Shown here piece by piece: positions 1 through 64,000 of a stretch of DNA of 64,000 nucleotides. Below the pieces are notes generated by a model. That model saw only the letters and a program-made list of their open reading frames with translations, was not told where the DNA came from and searched no databases. How positions within the stretch are numbered: the stretch's first letter is position 1; the number at the start of each line of letters is the position of its first letter. This DNA is from Eutreptiella sp. 'Long Island Sound 2002' (Eukaryota > Euglenozoa > Euglenophyceae > Eutreptiales > Eutreptiaceae): the NCBI GenBank assembly GCA_964036045.1, contig OZ038383.1:112193241-112257240 (forward strand). The letters are read 5' to 3'. A program made the translations under genes and the position numbers.

Positions 1-3000
1 AAAATGAGGTAAAGGGAGCTAAAAGGAGCTAAAGGGAGCTGAAGGGAGCTAAAGGGAGCTGAAGGGAGCTAAAGGGAGCTGAAGAGAGGTAAAGGGAGCT
101 GAAGGAATGTGAAGGGAGGTAGAGGGAGCTAAAGGGATCTAAAATGAGGTAAAGGGGGCTAAAAGGAGCTAAAGGGAGCTGAAGGGAGCTAAAGGGAGCT
201 GAAGGGAGCTAAAAGGAGCTGAAGGAATGTGAAGGGAGGTAGAGGGAGCTAAAGGGATCTAAAATGAGGTAAAGGGAGCTTAAGGGAGCTAAAGGGAGCT
301 GAAGGGAGCTAAAGGGAGCTGAAGGGAGCTAAAGGGAGCTGAAGGGAGGTAAAGGGAGCTGAAGGAATGTGAAGGGAGGTAGAGGGAGCTAAAGGGATCT
401 AAAATGAGGTAAAGGGGGCTAAAAGAAGCTAAAGGGAGCTCGAGGGAGCTAAAGGGAGCTGGAGGGGGGGAAAGGGAGCTGAAGGAATGTGAAGGGAGGT
501 AGAGGGAGCTAAAGGGATTTAAAATGAGGTAAGGGGCGCTAAAAGGAGCTAAAGGGAGCTGAAGGGAGCTAAGGGAAGCTGAAGGGAGCTAAAGGGAGCT
601 GAAGGAATGTGAAGGGGGGTAGAGGGAGCTAAAGGGTCCTAAATGAGGTAAAGGGGGCTAAAGAGAGCTGAAGGGAGCTGAAGGGAGCTAAAGGGAGCTG
701 AAGGGAGCTAAAGGGAGCTGAAGGGAGGTAAAGGGAGCTGAAGGAATGTGAAGGGAGGTAGAGGGAGCTAAAGGGATCTAAAATGAGGTAAAGGGGGCTA
801 AAAGGAGCTAAAGGGAGCTGAAGGGAGCTAAAGCGAGCTGAAGGGAGCTAAAGGGAGCTGAAGGAATGTGAAGGGAGGTAGAGGGATCTAAAGGGATCTA
901 AAATGAGGTAAAGGGGGCTAAAAGGAGCTAAAGGGAGCTGAAGGGAGCTAAAGCGAGCTGAAGGGAGCTAAAGGGAGCTGAAGGAATGTGAAGGGGGGTA
1001 GAGGGAGCTAAAGGGTCCTAAATGAGGTAAAGGGGGCTAAAGAGAGCTGAAGGGAGCTGAAGGGAGCTAAAGGGAGCTGAAGGGAGCTAAAGGGAGCTGA
1101 AGGAATGTGAAGGGAGGTAGAGGGAGCTAAAGGGATCTAAAATGAGGTAAAGGGGGCTAAAAGGAGCTAAAGGGAGCTGAAGGGAGCTAAAGCGAGCTGA
1201 AGGGAGCTAAAGGGAGCTGAAGGAATGTGAAGGGGGGTAGAGGGAGCTAAAGGGTCCTAAATGAGGTAAAGGGGGCTAAAGAGAGCTGAAGGGAGCTGAA
1301 GGGAGCTAAAGGGAGCTGAAGGGAGCTAAAGGGAGCTGAAGGGAGGTAAAGGGAGCTGAAGGAATGTGAAGGGAGGTAGAGGGAGCTAAAGGGATCTAAA
1401 ATGAGGTAAAGGGGGCTAAAAGGAGCTAAAGGGAGCTGAAGGGAGCTAAAGGGAGCTGAAGGGAGCTAAAGGGAGCTAAAGGGAGCTAAAGGGAGCTGAA
1501 GGGAGGTAAAGGGAGCTGAAGGAATGTGAAGGGAGGTAGAGGGAGCTAAAGGGATCTAAAATGAGTTAAAGGGGGCTGAAAGGAGCTAAAGGGAGCTGGA
1601 GGGAGCTAAAGGCAGCTGAAGGGAGCTAAAGGGAATTGAAGGAATGTAAAAGAAGGCAGGGGGAGCTAAAGGGATCTAAAATGAGGTAAAGGGAGCTAAA
1701 GGGAGCTGAAGGGAGCTGAAGGGAGCTGAAGGGAGCTGAAGGGAGGTAAAGGGAGCTGAAAGGGAGCTAAAGGGAGCTGAAGGGAGCTAAAAGGAGGTGA
1801 AGGGAGCTAAAGGGAGCTGAAGGAATATGAAGGGAGGTGGAGGGAGCTAAAGGGATTTAAAATGAGGTAAAGGGAGCTAAAGGGAGCTAAAGGGAGCTGG
1901 AGGGAGCTGAAGGGAGCTGAAGGGAGCTAAAGGGAGCTGAAGGGAGCTAAAGGGAGCTGAAGGAATGTGAAGGGAGGTAGAGGGAGCTAAAGGGGCCTAA
2001 AATGAGGTAAAGGGAGCTTAAGGGAGCTAAAGGGAGCTAAAGGGAGCTAAAGGGAGCTGCAGGGAGCTAAAGGGAGCTGAAGGGAGGTAAAGGGAGCTGA
2101 AGGAATGTGAAGGGAGGTAGAGGGAGCTAAAGGGATCTAAAATGAGGTAAAGGGTGCTAAAAGGAGCTAAAGGGAGCTGAAGGGAGCTAAGGGGAGCTGA
2201 AGGGAGCTAAAGGGAGCTGGAGGGGGGGAAGGGGAGCTGAAGGAATGTGAAGTGAGGTAGAGGGAGCTAAAGGGATCTAAAATGAGGTAAGCGGGGCTAA
2301 AAGGAGCTAAAGGGAGCTGAAGGGAGCTAAAGGGAGCTGAAGGGAGCTAAAGGGAGCTGAAGGAATGTGAAGGGGGGTAGAGGGAGCTAAAGGGATCTAA
2401 AATGAGGTAAAGGGGGCTAAAGAGAGCTGAAGGGAGCTGAAGGGAGCTAAAGGGAGCTGAAGGGAGCTAAAAGGAGGCTGAAGGGAGGTAAAGGGAGCTG
2501 AAGGAATGTGAAGGGAGGTAGAGGGAGCTAAAGGGATCTAAAATGAGGTAAAGGGGGCTAAAAGGAGCTAAAGAGAGCTGAAGGGAGCTAAAGGGAGCTG
2601 AAGGGAGCTAAAGGGAGATGAAGGAATGTGAAGGGAGGTAGAGGGAGCTAAAGGGATCTGAAATGAGGTAAAGGGAGCTAAAGGGAGCTAAAGGGAGCTG
2701 AAGGGAGCTAAAGGGAGCTAAAAGGAGCTGAAGGGAGCTGAAGGGAGGTAAAGGGAGCTGAAGGAATGTGAAGGGAGGTAGAGGGAGCTAAAGGGATCTA
2801 AAATGAGTTAAAGGGGGCTAAAAGGAGCTAACGGGAGCTGAAGGGAGCTAAAGGGAGCTGAAGGGAGCTAAAGGGAGCTGAAGGAATGTGAAGGGAGGTA
2901 GAGGGAGCTAAAGGGATGTAAAATGAGGTAAAGGGAGCTAAAGGGAGCTGAAGGGAGCTAAAGGGAGCTAAAGGGAGCTGAAGGGAGCTGAAGGGAGGTA

Positions 3001-6000
3001 AAGGGAGCTGAAAGGGAGCTAAAGGGAGCTGGAGGGAGCTAAAGAGAGCTGAAGGGAGCTAAAGGGAGCTGAAGGAATGTGAAGGGAGGTGGAGGGAGCT
3101 AAAGAGATCTAAAATGAGGTAAAGGGAGCTAAAGGGAGCTAAAGGAAGCTGAAGGGAGCTAAAGGGAGCTGAAGGGAGCTAAAGGGAGCTGAAGGGAGTT
3201 AAAGGGAGCTGAAGGAATGTGAAGGGAGGTAGAGGGAGCTAAAGGGATCTAAAATGAGGTAGAGGGGGCTAAAAGGAGCTAAAGGGAGCTGAAGGGAGCT
3301 AAAGGGAGCTGAAGGGAGGTAAAGGGAGCTGAAGGAATGTGAAGGGAGGTAGAGGGAGCTAAGGTGATCTAAAATGAGGTAAAGCGAGCTAAAGTGAGCT
3401 AAAGGGAGCTGAAGGGAGCTAAAGGGAGCTGAAGGGAGCTGAAGGGAGCTAAAAATAGCTCAAGGGAGCTAAAGGGAGCTGAAGGGAGTTAAAGGGAGCT
3501 GAAGGAATGTGAAGGGAGGTAGAGGGAGCTAAAGGGATCTAAAATGAGGTAGAGGGGGCTAAAAGGAGCTAAAGGGAGCTGAAGGGAGCTAAAGGGAGCT
3601 GAAGGGAGTTAGAGGGAGCTGAAGGAATGTGAAGGGAGGTAGAGGGAGCTAAAGGGATCTAAAATGAGGTAAAGGGAGCTAAAGGGAGCTGAAGGGAGCT
3701 AAAGGGAGCTAAAGGGAGCTGAAGGGAGCTGAAGGGAGGTAAAGAGAGCTGAAGGGAGCTAAAGGGAGCTGAAGGGAGCTAAAGGGAGCTGAAGGAATGT
3801 GAAGGGAGGTAGGGGGAGCTAAAGGGATCTAAAATGAGGTAAAGGGAGCTAAAGGGAGCTGAAGGGAGCTAAAGGGGGCTGAAGGGAGCTAAAGGGAGCT
3901 GAAGGGAGCTAAAGGGAGCTGGAGGGAGCTAAGGGGAGCTGAAGGGAGGTGAAGGGAGCTGTAGGAATGTGAAGGGAGGTAGAGGGAGCTAAAGGGATCT
4001 AAAATGAGGTAAAGGGGGCTAAAAGGAGCTAAAGGGTGCTGAAGGGAGCTAAAGAAAGCTGAAGGGAGCTAAAGGGAGCTGAAAGGAGGTAAAGGGAGCT
4101 GAAGGAATGTGAAGGGAGGTAGAGGGAGCTAAAGGGATCTAAAATGAGTTAAAGGGGGCTAAAAGGAGCTAAAGGGAGCTGAAGGGAGCTAAAGGGAGCT
4201 GAAGGGAGCTAAAGGGAGCTGAAGGAATGTGAAGGGAGGTAGAGGGAGCTAAAGGGATCTAAAATGAGGTAAAGGGAGCTAAAGGGAGCTGAAGGGAGCT
4301 AAAGGGAGCTAAAGGGGGCTGAAGGGAGCTGAAGGGAGGTAAAGGGAGCTGAAAGGGAGCTAAAGGGAGCTGAAGGGAGCTAAAGGGAGCTGAAGGGAGC
4401 TAAAGGGAGATGAAGGAATGTGAAGGGAGGTGGAGGGAGCTAAAGGGATCTAAAATGAGGTAAAGGGAGCTAAAGGGAGCTAAAGGGAGCTGAAGGGAGC
4501 TAAAGGGAGCTGAAGGGAGCTAAAGGGAGCTGAAGGGAGTTAAAGGGAGCTGAAGGAATGTGAAGGGAGGTAGAGGGAGCTAAAGGGATCTAAAATGAGG
4601 TAGAGGGAGCTAAAAGGAGCTAAAGGGAGCTGAAGGGAGCTAAAGGGAGCTGAAGGAAGGTAAAGGGAGCTGAAGGAATGTGAAGGGAGGTAGAGGGAGC
4701 TAAAGGGATCTAAAATGAGGTAGAGGGGGCTAAAAGGAGCTAAAGGGAGCTGAAGGGAGCTAAAGGGAGCTGAAGGGAGTTAAAGGGAGCTGAAGGAATG
4801 TGAAGGGAGGTAGAGGAAGCTAAAATGATCTAAAATGAGGTAAAGGGAGCTAAAGGGAGCTGAAGGGAGCTAAAGGGAGCTAAAGGGAGCTGAAGGGAGC
4901 TGAAGGGAGGTAAAGAGAGCTGAAGGGAGCTAAAGGGAGCTGAAGGGAGCTAAAGGGAGCTGAAGGAATGTGAAGGGAGGTAGAGGGAGCTAAAGGGATC
5001 TAAAATGAGGTAAAGGGAGCTAAAGGGAGCTGAAGGGAGCTAAAGGGAGCTGAAGGGAGCTAAAGGGAGCTGAAGGGAGCTAAAGGGAGCTGAAGGGAGC
5101 TAAGGGGAGCTGAAGGGAGGTGAAGAGAGCTGAATGAATGTGAAGGGAGGTAGAGGGAGCTAAAGGGATCTAAAATGAGGTAGAGGGGGCTAAAAGGAGC
5201 TAAAGGGAGCTGAAGGGAGCTAAAGGGAGCTGAAGGGAGTTAAAGGGAGCTGAAGGAATGTGAAGGGAGGTAGAGGGAGCTAAAGGGATCTAAAATGAGG
5301 TAAAGGGAGCTAAAGGGAGCTGAAGGGAGCTAAAGGGAGCTGAAGGGAGCTAAAGGGAGCTGAAGGGAGCTAAAGGGAGCTGAAGGGAGCTAAGGGGAGC
5401 TGAAGGGAGGTGAAGGGAGCTGAAGGAATCTGAAGGGAGGTAGAGGGAGCTAAAGGGATCTAAAATGAGGTAAAGGGGGCTAAAAGGAGCTAAAGGGTGC
5501 TGAAGGGAGCTAAAGAAAGCTGAAGGGAGCTAAAGGGAGCTGAAGGGAGCTAAAGGGAGCTGAAGGAATGTGAAGGGAGGTAGAGTGAGCTAGAGGGATC
5601 TAAAATGAGGTAAAGGGAGCTAAAGGGAGCTAAAGGGAGCTGAAGGGAGCTAAAGGGAGCTGAAGGGAGCTAAAGGGAGCTGAAGGGAGGTAAAGGGAGC
5701 TGAAGGAATGTGAAGGGAGGTAGAGGGAGCTAAAGGGATCTAAAATGAGGTAAAGGGGGCTAAAGGAAGCTAAAGGGAGCTGAAGGGAGCTAAAGGGAGC
5801 TGAAGGGAGCTAAAGGGAGCTGGAGGGGGGGAAAGGGAGCTGGAGGAATGTGAAGGGAGGTAGAGGGAGCTAAAGGGATGTAAAATGAGGTAAGGGGGGC
5901 TAAAAGGAGCTAAAGGGAGCTGAAGGGAGCTAAAGGGAGCTGAAGGGAGCTAAAGGGAGCTGAAGGAATGTGAAGGGGGGTAGAGGGAGCTAAAGGGATC

Positions 6001-6049
6001 TAAAATGAGGTAAAGGGGGCTAAAGGGAGCTGAAGGGAGCTGAAGGGAG
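1..6049. repeat. 10-bp purine-rich satellite with ~120-140-bp higher-order unit, array 1
   Basis: The whole stretch is a tandem array of 10-bp units, mostly AAAGGGAGCT alternating with GAAGGGAGCT. A landmark string (GAAGGAATGT, GAAGGGAGGT, AGAGGGAGCT, then AAAGGGATCT and AAAATGAGGT) recurs about every 120-140 bp, for example near 103, 221, 361, 481, 601, 740, 860 and 980, which defines a higher-order unit. One strand is almost all purine except for the CT of each AGCT, so AluI-type sites recur at about 10-bp spacing. No coding potential is seen. The last five bases, GGGAG at 6045-6049, form the left target-site duplication of the first LTR element. Confidence 0.97.
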
Positions 6050-6582
6050 TGTAAGTGCGGCTAACCCCCATCTGCTCAGATTTTAGCAGATCTGCCCCAC
6101 ATTGGCTACATTTTGGCCATTTTCACTGCTTCGGCGGAATCGCCGCCTCGCAGCTCAGTCTCAGGATCAGACCTATATATTTCTGATATGCCGGATCTGA
6201 TTCCGCGGTCCATTCTCCGTAAATCCGCCGCGTTCTGATCTTTTGCCTGGAATCGCCATTTGCCGCTGACGCGCGCTCGCGGGCCAGATCGGCCAAATAT
6301 TTTTCACAATCGGATTTATTTAAATCTTTTTAGATAGTTTTGGACACTCGGATGTGCTCAGAATAATCCGCATCAATTTTCTTCATAGACTGGGATTTTC
6401 TGCCGGATAACAATCAGCATGGATCTTTCTTCCGTTGTTGCTGCTCTCGCCTCCGTTGGTGTCCGTGTATCCGGTTCTACCCCCAACAGCAGCGTTCAGG
6501 TCGACTCCTCGCGTGCCTGCCCCACTGGTCTTGCCGGCCCCGAGCCCTCCGGCACCTTCCACGACCCAGGGCAGCACTTTCA
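6050..6582 (+). repeat. 5' LTR of copy 1
   Basis: A 533-bp direct repeat of 16482-17014. It starts TGTAAGTGCG and ends GCACTTTCA. It carries a TATA-like box at about 6174-6181 and also the Gag start codon at 6419, so the last 164 bp of the LTR are coding. LTR boundaries are fixed by the TG/CA ends, the adjacent primer site and the flanking GGGAG duplication. Confidence 0.95.
6174..6181 (+). promoter_or_regulatory. TATA-like box in LTR (U3 promoter)
   Basis: TATATATT follows GGATCAGACC in the LTR and is preserved in all four LTRs of the window. If it works as a TATA box, the transcript would start near 6205, which leaves about 215 nt of leader before the Gag ATG at 6419. The role is inferred from sequence and position only. 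Confidence 0.5.
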
Positions 6583-9103
6583 TGGTAGCAGAGGCTACCT
6601 GAATGTTGTTCCTTTGGTGTCCCAACCACAGCCCGCTCCCCAGTACGGCCCCGTAGACTCCGCCGCTTCTGGAGAAGTAACGATTACACTGCCTTGGTGC
6701 TGCGCGAACGAGGCCTTGAGAGGAATGCCTTGCGCGAGTCCAAGCTGCCCAAGAAGGGCACAAATCAGCAGCTGTGGGGACCCAAATTACCACAATCCCA
6801 GTCGAAATTGGCCATCGAGCAGCTGGAATCCGCCAGCCTACGGCGATGGCAACGCTCCGGTAGACCTTACGGAGCTGGCAGGTACCAACATTCCTTACCA
6901 ATGTCCAACATTTGAGACCACGGCCGCCGATCTTGACGACATTGAGATGGGTGGTCCAGGTCAGGTACCTAGCTATAATCGACCAGCCTCTTGGGCACAA
7001 TGGGACGACCATTTGTCCCTGGAAGTGACCCGTAACCTTGAGGCCCTTGAGGCCCTTTGTCTATTAGCCACGTCTAAGCTGATCGGACAAGAAAGAATCG
7101 CCTCTGATTTTTTAATGGATTATTTTTTCCTCCTTCAGGACGAAATTAATACCAGGATGTGGTGGCGTTCTCAAGAAGATGACTCTTTTGCCATTTCTTT
7201 GCAGATCTGGAAGGCAAGCCCCTTCCCGAAGGAGAAGGGCACGGCACCTGTTCCGGGGCCCTCCGCCCCTCATCCCCCTGTTTCCATCCGCGACGATCTA
7301 GCCGCCGCGGTCGAGGAGGGAATTTTAGAGGCGGCCAGGCAGGCAAGCCTGGAAATTAGGGCTGAAGGAGCTCCTCAAGTGGACCCCTGGCTGCGGACCA
7401 CCGAGATCAGCGGTCCGACAGCCTGCTCAGGCCCTTCAGGAGACGGTATGTACTGTCCTGCCGACTGTTCCTGCAGATTCCAGCGAGATACTGCGCTCCA
7501 ATTGCTCAAAGATCAAATGCAACTCATCATTCAAACGCTGGGAATTAAAGATCTTTTCAAGACGCACATGCGGTCTGAGGGCGCCTCATCGGTGGAACAA
7601 GCAACAGAGCCCTCGGAGGAGGCGACAGAAATTTTTTCAATTGCTCCTTCGGTGGACTCCAAGACCACCGACGCAAGGATCAGCAGGACCAAGCTAAAGG
7701 AAAGGGTTAAAATCTCTCGTTCTGAGAGTAGGACGGCGAAGGCTAGGACTGAGGCTCAGAATGCCAAGCGAACTGCCTCCCGTACTGCCCCTCCTGCTGC
7801 TGATTCCAATGCCTTAGCCCAGCTGTTGCTCGCCCAGACCCTCGCCGGAGCTGGTGTGGCGAATGATGCCGCCAAGGTGTCTGCCATTACGGCCGGTGTT
7901 GGGCTGGATTCGCTTCTTAATCCTACTTCATTGCGACTTCGTCAGGTTGCCAAGCAACCGAAGTATAATGGAAACCCCCGACGTTGGCCTCAGTTCCAAC
8001 GGGAATTTAAATTGTGGGTTAAGACTCAAAAACTCCAAGATGATCAGTTCCTGATGGCCCTCTTGGACTGCCTTGAGGGAGCGCCGGCCAACACTTGGCT
8101 CAGGACCTGGAGTGATCGTGAGGATACAAGTTCCCCCCTTACCTTTGATGAGGTGTGGGAACAGTTGGAGGTACGTGGATCCCGGCTGCCAGAGGACCAT
8201 TACCACCAAATGTTGAAGAATTTTCCTTCATTCTCGCGATGAATCTTGCACGAAGTGCAAGACAAAAGACAGCGCTTCTGGAATTTAGTGGAAGAATCTG
8301 AACATTCAGGCGAAAAATTTTCTAGTGCCGAGCTGAAAAATCTGATTTTTGACAAGATCCCCTCAGAAACCGCCGCCACCCTTCGGAACAAACAGTCCGA
8401 AGAAAAGGTCAAGACCTGGTGGGCGGAGGTCGAAGGCTTCGATGCCTGGGCCAACAGGTTTACCGTCAGGGAGGCACTTCAAAAGTGTTCCCCCACGTCG
8501 TTTTCCAAAGTGAAATTCACTGAAAACACGTGGAAAATCAAGTTTAATGAACACGAGGATCGGGACTTGTTTGTCCAGGTCCTCAACAGGGGAGTGAGTT
8601 TCCATGGCCATCGCCTGAAGGCCAAGAACTGGGTATTTTCGTTCACCCCGAAGGAACTCTGGGAAGAGGTTGAGCGGCTCGCCGACGCCGCTAATCAGAA
8701 TTTCCATGAGGGTCTGGGGGGAAACAAGAATACCCAGCAAAACACCCAAAATGGGGCCCAAAAGGGCAACAAAAAGGTGAATGACACCCGGAATGTTCAG
8801 GATCACTGTAGCATCTGCCTTCTTTTAGGTTCTACGAACCGAGCTAAGACGCAATCTACTGGTAATCACCGATGGTCTCCTTACGATCACAAGGTGATTG
8901 GTGAAAATATCAGTAATCCGCAGAATTCAGACAGGAATGACAGACAGGTGCATGGTGGGAAGGCTGGAAAAGGGAATCCGACCCCCTCCGGTGGAAACAA
9001 AAATACTGGAGGCCCTGGCGGGTCCCAAGGCACAGGAAATCGGACTCCATCCGGCTCCGGCGGGGAGCCGAACGGCCAGAAGAATCCCAATAGCAGCGCC
9101 TGA
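6419..9103 (+). pseudogene. gag: Gag polyprotein, copy 1 (one extra internal stop)
   Basis: Structural Gag of the Ty3-type element. The ATG at 6419 has a good context (A at -3, G at +4) and lies inside the 5' LTR. The frame runs through the primer site to a TGA at 9101, 894 codons in all, which is long for a Ty3 Gag. The N-terminal third is Pro/Ser-rich. A Lys/Arg-rich Ala stretch lies around residues 420-460. Residues of about 510-590 look like a retrotransposon capsid domain (YNGNPRRWPQFQREF, then LLDCLEGAPANTWL). Near the end, CSIC followed by HRW and PYDH resembles a zinc knuckle, but its third Cys is Ser here and Cys in copy 2. A TGA at 8240-8242 replaces a TTA Leu codon of copy 2, so the gene is broken. 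Confidence 0.85.
6583..6593 (+). other. Primer-binding site (initiator tRNA-Met type), copy 1
   Basis: TGGTAGCAGAG begins at the base after the LTR's terminal CA. It resembles the common retrotransposon primer site for initiator tRNA-Met (TGGTATCAGAG) with one difference. It lies inside the open Gag reading frame, so primer site and coding sequence coincide here. Confidence 0.8.
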
Positions 9104-9448
9104 GGCGGAAATCGAAATCCAGGCCAAACCCCTCAATCCGGTACAAACAAGGGAAATGCTCCAGGATCCCAGGGTAAAGGTAAGGGAAATCCTTCTGGGA
9201 CCCCTTTCTCTGGTAAGGGCAGAGGGCGTGGCGACGGTGGAGGTCCATCATCCGGCGGCCGTGGCCGTGGACGTGGAAAGGGCAACCATCGTGTGGATCA
9301 GGTCTCAGGTGCAGATCAGGTGTCCGATGCGGATCGAGATTACGTTGAAAATGCCTTGAATCCAGCAGATGATCCGTTCCAAGATGAGTGGGTCGACAAA
9401 TCAGGGTGTGTTCACAATGTTAACGCAGTCACTGGAGGTCAGAACGCC
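9104..9448 (+). CDS. Gly/Arg-rich Gag extension between two in-frame stops, copy 1
   Basis: There are 115 open codons in the Gag frame between the TGA at 9101 and the TAG at 9449. The product is rich in Gly, Pro, Lys and Arg, with repeated GRGRG and GKGKG, so it looks like a nucleocapsid-type RNA-binding tail. It then becomes acidic (DADRDYVENALN). It has no ATG, so it could only be made by readthrough of the TGA. The same layout, including both stops, is present in copy 2. The stop lies in the loop of a very short CGCC-TGA-GGCG inverted repeat (9097-9107), whose relevance is unknown. Its translation is an inference. Confidence 0.55.
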
Positions 9449-9486
9449 TAGGGGAGCCACAAAAATCGCCCCTCCCCAGGCGATTT
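9449..9486 (+). promoter_or_regulatory. Gag-Pol TAG stop with overlapping stem-loops (possible readthrough pseudoknot), copy 1
   Basis: The TAG at 9449-9451 is followed by two competing or interlocking stems. AAATCGCC at 9463-9470 pairs perfectly with GGCGATTT at 9479-9486 around an 8-nt loop, starting 11 nt after the stop. The loop contains CTCCCC (9472-9477), which is complementary to GGGGAG at 9451-9456. Together they have the connectivity of an H-type pseudoknot, although the 1-nt last loop would strain a full 6-bp second stem. Murine leukaemia virus uses UAG plus a downstream pseudoknot for Gag-Pol, so this is a plausible readthrough signal. Copy 2 has one change here that leaves both stems intact. 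Confidence 0.5.
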
Positions 9487-12400
9487 CAGGCATGATACCC
9501 AGATTCCTGATCGACCATTACTTGATGTAGGGTCGCTTGTCTCCTCTCCCCTGGATCCGGCAGCGGATCCTTCTGTTGTAGTGGACGAGGTTGGTGTACA
9601 GTCCAAGCACAGGGCCCGTCAGTTTGTCACAAAGCTGTGGGTCTCTGATCGCAAGGGAAATTTCCACCTCGCCACTTGTTTGTGTGACAATGGATCAGAG
9701 GTAAATCTCCAATCCAATTCTTTCTTACCCGACGACTGCGTGTTTGAGTCGCCTCATCCTGTTACCCTCGAGGGAGTTTCTGGACATTCTCTCGCAGGTG
9801 GGCAACGCGGTTGTTATATATCAACTCATTTGGTCGCTCAAGACCTTTGAGACGAAGGTAATGTGGAGGAAGTTATCCTTAAGGATGACTACTTCTTTCG
9901 TGCCGACATAAAGTATGACCTTTACTTGGGCCATCCTTGGCTTAGCAAGAACAGGGTGGCGCCCGTAGGTCATCGGCGTTGTTTTTTGCTGGAGTCAGGT
10001 CCCTTGGAGCGTCCTGAATTTCGTTTTTTGCACGCAGGGTTTAAAAGTGCAGAAGAATTTTTGAAGCGAAAGGTTACACCAAAATTTGGCGAAGATGTCA
10101 CCATTGCAGAGGTGAATGGGAGTGCCGATTACTCCCGAGAGTTAGAATGTCTTCGTAGGGACTCCCAGCCACGACGCCCTTCGCGCTGGCACTCTTCATC
10201 CTACAGAGTTGTCGACAAATGGCGCGATACAATTTGTGAATATTTTTATGAACACCATTCCTTTTGGCCACAGTATGATGCCTTTGCTAACCGCGAGAAC
10301 AAGCGCTTTGACAAGCATTTTCGCGACGCTTGGACCCATAAATGGGACAAGAAGTTATGGATTAATCCTCCGTTTCACTTAATCCAGCAGGTCATCCACA
10401 AAATCAAGCAAGATAAAACCCAGGCGATTTTGGTTGTGCCCTTGTGGGACGACAAGCCTTGGTTTCAGGAATTACAAGACATTTGTGTAGATTACATCGA
10501 ACTTCCCAGGAAGATTAAGCTGTATGCCAGGGACGACACAGGTCCCCTGCCACAGCGGTCCTGGAGTTCGCTTGCATTCCTGGTGGATGGAAAGCTTTCT
10601 GACTCTAATTCTGCTGATTCTGGTACTGATTCCTGTGTTGGGTCTGAATCTGAGGTTGAGCGTGGTACTGATGATGAATCTTTTTTTTCTGATTTTTGTC
10701 CGTCAGATACCCAAGGTGATCCAACGTCAAATGGATCCGCCTCGTCTCCCTCTGCCCCAATACGATCGACATCGAAAAGAATCTTCAGTGCACGGGCGAA
10801 GAAAAATTTTAAATCGCGCCGCAAATTCAGAGTTTTTTATGAAAAACCCCGTGTGGAAGCTTTCATAGATCCTTTCGAGGAGCTGGATCACGAAGAGAAT
10901 CTCTGGAATGTCGACACTCGACCCACCTATCTTCAAGAGGCAGTTGATACGGACCTTTCTAGGGACATCCGTAAGAAGATTCTTCCTGCCAAGGTCGAAG
11001 AAGTCGCCAAAGTTTTTTCGACAGTAATTCCTGGCGATCAGGTGGACACTGAGTTGTGTTCCAAGAAAAGAGACAAGATTTTTGAGGAACGGAAGGACAC
11101 AACCCTTTCGGGGAAGTTGATCAAAGACCCCCCTGTCCGTGGGCAGTTCGCTGAAGCCTTCATCGAGCTTCGTGAAGGTTACAAGGCGAAGAAACAGCGT
11201 CCTTATGAGAATCATGGACACAAACATGAGATACTCAGAAAAATAATCGAGAGAAATCTCAGGGAATTTGGTTGGCTTGAGGGTTGTATGACCAGCGAAT
11301 GGTGCTGTGCACCCTTCACAGTCCCGAAGCCGCCGCCTGCAGACCAGAACACTATTGATGGTTGGCGAATGGTTGTTGATTTTCGCAATTTCAACGCCGA
11401 AACCAAGGCGGATTCACACCCCCTGCCCCTCATTGAGGAGGAGATCGCCAAGAGGGCAAGACGTCGTTTGTCTTCTGTGCTGGATCTCCGTCACGGCTTT
11501 CACCAAATGCCGTTGAGGAAGGACAGCCGACCTCTCACCTGTATGTGCACGCCATGTGGCCCAGTCCAGTGGACGGTCATGCCCATGGGCCTGAAGAACG
11601 CCCCTTCGTTTTTTCAAAGAATAATGGAGGATGTGCTTTTTACAGCTCATCCTGAGCTTCGTGCCTTCGTGAGTGTGTACATAGATGACATAATCATCGC
11701 GACAGAGGGGGAGGGACTGACCGAAGCCGAGCTGGTGGCCCTACATGAAAAGCAGCTGAACCAGGTTTTGGACATTCTTGATGCCAATCAGCTGATTTGT
11801 GGGCCAAAGAAGGGAAAATTATTTTTAAAATCAGGTGAATTTTGTGGTTCTCTCCTTGAGAATGGCACCCGACGACCCAGTCCAGGGAAGCTCGTCGCTA
11901 TTCAGAAGTGGAAGCGCCCTGAGACGATCACGGAATTGAGAGGATTCCTGGGTTGTTGCAATTTTTACCACACTTTTGTGCCGAATTATGCCAAATTTGC
12001 TGCCCCCCTCACTGAATTATTGAAGGTAGGGAGAGATGCAGGCAAGGCAGGTTCAAAGGTTCGTGTCAAGTGGACTGACGAGTGCGAGGAGGCCTTTCAT
12101 CACTTGAAGGCGGCCCTCTGCGAAGTCGCCTCGTTGCATGTGCCGCAATATGACCGACCCTTCTACATAAGAACCGACGCTTCTAGGTACGCGATCGGAG
12201 CTGTCCTTGAACAGGTTGATGAAGCCACCGGCGATCATTACCCTCTTGCATTTTGGTCTCGGAAGCTAGCCCCACGCCAAATGCAATGGTCGCCGCGTGA
12301 GCAAGAAACCTACGCCATAATCTGTGCTTTAAAAAAGTACCAATCGTGGGTTGGCACCAATCGAGTCGAGGTCCTGACGGATCATCGATCTCTGGAGTAT

Positions 12401-14635
12401 TGGGCCACTGAACACATTGATACTGTCGCGAGCCCAGCTGGTCGACGGGCCAGATGGCACGAATTTCTCAGTCTGTTTGACCTCCATGTGTCGTATTTGC
12501 CTGGAAAACACAACACGGTAGCGGATGCTCTGAGCCGATGGGCTTACCCCGCTTCAGAGGGGCTGCAAAGTACCAACATCCATGGTACGGAGCAGGACCG
12601 CCACGTCGTAATCGAGTGGGATCAGGAAGAAAAAAAGCTCATTCGACGTGAATGCATGCAATGCACTGTTAAACAGCACGCATGCCCGTGTCACGACATC
12701 ACAGCCTTTTCAGATCTGGCGCATGCTCATGAAATCTGCACCAAATCACTGAAAGTCGTGGAGAAAGTCACCGATCCCTCCTCAGGGAGTGTGAAACGGT
12801 TTGACTACACCCGACGTGTAAGTGGATTTCGGTTGATTCAGGGCATTAAGCGTCGAGATCCGGCCAAAACTCCACCCCTGCCGAAAGATTCCCTGATCAT
12901 CCGTGACTGGACGTCCGATTATCTGCAGGATTCCATGTTTAAAGAGGTCTTTGAGAATCTCAAATCCAAAGATGCTCACAAGGATGGAATCTATGCTGAG
13001 TACTCGTTGGATGGGGGGAAGCTGTGGATGGAGGGTAAATTGTGCGTACCAGACGCCCTGGCCCCCCGAGTGTTAAACTGGTGGCACAAATGGGAGTCCC
13101 CCCACGCACATGGCCGTAGAATATAGTCGATGATTCAACATAGGTTGTTTGGCTCACGGCTATATACTCACTGCATGAAAGTAGCCGCCGGATGTGCCCA
13201 ATGTGCTGTCTCGACGCCCCCCAGCGCGAAGAAGCACGGCCATCTGAGGCCACATCCTATTCTGCAGCGCCTCTTTAACAGAGTCACCAGTGATTTTTTC
13301 TATCTTGGTGAACTCGACGACGAAGAGTGCCATTGGACCAACAAAAAAGTCAATGGTGTGCTCCTTATTCAGTGCCGTCATTCCGGCTATATTCAGGTGT
13401 TGCCTTGCAACATCGAGTCAATGACTGGCAAGGCTGCCGCCAAATGGTGCGCGCAGACCTGGATGGGAGGTTGGGACGTCCCATCCGAGGTGGTTACGGA
13501 CTCAGGCAAAGAGTACACCTCCGAATGGTGGAGAGAATTATGTGCTCGCCTTGGAATCCACCACCTGCGATGTGAAATCCACTCGCATCGAGCGCTGTCT
13601 GGCGAAAGAGCCGGCCGCTCTATTATAAATATGCTTCGTAAGGAGCTCGCGAGTGAAAAAGATTTCCATTGGCTTGAAGTTCTCTTCGCATTGCTTCGCC
13701 GTTACCACAACACGCCTTTGTACCATGGCCTTTCTCCAAATGAAATTGTCTTTGGACGAAAGAAGTGTTGGTGGAACATGCCGTTGAATAATCCTCGCCC
13801 TTGTAAAGATGCTTCGTTGTTTTTGGACGACGTCCAACGAGCAGATAAAACTGTCTCGAAATTAATTGATAAGCATCAAGCTGACTGGCTTTGGGTCCAG
13901 AATCAAGGCCGAAAAAACCCCCACAATTTTGAAGTCGATGATCGAGTTTGGCTTCGAAAATCTGAAACCACCCTGGACGGAGATGATAAGCTTCTTCCCT
14001 TGTCGGAGGGGCCATTCGCTGTTACAGCGCGTCTCGGTGAGAACAGGTGGAGGATTCGTGTGGATGTCAGCAGGGAAATTGACGTTTCGGGCGATCGCCT
14101 CAAGAGAGAGATCCCCTCCCCCAAGGATCGGGTTAAACCCCTTTTTTGGACTTCGAAATTTTTGTCAGATCGGGTCATCGAAGGGGGGAAGTACGAACTG
14201 AAGAGGATTTTAGAAGCAAGACGTGACGCCAAGGGCGAATGGGAATTTCTATGTGAGTGGAGGGGCTTTGATTCCAGTCACAACAACTGGGAACCAGCCC
14301 ATTCTTTTGTCCATGGGTATACCAAGGGGTTCATCGACTTCCTCAAGAAGCACCCCGAAATTGGCGTACTCCTGACAGACTGTCTGTCGAAACCAGACAG
14401 ACAAGTGGAGAGCGACGGAAAAAGACCTGTGGTGAATCGAGATCCAGCCTGTTACGGCCCTCAGCAGCCACATTCCAGGGCTGATCCGTCGATCCCCCCT
14501 CCTGCGGTCAGGCCAGCCCAGGAACCAAATGAGGACCAAGCTTCTAGTTCGGCCGCTGTTTTGCAGCGCTCAAGCCGTACCAGGGCCCGACGAGACAGGT
14601 TGGTGGTCACCTGTATTCGTGCTTGGCCGAATTGA
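9452..14635 (+). pseudogene. pol: Pol polyprotein, copy 1 (two extra internal stops)
   Basis: Pol in the same frame as Gag: retropepsin-like protease, NPPF domain, RT with YIDDIIIA, RNase H with RTDAS, zinc-binding and DDE integrase, and a C-terminal chromodomain. The domains are described under copy 2. Two nonsense changes break this copy. TGA at 9848-9850 stands where copy 2 has TGG in the protease, and TAG at 13124-13126 stands where copy 2 has TGG just ahead of the integrase zinc-binding region. RT and RNase H core residues are still present, so the decay is by point mutation. RT-RNase H alone remains an uninterrupted stretch at 9863-13126. It ends with a TGA at 14633. Confidence 0.9.
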
Positions 14636-16481
14636 GGGAGATCCGTCGTGACTTGAGTCGCCGACGCCATGATCTGGGTAACAGTCGTCTAGTCCAGGGC
14701 GTCATGGCACTCGTCGCTAGGGCTCAAGGGTGTAGGTTCGAAACCCTTGCATGTCCAACTCCTACAAAAGCTCCAGCCTCGCCCCGTCGACCACTTATTT
14801 AAATGTGAGTGTTCTGACGACTTGAATAAACCACATTCTGCTCAATCCACTGTTCATTCTTCCTGATTACATCATGATGTGCAGAACTGCGAATGTTTGA
14901 TAATTTGACGTCAATCAACTTTTCTTTGGTCTCTGTTCGGCAGACAAGGCGTAGATACGCTGCCGAAAGCCACGGAGTGTGCTGCCGTGTTCAGAAAAAA
15001 CCAAACTCAGGCTTAATTCAGGCAGATTCGGGGTAATCTTGTCTCTGTTGGTCTGTGCATCTTTGGAATTTGGCTACTCGTGCAGATGGAAGCAAATGTA
15101 CATAGTAAAAACGCTGGCCAGCGACATTCACCCCTACAGGCACCCCCTGTAGTACTGGCTGCACCAGATGCGACGCCAGGAACTCAGATCTTACCTTCAT
15201 TTGCCGTGATGCGGAAGCCAAAGTCCAGATTCAGATCCAGGATCCTCAAATTTGCCTTGAATTTCTCAGGTTTGTCCTTCATTCTGCCATTGTTGCACGA
15301 AACCCCGACGTCAATTGTTCAGACAACCTTCAGACAGAGGCTCTAGGGACTTCTAAAAGCAACCTCTGAAGTCCGTAAGCTTCGTTGTATTTTTGGCACA
15401 CGCCAATGTGAGCTCAATCCGACCAGAAACTGTCGAAAATGGTGAATCCAAGTGTCTTGTGGGACTCCATCGAAAGATTGGCCTTGTCCAAGTCGAATGA
15501 CACCGCCGCCACTGTAAATAAAGGACTACTCGGTGTCTCTCAGTTATATACTGTCAGTCAAGCGCCTTCAGCGAACCTTCGGCGCGTTACATGCCAAAGA
15601 TCCAGGGCCATCATGTCCCATCATGATGCATCATCACATGATCCACATTTTCAATGAATCTGTTGGATGCTCGCGAACCAACGTGCCGGAAAGCACAATT
15701 GAGCTGAATAAACGACAATATATATTAACTCTAGTCTAAACGAAAGTGTTAGTAGTTTCAGTTCTAGACATTTCGCTTCATTTCACCTTCATCTTAGGGA
15801 ATTTGCTGATTTTAGGACAATTTAGGTTGATTTCCTTGTCATCTTCTCTGATTCCTCGAAGATCTGTGCCTAACTAAGTGAACAGAAAAACATCCCTACC
15901 TTCTGTGGTTCACTTAGGGCGTACAGACTACATCTGTATTTGTTTTCCCTCTCTGTGATTGTTTCATCTCCTTCATCTCTGCTCAATTTGATTCCCAATC
16001 TTGCTGAATCTTGTGATCATCCACCAGATGCGCCAAATCTGAAGCACATGCTGCACTTTTCAGAACGAGAAAAGCGGGACTAACACGATGTAGAGTTCGG
16101 CGAGGACACCGTAGCGTGCCCGCGACAGCGAAACTGTGCCAGAGCGCTGAGATGTCACTCCATTTCTTGATTCCCCCACTCAATCCACCAATAATCCACC
16201 TCATTCTCAACCAGTGCATGGTTTGGTATCGATCCTCGATACGTTTACATGCTCTTTAGCCCTTAACCTAATGTTTTACTGCACGGAGGACTGTTCGTCA
16301 CTCTTCATTCTGTCTCATTTCAGGTTCATCCATCCTGATTCAGTGCCAATTCAGCCCAAATCAGGTCAGATCAAGCAGATTTCGCCCCACCGAGGCTACA
16401 TTTCTATTTTTTCTGGGACTTACCCGCACTACGTTCTTCGTTGACGTAGCGACACACCCCAGTGTGTTTTTGCAGGGGGAG
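14636..16481 (+). other. 3' non-coding region of copy 1, with polypurine tract
   Basis: About 1.85 kb between the Pol stop and the 3' LTR, with no convincing gene; the longest open stretches are under 90 codons. It contains a tRNA-like segment (listed separately), AATAAA motifs near 14826 and 15708, and a purine run AGGGGGAG at 16474-16481 that abuts the LTR and serves as the likely polypurine tract for plus-strand priming. An env-type gene was looked for and not seen. The region is nearly identical in copy 2. Confidence 0.8.
14676..14757 (+). ncRNA. tRNA-like (pol III A/B-box) segment inside the retrotransposon, copy 1
   Basis: GGTTCGAAACC at 14735-14745 matches the tRNA B-box consensus, and GTCTAGTCCAGG about 45 nt upstream resembles an A-box. 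A partial acceptor pairing (GGGTA with a downstream TGTCC) can be drawn. The D and T stems pair poorly and no secure anticodon loop is found, so this looks like a decayed tRNA or a tRNA-derived SINE remnant carried by the element. The same segment is at 28229-28310. It may also be chance similarity. Confidence 0.3.
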
Positions 16482-17014
16482 TGTAAGTGCGGCTAACCCC
16501 CATCTGCTCAGATTTTAGCAGATCTGCCCCACATTGGCTACATTTTGGCCATTTTCACTGCTTCGGCGGAATCGCCGCCTCGCAGCTCAGTCTCAGGATC
16601 AGACCTATATATTTCTGATATGCCGGATCTGATTCCGCGGTCCATTCTCCGTAAATCCGCCGCGTTCCGATCGTTTGCCTGGAATCGCCATTTGCCGCTG
16701 ACGCGCGCTCGCGGGCCAGATCGGCCAAATATTTTTCACAATCGGATTTATTTAAATCTTTTCAGATAGTTTTGGACACTCAGATGTACTTAGAATAATC
16801 CGCATCAATTTTCTTCATAGACTGGGATTTTCTGCCGGATAACAATCAGCATGGATCTTGCTTCCGTTGTTGCTGCTCTCGCCTCCGTTGGTGTCCGTGT
16901 ATCCGGTTCTACCCCCAACAGCAGCGTTCAGGTCGACTTCTCGCGTGCCTGCCCCACTGGTCTTGCCGGCCCCGAGCCCTCCGGCACCTTCCACGACCCA
17001 GGGCAGCACTTTCA
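16482..17014 (+). repeat. 3' LTR of copy 1
   Basis: 533-bp LTR matching 6050-6582 with about 8 substitutions, followed by the GGGAG duplication at 17015. It carries its own copy of the Gag ATG (16851). From there the frame runs out of the element into satellite and stops at 17033, so this short ORF is only the LTR-borne N-terminus of Gag and not a gene. Confidence 0.95.
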
Positions 17015-19649
17015 GGGAGCTAAAGGGAGCTGAAGGGAGCTAAAGGGAGCTGAAGGGAGGTAAAGGGAGCTGAAGGAATGTGAAGGGAGGTAGAGGGAGC
17101 TAAAGGGATCTAAAATGAGGTAAAGGGGGCTAAAAGGAGCTAAAGGGAGCTGAAGGGAGCTAAAGGGATCTGAAGGGAGCTAAAGGGAGCTGAAAGAATG
17201 TGAAGGGAGGTAGGGGGAGCTAAAGGGATCTAAAATGAGGTAAAGGGAGCTAAAGGGAGCTAAAAGGAGGCTGAAGGGAGCTAAAGGGAGCTAAAGGGAG
17301 CTAAAGGGAGCTGGAGGGAGCTAGAGGGAACTCAAGGAATGTGGAAGGAGGTAGAGGGAGCTAAAGGTATCTAAAATGAGTTAAAGGGGGCTAAAAGGAG
17401 CTAAAGGGAGCTGAAGGGAGCTAAAGGGAGCTGAAGGGAGCTAAAGGGAGCTAAAGGGAGCTGAAGGGAGCTGAAGGGAGGTAAAGGGAGCTGAAAGGGA
17501 GCTAAAGGGAGCTGAAGGGAGCTAAAGGGAGCTAAAGGGAGCTGAAAGGGAGCTGAAGGGAGGTAAAGGGAGCTGAAAGGGAGCTAAAGGGAGCTGAAGG
17601 GAGCTAAAGGGAGCTGAAGGGAGCTAAAGTGAGCTGAAGGAATGTGAAGGGAGGTGGAGGGAGCTAAAGGGATCTAAAATGAGGTAAAGGGAGCTAAAGG
17701 GAGCTAAAGGGAGCTGAATGGAGCTAAAGGGAGCTGAAGGGAGCTAAAGGGAGCTGGAGGGAGTTAAAGGGAGCTGAAGGAATGTGAAGGGAGGTAGAGG
17801 GAGCTAAAGGGATATACAATGAGGTAGAGGGGGCTAAAAGGAGCTAAAGGGAGCTGAAGGGAGCTAAAGGGAGCTGGAGGGGGGGAAAGGGAGCTGGGGG
17901 AATGTGAAGGGAGGTAGAGGGAGCTAAAGGGATCTAAAATGAGGTAAGGGGGGCTAAAAGGAGCTAAAGGGAGCTGAAGGGAGCTAAAGGGAGCTGAAGG
18001 GAGCCAAAGGGAGCTGAAGGAATGTGAAGGGGGGTAGAGGGAGCTAAAGGGATCTAAAATGAGGTAAAGGGGGCTAAAGGGAGCTGAAGGGAGCTGAAGG
18101 GAGCTGAAGGGAGCTGAAGGGAGCTAAAGGGAGCTGAAGGGAGGTAAGGGGAGCTGAAGGAATGTGAAGGGAGGTAGAGGGAGCTAAAGGGATCTAAAAT
18201 GAGGTAAAGGGGGCTAAAAGGAGCTAAAGGGAGCTGAAGGGAGCTAAAGGGAGCTGAAGGGAGCTAAAGAGAGCTGAAAGAATGTGAAGGGAGGTAGAGG
18301 GAGCTAAAGGGATCTAAAATGAGGTAGAGGGAGCTAAAGGGAGCTGAAGGGAGCTGAAGGGAGGTAAAGGGAGCTGAAAGGGAGCTAAAGGGAGCTGAAG
18401 GGAGCTAAAGGGAGCTAAAGGGAGCTGAAGGGAGCTGAAGGGAGGTAAAGGGAGCTGAAAGGGAGCTAAAGGGAGCTGAAAGGAGCTAAAGGGAGCTGAA
18501 GGGAGCTAAAGTGAGCTGAAGGAATGTGAAGGGAGGTGGAGGGAGCTAAAGGGATCTAAAATGAGGTAAAGGGAGCTAAAGGGAGCTAAAGGGAGCTGAA
18601 GGGAGCTAAAGGGAGCTGAAGGGAGCTAAAGGGAGCTGGAGGGAGTTAAAGGGAGCTGAAGGAATGTGAAGGGAGGTAGAGGGAGCTAAAGGGATATAAA
18701 ATGAGGTAGAGGGGGCTAAAAGGAGCTAAAGGGAGCTGAAGGGAGCTAAAGGGAGCTGGAGGGGGGGAAAGGGAGCTGGGGGAATGTGAAGGGAGGTAGA
18801 GGGAGCTGAAGGGATCTAAAATGAGGTAAGGGGGGCTAAAAGGAGCTAAAGGGAGCTGAAGGGAGCTAAAGGGAGCTGAAGGGAGCTAAAGGGAGCTGAA
18901 GGAATGTGAAGGGGGGTAGAGGGAGCTAAAGGGATCTAAAATGAGGTAAAGGGGGCTAAAGGGAGCTGAAGGGAGCTGAAGGGAGCTAAAGGGAGCTGAA
19001 GGGAGCTAAAGGGAGCTGAAGGGAGGTAAGGGGAGCTGAAGGAATGTGAAGGGAGGTAGAGGGAGCTAAAGGGATCTAAAATGAGGTAAAGGGGGCTAAA
19101 AGGAGCTAAAGGGAGCTGAAGGGAGCTAGAAGGGAGCTGAAGGGAGCTAAAGGGAGCTGAAAGAAAGTGAAGGGAGGTAGAGGGAGCTAAAGGGATCTAA
19201 AATGAGGTAAAGGGATCTAAAGGGAGCTAAAAGGAGGCTGAAGGGAGCTAAAGGGAGCTAAAGGGAGCTGAAGGGAGCTGAAGGGAGCTAAAGGGAACTG
19301 AAGGAATGTGAAAGGAGGTAGAGGGAGCTAAAGGGATCTAAAATGAGTTAAAGGGGGCTAAAAGGAGCTAAAGGGAGCTGAAGGGAGCTAAAGGGAGCTG
19401 AAGGGAGCTAAAGGGAGCTGAAGGGAGCTGACGGGAGCTGAAGGCAGGTAAAGGGAGCTGAAAGGGAGCTAAAGGGAGCTGAAGGGAGCTAAAGGGAGCT
19501 AAAGGGAGCTGCAGGGAGCTGAAGGGAGGTAAAGGGAGCTGAAAGGGAGCTAAAGGGAGCTGAAGGAATGTGAAGGGGGGTAGAGGGAGCTAAAGAGATC
19601 TAAAATGAGGTAAAGGGGGCTAAAGGGAGCTGAAGGGAGCTGAAGGGAG
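17015..19649. repeat. 10-bp satellite, array 2
   Basis: Same satellite as array 1, lying between the two LTR elements. It contains marked variants such as AATGTGGAAGGAGG, AAAGGTATCT and AGGAGGCTGAAGG. The first few hundred bases recur, variants included, directly after copy 2 (from 30568) and again near 32290-32620. It ends with GGGAG at 19645-19649, the left target duplication of copy 2. No genes are seen. Confidence 0.97.
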
Positions 19650-20182
19650 TGTAAGTGCGGCTAACCCCCATCTGCTCAGATTTTAGCAGATCTGCCCCAC
19701 ATTGGCTACATTTTGGCCATTTTCACTGCTTCGGCGGAACCGCCGCCTCGCAGCTCAGTCTCAGGATCAGACCTATATATTTCTGATATGCCGGATCTGA
19801 TTCCGCGGTCCATTCTCCGTAAATCCGCCGCGTTCCGATCTTTTGCCTGGAATCGCCATTTGCCGCTGACGCGCGCTCGCGGGCCAGATCGGCCAAATAT
19901 TTTTCACAATCGGATTTATTTAAATCTTTTCAGATAGTTTTGGACACTCAGATGTACTTAGAATAATCCGCATCAATTTTCTTCATAGACTGGGATTTTC
20001 TGCCGGATAACAATCAGCATGGATCTTGCTTCCGTTGTTGCTGCTCTCGCCTCCACTGGTGTCCGTGTATCCGGTTCTACCCCCAACAGCAGCGTTCAGG
20101 TCGACTTCTCGCGTGCCTGCCCCACTGGTCTTGCCGGCCCCGAGCCCTCCGGCACCTTCCACGACCCAGGGCAGCACTTTCA
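19650..20182 (+). repeat. 5' LTR of copy 2
   Basis: 533-bp LTR with TG/CA ends, a TATA-like box at the equivalent position (about 19774) and the Gag ATG at 20019 inside it. At one informative site (TCTTTT against TCGTTT) the two 5' LTRs of the window agree with each other against the two 3' LTRs; another site groups them differently. Confidence 0.95.
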
Positions 20183-22656
20183 TGGTAGCAGAGGCTACCT
20201 GAATGTTGTTCCTTTGGTGTCCCAACCACAGCCCGCTCCCCAGTACGGCCCCGTAGACTCCGCCGCTTCTGGAGAAGTAACGATTACACTGCCTTGGTGC
20301 TGCGCGAACGAGGCCTTGAGAGGAATGCCTTGCGCGAGTCCAAGCTGCCCAAGAAGGGCACAAATCAGCAGCTGTGGGGACCCAAATTACCACAATCCCA
20401 GTCGAAGTTGGCCATCGAGCAGCTGGAATCCGCCAGCCTACGGCGATGGCAACGCTCCGGTAGACCTTACGGAGCTGGCAGGTACCAACATTCCTTACCA
20501 ATGTCCAACATTTGAGACCACGGACGCCGATCTTGACGACATTGAGATGGGTGGTCCAGGTGAGGTACCTAGCTATAATCGACCAGCCTCTTGGGCACAA
20601 TGGGACGACCATTTGTCCCTGGAAGTGACCCGTAACCTTGAGGCCCTTGAGGCCCTTTGTCTATTAGCCACGTCTAAGCTGATCGGACAAGAAAGAATCG
20701 CCTCTGATTTTTTAATGGATTATTTTTTCCTCCTTCAGGACGAAATTAATACCAGGATGTGGTGGCGTTCTCAAGAAGATGACTCTTTTGCCATTTTTTT
20801 GCAGATCTGGAAGGCAAGCCCCTTCCCGAAGGAGAAGGGCACGGCACCTGTTCCGGGGCCCTCCGCCCCTCATCCCCCTGTTTCCATCCGCGACGATCTA
20901 GCCGCCGCGGTCGAGGAGGGAATTTTAGAGGCGGCCAGGCAGGCAAGCCTGGAAATTAGGGCTGAAGGAGCTCCTCAAGTGGACCCCTGGCTGCGGACCA
21001 CCGAGATCAGCGGTCCGACAGCCTGCTCAGGCCCTTCAGGAGACGGTATGTACTGTCCTGCCGACTGTTCCTGCAGATTCCAGCGAGATACTGCGCTCCA
21101 ATTGCTCAAAGATCAAATGCAACTCATCATTCAAACGCTGGGAATTAAAGATCTTTTCAAGACGCACATGCGGTCTGAGGGCGCCTCATCGGTGGAACAA
21201 GCAACAGAGCCCTCGGAGGAGGCGACAGAAATTTTTTCAATTGCTCCTTCGGTGGACTCCAAGACCACCGACGCAAGGATCAGCAGGACCAAGCTAAAGG
21301 AAAGGGTTAAAATCTCTCGTTCTGAGAGTAGGACGGCGAAGGCTAGGACTGAGGCTCAGAATGCCAAGCGAACTGCCTCCCGTACTGCCCCTCCTGCTGC
21401 TGATTCCAATGCCTTAGCCCAGCTGTTGCTCGCCCAGACCCTCGCCGGAGCTGGTGTGGCGAATGATGCCGCCAAGGTGTCTGCCATTACGGCCGGTGTT
21501 GGGCTGGATTCGCTTCTTAATCCTACTTCATTGCGACTTCGTCAGGTTGCCAAGCAACCGAAGTATAATGGAAACCCCCGACGTTGGCCTCACTTCCAAC
21601 GGGAATTTAAATTGTGGGTTAAGACTCAAAAACTCCAAGATGATCAGTTCCTGATGGCCCTCTTGGACTGCCTTGAGGGAGCGCCGGCCAACACTTGGCT
21701 CAGGACCTGGAGTGATCGTGAGGATACAAGTTCCCCCCTTACCTTTGATGAGGTGTGGGAACAGTTGGAGGTACGTGGATCCCGGCTGCCAGAGGACCAT
21801 TACCACCAAATGTTGAAGAATTTTCCTTCATTCTCGCGATTAATCTTGCACGAAGTGCAAGACAAAAGACAGCGCTTCTGGAATTTAGTGGAAGAATCTG
21901 AACATTCAGGCGAAAAATTTTCTAGTGCCGAGCTGAAAAATCTGATTTTTGACAAGATCCCCTCAGAAACCGCCGCCACCCTTCGGAACAAACAGTCCGA
22001 AGAAAAGGTCAAGACCTGGTGGGCGGAGGTCGAAGGCTTCGATGCCTCGGCCAACATGTTTCTTGTCAGGGAGGCACTTCAAAAGTGTTCCCCCACGTCG
22101 TTTTCCAAAGTGAAATTCACTGAAAACACGTGGAAAATCAAGTTTAATGAACACGAGGATCGGGACTTGTTTGTCCAAGTCCTCAACAGGGGAGTGAGTT
22201 TCCATGGCCATCGCCTGAAGGCCAAGAACTGGGTGTTTTCGTTCACCCCGAAGGAACTCTGGGAAGAGGTTGAGCGGCTCGCCGACGCCGCTAATCACCC
22301 AAAATGGGGCCCAAAAGGGCAACAAAAAGGTGAATGACACCCGGAATGTTCAGGATCACTGTAGCATCTGCCTTCTCTTAGGTTCTACGAACCGAGCTAA
22401 GACGCATTCTACTGGTAATCACCGATGGTGTCCTTACGATCACAAGGTGATTGGTGAAAATATCAGTAATCCGCAGAATTCAGACAGGAATGACAGACAG
22501 GTGCATGGTGGGAAGGCTGGAAAAGGGAATCCGACCCCCTCCGGTGGAAACAAAAATACTGGAGGCCCTGGCGGGTCCCAAGGCACAGGAAATCGGACTC
22601 CATCCGGCTCCGGCGGGCAGCCGAACGGCCAGAAGAATCCCAATAGCAGCGCCTGA
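20019..22656 (+). pseudogene. gag: Gag polyprotein, copy 2 (47-bp deletion, frameshift)
   Basis: Same Gag as in copy 1, starting in the LTR at 20019, and without the TGA seen at 8240 of copy 1. The frame is open for 772 codons to 22337. The deletion junction is at 22297/22298: 47 bp present in copy 1 between the capsid-like domain and the basic tail are missing, which shifts the frame and adds a short wrong tail. The original frame resumes downstream (22270-22656 is open) and keeps the CSIC...HRWCPYDH knuckle with all its cysteines, then ends at the shared TGA 22654-22656. The capsid-like domain is intact; the link to the C-terminal RNA-binding part is lost. Confidence 0.9.
20183..20193 (+). 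other. Primer-binding site, copy 2
   Basis: TGGTAGCAGAG directly after the 5' LTR, identical to copy 1 and likewise within the Gag reading frame. Confidence 0.8.
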
Positions 22657-23001
22657 GGCGGAAATCGAAATCCAGGCCAAACCCCTCAATCCGGTATAAA
22701 CAAGGGAAAAGCTCCAGGATCCCAGGGTAAAGGTAAGGGAAATCCTTCTGGGACCCCTTTCTCTGGTAAGGGCAGAGGGCGTGGCGACGGTGGAGGTCCA
22801 TCATCCGGCGGCCGTGGCCGTGGACGTGGAAAGGGCAACCATCGTGTGGATCAGGTCTCAGGTGCAGATCAGGTGTCCGATGCGGATCGAGATTACGTTG
22901 AAAATGCCTTGAATCCAGCAGATGATCCGTTCCAAGATGAGTGGGTCGACGAATCAGGGTGTGTTCACAATGTTAACGCAGTCACTGAAGGTCAGAACGC
23001 C
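22657..23001 (+). CDS. Gly/Arg-rich Gag extension between two in-frame stops, copy 2
   Basis: 115 codons in the frame of the Gag C-terminus and Pol, between TGA 22654 and TAG 23002. The composition matches copy 1: GRGRG and GKGKG runs, then an acidic end. It has no ATG. Conservation of length and frame in both copies fits translation by stop-codon readthrough, but the copies are so alike that selection cannot be shown from two sequences. Confidence 0.55.
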
Positions 23002-23039
23002 TAGGGGAGCCACGAAAATCGCCCCTCCCCAGGCGATTT
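23002..23039 (+). promoter_or_regulatory. Gag-Pol TAG stop with overlapping stem-loops, copy 2
   Basis: TAG at 23002-23004, then the stem AAATCGCC (23016-23023) with GGCGATTT (23032-23039), whose loop CCTCCCCA is complementary to the GGGGAG that starts at the last base of the stop. The only difference from copy 1 is one A-to-G outside both stems. The arrangement suits a readthrough-stimulating structure. Confidence 0.5.
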
Positions 23040-26000
23040 CAGGCATGATCCCCAGATTCCTGATCGACCATTACTTGATGTAGGGTCGCTTGTCTCCTCT
23101 CCCCTGGATCCGGCAGCGGATCCTTCTGTTGTAGTGGACGAGGTTGGTGTACAGTCCAAGCACAGGGCCCGTCAGTTTGTCACAAAGCTGTGGGTCTCTG
23201 ATCGCAAGGGAAATTTCCACCTCGCCACTTGTTTGTGTGACAATGGATCAGAGGTAAATCTCCAATCCAATTCTTTCTTACCCGACGACTGCGTGTTTGA
23301 GTCGCCTCATCCTGTTACCCTCGAGGGAGTTTCTGGACATTCTCTCGCAGGTGGGCAACGCGGTTGTTATATATCAACTCATTTGGTCGCTCAAGACCTT
23401 TGGGAAGAAGGTAATGTGGAGGAAGTTATCCTTAAGGATGACTACTTCTATCGTGCCGACATAAAGTATGACCTTTACTTGGGCCATCCTTGGCTTAGCA
23501 AGAACAGGGTGGCGCCCGTAGGTCATCGGCGTTGTTTTTTGCTGGAGTCAGGTCCCTTGGAGCGTCCTGAATTTCTTTTTTTGCACGCAGGGTTTAAAAG
23601 TGCAGAAGAATTTTTGAAGCGAAAGGTTACACCAAAATTTGGCGAAGATGTCACCATTGCAGAGGTGAATGGGAGTGCCGATTACTCCCGAGAGTTAGAA
23701 TGTCTTCGTAGGGACTCCCAGCCACGACGCCCTTCGCGCTGGCACTCTTCATCCTACAGAGTTGTCGACAAATGGCGCGATACAATTTGTGAATATTTTT
23801 ATGAACACCATTCCTTTTGGCCACAGTATGATGCCTTTGCTAACCGCGAGAACAAGCGCTTTGACAAGCATTTTCGCGACGCTTGGACCCATAAATGGGA
23901 CAAGAAGTTATGGATTAATCCTCCGTTTCACTTAATCCAGCAGGTCATCCACAAAATCAAGCAAGATAAAACCCAGGCGATTTTAGTTGTGCCCTTGTGG
24001 GACGACAAGCCTTGGTTTCAGGAATTACAAGACATTTGTGTAGATTACATCGAACTTCCCAGGAAGATTAAGCTGTATGCCAGGGACGACACAGGTCCCC
24101 TGCCACAGCGGTCCTGGAGTTCGCTTGCATTCCTGGTGGATGGAAAGCTTTCTGACTCTAATTCTGCTGATTCTGGTACTGATTCCTGTGTTGGGTCTGA
24201 ATCTGAGGTTGAGCGTGGTACTGATGATGAATCTATTTTTTCTGATTTTTGTCCGTCAGATACCCAAGGTGATCCAACGTCAAATGGATCCGCCTCGTCT
24301 CCCTCTTCCCCAATACGATCGACATCGAAAAGAATCCTCAGTGCACGGGCGAAGAAAAATTTTAAATCGCGCCGCAAATTCAGAGTTTTTTATGAAAAAC
24401 CCCGTGTGGAAGCTTTCATAGATCCTTTCGAGGAGCTGGATCACGAAGAGAATCTCTGGAATGTCGACACTCGACCCACCTATCTTCAAGAGGCAGTTGA
24501 TACGGACCTTTTTAGGGACATCCGTAAGAAGATTCTTCCTGCCAAGGCCGAAGAAGTCGCCAAAGTTTTTTCGACAGTAATTCCTGGCGATCAGGTGGAC
24601 ACTGAATTGTGTTCCAAGAAAAGAGACAAGATTTTTGAGGAACGGAAGGACACAACCCTTTCGGGGAAGTTGATCAAAGACCCCCCTGTCCGTGGGCAGT
24701 TCGCTGAAGCCTTCATCGAGCTTCGTGAAGGTTACAAGGCGAAGAAACAGCGTCCTTATGAGAATCATGGACACAAACATGAGATACTCAGAAAAATAAT
24801 CGAGAGAAATCTCAGGGAATTTGGTTGGCTTGAGGGTTGTATGACCAGCGAATGGTGCTGTGCACCCTTCACAGTCCCGAAGCCGCCGCCTGCAGACCAG
24901 AACACTATTGATGGTTGGCGAATGGTTGTTGATTTTCGCAATTTCAACTCCGAAACCAAGGCGGATTCACACCCCCTGCCCCTCATTGAGGAGGAGATCG
25001 CCAAGAGGGCAAGAGGTCGTTTGTTTTCTGTGCTGGATCTCCGTCACGGCTTTCACCAAATGCCGTTGAGGAAGGACAGCCGACCTCTCACCTGTATGTG
25101 CACGCCATGTGGCCCAGTCCAGTGGACGGTCATGCCCATGGGCCTGAAGAACGCCCCTTCGTTTTTTCAAAGAATGATGGAGGATGTGCTTTTTACAGCT
25201 CATCCTGAGCTTCGTGCCTTCCTGAGTGTGTACATAGATGACATAATCATCGCGACAGAGGGGGAGGGACTGACCGAAGCCGAGCTGGTGGCCCTACATG
25301 AAAAGCAGCTGAACCAGGTTTTGGACATTCTTGATGCCAATCAGCTGATTTGTGGGCCAAAGAAGGGAAAATTATTTTTAAAATCAGGTGAATTTTGTGG
25401 TTCTCTCCTTGAGAATGGCACCCGACGACCCAGTCCAGGGAAGCTCGTCGCTATTCAGAAGTGGAAGCGCCCTGAGACGATCACGGAATTGAGAGGATTC
25501 CTGGGTTGTTGCAATTTTTACCACACTTTTGTGCCGAATTATGCCAAATTTGCTGCCCCCCTCACTGAATTATTGAAGGTAGGGAGAGATGCAGGCAAGG
25601 CAGGTTCAAAGGTTCGTGTCAAGTGGACTGACGAGTGCGAGGAGGCCTTCCATCACTTGAGAGCGGCCCTCTGCGAAGTCGCCTCGTTGCATGTGCCGCA
25701 ATTTGACCGACCCTTCTACATAAGAACCGACGCTTCTAGGTACGCGATCGGAGCTGTCCTTGAACAGGTTGATGAAGCCACCGGCGATCATTACCCTCTT
25801 GCATTTTGGTCTCGGAAGCTAGCCCCACGCCAAATGCAATGGTCGCCGCGTGAGCAAGAAACCTACGCCATAATCTGTGCTTTAAAAAAGTACCAATCGT
25901 GGGTTGGCACCAATCGAGTCGAGGTCCTGACGGATCATCGATCTCTGGAGTATTGGGCCACTGAACACATTGATACTGTCGCGAGCCCAGCTGGTCGACG

Positions 26001-28188
26001 GGCCAGATGGCACGAATTTCTCAGTCTGTTTGACCTCCATGTGTCGTATTTGCCTGGAAAACACAACACGGTAGCAGATGCTCTGAGCCGATGGGCTTAC
26101 CCGGCTTCAGAGGGGCTGCAAAGTACCAACATCCATGGTACGGAGCAGGACCGCCACGTCGTAATCGAGTGGGATCAGGAAGAAAAAAAGCTCATTCCAC
26201 GTGAATGCATGCAATGCACTGTTAAACAGCACGCATGCCCGTGTCACGACATCACAGCCTTTTCAGATCCGGCGCATGCTCATAAAATCTGCACCAAATC
26301 ACTGAAAGTCGTGGAGAAAGTCACCGATCCCTCCTCAGGGAGTGTTAAACGGTTTGACTACACCCGACGTGTAAGTGGATTTCGGTTGATTCAGGGCATT
26401 AAGCGTCGAGATCCGGCCAAAACTCCACCCCTGCCGAAAGATTCCCTGATCATCCGTGACTGGACGTCCGATTATCTGCAGGATTCCATGTTTAAAGAGG
26501 TCTTTGAGAATCTCAAATCCAAAGATGCTCACAAGGATGGAATCTATGCTGAGTACTCGTTGGATGGGGGGAAGCTGTGGATGGAGGGTAAATTGTGCGT
26601 ACCAGACGCCCTGGCCCCCCGAGTGTTAAACTGGTGGCACAAATGGGAGTCCCCCCACGCACATGGCCGTAGATTATGGTCGATGATTAAACATAGGTTG
26701 TTTGGCTCACGGCTATATACTCACTGCATGAAAGTAGCCGCCGGATGTGCCCAATGTGCTGTCTCGACGCCCCCCAGCGCGAAGAAGCACGGCCATCTGA
26801 GGCCACATCCTATTCCGGAGCGCCTCTTTAACAGAGTCACCAGTGATTTTTTCTATCTTGGTGAACTCGACGACGAAGAGTGCCATTGGACCAACAAAAA
26901 AGTCAATGGTGTGCTCCTTATTCAGTGCCGTCATTCCGGCTATATTCAGGTGTTGCCTTGCAACATCGAGTCAATGACTGGCAAGGCTGCCGCCAAATGG
27001 TGCGCGCAGACCTGGATGGGAGGTTGGGACGTGCCATCCGAGGTGGTTACGGACTCAGGCAAAGAGTACACCTCCGAATGGTGGAGAGAATTATGTGCTC
27101 GCCTTGGAATCCACCACCTGCGATGTGAAATCCACTCGCATCGAGCGCTGTCTGGCGAAAGAGCCGGCCGCTCTATTATAAATATGCTTCGTAAGGAGCT
27201 CGCGAGTGAAAAAGATTTCCATTGGCTTGAAGTTCTCTTCGCATTGCTTCGCCGTTACCACAACACGCCTTTGTACCATGGCCTTTCTCCAAATGAAATT
27301 GTCTTTGGACGAAAGAAGTGTTGGTGGAACATGCCGTTGAATAATCCTCGCCCTTGTAAAGATGCTTCGTCGTTTTTGGACGACGTCCAACGAGCAGATA
27401 AAACTGTCTCGAAATTAATTGATAAGCATCAAGCTGACTGGCTTTGGGTCCAGAATCAAGGCCGAAAAAACCCCCACAATTTTGAAGTCGATGATCGAAT
27501 TTGGCTTCGAAAATCTGAAACCACCCTGGACGGAGATCATAAGCTTCTTCCCTTGTCGGAGGGGCCATTCGCTGTTACAGCGCGTCTCGGTGAGAACAGG
27601 TGGAGGATTCGTGTGGATGTCAGCAGGGAAATTGACGTTTCAGGCGATCGCCTCAAGAGAAAGATCCCCTCCCCCAAGGATCGGGTTAAACCCCTTTTTT
27701 GGACTTCGAAATTTTTGTCAGATCGGGTCATCGAAGGGGGGAAGTACGAACTCAAGAGGATTTTAGAAGCAAGACGTGACGCCAAGGGCGAATGGGAATT
27801 TCTATGTGAGTGGAGGGGCTTTGATTCCAGTCACAACAACTGGGAACCAGCCCATTCTTTTGTCCATGGGTACACCAAGGGGTTCACCGACTTCCTCAAG
27901 AAGCACCCCGAAATTGGCGTACTCCTGACAGACTGTCTGTCGAAACCAGACAGACAAGTGGAGAGCGACGGAAAAAGACCTGTGGTGAATCGAGATCCAG
28001 CCTTTTACGGCCCTCAGCAGCCACATTCCAGGGCTGATCCGTCGATCCCCCCTCCTGCGGTCAGGCCAGCCCAGGAACCAAATGAGGACCAAGCTTCGAG
28101 TTCGGCCGCTGATTTGCAGCGCCCAAGCCGTACCAGGGCCCGACCAGACAGGTTGGTGGTCACCTGTATTCGTGCTTGGCCGAATTGA
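23005..28188 (+). CDS. pol: Pol polyprotein (protease, NPPF domain, RT, RNase H, integrase, chromodomain), copy 2
   Basis: 1,727 open codons directly after the Gag-Pol TAG. There is no ATG before the RT domain, so expression as a Gag-Pol fusion is likely. Residue numbers here count from 23134. Protease about 28-130: catalytic motif DNG where DSG/DTG is usual, with LGHPWL downstream. About 215-340: a domain with DAFANRE, WINPPF and ILVVPLW, resembling the NPPF motif of Dam-type adenine methyltransferases. 345-400 is Ser/Asp-rich. RT about 590-720 with VLDLRHGFHQ and YIDDIIIA. RNase H about 860-990 with RTDAS, LTDHRSL and VADALSRW. Integrase: His/Cys zinc region to C1205-x2-C1208, catalytic D1237, D1307 and E1342. 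Chromodomain about 1538-1590 (CEWRGF, NNWEP). The stop is TGA at 28186. It is intact in frame; catalytic residues other than the unusual protease Asn are present. Confidence 0.92.
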   Translation, partial: GSHENRPSPGDFRHDPQIPDRPLLDVGSLVSSPLDPAADPSVVVDEVGVQSKHRARQFVTKLWVSDRKGNFHLATCLCDNGSEVNLQSNSFLPDDCVFESPHPVTLEGVSGHSLAGGQRGCYISTHLVAQDLWEEGNVEEVILKDDYFYRADIKYDLYLGHPWLSKNRVAPVGHRRCFLLESGPLERPEFLFLHAGFKSAEEFLKRKVTPKFGEDVTIAEVNGSADYSRELECLRRDSQPRRPSRWHSSSYRVVDKWRDTICEYFYEHHSFWPQYDAFANRENKRFDKHFRDAWTHKWDKKLWINPPFHLIQQVIHKIKQDKTQAILVVPLWDDKPWFQELQDICVDYIELPRKIKLYARDDTGPLPQRSWSSLAFLVDGKLSDSNSADSGTDSCVGSESEVERGTDDESIFSDFCPSDTQGDPTSNGSASSPSSPIRSTSKRILSARAKKNFKSRRKFRVFYEKPRVEAFIDPFEELDHEENLWNVDTRPTYLQEAVDTDLFRDIRKKILPAKAEEVAKVFSTVIPGDQVDTELCSKKRDKIFEERKDTTLSGKLIKDPPVRGQFAEAFIELREGYKAKKQRPYENHGHKHEILRKIIERNLREFGWLEGCMTSEWCCAPFTVPKPPPADQNTIDGWRMVVDFRNFNSETKADSHPLPLIEEEIAKRARGRLFSVLDLRHGFHQMPLRKDSRPLTCMCTPCGPVQWTVMPMGLKNAPSFFQRMMEDVLFTAHPELRAFLSVYIDDIIIATEGEGLTEAELVALHEKQLNQVLDILDANQLICGPKKGKLFLKSGEFCGSLLENGTRRPSPGKLVAIQKWKRPETITELRGFLGCCNFYHTFVPNYAKFAAPLTELLKVGRDAGKAGSKVRVKWTDECEEAFHHLRAALCEVASLHVPQFDRPFYIRTDASRYAIGAVLEQVDEATGDHYPLAFWSRKLAPRQMQWSPREQETYAIICALKKYQSWVGTNRVEVLTDHRSLEYWATEHIDTVASPAGRRARWHEFLSLFDLHVSYLPGKHNTVADALSRWAYPASEGLQSTNIHGTEQDRHVVIEWDQEEKKLIPRECMQCTVKQHACPCHDITAFSDPAHAHKICTKSLKVVEKVTDPSSGSVKRFDYTRRVSGFRLIQGIKRRDPAKTPPLPKDSLIIRDWTSDYLQDSMFKEVFENLKSKDAHKDGIYAEYSLDGGKLWMEGKLCVPDALAPRVLNWWHKWESPHAHGRRLWSMIKHRLFGSRLYTHCMKVAAGCAQCAVSTPPSAKKHGHLRPHPIPERLFNRVTSDFFYLGELDDEECHWTNKKVNGVLLIQCRHSGYIQVLPCNIESMTGKAAAKWCAQTWMGGWDVPSEVVTDSGKEYTSEWWRELCARLGIHHLRCEIHSHRALSGERAGRSIINMLRKELASEKDFHWLEVLFALLRRYHNTPLYHGLSPNEIVFGRKKCWWNMPLNNPRPCKDASSFLDDVQRADKTVSKLIDKHQADWLWVQNQGRKNPHNFEVDDRIWLRKSETTLDGDHKLLPLSEGPFAVTARLGENRWRIRVDVSREIDVSGDRLKRKIPSPKDRVKPLFWTSKFLSDRVIEGGKYELKRILEARRDAKGEWEFLCEWRGFDSSHNNWEPAHSFVHGYTKGFTDFLKKHPEIGVLLTDCLSKPDRQVESDGKRPVVNRDPAFYGPQQPHSRADPSIPPPAVRPAQEPNEDQASSSAADLQRPSRTRARPDRLVVTCIRAWPN

Positions 28189-30034
28189 GGGAGATCCGTC
28201 GTGACTTGAGTCGCCGACGCCATGATCTGGGTAACAGTCGTCTAGTCCAGGGCGTCATGGCACTCGTCGCTAGGGCTCAAGGGTGTAGGTTCGAAACCCT
28301 TGCATATCCAACTCCTACAAAAGCTCCAGCCTCGCCCCGTCGACCACTTATTTCAATGTGAGTGTTCTGACGACTTGAATAAACCACATTCTGCTCAATC
28401 CACTGTTCATTCTTCCTGATTACATCATGATGTGCAGAACTGCGAATGCTTGATAATTTGACGTCAATCAACTTTTCTTTGGTCTCTGTTCGGCAGACAA
28501 GGCGTAGATACGCTGCCGAAAGCCACGGAGTGTGCTGCCGTGTTCAGAAAAAACCAAACTCAGGCTTAATTCAGGCAGATTCGGGGTAATCTTGTCTCTG
28601 TTGGTCTGTGCATCTTTGGAATTTGGCTACTCGTGCAGATGGAAGCAAATGTACATAGTAAAAACGCTGGCCAGCGACATTCACCCCTACAGGCACCCCC
28701 TGTAGTACTGGCTGCACCAGATGCGACGCCAGGAACTCAGATCTTACCTTCATTTGCCGTGATGCGGAAGCCAAAGTCCAGATTCATATCCAGGATTCTC
28801 AAATTTGCCTTGAATTTCTCAGGTTTGTCCTTCATTCTGCCATTGTTGCACGAAACCCCGACGTCAATTGTTCAGACAACCTTCAGACAGAGGCTCTAGG
28901 GACTTCTAAAAGCAACCTCTGAAGTCCGTAAGCTTCGTTGTATTTTTGGCACACGCCAATGTGAGCTCAATCCGACCAGAAACTGTCGAAAATGGTGAAT
29001 CCAAGTGTCTTGTGGGACTCCATCGAAAGATTGGCCTTGTCCAAGTCGATTGACACCGCCGCCACTGTAAAAAAAGGACTACTCGGTGTCTCTCAGTTAT
29101 ATACTGTCAGTCAAGCGCCTTCAGCGAACCTTCGGCGTGTTACATGCCAAGGATCCAGGGCCATCATGTCCCATCATGATGCATCATCACATGATCCACA
29201 TTTTCAATGAATCTGTTGGATGCTCGCGAACCAACGTGCCGGAAAGCACAATTGAGCTGAATAAACGACAATATATATTAACTCTAGTCTAAACGAAAGT
29301 GTTAGTAGTTTCAGTTCTAGACATTTCGCTTCATTTCACCTTCATCTTAGGGAATTTGCTGATTTTAGGACAATTTAGGTTGATTTCCTTGTCATCTTCT
29401 CTGATTCCTCGAAGATCTGTGCCTAACTAAGTGAACAGAAAAACATCCCTACCTTCTGTGGTTCACTTAGGGTCTACAGACTACATCTGTATTTGTTTTC
29501 CCTCTCTCTGATTGTTTCATCTCCTTCATCTCTGCTCAATTTGATTCCCAATCTTGCTGAATCTTGTGATCATCCACCAGATGCGCCAAATCTGAAGCAC
29601 ATGCTGCACTTTTCAGAACGAGAAAAGCGGGACTAACACGATGTAGAGTTCGGCGAGGACACCGTAGCGTGCCCGCGACAGCGAAACTGTGCCAGAGCGC
29701 TGAGATGTCACTCCATTTCTTGATTCCCCCACTCAATCCACCAATAATCTACCTCATTCTCAACCAGTGCATGGTTTGGTATCGATCCTCGATACGTTTA
29801 CATGCTCTTTAGCCCTTAACCTAATGTTTTACTGCACGGAGGACTGTTCGTCACTCTTCATTCTGTCTCATTTCAGGTTCATCCATCCTGATTCAGTGCC
29901 AATTCAGCCCAAATCAGGTCAGATCAAGCAGATTTCGCCCCACCGAGGCTACATTTCTATTTTTTCTGGGACTTACCCGCACTACGTTCTTCGTTGACGT
30001 AGCGACACACCCCAGTGTGTTTTTGGAGGGGGAG
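28189..30034 (+). other. 3' non-coding region of copy 2, with polypurine tract
   Basis: Counterpart of 14636-16481, with no convincing gene. It ends in the purine run GGAGGGGGAG (30025-30034) next to the 3' LTR, the likely polypurine tract; copy 1 has a C near the start of this run. AATAAA motifs occur near 28377 and 29259. Confidence 0.8.
28229..28310 (+). ncRNA. tRNA-like (pol III A/B-box) segment, copy 2
   Basis: Same tRNA-like segment as at 14676-14757, with the B-box GGTTCGAAACC at 28288-28298. It differs by one base (CATATCC for CATGTCC) in the presumed acceptor strand. It is degenerate and probably not a functional tRNA. Confidence 0.3.
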
Positions 30035-30567
30035 TGTAAGTGCGGCTAACGCCCATCTGCTCAGATTTTAGCAGATCTGCCCCACATTGGCTACATTTTG
30101 GCCATTTTCACTGCTTCGGCGGAATCGCCGCCTCGCAGCTCAGTCTCAGGATCAGACCTATATATTTCTGATATGCCGGATCTGATTCCGCGGTCCATTC
30201 TCCGTAAATCCGCCGCGTTCCGATCGTTTGCCTGGAATCGCCATTTGCCGCTGACGCGCGCTCGCGGGCCAGATCGGCCAAATATTTTTCAGAATCGGAT
30301 TTATTTAAATCTTTTCAGATAGTTTTGGACACTCAGATGTACTTAGAATAATCCGCATCAATTTTCTTCATAGACTGGGATTTTCTGCCGGATAACAATC
30401 AGCATGGATCTTGCTTCCGTTGTTGCTGCTCTCGCCTCCGTTGGTGTCCGTGTATCCGGTTCTACCCCCAACAGCAGCGTTCAGGTCGACTCCTCGCGTG
30501 CCTGCCCCACTGGTCTTGCCAGCCCCGAGCCCTCCGGCACCTTCCACGACCCAGGGCAGCACTTTCA
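30035..30567 (+). repeat. 3' LTR of copy 2
   Basis: 533-bp LTR with TG/CA ends, followed by the GGGAG duplication. It differs from its 5' partner at about 8 sites. It holds the LTR-borne Gag start (ATG 30404), whose frame stops in satellite at 30586. Confidence 0.95.
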
Positions 30568-33500
30568 GGGAGCTAAAGGGAGCTGAAGGGAGCTAAAGGG
30601 AGCTGAAGGGAGGTGAAGGGAGCTGAAGGAATGTGAAGGGAGGTAGAGGGAGCTAAAGGGATCTAAAATGAGGTAAAGGGGGCTAAAAGGAGCTAAAGGG
30701 AGCTGAAGGGAGCTAAAGGGATCTGAAGGGAGCTAAAGGGAGCTGAAAGAATGTGAAGGGAGGTAGGGGGAGCTAAAGGGATCTAAAATGAGGTAAAGGG
30801 AGCTAAAGGGAGCTAAAAGGAGGCTGAAGGGAGCTAAAGGGAGCTAAAGGGAGCTAAAGGGAGCTGGAGGGAGCTAGAGGGAACTGAAGGAATGTGGAAG
30901 GAGGTAGAGGGAGCTAAAGGTATCTAAAATGAGTTAAAGGGGGCTAAAAGGAGCTAAAGGGAGCTGAAGGGAGCTAAAGGGAGCTGAAGGGAGCTAAAGG
31001 GAGCTAAAAGGGAGCTGAATGGAGCTGAAGGGAGGTAAAGGGAGCTGAAAGGGAGCTAAAGGGAGCTGAAGGGAGCTAAAGGGAGCTGAAGGGAGCTAAA
31101 GTGAGCTGAAGGAATGTGAAGGGAGGTGGAGGGAGCTAAAGGGATCTAAAATGAGGTAAAGGGAGCTAAAGGGAGCTAAAGGGAGCTGAAGGGAGCCAAA
31201 GGGAGCTGAAGGGAGCTAAAGGGAGCTGGAGGGAGTTAAAGGGAGCTGAAGGAACGTGAAGGGAGGTAGAGGGAGCTAAAGGGATATAAAATGAGGTAGA
31301 GGGGGCTAAAAGGAGCTAAAGGGAGCCGAAAGGAGCTAAAGGGAGCTGGAGGGGGGGAAAGGGAGCTGAAGGAATGTGAAGGGAGGTAGAGGGAGCTAAA
31401 GGGATCTAAAATGAGGTAAGGGGGGCTAAAAGGAGCTAAAGGGAGCTGAAGGGAGCTAAAGGGAGCTGAAGGGAGCTAAAGTGAGCTGAAGGAATGTGAA
31501 GGGAGGTGGAGGGAGCTGAAAGGATCTAAAATGAGGTAAAGGGGGCTAAAGGGAGCTGAAGGGAGCTGAAGGGAGCTAAAGGGAGCTGAAGGGAGCTAAA
31601 GGGAGCTGAAGGGAGGTAAGGGGAGCTGAAGGAATGTGAAGGGAGGTAGAGGGAGCTAAAGGGATCTAAAATGAGGTAAAGGGGGCTAAAAGGAGCTAAA
31701 GGGAGCTGAAGGGAGCTAAAGGGAGCTGAAGGGAGCTAAAGGGAGCTGGAAGAATGTGAAGGGAGGTAGAGGGAGCTAAAGGGATCTAAAATGAGGTAAA
31801 GGGAGCTAAAGGGAGCTAAAAGGAGGCTGAAGGGAGCTAAAGGGAGCTAAAGGGAGCTAAAGGGAACTGAAGGGAGCTAAAGGGAACCGAAGGAATGTGA
31901 AAGGAGGTAGAGGGAGCTAAAGGGATCTAAAATGAGTTAAAGGGGGCTAAAAGGAGCTAAAGGGAGCTGAAGGGAGCTAAAGGGAGCTGAAGGGAGCTGA
32001 CGGGAGCTGAAGGCAGGTAAAGGGAGCTGAAAGGGAGCTAAAGGGAGCTGAAGGGAGCTATAGGGAGCTAAAGGGAGCTGAAGGGAGCTGAAGGGAGGTA
32101 AAGGGAGCTGAAAGGGAGCTAAAGGGAGCTGAAGGGAGCTAAAGGGAGCTGAAGGGAGCTAAAGGGAGCTGAAGGAATGTGAAGGGAGGTGGAGGGAGCT
32201 AAAGGGATCTAAAATGAGGTAAAGGGAGCTAAAGGGAGCTAAAGGGAGCTGAAGGGAGCTAAAGGGAGCTGAAGGGAGCTAAAGGGAGCTGAAGGGAGGT
32301 AAGGGGAGCTGAAGGAATGTGAAGGGAGGTAGAGGGAGCTACAGGGATCTAAAATGAGGTAAAGGGGGCTAAAAGGAGCTAAAGGGAGCTGAAGGGAGCT
32401 AAAGGGATCTGAAGGGAGCTAAAGGGAGCTGAAAGAATGTGAAGGGAGGTAGGGGGAGCTAAAGGGATCTAAAATGAGGTAAAGGGAGCTAAAGGGAGCT
32501 AAAAGGAGGCTGAAGGGAGCTAAAGGGAGCTAAAGGGAGCTAAAGGGAGCTGGAGGGAGCTAGAGGGAACTGAAGGAATGTGGAAGGAGGTAGAGGGAGC
32601 TAAAGGTATCTAAAATGAGTTAAAGGGGGCTAAAAGGAGCTAAAGGGAGCTGAAGGGAGCTAAAGGGAGCTGAAGGGAGCTAAAGGGAGCTAAAGGGAGC
32701 TGAAGGGAGCTGAAGGGAGGTAAAGGGAGCTGAAAGGGAGCTAAAGGGAGCTGAAGGGAGCTAAAGGGAGCTAAAGGGAGCTGAAGGGAGCTGAAGGGAG
32801 GTAAAGGGAGCTGAGAGGGAGCTAAAGGGAGCTGAAGGGAGCTAAAGGGAGCTGAAGGGAGCTAAAGTGAGCAGAAGGAATGTGAAGGGAGGTGGAGGGA
32901 GCTAAAGGGATCTAAAATGAGGTAAAGGGAGCTAAAGGGAGCTAAAGGGAGCTGAAGGGAGCTAAAGGGAGCTGAAGGGAGCTAAAGGGAGCTGGAGGGA
33001 GTTAAAGGGAGCTGAAGGAATGTGAAGGGAGGTAGAGGGAGCTAAAGGGATATAAAATGAGGTAGAGGGGGCTAAAAGGAGCTAAAGGGAGCTGAAGGGA
33101 GCTAAAGGGAGCTGGAGGGGGGGAAAGGGAGCTGAAGGAATGTGAAGGGAGGTAGAGGGAGCTAAAGGGATCTAAAATGAGGTAAGGGGGGCTAAAAGGA
33201 GCTAAAGGGAGCTGAAGGGAGCTAAAGGGAGCTGAAGGGAGCTAAAGGGAGCTGAAGGAATGTGAAGGGGGGTAGAGGGAGCTAAAGGGATCTAAAATGA
33301 GGTAAAGGGGGCTAAAGGGAGCTGAAGGGAGCTGAAGCGAGCTAAAGGGAGCTGAAGGGAGCTAAAGGGAGCTGAAGGGAGGTAAGGGGAGCTGAAGGAA
33401 TGTGAAGGGAGGTAGAGGGAGCTAAAGGGATCTAAAATGAGGTAAAGGGGGCTAAAAGGAGCTAAAGGGAGCTGAAGGGAGCTAAAGGGAGCTGAAGGGA

Positions 33501-34205
33501 GCTAAAGGGAGCTGAAAGAATGTGAAGGGAGGTAGAGGGAGCTAAAGGGAGCTAAAGGGAGCTGAAGGGAGCTAAAGGGAACTGAAGGAATGTGAAAGGA
33601 GGTAGAGGGAGCTAAAGGGATCTAAAATGAGTTAAAGGGGGCTAAAAGGAGCTAAAGGGAGCTGAAGGGAGCTAAAGGGAGCTGAAGGGAGCTAAAGGGA
33701 GCTGAAGGGAGCTGACGGGAGCTCAAGGCAGGTAAAGGGAGCTGAAAGGGAGCTAAAGGGAGCTGAAGGGAGCTAAAGGGAGCTAAAGGGAGCTGCAGGG
33801 AGCTGAAGGGAGGTAAAGGGAGCTGAAAGGGAGCTAAAGGGAGCTGAAGGGAGCTAAAGGGAGCTGAAGGGAGCTAAAGGGAGCTGAAGGAATGTGAAGG
33901 GAGGTGGAGGGAGCTAAAGGGATCTAAAATGAGGTAAAGGGAGCTAAAGGGAGCTAAAGGGAGCTGAAGGGAGCTAAAGGGAGCTGACGGGAGCTAAAGG
34001 GAGCTGAAGGGAGTTCAAGGGAGCTGAAGGAATGTGAAGGGAGGTAGAGGGTGCTAAGGGGATCTAAAATGAGGTAGAGGGGGCTAAAAGGAGCTAAAGG
34101 GAGCTGAAGGGAGCTAAAGGGAGCTGAAGGGAGCTAAAGGGAGCTGAAGGAATGTGAAGGGAGGTGGAGGGAGCTAAAGTGATCTACAATGAGGTAAAGG
34201 GAGCT
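30568..34205. repeat. 10-bp satellite, array 3
   Basis: Same satellite. Its first several hundred bases match the 3' flank of copy 1, rare variants included. A further copy of that segment near 32290-32620 carries no retrotransposon and so resembles an unoccupied paralogue of the site. The last 23 bp (34183-34205), with the unusual TCTACAATG in place of TCTAAAATG, are the left target-site duplication of element B. Confidence 0.97.
34183..34205. repeat. Left target-site duplication of element B
   Basis: 23 bp starting TCTACAATGAGG and ending GGGAGCT, identical to 40461-40483. The C in TCTACAATG is a rare satellite variant, which makes a chance match less likely. Confidence 0.8.
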
Positions 34206-34251
34206 CGGGTTCTTGCAATATGTATTAAATGGAATTACGATCACACTTGTC

Positions 34252-34747
34252 ATGATGGAGAGGTTGCAAACCCAAGTTACGAGGGTCGAGAGTGAATTGG
34301 CTGAAGTGGAATCGCGAGGAGAGTTTTGCAACTTTGCAAGTCAAGGTCGCGGCTCTCGAGGAGGTATATGAGAAGTGGGTCGCCGGCGAAGCGGTGGCTG
34401 ACGAGGAAGGGTACGAAACGGACGGTGATGATGACGGTCACATAGGTGTGCGCTTTCGCTCTTGGGAGTCAGATTCAGATGGGGAAGTAAAGTCGGCGGC
34501 CAAGGACCGCAAGCCGCCATCACGTTGGGATGGTGTTTCACGTGGGTCGCCTAGTGATGACCCTTTCTCTGATCTTTCTTGGGTCAAGGGCAAAGGTGCC
34601 TCTTGTATGCAAGCCAGCTCGTACACGCTGGATGCCTCCACCATGGGCTCATATGGGAATGGTGGTCGACCCATTCCCTCCCTCTTTAAGGATGATAGCA
34701 CGGAAGCTACATTTGATATGTCCAAAAGTCCAAAACGGGAAGAATAA
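34252..34747 (+). pseudogene. Frameshifted coding fragment of unknown origin (coiled-coil/acidic)
   Basis: Two reading frames join into one protein-like stretch. Frame 1, open from the element edge with ATGs at 34252 and 34255, reads MERLQTQVTRVESELAEVES and is heptad-like; it stops at about 34371. Frame 2 then carries LQVKVAALEEVYEKW followed by an acidic segment (YETDGDDDG) and a Ser/Asp-rich tail, to a stop at 34747. This suggests one coiled-coil protein broken by a frameshift and cut at the 5' side by the element boundary. It has lower GC than the rest of element B, so it may be captured. It could be a piece of a retroelement Gag or a host gene; I do not recognise it. Confidence 0.4.
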
Positions 34748-34884
34748 ATCAGACGCCATAGGGAGCAATGTGTAACGAAAAATGTATCCGCAAAAACAAA
34801 GAGTCCGCGACGACGCGGCCACGGTATGGCACACGCGAGCACGCACCCACACCCACACCGCACACACCACGCAACACACCGAGC
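34748..34884 (+). other. Spacer before the 65-bp minisatellite
   Basis: Short transition between the coding fragment and the minisatellite, with an AATAAA at about 34743. Nothing else is recognised. Confidence 0.5.
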
Positions 34885-36890
34885 ACGCGCACCGGTGAAC
34901 AGGGGCCGGGAGGCCCAGGACACCGCACACGCTGCACCGCACACCGGACACCACACACACACCGCAACACACCGCGACACCGGAGAACACGAACCAAGTG
35001 TCCCAGGACACCACACGCACAACACAACACGCACCACACGAGCGCAAAAGGGCCAAACGGCACACGCAACACCACGCACAGGGCGTGCACACCGGTGAAC
35101 ACGAGCCGGGAGGCCCAGGACACCGTACACACAACACCACACACAGAGCGTGCACACCGGTGAACGGGAGCCGGGAGGCCCAGGACGCCGTACACGCACC
35201 ACCACACACAAAGCGTGCACACCGGTGAACAGGAGCCGGGAGGCCCAGGACACCGCACACGCACACAGAGCGTGCACACCGGTGAACAGGAGCCGGGAGG
35301 CCCAGGACACCGTACACGCAACACCACACGCAGGGCGTGTGCACCGGTGAACAGGAGCCGGGAGGCCCAGGACACCGTACACACAGAGCGTGCACACTGG
35401 TGAACAGGAGCCGGGAGGCCCAGGACGCCGTACACGCAACACCACGCCGCCGTCCGGAGGGACGCGTGAGCACCCGGCGCCACCTGCCGGACGGGCTACC
35501 GGACCACCGGGCCCGCGCCACCCGGAGGGGTGAGTGCCCAGTTAACGCAAACCACACGCCCAATGGTACCACACCGGTGAACAGGAGCCGGGAGGCCCAG
35601 GACGCCATACACACAACGCCACACGCAGAGCGTGCGCACCGGTGAACAGGAGCCGGGAGGCCCAGGACACCGTACACACAACACCACGCACAGAGCGTGC
35701 ACACCGGTGAACAGGAGCCGGGAGGCCCAGGACACCGTACACGCGACACCACACACAGGGCGTGCACACCGGTGAACAGGAGCCGGGAGGCCCAGGACGC
35801 CGTACACGCGACACCACACGCAAGGCGTGCACACCGCTGAACAGGAGCCGGGAGGCCCAGGACGCCGTACACACGACACCACACGCAGGGCGTGCACACC
35901 GGTGAACAGGAGCCGGGAGGCCCAGGACGCCGTACACGCAACGCCACACGCAGAGCGTGCGCACCGGTGAACAGGAGCCGGGAGGCCCAGGACGCCGTAC
36001 ACGCGACACCACACGCAGGACAGCACACCGGTGAACAGGAGTCGGGAGGCCCAGGACGCCGTACACGCAACACCACACGCAGAGCGTGCACGCCGGTGAA
36101 CAGGAGCGGGAGGCCCAGGACGCCGTACACGCAACGCCACACGCAGAGCGTGCGCACCGGTGAACAGGGGCCGGGAGGCCCGGGACGCCGTACACGCGAC
36201 ACCACACACAGGGCGTGCACACCGGTGAACAGGAGCCCGGAGGCCCAGGACGCCGTACACGCGACACCACACGCAAGGCGTGCACACCGGTGAACAGGAG
36301 CCGGGAGGCCCAGGACACCGTACACACGACACCACACGCAGGGCGTGCACACCGGTGAACAGGAGCCGGGAGGCCCAGGACGCCGTACACGCAACGCCAC
36401 ACGCAGAGCGTGCGCACCGGTGAACAGGAGCCGGGAGGCCCAGGACGCCGTACACGCGACACCACACGCAGGGCGTGCACACCGGTGAACAGGAGCCGGG
36501 AGGCCCAGGACGCCGTACACGCAACGCCACACGCAGAGCGTGCGCACCGGTGAACAGGAGCCGGGAGGCCCAGGACGCCGTACACGCGACACCACACGCA
36601 GGGCGTGCACACCGGTGAACAGGAGCCGGGAGGCCCAGGACGCCGTACACGCAACACCACATGCAGAGCGTGCACGCCGGTGAACAGGAGCCGGGAGGCC
36701 CAGGACGCCGTACACGCAACGCCACACGCAGAGCGTGCGCACCGGTGGACAGGGGCCGGGAGGCCCAGGACGCCGTACACGCGACACCACACGCAGGGCG
36801 TGCACACCGGTGAACAGGAGCCGGGAGGCCCAGGACACCGTACACACGACACCACACACGGAGCGTGCACACCAGTGAACAGGAGCCAAG
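34885..36890 (+). repeat. 65-bp GC-rich minisatellite of element B
   Basis: About 27 imperfect units of roughly 65 bp, each containing CACCGGTGAACAGGAGCC, GGGAGGCCCAGGAC and a CA-rich part (ACACCACACGCAGAGCGTGC). Unit starts recur near 35220, 35278, 35343, 35638, 35701, 35768, 35899, 35965 and so on to 36873. Two non-matching spacers lie near 34940-35085 and 35440-35570. Because few stops occur in the unit, very long open frames run through it on both strands; these are not genes. Its place upstream of the ORFs resembles 5' monomer arrays of some LINEs. Confidence 0.9.
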
Positions 36891-36965
36891 CGGCGCGGCA
36901 CACCACACGAGCAACCCGCCCCCAAAACGAACCCAGCCCACGCCGCCCTGCAGGAAAGAAACACA

Positions 36966-37415
36966 ATGTCAGACCGCCAAGACCAACCGACCGGCCAAGG
37001 CCAACCCAGCGGGACCCAGCATCATACGCCCGCCCCCGAGGCCCGGGACCCTCCGCCGTCTCCCGCGGCCCTCTCCTCCGCCTCCGACTCCACAACCTCC
37101 ATCACCACGACCACCTCATCCACCACCACCACCACGTCCTCATCAAGCACTCCACCCCCCAGGCCGCGGGGGACACCTCCCAAACTGGCCTCCAAACCCG
37201 CCCCCACCGCGAGCAGCCCCGCTGCCGCCAAAGCCCACGCCCCGGCGAAGCCCACGCCCACGACCCAGCCGAAGCCAAAGGCCGCCGCCAAACAGCGGCC
37301 CGCAGCCAAGCCCAAGCCCAAGCCCAAGCCCAAACCCGGCGCCACGACGGCAGCTCGGGCCCGGCCCCCCCAGGATGTCCTCTACGACATCCGGCCCCAG
37401 CCGTCCCAGGCCTGA
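36966..37415 (+). CDS. Element B ORF1: Pro/Ala/Lys-rich low-complexity protein
   Basis: 149 codons from an ATG at 36966 (context ACAATGT) to a TGA at 37413. The product starts MSDRQDQPTGQG, then has a long Ser/Thr run (about residues 38-60) and a Pro/Ala/Lys-rich basic part with KPKPKPKPKP near residue 125. It has no recognisable fold. Such a basic disordered protein could bind nucleic acid as an ORF1-type chaperone, but this is inference. It lies just after the minisatellite and 60 nt before the next ORF, as in a short polycistron. Low complexity and high GC mean it might also be a chance open frame. Confidence 0.45.
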   Translation: MSDRQDQPTGQGQPSGTQHHTPAPEARDPPPSPAALSSASDSTTSITTTTSSTTTTTSSSSTPPPRPRGTPPKLASKPAPTASSPAAAKAHAPAKPTPTTQPKPKAAAKQRPAAKPKPKPKPKPGATTAARARPPQDVLYDIRPQPSQA

Positions 37416-37475
37416 AGGCAGCAGCGCCCAGCGCGGCGCCCCCCCACCGTCACCGACGCCACCGCCACCACCTTC

Positions 37476-38300
37476 ATGGCGGAGCGTGCCGCGGCCAAAG
37501 CGCGACGCGCCTCGTCCCACCACCTCCCAAAGCCCGCACCCCAGGCCCACGGACCGCTCCAGGGTCCACCAGCAGCGCCCCCGCCCCCCTACCGGCCCCC
37601 GATGACAGCCCACATGCAACGCATGCCCCACTACCGCCGCCGCCGCGAATCCCCGCCCAACCCGGAGGCGGAGACCGTACGCGCACACCCGCGGGTCCAC
37701 ATCCGCGTGCACTCCCACTCCCCACGCACCCCCACGGAACAGGACTACGAGGAATCCCCCCGGCCCGCCACCGCCGCCGGCCCCCACGACCCCGTCACAC
37801 CCACCCACGCCCACTCCTCCGCCCAAGACCGCAGGCCCGCCCAGGAACAGTGGTGGCAGCGCTGGACCCACACGCAGCTCTGGGAGCTGCGGAAGTGGGC
37901 CCGGGGAGAGCCCTCCCTCGAGGGCCTGGTCCATCGGCCCCGCAAGGGGTCGGTGGAGAACTGCCGCCTCCGGCCGGCGGGGGGGTGGATGCCGCAGGCC
38001 GCATGGGAAGCCATGCTGGCCGATGCGCTCCACCCCCTCGGAGTCCACCCCCGCAACCTCCCCGCGCCCCAGGACCACCCGTACGTCCTCAGGCGCCTGC
38101 GGGAGACCCCCCAGGAAGCGCGGCGAGACGGCATCCGCCTGTGGGACATCACCCAAAGCCCAGCCCCGCACGCACACACCCCCTCACCACCCCTCAAGCG
38201 TCGGCTCACCGACACTGGCGACACCCACAACACCCCAGGAGCCCTGCGCGCCACACAACACGACGCGCCTGACCCCCCGGCCAGCGGCGCCGCCATCTAA
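37476..38300 (+). CDS. Element B ORF2: Trp-containing protein similar in pattern to element C ORF4
   Basis: 274 codons from an ATG at 37476 (TTCATGG) to a TAA at 38298. The first 120 residues are Pro/Arg/His-rich and disordered. Residues 126-230 look folded: WWQRWTHTQLWEL, then RPAGGWMPQ, a helix-like EAMLADAL, and VLRRL. The spaced pattern GGW, E..L, P..P, VLR, R, W is also found in the last 80 residues of element C ORF4 (GGWAAPG..., VLR, ALAHW). That suggests a shared retroelement domain of unknown function. This comparison was made by eye and needs a real alignment. The function is unknown; it is the best candidate gene of element B. Confidence 0.5.
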   Translation: MAERAAAKARRASSHHLPKPAPQAHGPLQGPPAAPPPPYRPPMTAHMQRMPHYRRRRESPPNPEAETVRAHPRVHIRVHSHSPRTPTEQDYEESPRPATAAGPHDPVTPTHAHSSAQDRRPAQEQWWQRWTHTQLWELRKWARGEPSLEGLVHRPRKGSVENCRLRPAGGWMPQAAWEAMLADALHPLGVHPRNLPAPQDHPYVLRRLRETPQEARRDGIRLWDITQSPAPHAHTPSPPLKRRLTDTGDTHNTPGALRATQHDAPDPPASGAAI

Positions 38301-38656
38301 CCCCGTTATCCAGCACACCACCACCACGGGGCGCCACGCCAGGCCCCGCCCGGAAGTCACCAAACAAACCGGACGCCGAAGGAAGCCAACGCACACGACA
38401 ACGAGCACCACTACACCCAAAGGCGCCAAACCCGGGCCCAATACCGTGGGCTGCTCTCCACCCTCAGCACGACACACACGTCACTGACGTCACTCCTCCG
38501 CCGTGCCCCCTCCCACGCCACCGCCCCGCCCCCCCCCCTCCCGCCGCACGTCCCACGCCGCCCAGCACCCAGCCCCACACACTGCGCCACAGCATCGCCC
38601 TAGTCCGGCTCCTCCACCATCGCGCCACTTAGCACCTCACAGTAGACCGCCGTCCT
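38301..38656 (+). other. GC-rich stretch without a clear gene
   Basis: C-rich sequence between ORFs of element B. Overlapping open frames are low-complexity Pro/Arg and unconvincing. Confidence 0.5.
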
Positions 38657-38923
38657 GTGGTCCCGCTCCCCCCAGCACCGCTCCCAGGGCCGCACCCGAC
38701 CCACGCCGTGTTCGCCCCCACGTCGCGGGCCGCGGACATCCTCCCGCTCCTCGCCACCACCCCTCCCGGGCATCGCATACTGCTTGCCGCCAACCCCTCG
38801 GTCCTCAGTGAGGTCCCCATCGGGCACGCCGACGCCCTGCACGTGCGCCCGCTGCTGCCCAACCTGCACGCTGCGTACGCCCCTGGCACGCCCGTCGACC
38901 CCTCCGTGTGGGACTCCCAGTGA
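38657..38923 (+). CDS. Element B: short ORF, possible 3' remnant of a larger gene
   Basis: 88 codons ending at 38923. The middle reads like folded protein (AADILPLLATTPPGHRILLA, then ALHVRPLLPNLHAAY) and not like low-complexity DNA. It could be the end of a frameshifted ORF, since the preceding 300 bp are GC-rich with no clear frame. No family is recognised. The alternating hydrophobic stretch vaguely recalls parts of element C ORF3 (PLLLLVVASRGGSGRILGI). The start codon is uncertain. Confidence 0.25.
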   Translation: MVPLPPAPLPGPHPTHAVFAPTSRAADILPLLATTPPGHRILLAANPSVLSEVPIGHADALHVRPLLPNLHAAYAPGTPVDPSVWDSQ

Positions 38924-39039
38924 GGCCACCGGCCAACGGCCGGCCCGCACGCACCACCCCGCACCCGCCTCGGGCGCACGACTCCGTGGACGCCGCTACC
39001 CACACGCCCGGCCCCGCGCAACCGCCTAGCCGAGCCAGA

Positions 39040-39400
39040 ACTCAAGCACAAATCAAACCCGAGCCACACCCCGAAACCGCTAACCCTTGACCCCTAACCA
39101 AACCCGCCGAGGGAACAACGCAACCACAGCCCACACCCACAGCCCACACAGCCGCCTAACCAGCCAGCTCCAGAAGCAAAGAGACACCTCACCAAACCCA
39201 CCCTGACCCAAGCCTAACCGGGCCGAAGCCCCAACACAAATCAAACCCGAGCCACATCCCGAAACCGTCAACCCTTGACTCCAAACCAGGCCCGCTGAGG
39301 GAAATGCGTAGACACAGCCCACAGCCACAGCCCACACAGCCGCCTAACCAGCCAGCACCAGAAGCAAAGAGACACCTAACCAAACCCACCCTGACCCATA
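39040..39400 (+). repeat. ~187-bp imperfect tandem duplication
   Basis: AAACCCGAGCCACA.CCCGAAACC occurs near 39055 and again near 39242. The following text (CACAGCCGCCTAACCAGCC, GAAGCAAAGAGACACCT, AAACCCACCCTGACCCA) is repeated in the same order. No coding content is seen; it is probably part of the 3' region of element B. Confidence 0.8.
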
Positions 39401-39540
39401 CCCATGTACATCAGGACACGCGAGCCGCACCCCTGGGGCGCGACCGCCGCCACAGCACCGACGACACACGCCAGAGGACACAACGCTATAGCACCGCCGC
39501 ACCAGCTGCCCGTGCCTGTGCCTGCAGTGTACGCGCGCCT

Positions 39541-39655
39541 CTGTTTTCCTCTTTTTTGTTTTTTCTTTTTCTTTTTTCAAAAAAACAAAAAAACAGGTAA
39601 AAAAAAAAAAAAAAAAAAAAAAAACAAAAAACAAGAAAAAAAAAACGAAAATTAG
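39541..39655 (+). repeat. T-rich then A-rich tract (internal poly(A)-like)
   Basis: A T-rich segment (39544-39577) is followed by A-rich sequence including a run of about 26 A at 39599-39624 and more A-rich text to 39649. Neighbouring T- and A-tracts can fold back on each other. It could be an old poly(A) tail of an element inserted into the 65-bp array, since 65-bp units resume after it, or a simple-repeat expansion. Confidence 0.7.
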
Positions 39656-39689
39656 GGGGGGAGGAAGAGGGACACAACCACCCATGGCA

Positions 39690-39890
39690 CACGCGCACCG
39701 CACACAGCACGCACACCGGTGAACAGGAGCCCAGGGGCCCAGGACACCGCACATGCGACACAACACACCGAGCGGGCACACCGGTGAACAGGAGCCAGCT
39801 GGCCCAGGACACCGCAGACGCACCACAGCAAACCGCGCGGGCACACCGGTGAACAGGAGCCCAACGCCCCAGGACACTGCACACACGTAG
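39690..39890 (+). repeat. Three further 65-bp minisatellite units
   Basis: CACACCGGTGAACAGGAGCC followed by a GGGGCCCAGGACACC-type segment occurs near 39712, 39777 and 39843. These are the same family as 34885-36890 but lie on the far side of the ORF block, so the ORF-bearing 36.9-39.65 kb segment is flanked by the same repeat in direct orientation. Confidence 0.8.
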
Positions 39891-40446
39891 GGCAGCCGGG
39901 GGACAGGAAAGAACCAATACCCCATTGGTCTAACGCACTGGGGCGACCCAGCCGACCCACCGGGCCAGTGACAGGAGCGGTACTCCAAAGCCACTGGTCC
40001 GAGCCCGGCCAGGCTGCATCGAGGACCATGGCAAACGTCACCCGGAGCCATGGAAGCAACTGGTGACAGGCGAGCCGGTACACAGTCCAGGAGGGGGTCA
40101 CCTGCCAAGCAGAGTGGCCCCGCAACTCAAGCCACAAGGGTGAGGCGGTCGTACCGTAGACAAGCGGGAGCAATACCCCTTGTGGTGAGAGATACTCCAC
40201 ACAACTGGGCAGCCCCCCAGAGCTGCCGCCCAAAGGAGGGGGCATGTGGCCCTACCCATGGACACATGTGGGGACACCCTCCCACCTGGGACACATGGAC
40301 CGGGTGGCCGCGACAATGCCTTCCCAAGCACATGCGGGAGCGGCTCAAGAGGCACCTGACATAGGGCAGTGGGAGGGACAGGACGTCCATTTGGTAAGAC
40401 CTTCTTCCTGCAATGTCAAAGGAGGCATCCCGAGCTCCCGAAGATA
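39891..40446 (+). other. 3' region of element B, no gene seen
   Basis: Moderately GC-rich unique sequence with no convincing ORF. Near the end, CTTCCT and AGGAGG can form a 6-bp stem (one G-U pair) around a 10-nt loop, a possible 3' RT-recognition hairpin, but weak. Confidence 0.5.
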
Positions 40447-40460
40447 CCTACCTACCTACC
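40447..40460 (+). repeat. (CCTA)n 3' tail of element B
   Basis: 3.5 units of CCTA immediately before the right target duplication. Short tandem 3' tails instead of poly(A) are known in several LINE groups. Confidence 0.75.
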
Positions 40461-40708
40461 TCTACAATGAGGTAAAGGGAGCTAAAGGGAGCTAAAGGGA
40501 GCTGAAGGGAGCTAAAGGGAGCTGAAGGGAGCTTAAGGGAGCTGAAGGGAGTTAAAGGGAGCTGAAGGAATGTGAAGGGAGGTAGAGGGAGCTAAAGGGA
40601 TCTAAAATGAGGTAACGGGAGCTAAAGGGAGCTGAAGGGAGCTAAAGGGAGCTAAGTGGAGCTGAAGGGAGGTAAAGGGAGCTGAAGGGAGCTGAAGGGG
40701 GCTGAAGG
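40461..40708. repeat. 10-bp satellite, array 4 (between elements B and C)
   Basis: 248 bp of the same satellite separating the two non-LTR elements. Its first 23 bp are the right target duplication of B and its last 18 bp (40691-40708) are one target duplication of C. Confidence 0.95.
40691..40708. repeat. Target-site duplication of element C (3' side of the element)
   Basis: GCTGAAGGGGGCTGAAGG, identical to 63426-63443. The GGGGGCT variant after GAA is uncommon in the satellite. Confidence 0.8.
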
Positions 40709-40735
40709 TTTGAGGTTTGAGGTTTGAGGTTTGAT
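40709..40735 (-). repeat. (CCTCAAA)n 3' tail of element C
   Basis: On the + strand TTTGAGG three times, then TTTGAT; on the - strand this is the 3' end of the element as CCTCAAA repeats. A 7-bp tandem tail next to the target duplication is LINE-like. Confidence 0.8.
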
Positions 40736-42608
40736 TTTGCGGGTACTAGACGCCTTTCGGCCCCGGGGGGCCACCTGGTCGGGCCAGGTGATATCCTCCC
40801 CACCGGGTCCTAGTGGGGGGCCCTCCAAGACGCACCTCCTGCCTGGTGGCGGAGTCCCCCGGGTTCACAGAGCTCGGAGCCCCGTCCTTCCCCGGCGTCC
40901 CCGTTTCGCCACTCCCCGGTCAGTGCATCAATTCGCAGCCGTGGCCGCGGGCGCTTACCCACTGCGTCGCCCCCCTAATGCGTGGTCGCCCGGGGCACCG
41001 GCGCCGCCGGGCCCGTGCTACTGGCTTGTCGCCAGTGGGACCCCCTTGGGCTGGCGCGGTGGCTGCCTAGCCTAGGGGTTGGGGCGTGGCGCTGTGCGTC
41101 ACTACTGCCTTGGCGGGTGCAGTGTCCCGTCTGTGTGTGCGCGGCGCTCGCGGCCGGTTCGGGGGGGTTCGGGCCGGTACCTGGTGTTGTGTTTCCCCTT
41201 CTTCCCCCTTCCCGCCCCGCGTATCCCGCGTTGCGTGTGGCGGGCCGTCCCGTCCGGGTGTCCCTTACCCTCGCTCGCTGGTACGCCATTCCAGGTGGTC
41301 TGTGCGTTCCGCGCGCTCGGTCCGGTTGCCCTTCTGGTGGTCCCCGCGTGTCCTTTTCGTGTGTGTGCGCTCGCGCTCTCGCGGTGTCCGCTCCCCGCTG
41401 GGTGGTGTGGCGCGCGCATCTCGCGTGGTCCCGGCACTGGGCGCTGGTAGGGCCGTTCCATGTGGTCCGTGCCCCTCCGCGTGTCCTGCCCCGGTCCCGT
41501 GCTCCGTCTGGCGTGCTTGGGGGGGGGCGGTCCGGTCCCGGTTCCCCCCTACTTGGCTTGGGGTTGCGGGGGCGGCGGCTGGGCGTCCCCGGGGGGGTGC
41601 CCTCGTCCGCGGGAGTCTCTTACGCCGCTGAGGGGTGTCGTCGGCTATGTATCCTGCCTTGAGGGTGGGGCTGTGCGCCGTCCACGCGCAGTCCACGCGC
41701 ACGGGGTCGGGACTGGGGAGGGGGCTGGGTGGGGTGCGTTGGATCGCCGACTGACGTGCACTGGGGTAAGAGGCGGGCAGTAGCACCACCGGGTCGCCGA
41801 CTGACTGTAGGGCGGGGGGTCGCTCTGTCTCTTTCCGTCCCTCTGCCTTCCCTGGGCAGGCAACAAAGCGGGCGTCACTGGCGTTGCGCCGTCCATGGGG
41901 GGCGTGGCCCCCCATACCACTCCGGTTCGTGTTCACCCAGCCTCTCCGGGTACGATCTGTGCGGCGTCCCTGTGCGCAGGCGTGGGCCCGTTTGTTCTTC
42001 GCGGCCCCCTTGTGGGCCGGCGGCCGGAGCGGGGGGGGCGGGTCACACTCCGGCCCCCCTCTCGGGTGGGGGGGCCCATTCCCCTTGCCTCGGGGGGGGT
42101 GTCGCGCTGCGGCCTCCCCGCTCTCGTTCCGGGCGGCGGCCTGTGGTACCCCTTTCTGGCCCTCCCCTCCGGCGCGCGCGTGCGGTCGGGGCTGACGTGC
42201 CGCCCCGGGGCGGGGGGGGGTGAGGGGCGGCCCGTGGACCGCTCCCCTGGGGGCCCCGGCTGACCTGCAAACCCCCCCTCCTTCCCCTCGGAGTGGGCTG
42301 TGGTCACGGGAGGGTCATGTGGGGCGCGGCCTCCTTCGTGCTCCGTTGTGCGCGTTGCTCCGGCACGCCGGTTTGGGTCCGTGGGGGCAGGTCCAGCCGC
42401 CGCCGCCCTTACCGTGTCGCCGTTCCTCCTGTGGGTGGGGGCGCCCCCCCGGCCCTGGGGGGTGGAGGGCCGCGCCTGTGGCTCCCCAGCTGGGGTGGGT
42501 GCGGGGGGGGGGGGGGGGGCCACCCCGCCTGCTCCCGGGCCTGTGTGGGAGGGGGGGGGGGGGAGTGGGGGGGGGTCCTCCGGTTCCCTGGCGATGCCCC
42601 CTGTCGGC

Positions 42609-42650
<42 letters not shown>

Positions 42651-43717
42651 GGGGGGGGGGCGGCTTGGCGGTCCCAGCCCCGGGGGCCAGCCATCGGCCA
42701 GGGGGGTCGCGCCCTTCCCCCGCCCCCCTCTACCGAGTGCCGGATCCTCCCGCAGTCCCTCCCTGGGGCCCCTCATTTCCCGGCCGTTGCCGCGCGGCGC
42801 TGGCCGGCCGGGGGTGGCCGTGAGGGTCAGCGGTCAGTGGTTAGCGGGTTGCGGGGCCGCCTTCCCTGGGTAGGTAACAAAGCGGGCGTCCCTTGGCGTC
42901 GTGCTGTCCATGGGGGGCGTGGCCACCCATACCATTCCGGTTCGCGCCCACCCGGCTTCTCTGGGCACGATCTGCGCGGCGTCCCGGTGCGCAGGCGCGG
43001 GCCCACTTGCTCTTCGCGGCCCCCATTGGAGCCGGCGGCTGGGGCGTCGGGGCGGGTCACACTCCGGCTCCCCTCTCGGGCGGGGGGGTCCGTCCCTTCA
43101 GCCTCGGGGGGTGGGGGCCGGGGCCCCTGCGGCCGGCGGGCCGGCGGGGGGGCGGGGGGGGGGGGGGGGTGTCGCGCCGCGGCCTCCCTGCTCTCGTTCC
43201 AGGCGGCGGCCTGTGGTACTCCTTCCCGGCTCTCTCCGTGTCGCCGGTGCTCTCCCTTCCGGCGCGCGCTTGCGGTCGGGGCTGAAGTGCCGCCCCGTGG
43301 GGGCCTCATCTGACTTGACACCCTCCCTCCGTCACCTCGGAGCGGGCTGTGGTTACGGGAGGGTCATGTGGGGCGCGGCCTCCTTCCTGCTCCGTCGTGC
43401 ACGTTGGGGGGGGGCGGGGGCGGCATGGCGGCCCCGGTCCCGGGGGCCAGCCCCTACCGAGAGCTGGATGCCCGCGCAGGCCCTCGCCGGGGCCCTCTCC
43501 TCCCCGGCCGTTACCGCGCGGCGCCGGCCGGCCGGGGGTGGCTGATGGTTAGCGGCCAGTGGTTAGCAGGTTGCGGGGCAGCCGGTTCCTCCCCGCGCTT
43601 GGCGCCCCCGCACTCCCTCCCGCGGGTGGCGGCGCATCCCCGCACGTCGTGCCGTACCGTGGGGGGGGCGTGGGTCAGGGGGCCCATCCCCCCCTCCCGT
43701 GCCCGCCGTCTGGGCCT
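40736..43717 (-). other. 3' untranslated region of element C
   Basis: About 3 kb of very GC-rich sequence with no convincing gene. Two diverged direct repeats of about 1 kb lie head to tail: from AACAAAGCGGGCGTC at 41862 and again at 42877, with later landmarks GGGAGGGTCATGTGGGGCGC near 42307 and 43360. The first unit contains A33 followed by G18 at 42610-42660 on the + strand. Overlapping Pro/Arg/Gly open frames on both strands are explained by GC content. Confidence 0.6.
40772..40790 (-). promoter_or_regulatory. 3'-terminal stem-loop of element C
   Basis: CACCTGG and CCAGGTG form a perfect 7-bp stem around a 5-nt loop, 37 nt inside the tandem tail. Flanking G- and C-runs could lengthen it. 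In LINEs such as eel UnaL2 a 3' stem-loop followed by short repeats is the RT recognition element, so this is a reasonable candidate. Function is not shown. Confidence 0.5.
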
Positions 43718-45757
43718 TCACTTGCGCCGCCGCTTGTGTGGGGGCTGGGGCTGCGGCGGCGGCGGGTTGTGCCGGCGGTAGCGCCAGTGGGCGAGGGCGC
43801 TACGCAGAGCCCGGGGGAGCCAGTTGTTGGCGTCCGCATCCGTGATGCGGAGCACCGCCCCCCCCTCCAGGAAGGCCGGCCACGTCGGCTCCCTGTCGGG
43901 CCACGCCGCCCGGATCACTGACCTGAGGACCCTCTCGTGGTCCCCTGGTGCCGCCCACCCCCCCGGGGGTGCCTCCCGGTGTCCTCCGTCCCTCCGGAGG
44001 AGCACGGCATCGAAGGGCCGGTTCCGCGACCTCCTGGAGGTCCCCTGGTTGGCCCAGCACAACCACCCGTACACTTCCCCCACCAGAGGGAGGGTCTCCC
44101 CCCCCAGCGGGTCCGGGACTGCGCCCCAGTCCACGTTCCACGGCCGGCTCTCCTCCGCCCCCTGTGCCGGCCCCCCTCGCTGCTCCTGCACCTGCGGCGC
44201 CGATGCCACGCCCCGTCCCCCCTCCGCCGAGGCCACCCGCGCCGGCTCCGCCCTCGGCGCGGGGGGGGCTTGCTGGTGCTGGTGTCGTGGGGGTTGGGGG
44301 GGGATGAGCTCGCCGGCGTCAGGGTCGATGTTGTAGAGGTGGTGGTGGTGGTGGTGGTGGTGGTGGTAGGTGTGGTGTGCCGGCATCTGTTGGATGCCGG
44401 GGGGGATGCACCTCACTGGCTGCACTTCCGGCTGCGGGGGTGCCCCGCCCTCTGCCCCCCTCCCCCCGCCCCGCCCTCCCCCCTGGGCTCCCGTGCCCCG
44501 TCCCTCCTGTCCCTTGGGGCCCTTGCCCTTGCCCTTGCCCTTGCCCTTGGGCCCCTTTCCGGTCCCGTGCCCATGTCGCGGGTCCCGCCTCTCGTCCCCC
44601 ACACCCCGGCCCGCTCGCTCTCCCATCCCCCCTTGTCCAGCCCCCTGCGCCTGGGTACCCTGCCCGCGCCCCTGAACACCCTTCCCGTGCCCTGGCCCCT
44701 CCCCGACCCCCTGCCCGCGTCGCGGGTCCCGCCTCTCGTCCACCACGCCCCGGCCCGCTCGCTCTCCCACCACCCCTCGCTCCGTCCCCTGCACCTGGGC
44801 CTCCTGCCCGCGCTCCCGCGCGCCCTTCCCGTGCCCCGACCCCTCCCCTGCCCCCTGCCTGTCACTCCGTCCGCCGCTCCCCTCCCCCTCGCCGCTGCGC
44901 CCTTCCTGGACCACTCGCCGGGCGTCCCGCTGCCTTTGCAGTTGCGGCAGCGTGACGCCCGGCGGTGAGCGCTCGCGCTTCGGGGGGCGGTCATGCCGCT
45001 CCCGCCCCGGGGGGAAGGGCTTGGGGGGGTACGGCTTGGGGGGGCTGGTGTGGGTGTGGGCGGGGTTGGCGTGGGCGCGGTACTTCTCGCTCTCCCTGCC
45101 CACTGCCGCTGCTGCGGCGGCCGCCGGCGAGGCGTCCGCGGCCCGTGCGGGGTTCTTCCCCCGCTTGCGCGGCGTGCCAGGGGCCGCAGCCCCTCTCGCG
45201 CCCTCCGCACTCTCCTTCGCTGCCGCGGCGGCCGCCGACGAGGCGCCCGTGGCCGCGGTCGCAGACTCTCGCGCATCCTTCTCGGTCTTCGCTGCTGCCG
45301 CGGCGGCCGTCGGCGAGGCGCCCACGGCCCGTGCAGGGCCCGTCGCAACCCCTCTTGCGCCCTGCTTGCTCTCCTGCGCTGCCCCCCTTGCCGGCGGTGT
45401 GCCGGGGGCCGCGGCCGGGGCCGCGGCGTGGCTCGCCGCGGTCTCCGCCTCCTGCGCGTCAGGGCGGGGCGGGGCGGCGGGGCTGGCCGCTTGGGCGGCG
45501 GGGGCGGCCGTCTCGGCTGGCCCAGGTTCCCGGGCCGGCAGCGGCGGTCCGACCACCGCCGCCTCCGCCAGCCTCCGCTCCTCGCGCTCCGCGAGGGTCT
45601 CCCCCGTCCACTCTGGGGAGGAGACGGGGGAGCGGGAGCGGGACCGGCGGTGGTGGCGGTCGTCCCGCCCGAGGGACCCATCGGAGTCTGCCATTACTGT
45701 CACTCTGGTAGGCATGCGTGGTGGCAGGCGCGCCCCTCCCACTACCTCCTGGTGCAT
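43718..45757 (-). CDS. Element C ORF4: low-complexity basic protein with C-terminal folded domain
   Basis: 679 codons from an ATG at 45757 to a TGA at 43718. This ATG shares its A with the TGA of ORF3 (TGATG); inner in-frame ATGs follow shortly (MPTRV, MADSDG). The N-terminus has an RS-rich stretch (RHHRRSRSRSPV). Then come Ala/Pro-rich repeats to about residue 220 and Gly/Lys/Arg-rich imperfect repeats with ERRDPR and GPGHGKG, including KGKGKGKG. A poly-His run follows, then a C-terminal domain (about 560-660, with GGW at 599-601 and VLR) and a basic end, HKRRRK. It looks like an RNA-binding or nuclear protein with a tail domain similar in pattern to element B ORF2. A gene placed after the RT ORF is unusual for a LINE. 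Function is unknown. Confidence 0.6.
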   Translation of the reverse strand: MHQEVVGGARLPPRMPTRVTVMADSDGSLGRDDRHHRRSRSRSPVSSPEWTGETLAEREERRLAEAAVVGPPLPAREPGPAETAAPAAQAASPAAPPRPDAQEAETAASHAAAPAAAPGTPPARGAAQESKQGARGVATGPARAVGASPTAAAAAAKTEKDARESATAATGASSAAAAAAKESAEGARGAAAPGTPRKRGKNPARAADASPAAAAAAAVGRESEKYRAHANPAHTHTSPPKPYPPKPFPPGRERHDRPPKRERSPPGVTLPQLQRQRDARRVVQEGRSGEGEGSGGRSDRQGAGEGSGHGKGARERGQEAQVQGTERGVVGERAGRGVVDERRDPRRGQGVGEGPGHGKGVQGRGQGTQAQGAGQGGMGERAGRGVGDERRDPRHGHGTGKGPKGKGKGKGKGPKGQEGRGTGAQGGGRGGGRGAEGGAPPQPEVQPVRCIPPGIQQMPAHHTYHHHHHHHHHLYNIDPDAGELIPPQPPRHQHQQAPPAPRAEPARVASAEGGRGVASAPQVQEQRGGPAQGAEESRPWNVDWGAVPDPLGGETLPLVGEVYGWLCWANQGTSRRSRNRPFDAVLLRRDGGHREAPPGGWAAPGDHERVLRSVIRAAWPDREPTWPAFLEGGAVLRITDADANNWLPRALRSALAHWRYRRHNPPPPQPQPPHKRRRK

Positions 45758-45759
45758 CA
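45755..45759 (-). promoter_or_regulatory. TGATG stop-start overlap of ORF3 and ORF4
   Basis: On the - strand the ORF3 stop TGA (45759-45757) shares its A with the ORF4 ATG (45757-45755). Stop-start overlaps support termination-reinitiation in some LINEs (the silkworm SART1 junction is a known case). Here coupling is inferred from the overlap only. Confidence 0.5.
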
Positions 45760-46989
45760 GTGCCGTGTCGTGGGCAGTGCCGTGTGGTGCTCTGCGGGGG
45801 GGGGGGGGGGAGGGGGTGGGGGGCCGGCTGCGGCGTCAGCCCCGCATGGCCGGGGGTCCGCGGCCATCCACCGGCATTGGGAGGGGAGGCGGGGGAGCCA
45901 CGCGGCCCACGCGTCGCGCCACAGCTCCCAGTCTGGGACGGGGCTCAGGGCCCTGGGCCCCCGGGGGTCGTCGAGCGGTGCCGGGGGCAGCCGCACCAGA
46001 TGGACCCCCGTAACGGCGGTGACCTCCTGTGTGCGCAGGAAGGTGTGTACTCCGTCCCGCGCCGCGGGCGCCGGGAGGGGGGGGCGGGGTACAGGTGTGG
46101 CCCCATAGAGGTGGGTGGGGGTGATCCCCAGGATCCGCCCCGAGCCCCCGCGGGACGCGACGACGAGGAGGAGGAGGGGGGTGCCAGGGCACTCTTGCCA
46201 GAGGACCTGCCCCCTGTGGTGGGCACCCCTGGTCCTGGAGAGGGGGGGGGACAGGTCTGGGTTAGCCCAGCCGCGGGGCGCGTGCGTCGCCGGTGGGAGG
46301 GCGGGGCACCAAGTGGGCTCCCTGGGGAACGCCTCGTAGACGACGGCGTACGGGGGGGTAGGCCCGGTGCCGTCATACACCGGGTTGGTCGGCCGGGGGC
46401 GGGCGGACGCCTCGCCCGCGCCTTCCACGAACACCGTGACCTCGCCCACCTCCAGGTCCTCGTCCGGCGGGTGTAGAAGGTGGAGCGCCGCATCCAGCTC
46501 GGACACTCCCCCCGGGTACGTGGCCCGCGCCTGGTTCAGGTACGGGGCCGCGTCCCCGGGGTAGCGCGTCCTGAGGGCGTGCAGCAGGGCTGGGGCGCTA
46601 CTGCGGAGGGACATGGCAGACCCCGCTCCCGTCAGCCGGAGGGCGTCCCCCATGGACAGGGGCCGGCCCGACCGATTGGACTCGCGCCACTCCATCCAGT
46701 GCCCGTAGAGGGCCGCTTCCGGGCTGATGAGCCCCGGCCGGACGGCGTTCACGATCCGGTGCATTGCCGGGAGCAACGTAGGGGCTCCCGCTCCGTTCAG
46801 GGCGCGGACGGCCGGGAGGGCGGTCTCGTTGAGGAAGGCCCTCGCACTGCCCTCCAGGTCGCACCGTGCGGCAGCGTGCGCTCCTTTTGCCTCCGCCACC
46901 GCGTCCGCCACCAGGCCCCGGACGGCCGCCTCCTGCGCTCTGCGGCGGGCCCTGGCGTGCCCCGGCCCATCCCCCCGTCGGCGTGGCAT
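45757..46989 (-). CDS. Element C ORF3: unknown protein downstream of the RT ORF
   Basis: 410 codons from an ATG at 46989 to a TGA at 45757, starting 39 nt after the ORF2 stop. The first 35 residues are very basic (MPRRRGDGPGHARARRRAQ). Residues 35-190 look folded and mostly helical (AMHRIVNAVRPGLISPEAALYGHWMEWR, then SAPALLHALRTRYPG), followed by an acidic piece (DEDLEVGEV). A hydrophobic strand-rich part (TPLLLLVVASRGGSGRILGI) lies around residue 270-295. It ends Pro-rich. No known domain is recognised. Length and amino-acid content are not those of simple repeats, so it is probably a real gene. It may form a cotranslated pair with ORF4. Confidence 0.6.
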   Translation of the reverse strand: MPRRRGDGPGHARARRRAQEAAVRGLVADAVAEAKGAHAAARCDLEGSARAFLNETALPAVRALNGAGAPTLLPAMHRIVNAVRPGLISPEAALYGHWMEWRESNRSGRPLSMGDALRLTGAGSAMSLRSSAPALLHALRTRYPGDAAPYLNQARATYPGGVSELDAALHLLHPPDEDLEVGEVTVFVEGAGEASARPRPTNPVYDGTGPTPPYAVVYEAFPREPTWCPALPPATHAPRGWANPDLSPPLSRTRGAHHRGQVLWQECPGTPLLLLVVASRGGSGRILGITPTHLYGATPVPRPPLPAPAARDGVHTFLRTQEVTAVTGVHLVRLPPAPLDDPRGPRALSPVPDWELWRDAWAAWLPRLPSQCRWMAADPRPCGADAAAGPPPPPPPPPAEHHTALPTTRH

Positions 46990-47028
46990 GGTGCTGCGGG
47001 CTCTGCAAAGGGCGGCGGCGGGTGGGGG

Positions 47029-50000
47029 TTAGGGGGCGAACACGTGCGACAGGTGCGCAATGGATGTGGGGTCCCGCAGGTGCACGTGGATCCATAGAAG
47101 GGCAGCGCCCGCGGGGCCCGCCTGTTCGTGTGAGGGGGTGTGTGCCCCCTCGATGCGCCGGCGCAAGGCCTCCTCCTCTGTGCGCCTGCGCGGACCTGCG
47201 GGAGGTTCGGGCCAGGGGCACGCGGCTACCTGGGTGCACCGCTCGCACCTGTTGGCGCCTGTCGCTGCTGCGGAGGACACCGTGTCACACTCTCCGCAGA
47301 GTCGGCAGGTGTGCGGGAGGTGGGAGGGCGGCGACCAAGGGTCGAGATGGCGGAGCCAGAGGTCGTCCCACCTCTGTCGGAGGGGGTCCCGGATCTCCAG
47401 CAAGCGGGCGCGGACGCGGCGCCGGTAGTCCTTGCCAAGCGTCTTCCGCTGGACCTCCTGCCACGTGTCGCCGGGGAGGATCCCGTGGTCGTGGAAGGCG
47501 GCGATGAGGTCGTCCCACGACGGGCGGGGGTGCCCCTGGTGGGGGCTCGCCATGTACACGTGGCGCCCGGTGAGGTGGGGCGTCAGCGCGTCCCATTGGC
47601 ACCCGTTCGCGGTGTCCCTGTGGAGGAGGGCCAGCAGGGTGCCGTCCGCGACCGCTTCCCACCCCACTCGCAGCCCTTCGCAGCCGTCCAGCTCCTGGCG
47701 CAGCGCGGCTGCGATACCGGTGGGGAACATGAGGAGCAAGGGCCCCTGTGTGTCGCCCAGCCGGGACAGGGCGTCGTCGTATACCGGCCCCCCCGCTTTG
47801 AAGTGCGCCACGGTGAGTTGGGTGGCCCCGTCCTCTGGGGGTTGCCACCGGACGGTGGCCGCAGCGTGTCCCCACGTGCGTATCTCCGTGGCCCGGAGCA
47901 CGTTGGCAGTGTGAAGGACGATGCGGGGCGGGACGGGCGTCCTGACGAGTGAGGATACGTCCCCAGCCCATCCCGTTTGCGGCCCTGGGGCCGCCTGCAG
48001 CCATCCCCCTGTCGCCGCGTCCCACGGGTGGTCAGGTCCCGCCCCTCGGACCATGGTGGGTCTCGGCCGGGTGTCCGGCCCCCACCCCCGGAGCGGGATG
48101 GCGGCGTATCGTTGCGCAGGGGTCTCCGGGGCGCGCGTGGCGGCGCACCACCGGCCCCACTCCCGCGCCCACTCCTCTCCCACGATGCGCGCCTCCCATG
48201 CGGTCATGGAGCCGCGCCCGATGATCCACGGTGGGAAAAGGGCGTCTTGCAGGTGCCTCGAGAACCCCCCCGGCAGGTCCTGATACGGGTGGGGGCCCTC
48301 TTGGAGTGGGCACTCCAGAGTGCCATTCACAACACGGAGGGAGGCTACGAAGTCCTTGTCAGGGCGCGGGGGAGGGGGAGGGTGGTCGCCCTCCGCCGCA
48401 GTGAGCCACCGGTGCGCCCGGGCCGCCGCGCTTAGGGGGTCGCGGAGGAGTTGCTCCAGCCGGTGGTTGCGAAGCTCCCACGCGAAGTCCCCTAGCCGGA
48501 GCATGTGGTGGAGGAAGTCGTCCACCGAGGTCCCTCCCGGCGGGTCGTATCGGGTTATGGCGCGGAGCTGCGCCTCCGCGTCCTCGGGCACCAGTCCGGA
48601 GCAGAACACCTCTGTCCACGTGGCGCCTGCGGAGCGCCACGAGGCCACCCACAGGGCCTTGTCCCCAGGTGGGAGGTGGCGGGCCGCCTCGTGCACCGCC
48701 TGGCGGTAGTGGGGCCAGAGGAGCCGCGAGTGGGTGCAGCCCACGTGCATGTGCACCGGGGTCTCTTCCGGGCCGCCGCAGAAAAGGCACGGCTGCGGGA
48801 GGATGGCGACGCCGGAGAGCCGCTCCTTCCGGACGCGGAGCCTGCGCTGCACCGGCGTGTGGCCGTCCCGGGCCCGCAGCGCCCGGCGGTTGGTGGCCGC
48901 CGCGGTGAGGTCCCGGGCGTGGACGTAGGCCGTGGCGTGGGCCGCGCCCAGAGGTGTGTGTCCCCGGTGCGTCAGCGCATGGTCCGTCTGCGCCCGTTGT
49001 GCGACCTCGCCGAGCACCCGCATCGTGGGGGGCCGTAGATCGAGATGGCCGTCACGGCCGGCGACGATGAGTTGGGCGTGGCCAGGGTCCGGGGGCGTGT
49101 TCTGCAAGACGGTGTCCTGGGACGCCGCCCAGTCCGCCTTGTGTAGTAGGGCGTCACTGTGGTGCGAGGTGGCTCGGACGTACCAGAACGGGTGCCCGGC
49201 GTGTTGCCCCCGCGCGCACAGGCCGTCCCGGAGCCACCTCAGGGGCATCTGGTTGACCACCTTCGCTGCGCCCGCGGGGACCCCCGTGGTTCGCTCGCGA
49301 TCTGCGTGCCGTAGGAGGTGGAGGATGACCTCGGCGTCCACCGTGTGGACCCATGGTCTGTGTGCACCGTAATGTAGGGGGAGGGAGGCGGCCACCCCCT
49401 CTCCGTCAGGCACCGTGCCCGAGATGGCCACCGCCCACGTGCGGGTGAGGTCGGCGGCGAGAGCGACGCTGGTGGCGTGTTTGCAGGGTCCGCCCCCGGA
49501 TGCGTCAGAGGAGGTGTGTCCCCAGGCCTCCGGGATCCAGTAGTATCCGGTGGGGCTGAGCCACCCCGCGTTGAGGTCGGTGGAGTGCCACCGGACGTCG
49601 GGGTGGCTGTGGGTCAGTTGGTCCATGCTCAGCGCCCTGGTGTCGCCTGGGCTGATCGCCGGGTGGTCGTGCAGCCGGATCTCCGCTCCGGCGATGGTGC
49701 TTGCCCAGGACCGTAGCGCCGTCACATGTTCCTTGAGCCACGCCGGGCCTCCGCGCTGGTGTACCACCAAGTGTCCTGTGTCCCCCGGACGGTCCTCCAG
49801 CGCGTGCACCGCCATGTGTGGGTCGTGCGGCACCCCCGTAGCCACCAGTAGGGCGGTGCCACGGGGGAGTCCACGGGGTTCGGGCTGGCCTGCCCCCACT
49901 TGCACTATCACCCACTCGGCCCGGAGCTGCGCTTGTCCCGCCGCTTGGGTGCACTGGTCGTCTGTGGTCACCAGCCACAACGGCGTCGGCGCGTGGGGCC

Positions 50001-53000
50001 GGGGGCGTAAGGGCTCTGGCCACGCCACGTCCGCGTTGGGCTCTTGGTGCTCGCTTTCCGCGAGTACGTCGCGGAGGATGTACATGAGGGCCGCCGGCGG
50101 GTGGTACGCCGCCCCCCGCGTGGGGGGGGACAGGCCGTTCCGGCGGCGGTAGCCCCCGACGTGGAGGTGCAGGCCGTCTGGGGTCACCCGTGGGCCGGTG
50201 TGGGCGTCCTGCTTAGCCCTCGTGGGGTGGACGAGTCTCAGGCGGGGGTCCCGCGTGCCGGTGGTGTGGAAGAGGTGGGCCAGGGCATCGCGCCACCCGG
50301 GGTGGTTGGTGGGCCCTTGCTCATGGCGGCAGTAATGGAGGTGTTCATCGGCGCATTGGTCGAGGCACTCCCGCACCGCCGTCGGCCACGGATCGTCGTT
50401 GTCGGGGAAGGGGTGGCGTGGCCCGTGGTGCCCATGCCACGGCGTTGCGTGTGGCACCGTCAGGCGGCACGTGTCGCGGTGTCGCAGCTTGGCGGTGCGC
50501 AGCGTGGCGATTTTGCCTGGCGGGGACTGTAGTTGGACATGAGCCGCCCTGGGGCACTCGATGGGGTTGTACAGCCCCACTCCCAGGGCGGCCAGGGCCC
50601 GGGGTATGCGCTGGACCCAGTCGCCTCCCGCCAGAGTTGCGAACTCCGGGACGGGGTAGTGCACCTCAGGGCATATTCCGTGCGCGCCGGCTATCTCCCA
50701 GAACATCTTGGTGACCTCCGCGCGCACGGAGGTTGCGCGGTGGTGGACGAGTGTACCCACGAGGGCCACCGCCGCCTGCTGGCACCGCGTGGGCACCCGT
50801 GTAAGCCCCAGGGTCCGGTCATCCTGCAGGCTGTCCCGCGAGGCGTCGAAGGCGTACCGCGCCCTGTCCTTCGCGACCTGGACCGTGATGTGGTCCAGGT
50901 GGCGTGCAGTGTCGGAGTCGTCGGCGATGAAAGGGGCGACGTACTGCGTCACCCCTCCGAGGATCACCAGGATGACGTCCTGCACCACTTTCGGTGGCGC
51001 GAGGGTGTTAAGGCACCAGTGGTGCACTGCCGCCAGGCGTAGCCGGTGCTTGCGCTGCAGGGAGAACTCCCCGTCCGGCTGCAGCTGGAGTCCCAGGTAG
51101 GGGACGGAGTCCGCCGCTGGTACCCAGTGCCACGGGTTTTCCAGGTGGGGGCAGAGGCGTAGCTGCAGGCCCGGGACCCCCTCCGTGGTGGCCATGGCGC
51201 ACTTGCGGGGGTTGAGCTCCATGCCCATCATCCCCAGGTACGCGGCCACCGCCTCCACGCCATCGACGAAGTGCTGCAGCGTGTGGGCCACCACCAGCAA
51301 ATCGTCGATATAGGCCTGGATGAGGCCGTGCTCGGCTCCTCCCGGCGGGCGCAGGCGGTGCCCCTGTGCCCTGAGTAGAGGCTCCAGGAGGAGCGCGTAC
51401 AGCAGGGGGCTCTCGGGGTTGCCCTGCCGGACGCCGCGTAGCATGTAGACGGGCTGCGTTAGCCCGTGTGCCGTGACGATGCGCAGCCTGGCGCACGTGT
51501 GGAGGAAGAGCAGGAGGTCAATGACGTCCGGCGGCACGGAGAGGTGGCGCAGGATGAGGTGGAGGGCGCCGTGTGGGGCGGTGTCGAAGGCCTTGCGGGC
51601 GTCGAAGGAGAAGACGTAGTTGGGCCTTCCCCGCTGGAGCTGCCGCTGCGCCATGAACAGCGGGGGGCCGGTGTTGGAGCCAGGGAGGGCCCCCTGCTGC
51701 CAGTCGCTGACCACCCCGTGCCGTGTGAGCACCTCCGTGATGCGCTGGGTGAGGGGGCCCGTGAGCAGCTTCATGTCCAGCTGGCCCAGGGCTATGGGCC
51801 TGTAGTCGTCCAGTCTGGCAGAGCCCGGTACCTTGGGGCTGAGCCAGATGTGCGCGTCCCTCCAGTGCATCGGTGGCGGGGCGCCGCGGAGGATGGCCCG
51901 GTAGGAGTGGACCAGGAGCCACTGGACGGGTGCCGGGAGGGCCTTGATGAAGCGGGCCTCCACGTGGTTGGGGCCTGGGGCCTTGCCATCGGCCTTGTCC
52001 AGGGCGGACTTCAGGTCCTGCATGGAGTACTGCTGGACCTGTGTCCAGGCTCCCTCAGGGACCCGGGGGACGTGGCGGCCGAGGACCGCCTGGAAACCCG
52101 GGAGGTCCACCGGGCGTTTGTCATACAGTTCTCGCCAGAAGGCGCGAACTGCGAACATCACGTCGTGGGCCTCCGTGAGGAGCGTTTGGGTGTTGGGAAC
52201 CCGCACGTTCCAGAGGCCTGACGGGCCTGGGGCCTCTACCTCTATGGCTCCCCGCACGGCTTTCCACCGCTGGGCGATGTCGGGGGCGTGGCGGCGCCAG
52301 AATTCCTTGATGGCGCGCTTGCGGTCCGCCGCCAGGAGGGCGCGGAGCTGGCGAATGTCCTCCTCGAGGGCGGCTGCTTGCCTCTCCAGCTCCTCCTGCA
52401 GCTGGCCCTGCGTGGTCGGGCGGAACCCGGGCGACACACTCTGCAGTTCCTCCGTGAGCCGGAGCGCCGCCTCGGACCGGACGCCATGCCTGGCCGCGTC
52501 CGCCTGGTACGCTGCCGGGGCGCGCGCTGCCAGGGTGTCATAGCGGAGGACCGCTGCCTGGAGCTGCTTTCCGCTCTCCGGGGGGTCCCCCTCCGCCGGG
52601 TCCGTTCCCGCCGGAGACGGCTGCCGGCGTCCCACCACGCGCGCCAGGGCGTCATGCGTCGCGTGGAGGTGTTCGAACACCTTGCCCACCGCAGCCGCGG
52701 GCATGGACCCGTAGTCGTGCTGCTCTGCGGGACCCAGCCAGGGCGCCAGTGAGGGTTCATCCTGCGCGGCGGTGACCGCCGCCCACAGGCAGTGTTGGAC
52801 GGGCGCGGCCTCGGCGTCGTACGGGAGGAGGCGGCCTTCCGTGTGGCTGTAGGGGGTGGGCATCGCCGCGTGCCCCGCTGCGCTGAGGAGGCCCGGCAGG
52901 GCCAGGCGGACCGGGAGGTGGTCCGAGCCGACCACCTGGGGGTGTGCCATGCCGCGAGCCCAGACGCTCTCCCGCAGGGACCACGGCAGGAGGGGCTCGT

Positions 53001-53724
53001 TGACCAGGAAAGTGTCCACCCTGTGCTGGGACGGGTGGAGCGTGGGGGTCATGTCCTCCTCTCCGCCCGCCGCGGCTCTTCGGAAGCCGCAGGCTTCCCA
53101 GCCCGCTCGGAAATGCTCCGTGGCCGGGTTGGCGGGGACATCCATGTAGATGTTGGTGTCACCGGCGATGATCACCGGGTGTCTCCCGCCGAGGCTGCGT
53201 GCCGTGGCATACATTTGTATGTCGGCCCAGAACGCCGCCCGTCCCGCCCACGGGGAGCAACCTGCCTGCGGCCCGTGGACGTTGATGAGGGTGAGGCCTC
53301 CCCCGTCCGTGCGGATCTCCAGGGCCGCGGCTTTCCCGGGGACAATTTCCGTGAAGCTGAGCACCTCGTGCTCCGCCACGTACTTGCTGCTGACCGCGGT
53401 GAGGAGGCCCCCCCCTCTCGAGGTGGAGGTGGCCCCCGTCTCCGCCAGCCGGCTGCTGAAGTAGGCGGTGTACCCCTTGTCCCGGAGCGCCGCGGCCACG
53501 TGCATCTCCTGCGCCCTGGTGGCGATCCCCGTTTCCTGGAGCATGCCGGCAAAGCCCCCCTCCTGGGGCAGCATGCCGGTGATGAGGTGCTCCTTGTCGG
53601 TGCAGGCCGCCGGCCCCCTGCGCCGCCGGAGTGTGTCCCGGAGGGACCGGTCTGGCGGCACGAGGCCGTTGCGCAGGTTCCACGAGAGGAGCCACAGGGC
53701 GTCGCCCGTCGTGTCCTCCTGGAG
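47029..53724 (-). CDS. Element C ORF2: APE endonuclease - reverse transcriptase - RNase H polyprotein
   Basis: The enzyme for target-primed reverse transcription. It is open from the codon after the ORF1 TGA (53724) to a TAA at 47029. Numbering from the GTG at 53661, it is 2,210 residues. APE endonuclease: SWNLRNG just upstream of that GTG, LINVHGP 125-131, IIAGDTN 164-170 and SDHLPV 246-251. A coiled-coil-like Glu/Arg stretch lies at about 410-450. RT: DDYRPIAL 618-625, FSFDARKAFD 684-693, RQGNPESPLL 745-754 and YIDDLLVVA 784-792. RNase H-like: SSDASGGG 1384-1391, VDAEVILHLL, and SHHSDALLHKAD about 1499-1510. CCHC: C1625-x2-C1628-x8-H1637-x4-C1642. A further 570 residues follow, with paired CxxC (C2119, C2122, C2139, C2142). 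The first ATG lies inside the endonuclease domain, so it is probably made as an ORF1 fusion or from a non-AUG start. It appears intact. Confidence 0.9.
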   Translation of the reverse strand, partial: LQEDTTGDALWLLSWNLRNGLVPPDRSLRDTLRRRRGPAACTDKEHLITGMLPQEGGFAGMLQETGIATRAQEMHVAAALRDKGYTAYFSSRLAETGATSTSRGGGLLTAVSSKYVAEHEVLSFTEIVPGKAAALEIRTDGGGLTLINVHGPQAGCSPWAGRAAFWADIQMYATARSLGGRHPVIIAGDTNIYMDVPANPATEHFRAGWEACGFRRAAAGGEEDMTPTLHPSQHRVDTFLVNEPLLPWSLRESVWARGMAHPQVVGSDHLPVRLALPGLLSAAGHAAMPTPYSHTEGRLLPYDAEAAPVQHCLWAAVTAAQDEPSLAPWLGPAEQHDYGSMPAAAVGKVFEHLHATHDALARVVGRRQPSPAGTDPAEGDPPESGKQLQAAVLRYDTLAARAPAAYQADAARHGVRSEAALRLTEELQSVSPGFRPTTQGQLQEELERQAAALEEDIRQLRALLAADRKRAIKEFWRRHAPDIAQRWKAVRGAIEVEAPGPSGLWNVRVPNTQTLLTEAHDVMFAVRAFWRELYDKRPVDLPGFQAVLGRHVPRVPEGAWTQVQQYSMQDLKSALDKADGKAPGPNHVEARFIKALPAPVQWLLVHSYRAILRGAPPPMHWRDAHIWLSPKVPGSARLDDYRPIALGQLDMKLLTGPLTQRITEVLTRHGVVSDWQQGALPGSNTGPPLFMAQRQLQRGRPNYVFSFDARKAFDTAPHGALHLILRHLSVPPDVIDLLLFLHTCARLRIVTAHGLTQPVYMLRGVRQGNPESPLLYALLLEPLLRAQGHRLRPPGGAEHGLIQAYIDDLLVVAHTLQHFVDGVEAVAAYLGMMGMELNPRKCAMATTEGVPGLQLRLCPHLENPWHWVPAADSVPYLGLQLQPDGEFSLQRKHRLRLAAVHHWCLNTLAPPKVVQDVILVILGGVTQYVAPFIADDSDTARHLDHITVQVAKDRARYAFDASRDSLQDDRTLGLTRVPTRCQQAAVALVGTLVHHRATSVRAEVTKMFWEIAGAHGICPEVHYPVPEFATLAGGDWVQRIPRALAALGVGLYNPIECPRAAHVQLQSPPGKIATLRTAKLRHRDTCRLTVPHATPWHGHHGPRHPFPDNDDPWPTAVRECLDQCADEHLHYCRHEQGPTNHPGWRDALAHLFHTTGTRDPRLRLVHPTRAKQDAHTGPRVTPDGLHLHVGGYRRRNGLSPPTRGAAYHPPAALMYILRDVLAESEHQEPNADVAWPEPLRPRPHAPTPLWLVTTDDQCTQAAGQAQLRAEWVIVQVGAGQPEPRGLPRGTALLVATGVPHDPHMAVHALEDRPGDTGHLVVHQRGGPAWLKEHVTALRSWASTIAGAEIRLHDHPAISPGDTRALSMDQLTHSHPDVRWHSTDLNAGWLSPTGYYWIPEAWGHTSSDASGGGPCKHATSVALAADLTRTWAVAISGTVPDGEGVAASLPLHYGAHRPWVHTVDAEVILHLLRHADRERTTGVPAGAAKVVNQMPLRWLRDGLCARGQHAGHPFWYVRATSHHSDALLHKADWAASQDTVLQNTPPDPGHAQLIVAGRDGHLDLRPPTMRVLGEVAQRAQTDHALTHRGHTPLGAAHATAYVHARDLTAAATNRRALRARDGHTPVQRRLRVRKERLSGVAILPQPCLFCGGPEETPVHMHVGCTHSRLLWPHYRQAVHEAARHLPPGDKALWVASWRSAGATWTEVFCSGLVPEDAEAQLRAITRYDPPGGTSVDDFLHHMLRLGDFAWELRNHRLEQLLRDPLSAAARAHRWLTAAEGDHPPPPPRPDKDFVASLRVVNGTLECPLQEGPHPYQDLPGGFSRHLQDALFPPWIIGRGSMTAWEARIVGEEWAREWGRWCAATRAPETPAQRYAAIPLRGWGPDTRPRPTMVRGAGPDHPWDAATGGWLQAAPGPQTGWAGDVSSLVRTPVPPRIVLHTANVLRATEIRTWGHAAATVRWQPPEDGATQLTVAHFKAGGPVYDDALSRLGDTQGPLLLMFPTGIAAALRQELDGCEGLRVGWEAVADGTLLALLHRDTANGCQWDALTPHLTGRHVYMASPHQGHPRPSWDDLIAAFHDHGILPGDTWQEVQRKTLGKDYRRRVRARLLEIRDPLRQRWDDLWLRHLDPWSPPSHLPHTCRLCGECDTVSSAAATGANRCERCTQVAACPWPEPPAGPRRRTEEEALRRRIEGAHTPSHEQAGPAGAALLWIHVHLRDPTSIAHLSHVFAP

Positions 53725-53727
53725 TCA
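53686..53727 (-). promoter_or_regulatory. ORF1 TGA stop and downstream hairpin (candidate readthrough signal)
   Basis: On the - strand the ORF1 stop TGA (53727-53725) is followed, in the same frame, by CTC CAG and then by a GC-rich imperfect hairpin at 53718-53686. Its pairs are GAGGA with TCCTC, CAC with GTG and GGGC with GCCC around a 3-nt loop. A structure starting 6 nt after a UGA is well placed to promote readthrough. No alternative ATG lies ahead of the endonuclease motif. Confidence 0.55.
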
Positions 53728-56700
53728 GCTATCCCGCGTCGGCATCGCCGCCGGGTTCGCTGGTGCCGCCAGGGCATCTGGGTGCGCCGCATCCGCTGAG
53801 CCCGTTCCCAGCGGGGCCCACAAGGGGGCCCGGGGGACCGGGGGAGTCAGGGGGGCCAGGGGGGCCAGCCCCGCGGGGATGGACATGGGCCCTGGTGGGG
53901 CCGCACCGCCGGCCCCCGGGGCCGCTCCGGGTGCCTCCTCACCTCCATCTGCGTGGTCGGCTGCCTGGGGCGGGGGGCGCCGGGTGTACGGGGCGTGCCA
54001 CGGGGACCTCCGTGCTCTCCCCTGCAGGATGTTGGCGGCCGCCTCCTTGCCGTCCGCCGGGGCCGCAGCGTGCACCGCGTGCCACGCCAGGTGTTCCAGC
54101 ATCGCCCCGCTGGTGTAGTACTTGTCCGCACACAGGGGGCATTTCGTCGGCTCCGTGGCCCCTCGCGCCGGGGGGAGCTGCACCGACTTCCGAATGGCGC
54201 CCTCCGCCGCTGGTTCGAAGGGCAGGTTGGCCAGCGGCACCGTGTGTGGTGCCAGCGTGCGGCCCGGGGCCGCCGCATCGAGGGCTCGCGTCGCGGGCGC
54301 GGGCCCGAGGCCTCGGATGGCATCGCGCTGCACGTCTGCTGGCAGCCACGTTTGCCAGTGCGTGGAGCCGATTTGGCGGTCGGGTTTGCTCCTCCACCGC
54401 AGGTCGTGGAAGGCCTGTAGCCAGTGGTACACCGTGGTCGGGACCGCCAGCTGGAGCTCCAGGTCGGCGGGGTGCGCCGCTGCCGGCCACACTCCCGGCC
54501 TCGCCGCCCGGGCGTTGTCCTTCAGCCTGACCTGGAGCAGGAGGGCGTGGTGTTCGCCCTCCCGCAGCGCCTTGATGATCATGCGTGTGCAGTCTGCCAC
54601 GCGGATCACGGCTTCGGGCCCCGGCAGGCGTTCAGGGTCGCAGACGACGACGTGCGCGTCCGCCGGGCTGAACATGCAGACCACCCACTGTGGGTTCTGC
54701 TGCCCCCGTTGGGCCACCGCCAGGGTAGCCGCTGGGCGGGCGTGCGTGATGGGCCCCGCGTGGAGGTCCGGGACGTCCGTGGCCCTGATGGCGTCTCCCT
54801 GCCACGCGGCCCGTAGATGCTCCTCCTGGTCGGGGCTCCACACCAGTGCGGGGGGGTTGACCCACCCCGGTTCCTGCCTCTTGTTGGGGGCGCTGACCGT
54901 GTGCAGCAGGACCGCCAGTGGCCAGGGGTCCGCCGACATGTAGTAGGCCTGGGTGGGCCCCTGTCGCCAGTCGACGTGGGACAGGGGCGGGAATGCCCCT
55001 TGCCTAGCGGTGCTGTGCCAGACCGCCCATCGGCCTCCGGCCAGGACGTGCGACCGGTACCCTCCGGCGTGGCCGTGTACGATGGCTTGGTATCCTGCCG
55101 TCTGCAGTACCAGCGCCTCCCCCTGCTTAGGCCCGGGCGGGGGTGCGCCATCGCCCGCACCCCAGACGCGGGTGCGCCCGCGGAGTGTGGCATGCCACGG
55201 GTCTGATGCATCGCGCTGGGGCCCTTGTATGCACCCCGCAATTTGCGCCGGGCCGTGGTGGTGGACGAAGCTCTCCCCGCCGTCTGCTAGCAAAGCCGCC
55301 GCGACGACGTATAGTTGCTCCGCCGTGAGGGGCGCCGTCGGCTCGTGTGTCGCGGCCGGCCGTCGGGGCCGCGTGTCGCGGCAGGGGACGTGGGGCAGCA
55401 GCTGCGCCGGCCACGCCGCCACTGGACCCATGGTGACGGCCGCGACCGCGGACGCCAGCGCCGTGCGGTCCGTGGGTCTGTACTGCCGGAGTCCCGTGGT
55501 ATCTCGGGTGAGGTGCCTGCAGGCTGCCATCCAGGCCACCGCTCCGCAGTTCGTGCAGTCTGGTTCGGTACCGCTCGCATCGTCGCCTCCCCACTGCTGT
55601 ACCGTGGTGGCGGTGTCGAGCGGGGGGCCCCGCTGTAGCGCCTCCGGGCCCTGCCCCGGCGGGAGGGCGGGCGGGATTGGCTGTGGGTAGTTTTGCGCGC
55701 CCCGGCGCTCCGGGTGCGTGTGGTACGGGTCCTGCCGGCGGTGTTCCGGGGCTGCCCGTGGCTGGAAGAGGAGCTGGTGCAGGTACCAGTGGCCCTCCGC
55801 GGCGGACGGATTGCGGAGCGTTAGCCACTGTTCCACCACGCCTCCTGGGTGCGCGCCCTCGACGCGGCGCTGCAACCCCAGGCGGCCTAGGCGGTTGGAC
55901 GTGCCCGCGGGCGGGATGTGTGCCTGCGGGTAGAGCACCCGCAGCGGCTCCAGCGCCAGGTCCAGCACTTCATCGTTGAGCTGCTTCGTGAGGGCCGACG
56001 CCCTGTGTAGGGCGTGGAGGACCCCGGGTGTGGGGGCCGTGAGCTGTTCGAGCACCGGTCCCGGCGGGTACCGCGTACCCGGGTTCGTCAGCCACTCCCT
56101 GGTGTGGCTCAGTACGGCCTTCCACACGTCCCTTGTAAAGGCGTGCCGGGGGGCCAATGAGGGGACCATCCGTAGGAGGCGGTGGCACGCCGGCGGCGAC
56201 CGCATGGGCTGTGGGGCGGCCGCCGTGATCCACCTGCACGCCGTGCCGGGCACGATCGCCCCCCATTCCACGGTCCCCATGCCCTCGGCATGAATCAGCG
56301 CCTGGCCTTGGACCATGGGGAAATAGGGGCTCGAGCGCCCCTTCCCTTCCCTCCACCGTACCCAGGCAGCCCCCGCCTGCAGGCTGCGGAGCAGGGCCAC
56401 GCCGGGGAGGGGCGGCTGCGGGAAGGCCCCCTTGACGGCCTGGGTGGCGTGGGCCAAGGTGCCCATTGGTAAGTACCACAACGGGAGGGTCCAGGGGCCC
56501 GGCAGTGGTTGCGCCACCCCTGCGTCCCATCGCCACTCGGAGTCTGGCGGGGCGGCCGGGACCGTGCCCGTCTGCAGGAAGTGGCGTGCATACTTGTCGG
56601 GGTGCCGTTGGAGGGTTGCCGCGAGGCTGAGCCCCTCCGCTGCTGGTGCCACCGGGAGGCCGCCCCGGGGCCTGCGCCAGGGGTATTCCTGGTCGGCCGG

Positions 56701-57420
56701 CCAGGTGTGGAGGTCCCGGGCGATGTCCTCCGCGGTCCCTGTGGGGGCGTCCTCTGGTGCCAGGTGCCACATGACGGCGAGCACCGCCCATGTGGAAAAG
56801 GGCCACGCCCGCGGGGGGGTGTACACCTGGATGGTCCACTGTGGGCACGCCCGCCGCACGCGGGACACGTGGAGCACCCCTCGGGCCATGTCCGCCGCCA
56901 GGACCAGCACCATTCCCGAGGGATCCACAATGATCCCCTCTGCGGGTCCACCGTGGCGGCCCCGGGTGTGCAGGGCCACCGCCGCCTGTCCCGCGTGGGT
57001 GACGCGGTCGACGGCCTCCTGGATGTTCACGCTGCCGCGCGCGGTCTCATCCAGGATCCAGCCCTGCGTCACCCCGTAGCGTAGGGCGGCGTGTGCGGCC
57101 GCGGGTTTCACCTCGGGCAACGCTCCGTCGTCGGCATCGGGCTGGGGGTGCTGTCTGGGGCACCAGCCTTCGCCGGTGCAATGGCCCCGTTTCCACGCGG
57201 GGCAAATCGCGGATACGCTGCCCGCCGGCGGCGCAGGTTCCGCGGGCGCGCCCCCCGCGGGGGGCTCCGGTAATGCCTCCAGGTCGGAGTCTGTGCCCGC
57301 GTCCTCTTGTGGGGGGTCTCCTTCGCCGTCTCTGAGTCCCAGCGCCCTGATGACCTCGTGTGCTTCGTCCAGCGTCGGAGATCGGGGGCGTGTCTTGCGT
57401 GGTGCCGCGGGTTCCGCCAT
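53725..57420 (-). CDS. Element C ORF1: zinc-finger protein with possible cysteine-protease-like region
   Basis: 1,231 codons from an ATG at 57420 (MAEPAAPRKT) to a TGA at 53725. The open frame continues upstream to 57972, but that part is only 212-bp monomer sequence, so 57420 is preferred. A CCCH finger is at C73-x7-C81-x5-C87-x3-H91. A classical C2H2 finger is at C1094-x2-C1097-x12-H1110-x3-H1114. Between them lies a large, mostly globular, Trp-rich part. At 621-637 DCTNCGAVAWMAACRHL resembles the Cys box of OTU/USP-type cysteine proteases (N-C-x3-A). Near 780-800 VHGHAGGYRSH and a Trp recall a USP His box, but the expected GHY is GGY, so activity is doubtful. The C-terminus is Pro/Ala/Gly-rich. 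It probably binds element RNA or the target; this is inferred from the fingers and from its place before ORF2. Confidence 0.75.
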   Translation of the reverse strand: MAEPAAPRKTRPRSPTLDEAHEVIRALGLRDGEGDPPQEDAGTDSDLEALPEPPAGGAPAEPAPPAGSVSAICPAWKRGHCTGEGWCPRQHPQPDADDGALPEVKPAAAHAALRYGVTQGWILDETARGSVNIQEAVDRVTHAGQAAVALHTRGRHGGPAEGIIVDPSGMVLVLAADMARGVLHVSRVRRACPQWTIQVYTPPRAWPFSTWAVLAVMWHLAPEDAPTGTAEDIARDLHTWPADQEYPWRRPRGGLPVAPAAEGLSLAATLQRHPDKYARHFLQTGTVPAAPPDSEWRWDAGVAQPLPGPWTLPLWYLPMGTLAHATQAVKGAFPQPPLPGVALLRSLQAGAAWVRWREGKGRSSPYFPMVQGQALIHAEGMGTVEWGAIVPGTACRWITAAAPQPMRSPPACHRLLRMVPSLAPRHAFTRDVWKAVLSHTREWLTNPGTRYPPGPVLEQLTAPTPGVLHALHRASALTKQLNDEVLDLALEPLRVLYPQAHIPPAGTSNRLGRLGLQRRVEGAHPGGVVEQWLTLRNPSAAEGHWYLHQLLFQPRAAPEHRRQDPYHTHPERRGAQNYPQPIPPALPPGQGPEALQRGPPLDTATTVQQWGGDDASGTEPDCTNCGAVAWMAACRHLTRDTTGLRQYRPTDRTALASAVAAVTMGPVAAWPAQLLPHVPCRDTRPRRPAATHEPTAPLTAEQLYVVAAALLADGGESFVHHHGPAQIAGCIQGPQRDASDPWHATLRGRTRVWGAGDGAPPPGPKQGEALVLQTAGYQAIVHGHAGGYRSHVLAGGRWAVWHSTARQGAFPPLSHVDWRQGPTQAYYMSADPWPLAVLLHTVSAPNKRQEPGWVNPPALVWSPDQEEHLRAAWQGDAIRATDVPDLHAGPITHARPAATLAVAQRGQQNPQWVVCMFSPADAHVVVCDPERLPGPEAVIRVADCTRMIIKALREGEHHALLLQVRLKDNARAARPGVWPAAAHPADLELQLAVPTTVYHWLQAFHDLRWRSKPDRQIGSTHWQTWLPADVQRDAIRGLGPAPATRALDAAAPGRTLAPHTVPLANLPFEPAAEGAIRKSVQLPPARGATEPTKCPLCADKYYTSGAMLEHLAWHAVHAAAPADGKEAAANILQGRARRSPWHAPYTRRPPPQAADHADGGEEAPGAAPGAGGAAPPGPMSIPAGLAPLAPLTPPVPRAPLWAPLGTGSADAAHPDALAAPANPAAMPTRDS

Positions 57421-57481
57421 TGCTATGTCGCTGTGTCTAAGAGCAGGGGGCGGGGTGCGGATGTCCCGTGGCTGGTGCGTT

Positions 57482-60400
57482 GGTGCGTTGGTGCGTTGCT
57501 CGCTGTGGGGGTGGCGGGAGGGCGCCCCCGGGGGGGGTGCCTTCCACCGTTGTGAGGGGTGCCTGGTGTCAGGCGCCGTCCCTTCCCCGGCCGCTCGTCC
57601 TCCGGAGCGTGCAGCCAGGGTTCCGCGACCCGCGTGTCCCGGGTGCGGTCGATGCGGGCATGTGGACCCAGCACCGGCCCCACAGCGTGCGCCCTTGCGG
57701 GCCGGCGTTGCTCGCTGTGGGGGTGGCGGAAGGGCGTCCCCGGGGGGGTGCCTTCCACCGTTGTGAGGGGCGCCTGGTGTCAGGCGCTGTCCCTCCCCCG
57801 GCCGCGCTCGTCCTCCGTAGCGTGCAGCCAGGGTTCCGCGACCCGTGTGTCCCGGGCGCGGTCGATGCGGGCGTGTGGACCCAGCACCGGTCCCACAGTG
57901 TGCGCCCTCGCGGGCCGACGCTGCTCGCTGTGGGGCTGGCGGAATGGCGTCCCCGGGGGGGGTGCTTTCCACCGTTGTGAGGGGCGCCTGGTGTCAGGCG
58001 CTGTCCCTTCCCTGGCCGCTCGTCCTCCGGAGCGCGCAGCCAGGGTTCCGCGACCCGCGTGTCCCGGGCGCGGTCGATGTGGGCGTGTGGACCCAGTACC
58101 GGTCCCACGGCGTGCGCCCTTGCGGGCCGGCGTTGTTCGCCGTGGGGGTGGCGGAAGGGCGTCCCCGGGGGGGGCTGCCTTCCACCGTTGTGAGGGGCGT
58201 CTGGTGTCAGGCACTGTCCCTTCCTCGGCCGCTCGTCCTCCGGAGCGTGCAGCCAGGTTCCGCGACCCGCGTGTCCCGGGCGCGGTCGATGCGGGCAGTG
58301 GACCCGGCACCGGCCCCACAGCGTGCGCCCTTGCGGGCCGACGCTGCTCGCTGTGGGGGTGGCGGAAGGGCGTCCCCGGGGGGGGTGCCTTCCACCGTTG
58401 TGAGGGGCGCCTGGCGTCAGGCGCTGTCCCTCCCCCGGCCGCTCGTCCTCCGGAGCGTGCGGCCAGGGTTCCGCGACCCGTGTGTCCCGGGTGCGGTCGG
58501 TGCGGGCGTGTGGACCCAGCACCGGCCCCACAGCGTGCGCCCTTGTGGGCTGGCGTTGCTCGCTGTGGGGCTGGCGGAAGGGCGTCCCCGGGGGGGTGCC
58601 TTCCACCGTTGTGAGGGGCGCCTGGTGTCAGGCGCTGCCCCTCCCCCGGCCGCTCGTCCTCCGGAGCGTGCAGCCAGGGCTCCGTGACCCGCGTGTCCCG
58701 GGTGCGGTCGATGCGGGCGGGTGGACCCAGCACCGGCCTCACAGCGTGCGCCCTTGCGGGCCGGCGTTGCTCGCTGTGGGGGTGGCGGGAGGGCGTCCCC
58801 GGGGGGGGTGCCTTCCACCGTTGTGAGGGGCGCCTGGTGTCAGGCGCTGTCCCTCCCCCGGCCGCTCGTCCTCCGGAGCGTGCAGCCAGGGTTCCGCGAC
58901 CCGCGTGTCCCGGGCGCGGTCGGTGCGGGCGTGTGGACCCAGCACCGGCCCCACAGCGTGCGCCCTTGCGGGCCGGCGTTGCTCGCTGTGGGGGTGGTGG
59001 AGGGGCGCCCCCGGGGGGGGTGCCTGCCACCGTTGTGAGGGGCGCCTGGCGTCAGGCACTGTCCCTCCCCCGGCCGCTCGTCCTTTGGAGCGCGCAGCCG
59101 GGGTTCTGCGACCCGTGTGTCCCGGGTGCGGTCGATGCGGGCGTGTGGACCCAGCACCGGCCCCGCAGCGTGCGCCCTTGCGGGCCGCCGTTGCTCGCTG
59201 TGGGGGTGGCGGAAGGGCGTCCCCGGGGGGGGTGCCTTCCACCGTTGTGAGGGGCGCCTGGTGTCAGGCGCTGCCCCTTCCCCGGCCGCTCGTCCTCCGG
59301 AGCGTGCAGCCAGGGTTCCGCGACCCGTGTGTCCCGGGTGCGGTCGGTGCGGGCGTGTGGACCCAGCACCGGCCCCACAGCGTGCGCCCTTGTGGGCTGG
59401 CGTTGCTCGCTGTGGGGCTGGCGGAAGGGCGTCCCCGGGGGGGTGCCTTCCACCGTTGTGAGGGGCGCCTGGTGTCAGGCGCTGTCCCTCTCCCGGCCGC
59501 TCGTCCCCTGGAGCGTGCAGCCAGGGCTCCGCGACCCGTGTGTCCCGGGCGCGGTTGATGTAGGCATGTGGACCCAGCACCAGCCCCACAGCGTGCGCCC
59601 TTGCGGGCCGGCGTTGCTCGCTGTGGGGGTGGCGGAAGGGCGTCCCCGGGGGGGTTGCCTTCCGCCGTTGTGAGGGGCGCCTGGTGTCAGGCGCTGTCCC
59701 TCCCCCGGCCGCTCGTCCTCCGGAGCGTGCAGCTAGGGTTCCGCGACCCGCGCGTCCCGGGTGCGGTCGATGCGGGCGTGTGGACCCAGCACCGGCCCCA
59801 CAGCGTGCGCCCTTGCGGGCTGGCGTTGCTCGCTATGGGGGTGGCGGAAGGGCGTCCCCGGGGGGGGTGCCTTCCACCGTTGTGAGGGGCGCCTGGTGTC
59901 AGGCGCTGTCACTCCCCCGGCCGCCCGTCCTCCGGAGCGTGCAGCCAGGGTTCCGCGACCCGTGTGTCCCGGGTGCGGTCGATGTGGGCGTGTGGACCCA
60001 GCTCCGGCCCCACAGCGTGCGCCCTTGCGGGCCGGCGTTGCTCGCTGTGGGGGCGGCAGAAGGGCGTCCCCGGGGGGGGTGCCTTCTACCGTCGTGAGGG
60101 GCGCCTGGTGTCAGGCGCTGTCCCTCCCCCGGCTGCTCGTCCTCTGGAGCGCGCAGCCAGGGTTCCGCGACCCGTGTGTCCCGGGTGCGGTCGATGCGGG
60201 CGTGTGGACCCAGCACCAGCCCCACAGCGTGCGCCCTTGCGGGCCGGCGTTGCTCGCTGTGAGGGTGGCGGAAGGGCGTCCCCGGGGGGGGTGCCTTCCA
60301 CCGTCGTGAGGGGCGCCTGGTGTCAGGCGCTGCCCCTCCCTCGGCCGCTCGTCCTCCGGAGCGTGCAGCCAGGGTTCCGCGACCCGTGTGTCCCGGGTGC

Positions 60401-61410
60401 GGTCGATGCGGGCGTGTGGACCCAGCACCGGCCCCACAGCGTGCGCCCTTGCGGGCCGGCGTTGCTCGCTGTGGGGGTGGCGGGAGGGCGTCCCCGGGGG
60501 GGGCTGCCTTCCACCGTTGTGAGGGGCGCCTGGTGTCAGGCGCTGTCCCTCCCCCGGCTGCTCGTCCTCCGGAGCGCGCAGCCAGGGTTCCGCGACCCGT
60601 GCGTCCCGGGTGCGGTCGATGCGGGCGTGTGGACCCAGCACCGGCCCCACAGCGTGCGCCCTTGCGGGCCGGCGTTGCTCGCTGTGGGGGTGGCGGAAGG
60701 GCGTCCCCGGGGGGGGTGCCTTCCACCGTTGTGAGGGGCGCCTGGTGTCAGGCGCTGCCCCTCCCCCGGCCGCTCGTCCTCCGGAGCGTGCAGCCAGGGT
60801 TCCGCGACCCGTGTGTCCCGGGTGCGGTCGATGCGGGCGTGTGGACCCAGCATCGGCCCCACAGCGTGCGCCCTTGCGGGCCGGCGTTGCTCGCTGTGGG
60901 GGTGGCGGAAGGGCGTCCCCGGGGGGGGCTGCCTTCCACCGTTGTGAGGGGCGCTTGGTGCCAGGCGCTGTCCCTCCCCCGGCCGCTCGTCTTCCGGAGC
61001 GTGCAGCCAGGGTTCCGCGACCCGTGTGTCCCGGGTGCGGTCGATGCGGGCGTGTGGACCCAGCACCGGCCCCACAGCGTGCGCCCTTGCGGGCCGGCGT
61101 TGCTCGCTGTGGGGGTGGCGGAAGGGCGTCCCCGGGGGGGGCTGCCTTCCACCGTTGTGAGGGGCGCCTGGTGCCAGGCGCTGTCCCTCCCCCGGCTGCC
61201 CGTCCTCCGGAGCGTGCAGCCAGGGTTCCGCGACCCGCGTGTCCCGGGTGCGGTCGGTGTGGGCGTGGGGGCCCGGCACCGGCCCCACAGCGTGCGCCCT
61301 TGCGGGCCGGCGTTGCTCGCTGTGGGGGTGGCGGAAAGGCGTCCCCGGGGGGGGTGCCTTCCACCATGGTGAGGGGCGCTTGGGGTCAGGCGCTGTCCCT
61401 CTCCCGTCTG
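57482..61410 (-). repeat. 212-bp monomer array upstream of ORF1 (~18.5 copies)
   Basis: Tandem units with a constant step of about 212 bp: TGCTCGCTGTGGGG recurs near 57497, 57709, 57921, 58347, 58558 and so on to 61314. Each unit contains CCTTCCACCGTTGTGAGGGG, CGCTCGTCCTCCGGAGCGTG and GGTTCCGCGACCCG. Since 212 is not a multiple of 3, open frames crossing many units pass through all three frames; they are not genes. Placement directly upstream of ORF1 is like the 5'-UTR promoter monomers of mouse L1, whose units are about the same length. A promoter role is inferred. Confidence 0.95.
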
Positions 61411-62491
61411 CCCGCCCACTGCCGGGTGGGTTGCCGGGGTTCGTTGGGTGTGTGCGGTGTGTGTGGTGCCTGTGCCGTGCGTGTCGTGGTGTGTGGTGCT
61501 GCTCTTTCCTTGGTCCCCCGGTGCTCCCCTCTCCGGTGTCTCGGTGCGGTGTTGTGCTCGCCGTGTGCCCGCCGTGTCCCCTCCTCTGTGTGCGCCCCTT
61601 GCTCGTTCGCTGGCTTCCCCTTGTTCCTTTCGCGGCTTCGTTGCTCTTTACCCTTTCCTCTACCCCTCTCCCTAGCATGCACTTTTTCCCTGCCTCCGCT
61701 TTGTTGTGTGTCTCTGTCTTTTTTCTTGTCGGCCCGGGCTTCCTCTTTTGAACCTGCGTAGGGAGAGAAGGGTGCGTAAGCAAACGTGCGGCGGCGGCGG
61801 TTTTGTCGCGGCACGGCACCTCGAGCTGGCCGGTACGTCATGCGACATTCATGTGCGACCGGCTTGCGTGTAGGTTTATCGCCCCATTTGCTCCCGGCTT
61901 GTTTCCACCCCCCTTTGGTCGCTACCTGTTCTCGTCGCCCGTTCCGCGTGCGCGGCGTGACATTCAACATACCTGCCTCTTTCCCCACTACCTTGACGTG
62001 TTCTAGTCCTCCCGCCTTGTCGGGCGTTCGCTTATGTGTGACGACGGCACGACGCAATACTTGCCTAAGCGTCTAAGACAACCCTACTTTAACGCCCGGA
62101 CGCCCGGACGACACGAGCATACGCTTCTCTTCGGGACCTGTGAGGATAGGACACGGGTGCGTGCACGTGTGTTTGTTGGGACCCGGCACTCGCCGGCGCT
62201 ATGCCATTTGTGTGTTTGCTCTTCCTATCCCCCTCCGTGGCTACTTGTGTGTTCTAACCCACGCAACTCCGCGGTTGGCGACGTGGCACGACATGGTAAC
62301 ATACTTGCGTTCTTGGTGGCGGTGTGTGGCTTGTCTACTATTCGTTTGCATGCGGCGGCATACCTTTTGTTCCCTTTCGCTCCCCTTCGCCTCCTACATA
62401 AGCGGGCGTGTGGGTGGGCGGTGGGCACGTCTCGGTTACGTAGCGTAGCGTGGCAACATACTTGGACCCCACTAGTCACGTGTGTATGCTT

Positions 62492-62534
<43 letters not shown>

Positions 62535-63425
62535 TTTTTTGTTGTGTTGTGCTTTACCTCGGTGGTCTTTTTGTTCCTCCCTGTTTGTCCCTTCATACCT
62601 TGCCGCTCGTCCGCGGCGGTGTTGGCCTTGCGGCGTTCCGGGCATGCGCGTGCGGGCATACCTTTCTTTCCCTATGCGAGTGGGGGTGAGCATAGGCGTT
62701 CTTTCGGTGCTACCTCTTGTTGGTTTTCCTTGCCGGTGCGGTTTTCGTTGCGCTTTTCGTGGCGGCGCACTTTGGCGTTGCTTATCACTTTACTTGTTTT
62801 GCGCTTGTTACGGCGTTATGCACACAACATATGGCACATATGCACATAACATACTTGCTTTCCGGCGGCCGGTGGCGTTGTTGTTGCTTGTGTGTATTTT
62901 TCATGCACGACATTCAACATACTTGGGTACATGTGCGGCTTCTTGCTCTTTTTGTTGTGATCCCCTTCGCGCGTATTTCCTACATGAGTGGGCTTGCATT
63001 GCTTGGTCGTGTACTTGGTATATCTCCACCGTGGTGCGGTTCGTTACCTATGTTTTCTCCTTGTCTACCTCTTTCCGCGTTGTGTTTGTTTCGTTGGTTT
63101 TTCGCGGTGCGTGGCACATAACATACTTGCTTGTCGGCGGCCGGTGGCGTTGTTGTTGTCTATGTGTGGGTTGTTTTGGGGCGCGCACAAGTCCCTAGCG
63201 CCTAGGGCACGCACTTTGCTAGGTGGTTTGGGGCAAGCAACGCTCAGTTTCTTCGCCGTCGCGACTCTATTGTTCGTCTTTTTCGGTGAGTGTCCTATAT
63301 TTTGCGACCTCGCCAAACAGCGGCGTAAAATTGTTGGGGGGGTTTCTGAGGTCGGAAAAGACGATTTTTCGCTTTATTTCTGCTGGCGGTGCGTCTTTTT
63401 CTCGTAATTTTATTTTTCTTCTGCT
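61411..63425 (-). other. 5' leader of element C
   Basis: About 2 kb between the monomers and the 5' target duplication, with lower GC than the ORFs. It contains T40 on the + strand at 62494-62533 (A-run on the - strand). ACATACTTG-type motifs recur near 62302, 62456, 62854, 62911 and 63120, and a 40-bp block, CATAACATACTTGCTT then CGGCGGCCGGTGGCGTTG, is present at 62847 and 63115. No convincing ORF is seen. It may hold the upstream promoter. Confidence 0.55.
62494..62533 (-). repeat. 40-bp homopolymer tract (poly-A on - strand)
   Basis: Forty T in a row on the + strand. It could mark an old poly(A)-tailed insertion in the leader or be a simple expansion; no flanking duplication is seen. Confidence 0.8.
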
Positions 63426-64000
63426 GCTGAAGGGGGCTGAAGGGAGCTAAAGGGAGCTGAAGGAATGTGAAGGGAGGTAGAGTGAGCTAAAGGGATCTAA
63501 AATGAGGTAACGGGAGCTAAAGGGAGCTGAAGGGAGCTAAAGGGAGCTAAGTGGAGCTGAAGGGAGCTGAAGAGAGGTGAAGGGAGCTGAAGGGAGCTGA
63601 AGGGAGCTAAAGGGAGCTGAAGGAATGTGAAGGGAGGTAGAGGGGGCTAAAGGGATCTAAAATGAGGTAAAGGGAGCTGAAGGGAGCTAAAGGGAGCTGA
63701 AGGGAGCTAAAGGGAGCTGAAGGGAGCTAAAGGGAGCTGAAGGGAGGTAAAGGGAGCTGAAGGAATGTGAAGGGAGGTAGAGGGAGCTAAAGGGATCTAA
63801 AATGAGGTAAAGGGGGCTAAAAGGAGCTAAAGGGTCCTGAAGGGAGCTAAAGGGAGCTGAAGGGAGCTAAAGGGAGCTGAAGGGAGCTAAAGGGAGCTGG
63901 AGGAATGTGAAGGGAGGTAGAGGGAGCTAAAGGGATCTAAAATGAGGTAAAGGGGGCTAAAAGGAGCTAAAGGGTGCTGAAGGGAGCTAAAGGGAGCTGA
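63426..64000. repeat. 10-bp satellite, array 5 (window end)
   Basis: The satellite resumes to the window edge. Its first 18 bp (63426-63443) are the second target duplication of element C. The higher-order pattern is the same as in array 1. Confidence 0.97.

Follow-up and report, generated by a model that had tools for sequence, protein, structure and literature searches.

Edges of the block and the target site

This study asked whether a block of 22,717 bp (minus strand, 40709-63425) within a 64-kb stretch of DNA, hereafter the window, moved as one piece or was assembled from several. The block very probably represents a single insertion of a giant non-LTR retrotransposon (LINE) of the APE type; its extent is defined by ends shared with copies elsewhere and by collinear internal samples. 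The initial annotation had described an exact 18-bp target-site duplication (TSD) bounding the block, and GCTGAAGGGGGCTGAAGG was indeed present exactly at 40691-40708, adjoining the 3' end of the element, and at 63426-63443, adjoining its 5' end, with no third site on either strand of the window. The duplication measures 15-18 bp, the ambiguity being the AGG that it has in common with the tail.

Both edges lie within a 10-bp satellite, and 617 sites in the window match the 18-mer with at most three mismatches; a match in satellite phase therefore carries little weight by itself. A chance match between satellite sites, which the annotation had named as a possible refutation, was nevertheless rejected, because the 18-mer does not belong to the common satellite strings and joining the flanks restores an empty site. 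Only two of the 1081 satellite 18-mers in the window that start with G[CG]T[AG] have this sequence, and these are the two edge copies. The whole genome contains 15 occurrences, 14 of which lie around the window (contig C6, 109.9-113.5 Mb). The chance that two random satellite 18-mers agree is approximately 0.07, a figure driven by the common strings. When the flanks were joined with one copy of the 18-mer, the satellite was restored with its 10-bp register unbroken. Inspection by eye revealed that the repeat across the joint measures 160 bp, the same as the next higher-order repeat, and that the two have the variants GAGGTAACGG and GAGCTAAGTG in common. This joint is stronger evidence of insertion than the 18-mer match itself.

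The proposed edges were found again as the ends of other copies, with a small correction at the 5' side. In 15 of the 17 5' junctions of other copies that were printed, TCGCGCGATCGC precedes the first base of the window copy, and 13 of these 15 carry the extended 5' end in the form GTGTCGCGCGATCGC. Judged from these junctions, the window copy is approximately 15 nt short of the commonest 5' end. Exact extended 5' ends numbered 53 genome-wide, on 18 contigs.

Organization of the element

On the minus strand, the element comprises, in order, a leader, tandem monomers, ORF1, ORF2, ORF3, ORF4, a 3' UTR, and a (TCAAACC)n tail. The 5' leader (61407-63425) has a GC content of 0.55, compared with 0.71-0.76 in the other parts measured, and contains six GTATGTT motifs and an A40 tract (62494-62533); its first 526 nt recur in the best 40 genomic matches. 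The leader is followed by approximately 18 (18.5) monomers of 212 bp (57493-61406), which are 90-98% alike when one row of two unsplit units is left aside. The 3' UTR (40735-43717) includes a diverged tandem duplication of approximately 1 kb (41845-43583) and a T33 tract; a hairpin is predicted near 40770-40790, and 45 bp at 41565-41609 resemble the monomers (82-84%). The (TCAAACC)n tail (40709-40734) forms the end of the element at all 14 plus-strand loci, which were the readable ones. In the self-comparison for LTRs, no repeat joined both ends; all that emerged was a short stretch of the 3' UTR that weakly resembles the monomers. An Rfam scan at the gathering threshold returned no match.

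ORF1 (53725-57420, minus strand) encodes 1231 aa, with a CCCH-like motif at 57148-57204 and a C2H2-like motif at 54079-54141, both identified by eye. It had 67 protein-database matches, with 996 member sequences; among 20 ORF1 members searched against Pfam, one exhibited a weak C2H2 match and one a weak match to another family. A protease-like reading of ORF1, which was a guess by eye, found no support and was dropped.

ORF2 (47029-53724, minus strand) is an open frame of 2231 codons that follows the UGA of ORF1 in the same frame. It contains an APE endonuclease at 52921-53691 (Exo_endo_phos, E=1.8e-8, residues 12-268) and a reverse transcriptase (RT) at 51085-51816 (RVT_1, E=3.4e-22; 10 solved-structure matches, among them the R2 and LINE-1 RTs), followed by a zinc-knuckle-like motif at 48736-48789 and a long C-terminal extension. 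The dN/dS of the C-terminal part was 0.29-0.30. All six full-length copies described below have the same ORF1-ORF2 junction, with no AUG upstream of the endonuclease; an ACG lies 15 nt past the start of the codon next to the UGA. The LINE layout previously proposed for this strand was thus recovered from leader to tandem tail, whereas the RNase H assigned to ORF2 is unconfirmed: a profile search of the region after the RT found neither a Pfam nor a solved-structure match. By eye, ORF2 and P0008 share acidic and His residues arranged in an order like that of RNase H, and the predicted structure of the C-terminal half of ORF2 was too poor for use (mean pLDDT 32).

ORF3 and ORF4

Two further frames follow ORF2 on the minus strand, namely ORF3 (45757-46989; 410 aa), which has no known domain, and ORF4 (43718-45757; 679 aa), which is of low complexity with a conserved C-terminal part. 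That these are chance open frames in GC-rich DNA and not genes of the element is unlikely, although stops are rare at 75% GC, neither frame has a known domain, and the part of ORF4 that was compared yielded a dN/dS of 0.65-0.76. Against this explanation, the dN/dS of ORF3 was 0.32-0.52 in two comparisons and rose to 0.80-1.92 when the same DNA was read in shifted frames. A search with the relative P0131 returned 13,790 first-look ORF3 candidates, and 91 of the 102 scored have no internal stop over 410 aa. The stop of ORF3 overlaps the AUG of ORF4 (UGAUG) in six of six full-length copies, though these are near-identical to one another. In a Pfam search of 23 ORF3 members, two families matched weakly, with one member apiece. 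ORF3 is part of the family and looks constrained; ORF4 is also present in other copies, and by its dN/dS it appears to be under weaker constraint than ORF3. The two frames that the initial annotation placed after the RT ORF, and called genes, are present.

Copies across the host genome

We searched the host genome (2.28 Gb) for the ends of the element. The last 542 nt yielded 1282 first-look candidates, the best 40 of which were scored and were 100% identical over at least 538 of the 542 bp, on 17 contigs; the first 526 nt yielded 2043, and the best 40 were 99-100% identical over at least 520 of the 526 bp. The coordinates of these matches were used to pair the ends manually, and because only the best 40 per end were scored, the pairs are biased toward young copies, and 27 of the 40 3' ends were unpaired. 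TTAGGG-type telomere repeats were present at six of the eight contig ends sampled in this genome.

The pairing revealed six whole copies of 22,446-23,179 bp, including the window copy. The other five lie at unrelated sites and have both ends in common with the window copy, and all 20 of their internal 400-bp samples were collinear with it, at 99.25-100% identity. TSDs, some identified by eye, were found in five of the six: 18 bp in the window copy, 83 bp at C1:197.6M, 12 bp on C9, 16 bp at C1:50.0M, and a weak 10 bp at C1:131.8M. Over all 12 paired copies tested, nine had TSDs (10-83 bp, some by eye); none was found at C1:94.0M (full length) or in the short copies on C20 and C4. Six 3' ends were also probed at exactly -22.7 kb, with no element match exceeding 250 bp. 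The 3' ends on C21, at C8:73.4M, and at C3:187.5M had no element at that distance and belong to shorter or different copies; 5' truncation is possible in three of the six copies probed, the 5' ends of which were not located. The six collinear copies, their shared ends, and the TSDs in five of them indicate, at the level of sequence comparison, that the 22.7 kb is one mobile unit. Further copies with shared ends and different TSDs are what the initial annotation had proposed as confirmation, and five were obtained, four with a TSD.

The block could alternatively be a composite private to this site, in which a shorter LINE of approximately 14-20 kb is combined with unrelated DNA through a nested insertion or a captured leader. 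The distinct GC content of the leader and the A40 tract inside it point in this direction, as do the T33 tract and the 1-kb duplication inside the 3' UTR. We nonetheless regard this as very improbable, because five copies located elsewhere agree with the block in both ends, are of nearly its length, and are collinear with it inside, which rules out a site-private composite. A nested insertion at the A40 tract was rejected, since the best upstream match was only 7 bp, below the 8.8 bp that random matches reached on average; the corresponding test at the T33 tract returned a poly-G match alone and was uninformative. No internal TSD pair, the annotation's sign of nesting, was seen with exact repeats of at least 14 bp or at the A40 tract, tests that would miss short pairs. 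These findings are compatible with a fusion that took place long ago and has since come to move as a single unit. A DNA-level segmental duplication with no retrotransposition is less probable still: such duplication occurs in this region, because the window's two Ty3/gypsy copies belong to a common tandem duplication that includes satellite (96% over 11 kb), but the LINE copies have unrelated flanks, nine of the 12 paired ones carry TSDs of their own, and a short tandem tail marks a constant 3' end. Segmental duplication was therefore rejected.

Short copies and proposed mechanism

Seven further end pairs span only 6-8 kb, and the two that were read through contain no ORF. Such internally deleted copies, which retain both ends, are probably moved by the same proteins.

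For the giant LINE, we infer the following route. A single transcript of approximately 22.7 kb would start at or near GGTGTCGCGCGATCGCAGCAGAAG and run from GGTGTCGCGCGATCGC through the leader, monomers, and four ORFs to (UCAAACC)n. ORF2 may be translated when ribosomes read through UGA-C or re-initiate at the ACG, which lies a few codons further on, and ORF4 by stop-start coupling at UGAUG. In target-primed reverse transcription (TPRT), the endonuclease would nick the target, the exposed 3' end would prime reverse transcription at the tail, and the RT would copy the whole RNA of approximately 22.7 kb. Second-strand synthesis would generate TSDs of variable length and would at times leave additional bases at the 5' junction, and proteins of the full-length element could mobilise the ORF-less copies in trans.

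We tentatively propose, as a possibility that we hold in some doubt, a young and recently active LINE lineage. Through the addition of ORF3 and ORF4, it would have grown to at least double what is usual for its class, and the products of these two ORFs would let the RNP carry and copy a 23-kb RNA; ORF2 would start without an AUG, through read-through or at the ACG, and the ORF-less derivatives of 6-8 kb would parasitise the lineage by virtue of their two retained ends.

A review of giant transposons places, in the part available, the traditional limit for retrotransposons at approximately 10 kb and names transcript length, RT processivity, and RNP capacity (PMC6431247); the very large retroelements in that part are LTR or Penelope-like elements. 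The element described here is several times the usual LINE size and has four ORFs, so it probes the template length that this class of enzyme can copy. With approximately 22.7 kb inserted repeatedly in one piece, and with copies that are near-identical, the processivity limit of TPRT becomes directly testable. The RT is a candidate for writing long DNA, and the full-length and ORF-less partners offer a natural system for study.

Comparison with known systems

The element has the features of an APE-type LINE, namely an RT domain, an apurinic-like endonuclease upstream of the RT in one ORF, no LTRs, and variable-length TSDs at unrelated sites. No LINE near 20 kb was found in a literature search conducted without Repbase and most subscription journals, and the ranking of the element with the largest LINEs depends on this limited search. 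Relatives of the element and the satellite were absent from viral and GTDB contigs, a collection from which the window's own genome may have been left out.

Mouse L1-type LINEs are approximately 7 kb in length and similarly carry an ORF2 with APE endonuclease and RT. They also have tandem monomers upstream of ORF1 (PMC9022269). In contrast, the present element is 22.7 kb and has a 2-kb leader upstream of the monomers, two ORFs after ORF2, and a 7-bp repeat tail in place of poly(A). The TART and HeT-A telomeric LINEs of Drosophila, as far as the accessible part of their description extends, are also large, with repeats averaging 6-14 kb and an unusually long 3' UTR (PMC5537684); by comparison, the element here is larger, has ORF3 and ORF4, and occurs as dispersed insertions, most of those tested having TSDs, and not as head-to-tail telomere arrays. 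Terminons (Penelope-like), Burro, and Ogre (Ty3/gypsy) are likewise very large, some with extra ORFs, in the portion of the review at hand (PMC6431247), but they are Penelope-like or LTR elements, whereas this one has no LTRs and combines an APE endonuclease with an RT. The Zepp and ZeppL L1 elements at algal centromeres are, in the excerpted account (PMC8226300), also LINEs in repeat-rich regions; the best 40 matches per end of the present element, however, lie nearly all on other contigs or outside the satellite region of the window. The element is a new, very large form of a known kind of element.

Insertion site in the satellite array

The initial annotation described a single 22.7-kb LINE bounded by an exact 18-bp target-site duplication (TSD). 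As had been claimed, the 18-mer GCTGAAGGGGGCTGAAGG was present exactly at both edges of this giant element (40709-63425, - strand); it was found at no other site in the window. At either edge the surrounding sequence is satellite DNA with a 10-bp unit, so 617 window sites differed from GCTGAAGGGGGCTGAAGG by three or fewer mismatches, and concern about a chance match was justified. Nevertheless, the 18-mer was carried by 2 of the 1081 satellite 18-mers starting with G[CG]T[AG], namely the two edges, and occurred 15 times in the whole host genome, with 14 of these in C6:109.9-113.5 Mb, a region around the window. With the element taken out and one GCTGAAGGGGGCTGAAGG kept between the flanks, the 10-bp register ran unbroken; by eye, the repeat across the joint equaled the next higher-order repeat in length (160 bp), and both shared the variants GAGGTAACGG and GAGCTAAGTG. 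The rarity of the 18-mer and the restored register show that one insertion opened the satellite array.

The satellite, at 1-6049 and in other stretches, comprises 10-bp GAGCTRAAGG units in higher-order repeats of about 120-160 bp. The 14 matches on C6 spread over about 3.5 Mb, perhaps one large array region. Two Ty3/gypsy elements (6050-17013 and 19650-30566) carry a chromodomain, with RT, RNase H, integrase, and chromo matches and 532-bp LTRs that are 98.5% alike. Together with the adjoining satellite, they form a tandem duplication of about 96% identity, and the first copy has split frames where the second has single ones. A third insert (34206-40460, + strand) ends in (TACC)n, has a 23-bp TSD (34183-34205, 40461-40483), and contains 65-bp tandem repeats at two places. 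No Pfam match above the cut-off was obtained in the two frames scanned, and the insert is perhaps a non-autonomous element.

Copies in the host genome

The last 542 bp of the element yielded 1282 first-look candidates and the first 526 nt yielded 2043; the best 40 of each were scored and were 100% and 99-100% identical, respectively. Pairing the two lists by hand gave 12 copies, a set biased to young copies because scoring covered the best 40 per list. Six copies were whole (22,717 [window], 22,763, 23,179, 22,765, 22,977, and 22,446 bp) and six were short (5,950, 5,968, 5,972, 5,969, 7,817, and 7,828 bp); a thirteenth pair of 8,251 bp, counted from GTGTCG, came from an exact search with the extended 5' end. 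Of the 40 3' ends, 13 were paired and 27 unpaired. For six 3' ends, the position at -22.7 kb was probed and contained no element match above 250 bp, a result against the single-unit reading; three of these are short forms, and the other three copies are shorter or different.

The five further whole copies share the ends of the window copy and, in their internal samples, are collinear with it, in agreement with a single unit: four 400-bp samples per copy were ungapped in 20 of 20 cases at 99.25-100% identity. Sample offsets placed the length differences from the window copy between about +40 and +53 bp, or at -59 bp, on the 3' side and at about -5, +1, +210, +422, and -211 bp 5' of the ORF1 sample, that is, 0, 0, 1, 2, and -1 monomers.

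The TSDs differed among copies, measuring 18 bp in the window copy, 83 bp at C1:197.6M, 10 bp at C1:131.8M (weak but exactly at the tail), 12 bp on C9, and 19 bp on C11 (exact, inside a 32-bp imperfect match). Those at C1:50.0M (16 bp), C25 (17 bp), C3 (16 bp), and C1:8.5M (14 bp) were identified by eye, the scripted suffix test being too strict. In some of these TSDs, as many as five of the counted bases are also part of the tail, and about 10-30 additional bases separate TSD from element in several copies. No TSD was found in 3 of the 12 paired copies (C1:94.0M, C20, and C4); the C4 flanks look inverted relative to one another.

5' end and short forms

In 15 of 17 printed 5' junctions, TCGCGCGATCGC preceded AGCAGAAG, and 13 of these 15 read GTGTCGCGCGATCGC. 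TCGCGCGATCGC is missing at loci L051 and L052 and in the window copy, which thus falls about 15 nt short of the commonest 5' end. The extended-end 33-mer occurred exactly 53 times on 18 contigs.

Two of the seven short copies (6 and 7.8 kb; L065 on C25 and L066 on C4) were read through and retain element positions 1-4903 plus 21650-22717 and 1-5981 plus 20866-22717. Both comprise leader, monomers, and 3' end without any ORF. These two look like non-autonomous partners of the giant element, presumably mobilized in trans.

Anatomy and coding capacity

The LINE layout proposed initially was recovered on the - strand, except for RNase H, which stays a candidate domain. The leader (63425-61407) has a GC content of 0.55; on the element strand it contains AAGTATGTT five times and AGGTATGTT once, a repeat that resembles a 5' splice site. 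About 18 monomers of 212 bp follow (61406-57493); their similarity ranges from 90 to 98% when one row, in which two units were left unsplit, is excluded. ORF1 (57420-53725, 1231 aa) has a CCCH-like and a C2H2-like motif, both by eye, and Pfam gave a single weak C2H2 match in 1 of 20 members. The ORF2 open frame (53724-47029) matched APE endonuclease (E=1.8e-8) and RT (E=3.4e-22). Searches of Pfam and solved structures with a fragment including all candidate residues returned no RNase H match; by eye, acidic and His residues of the giant element recur in the related family P0008 in an order plausible for RNase H, and a structural prediction was of too low quality to bear on the question. The two genes announced after the RT ORF would be ORF3 (46989-45757, 410 aa) and ORF4 (45757-43718, 679 aa). 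The start codon of ORF4 shares bases with the stop codon of ORF3 in the sequence UGAUG. The 3-kb 3' UTR includes a 1-kb segment that is duplicated and has diverged, as well as 45 bp that match the monomers at 82-84%, and a predicted 3' hairpin precedes the (TCAAACC)n tail.

In all six full-length copies, ORF1 ends in UGA-C, with an ACG a few codons further downstream where the related proteins P0004 and P0049 have Met. We infer that ORF2 is made by read-through or non-AUG initiation. The dN/dS values, computed against two diverged copies, were 0.29-0.30 for the C-terminal part of ORF2, 0.32-0.52 for ORF3 (0.80-1.92 in shifted frames), and 0.65-0.76 for part of ORF4. An ORF3 search with the relative P0131 as query gave 13,790 first-look candidates, and 91 of the 102 scored had no internal stop.

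Related proteins and element size

The ORF2 query matched nine database proteins: five at 89-99% identity (438, 5, 10, 1, and 1 member sequences), two at 37% (P0008, 1283 members, and P0009, 1) representing a second family of similar LINEs, and two at 25%. ORF1 gave 67 matches with 996 member sequences. A chimeric ORF3 and ORF4 query gave 749, the best 120 of which comprised 90 ORF3, 22 ORF4, 4 ORF3+ORF4, and 4 ORF2+ORF3 proteins. Bridging proteins revealed the order ORF1-ORF2-ORF3-ORF4 in other copies, and some ORF1 proteins continue out of monomer sequence.

No LINE near 20 kb was found in the literature searched, which is not proof of absence. Passages of one review put the customary size limit of retrotransposons close to 10 kb, and the very large retroelements in them are LTR elements and Terminons (PMC6431247); in a passage of another source, HeT-A and TART repeats average 6-14 kb (PMC5537684).
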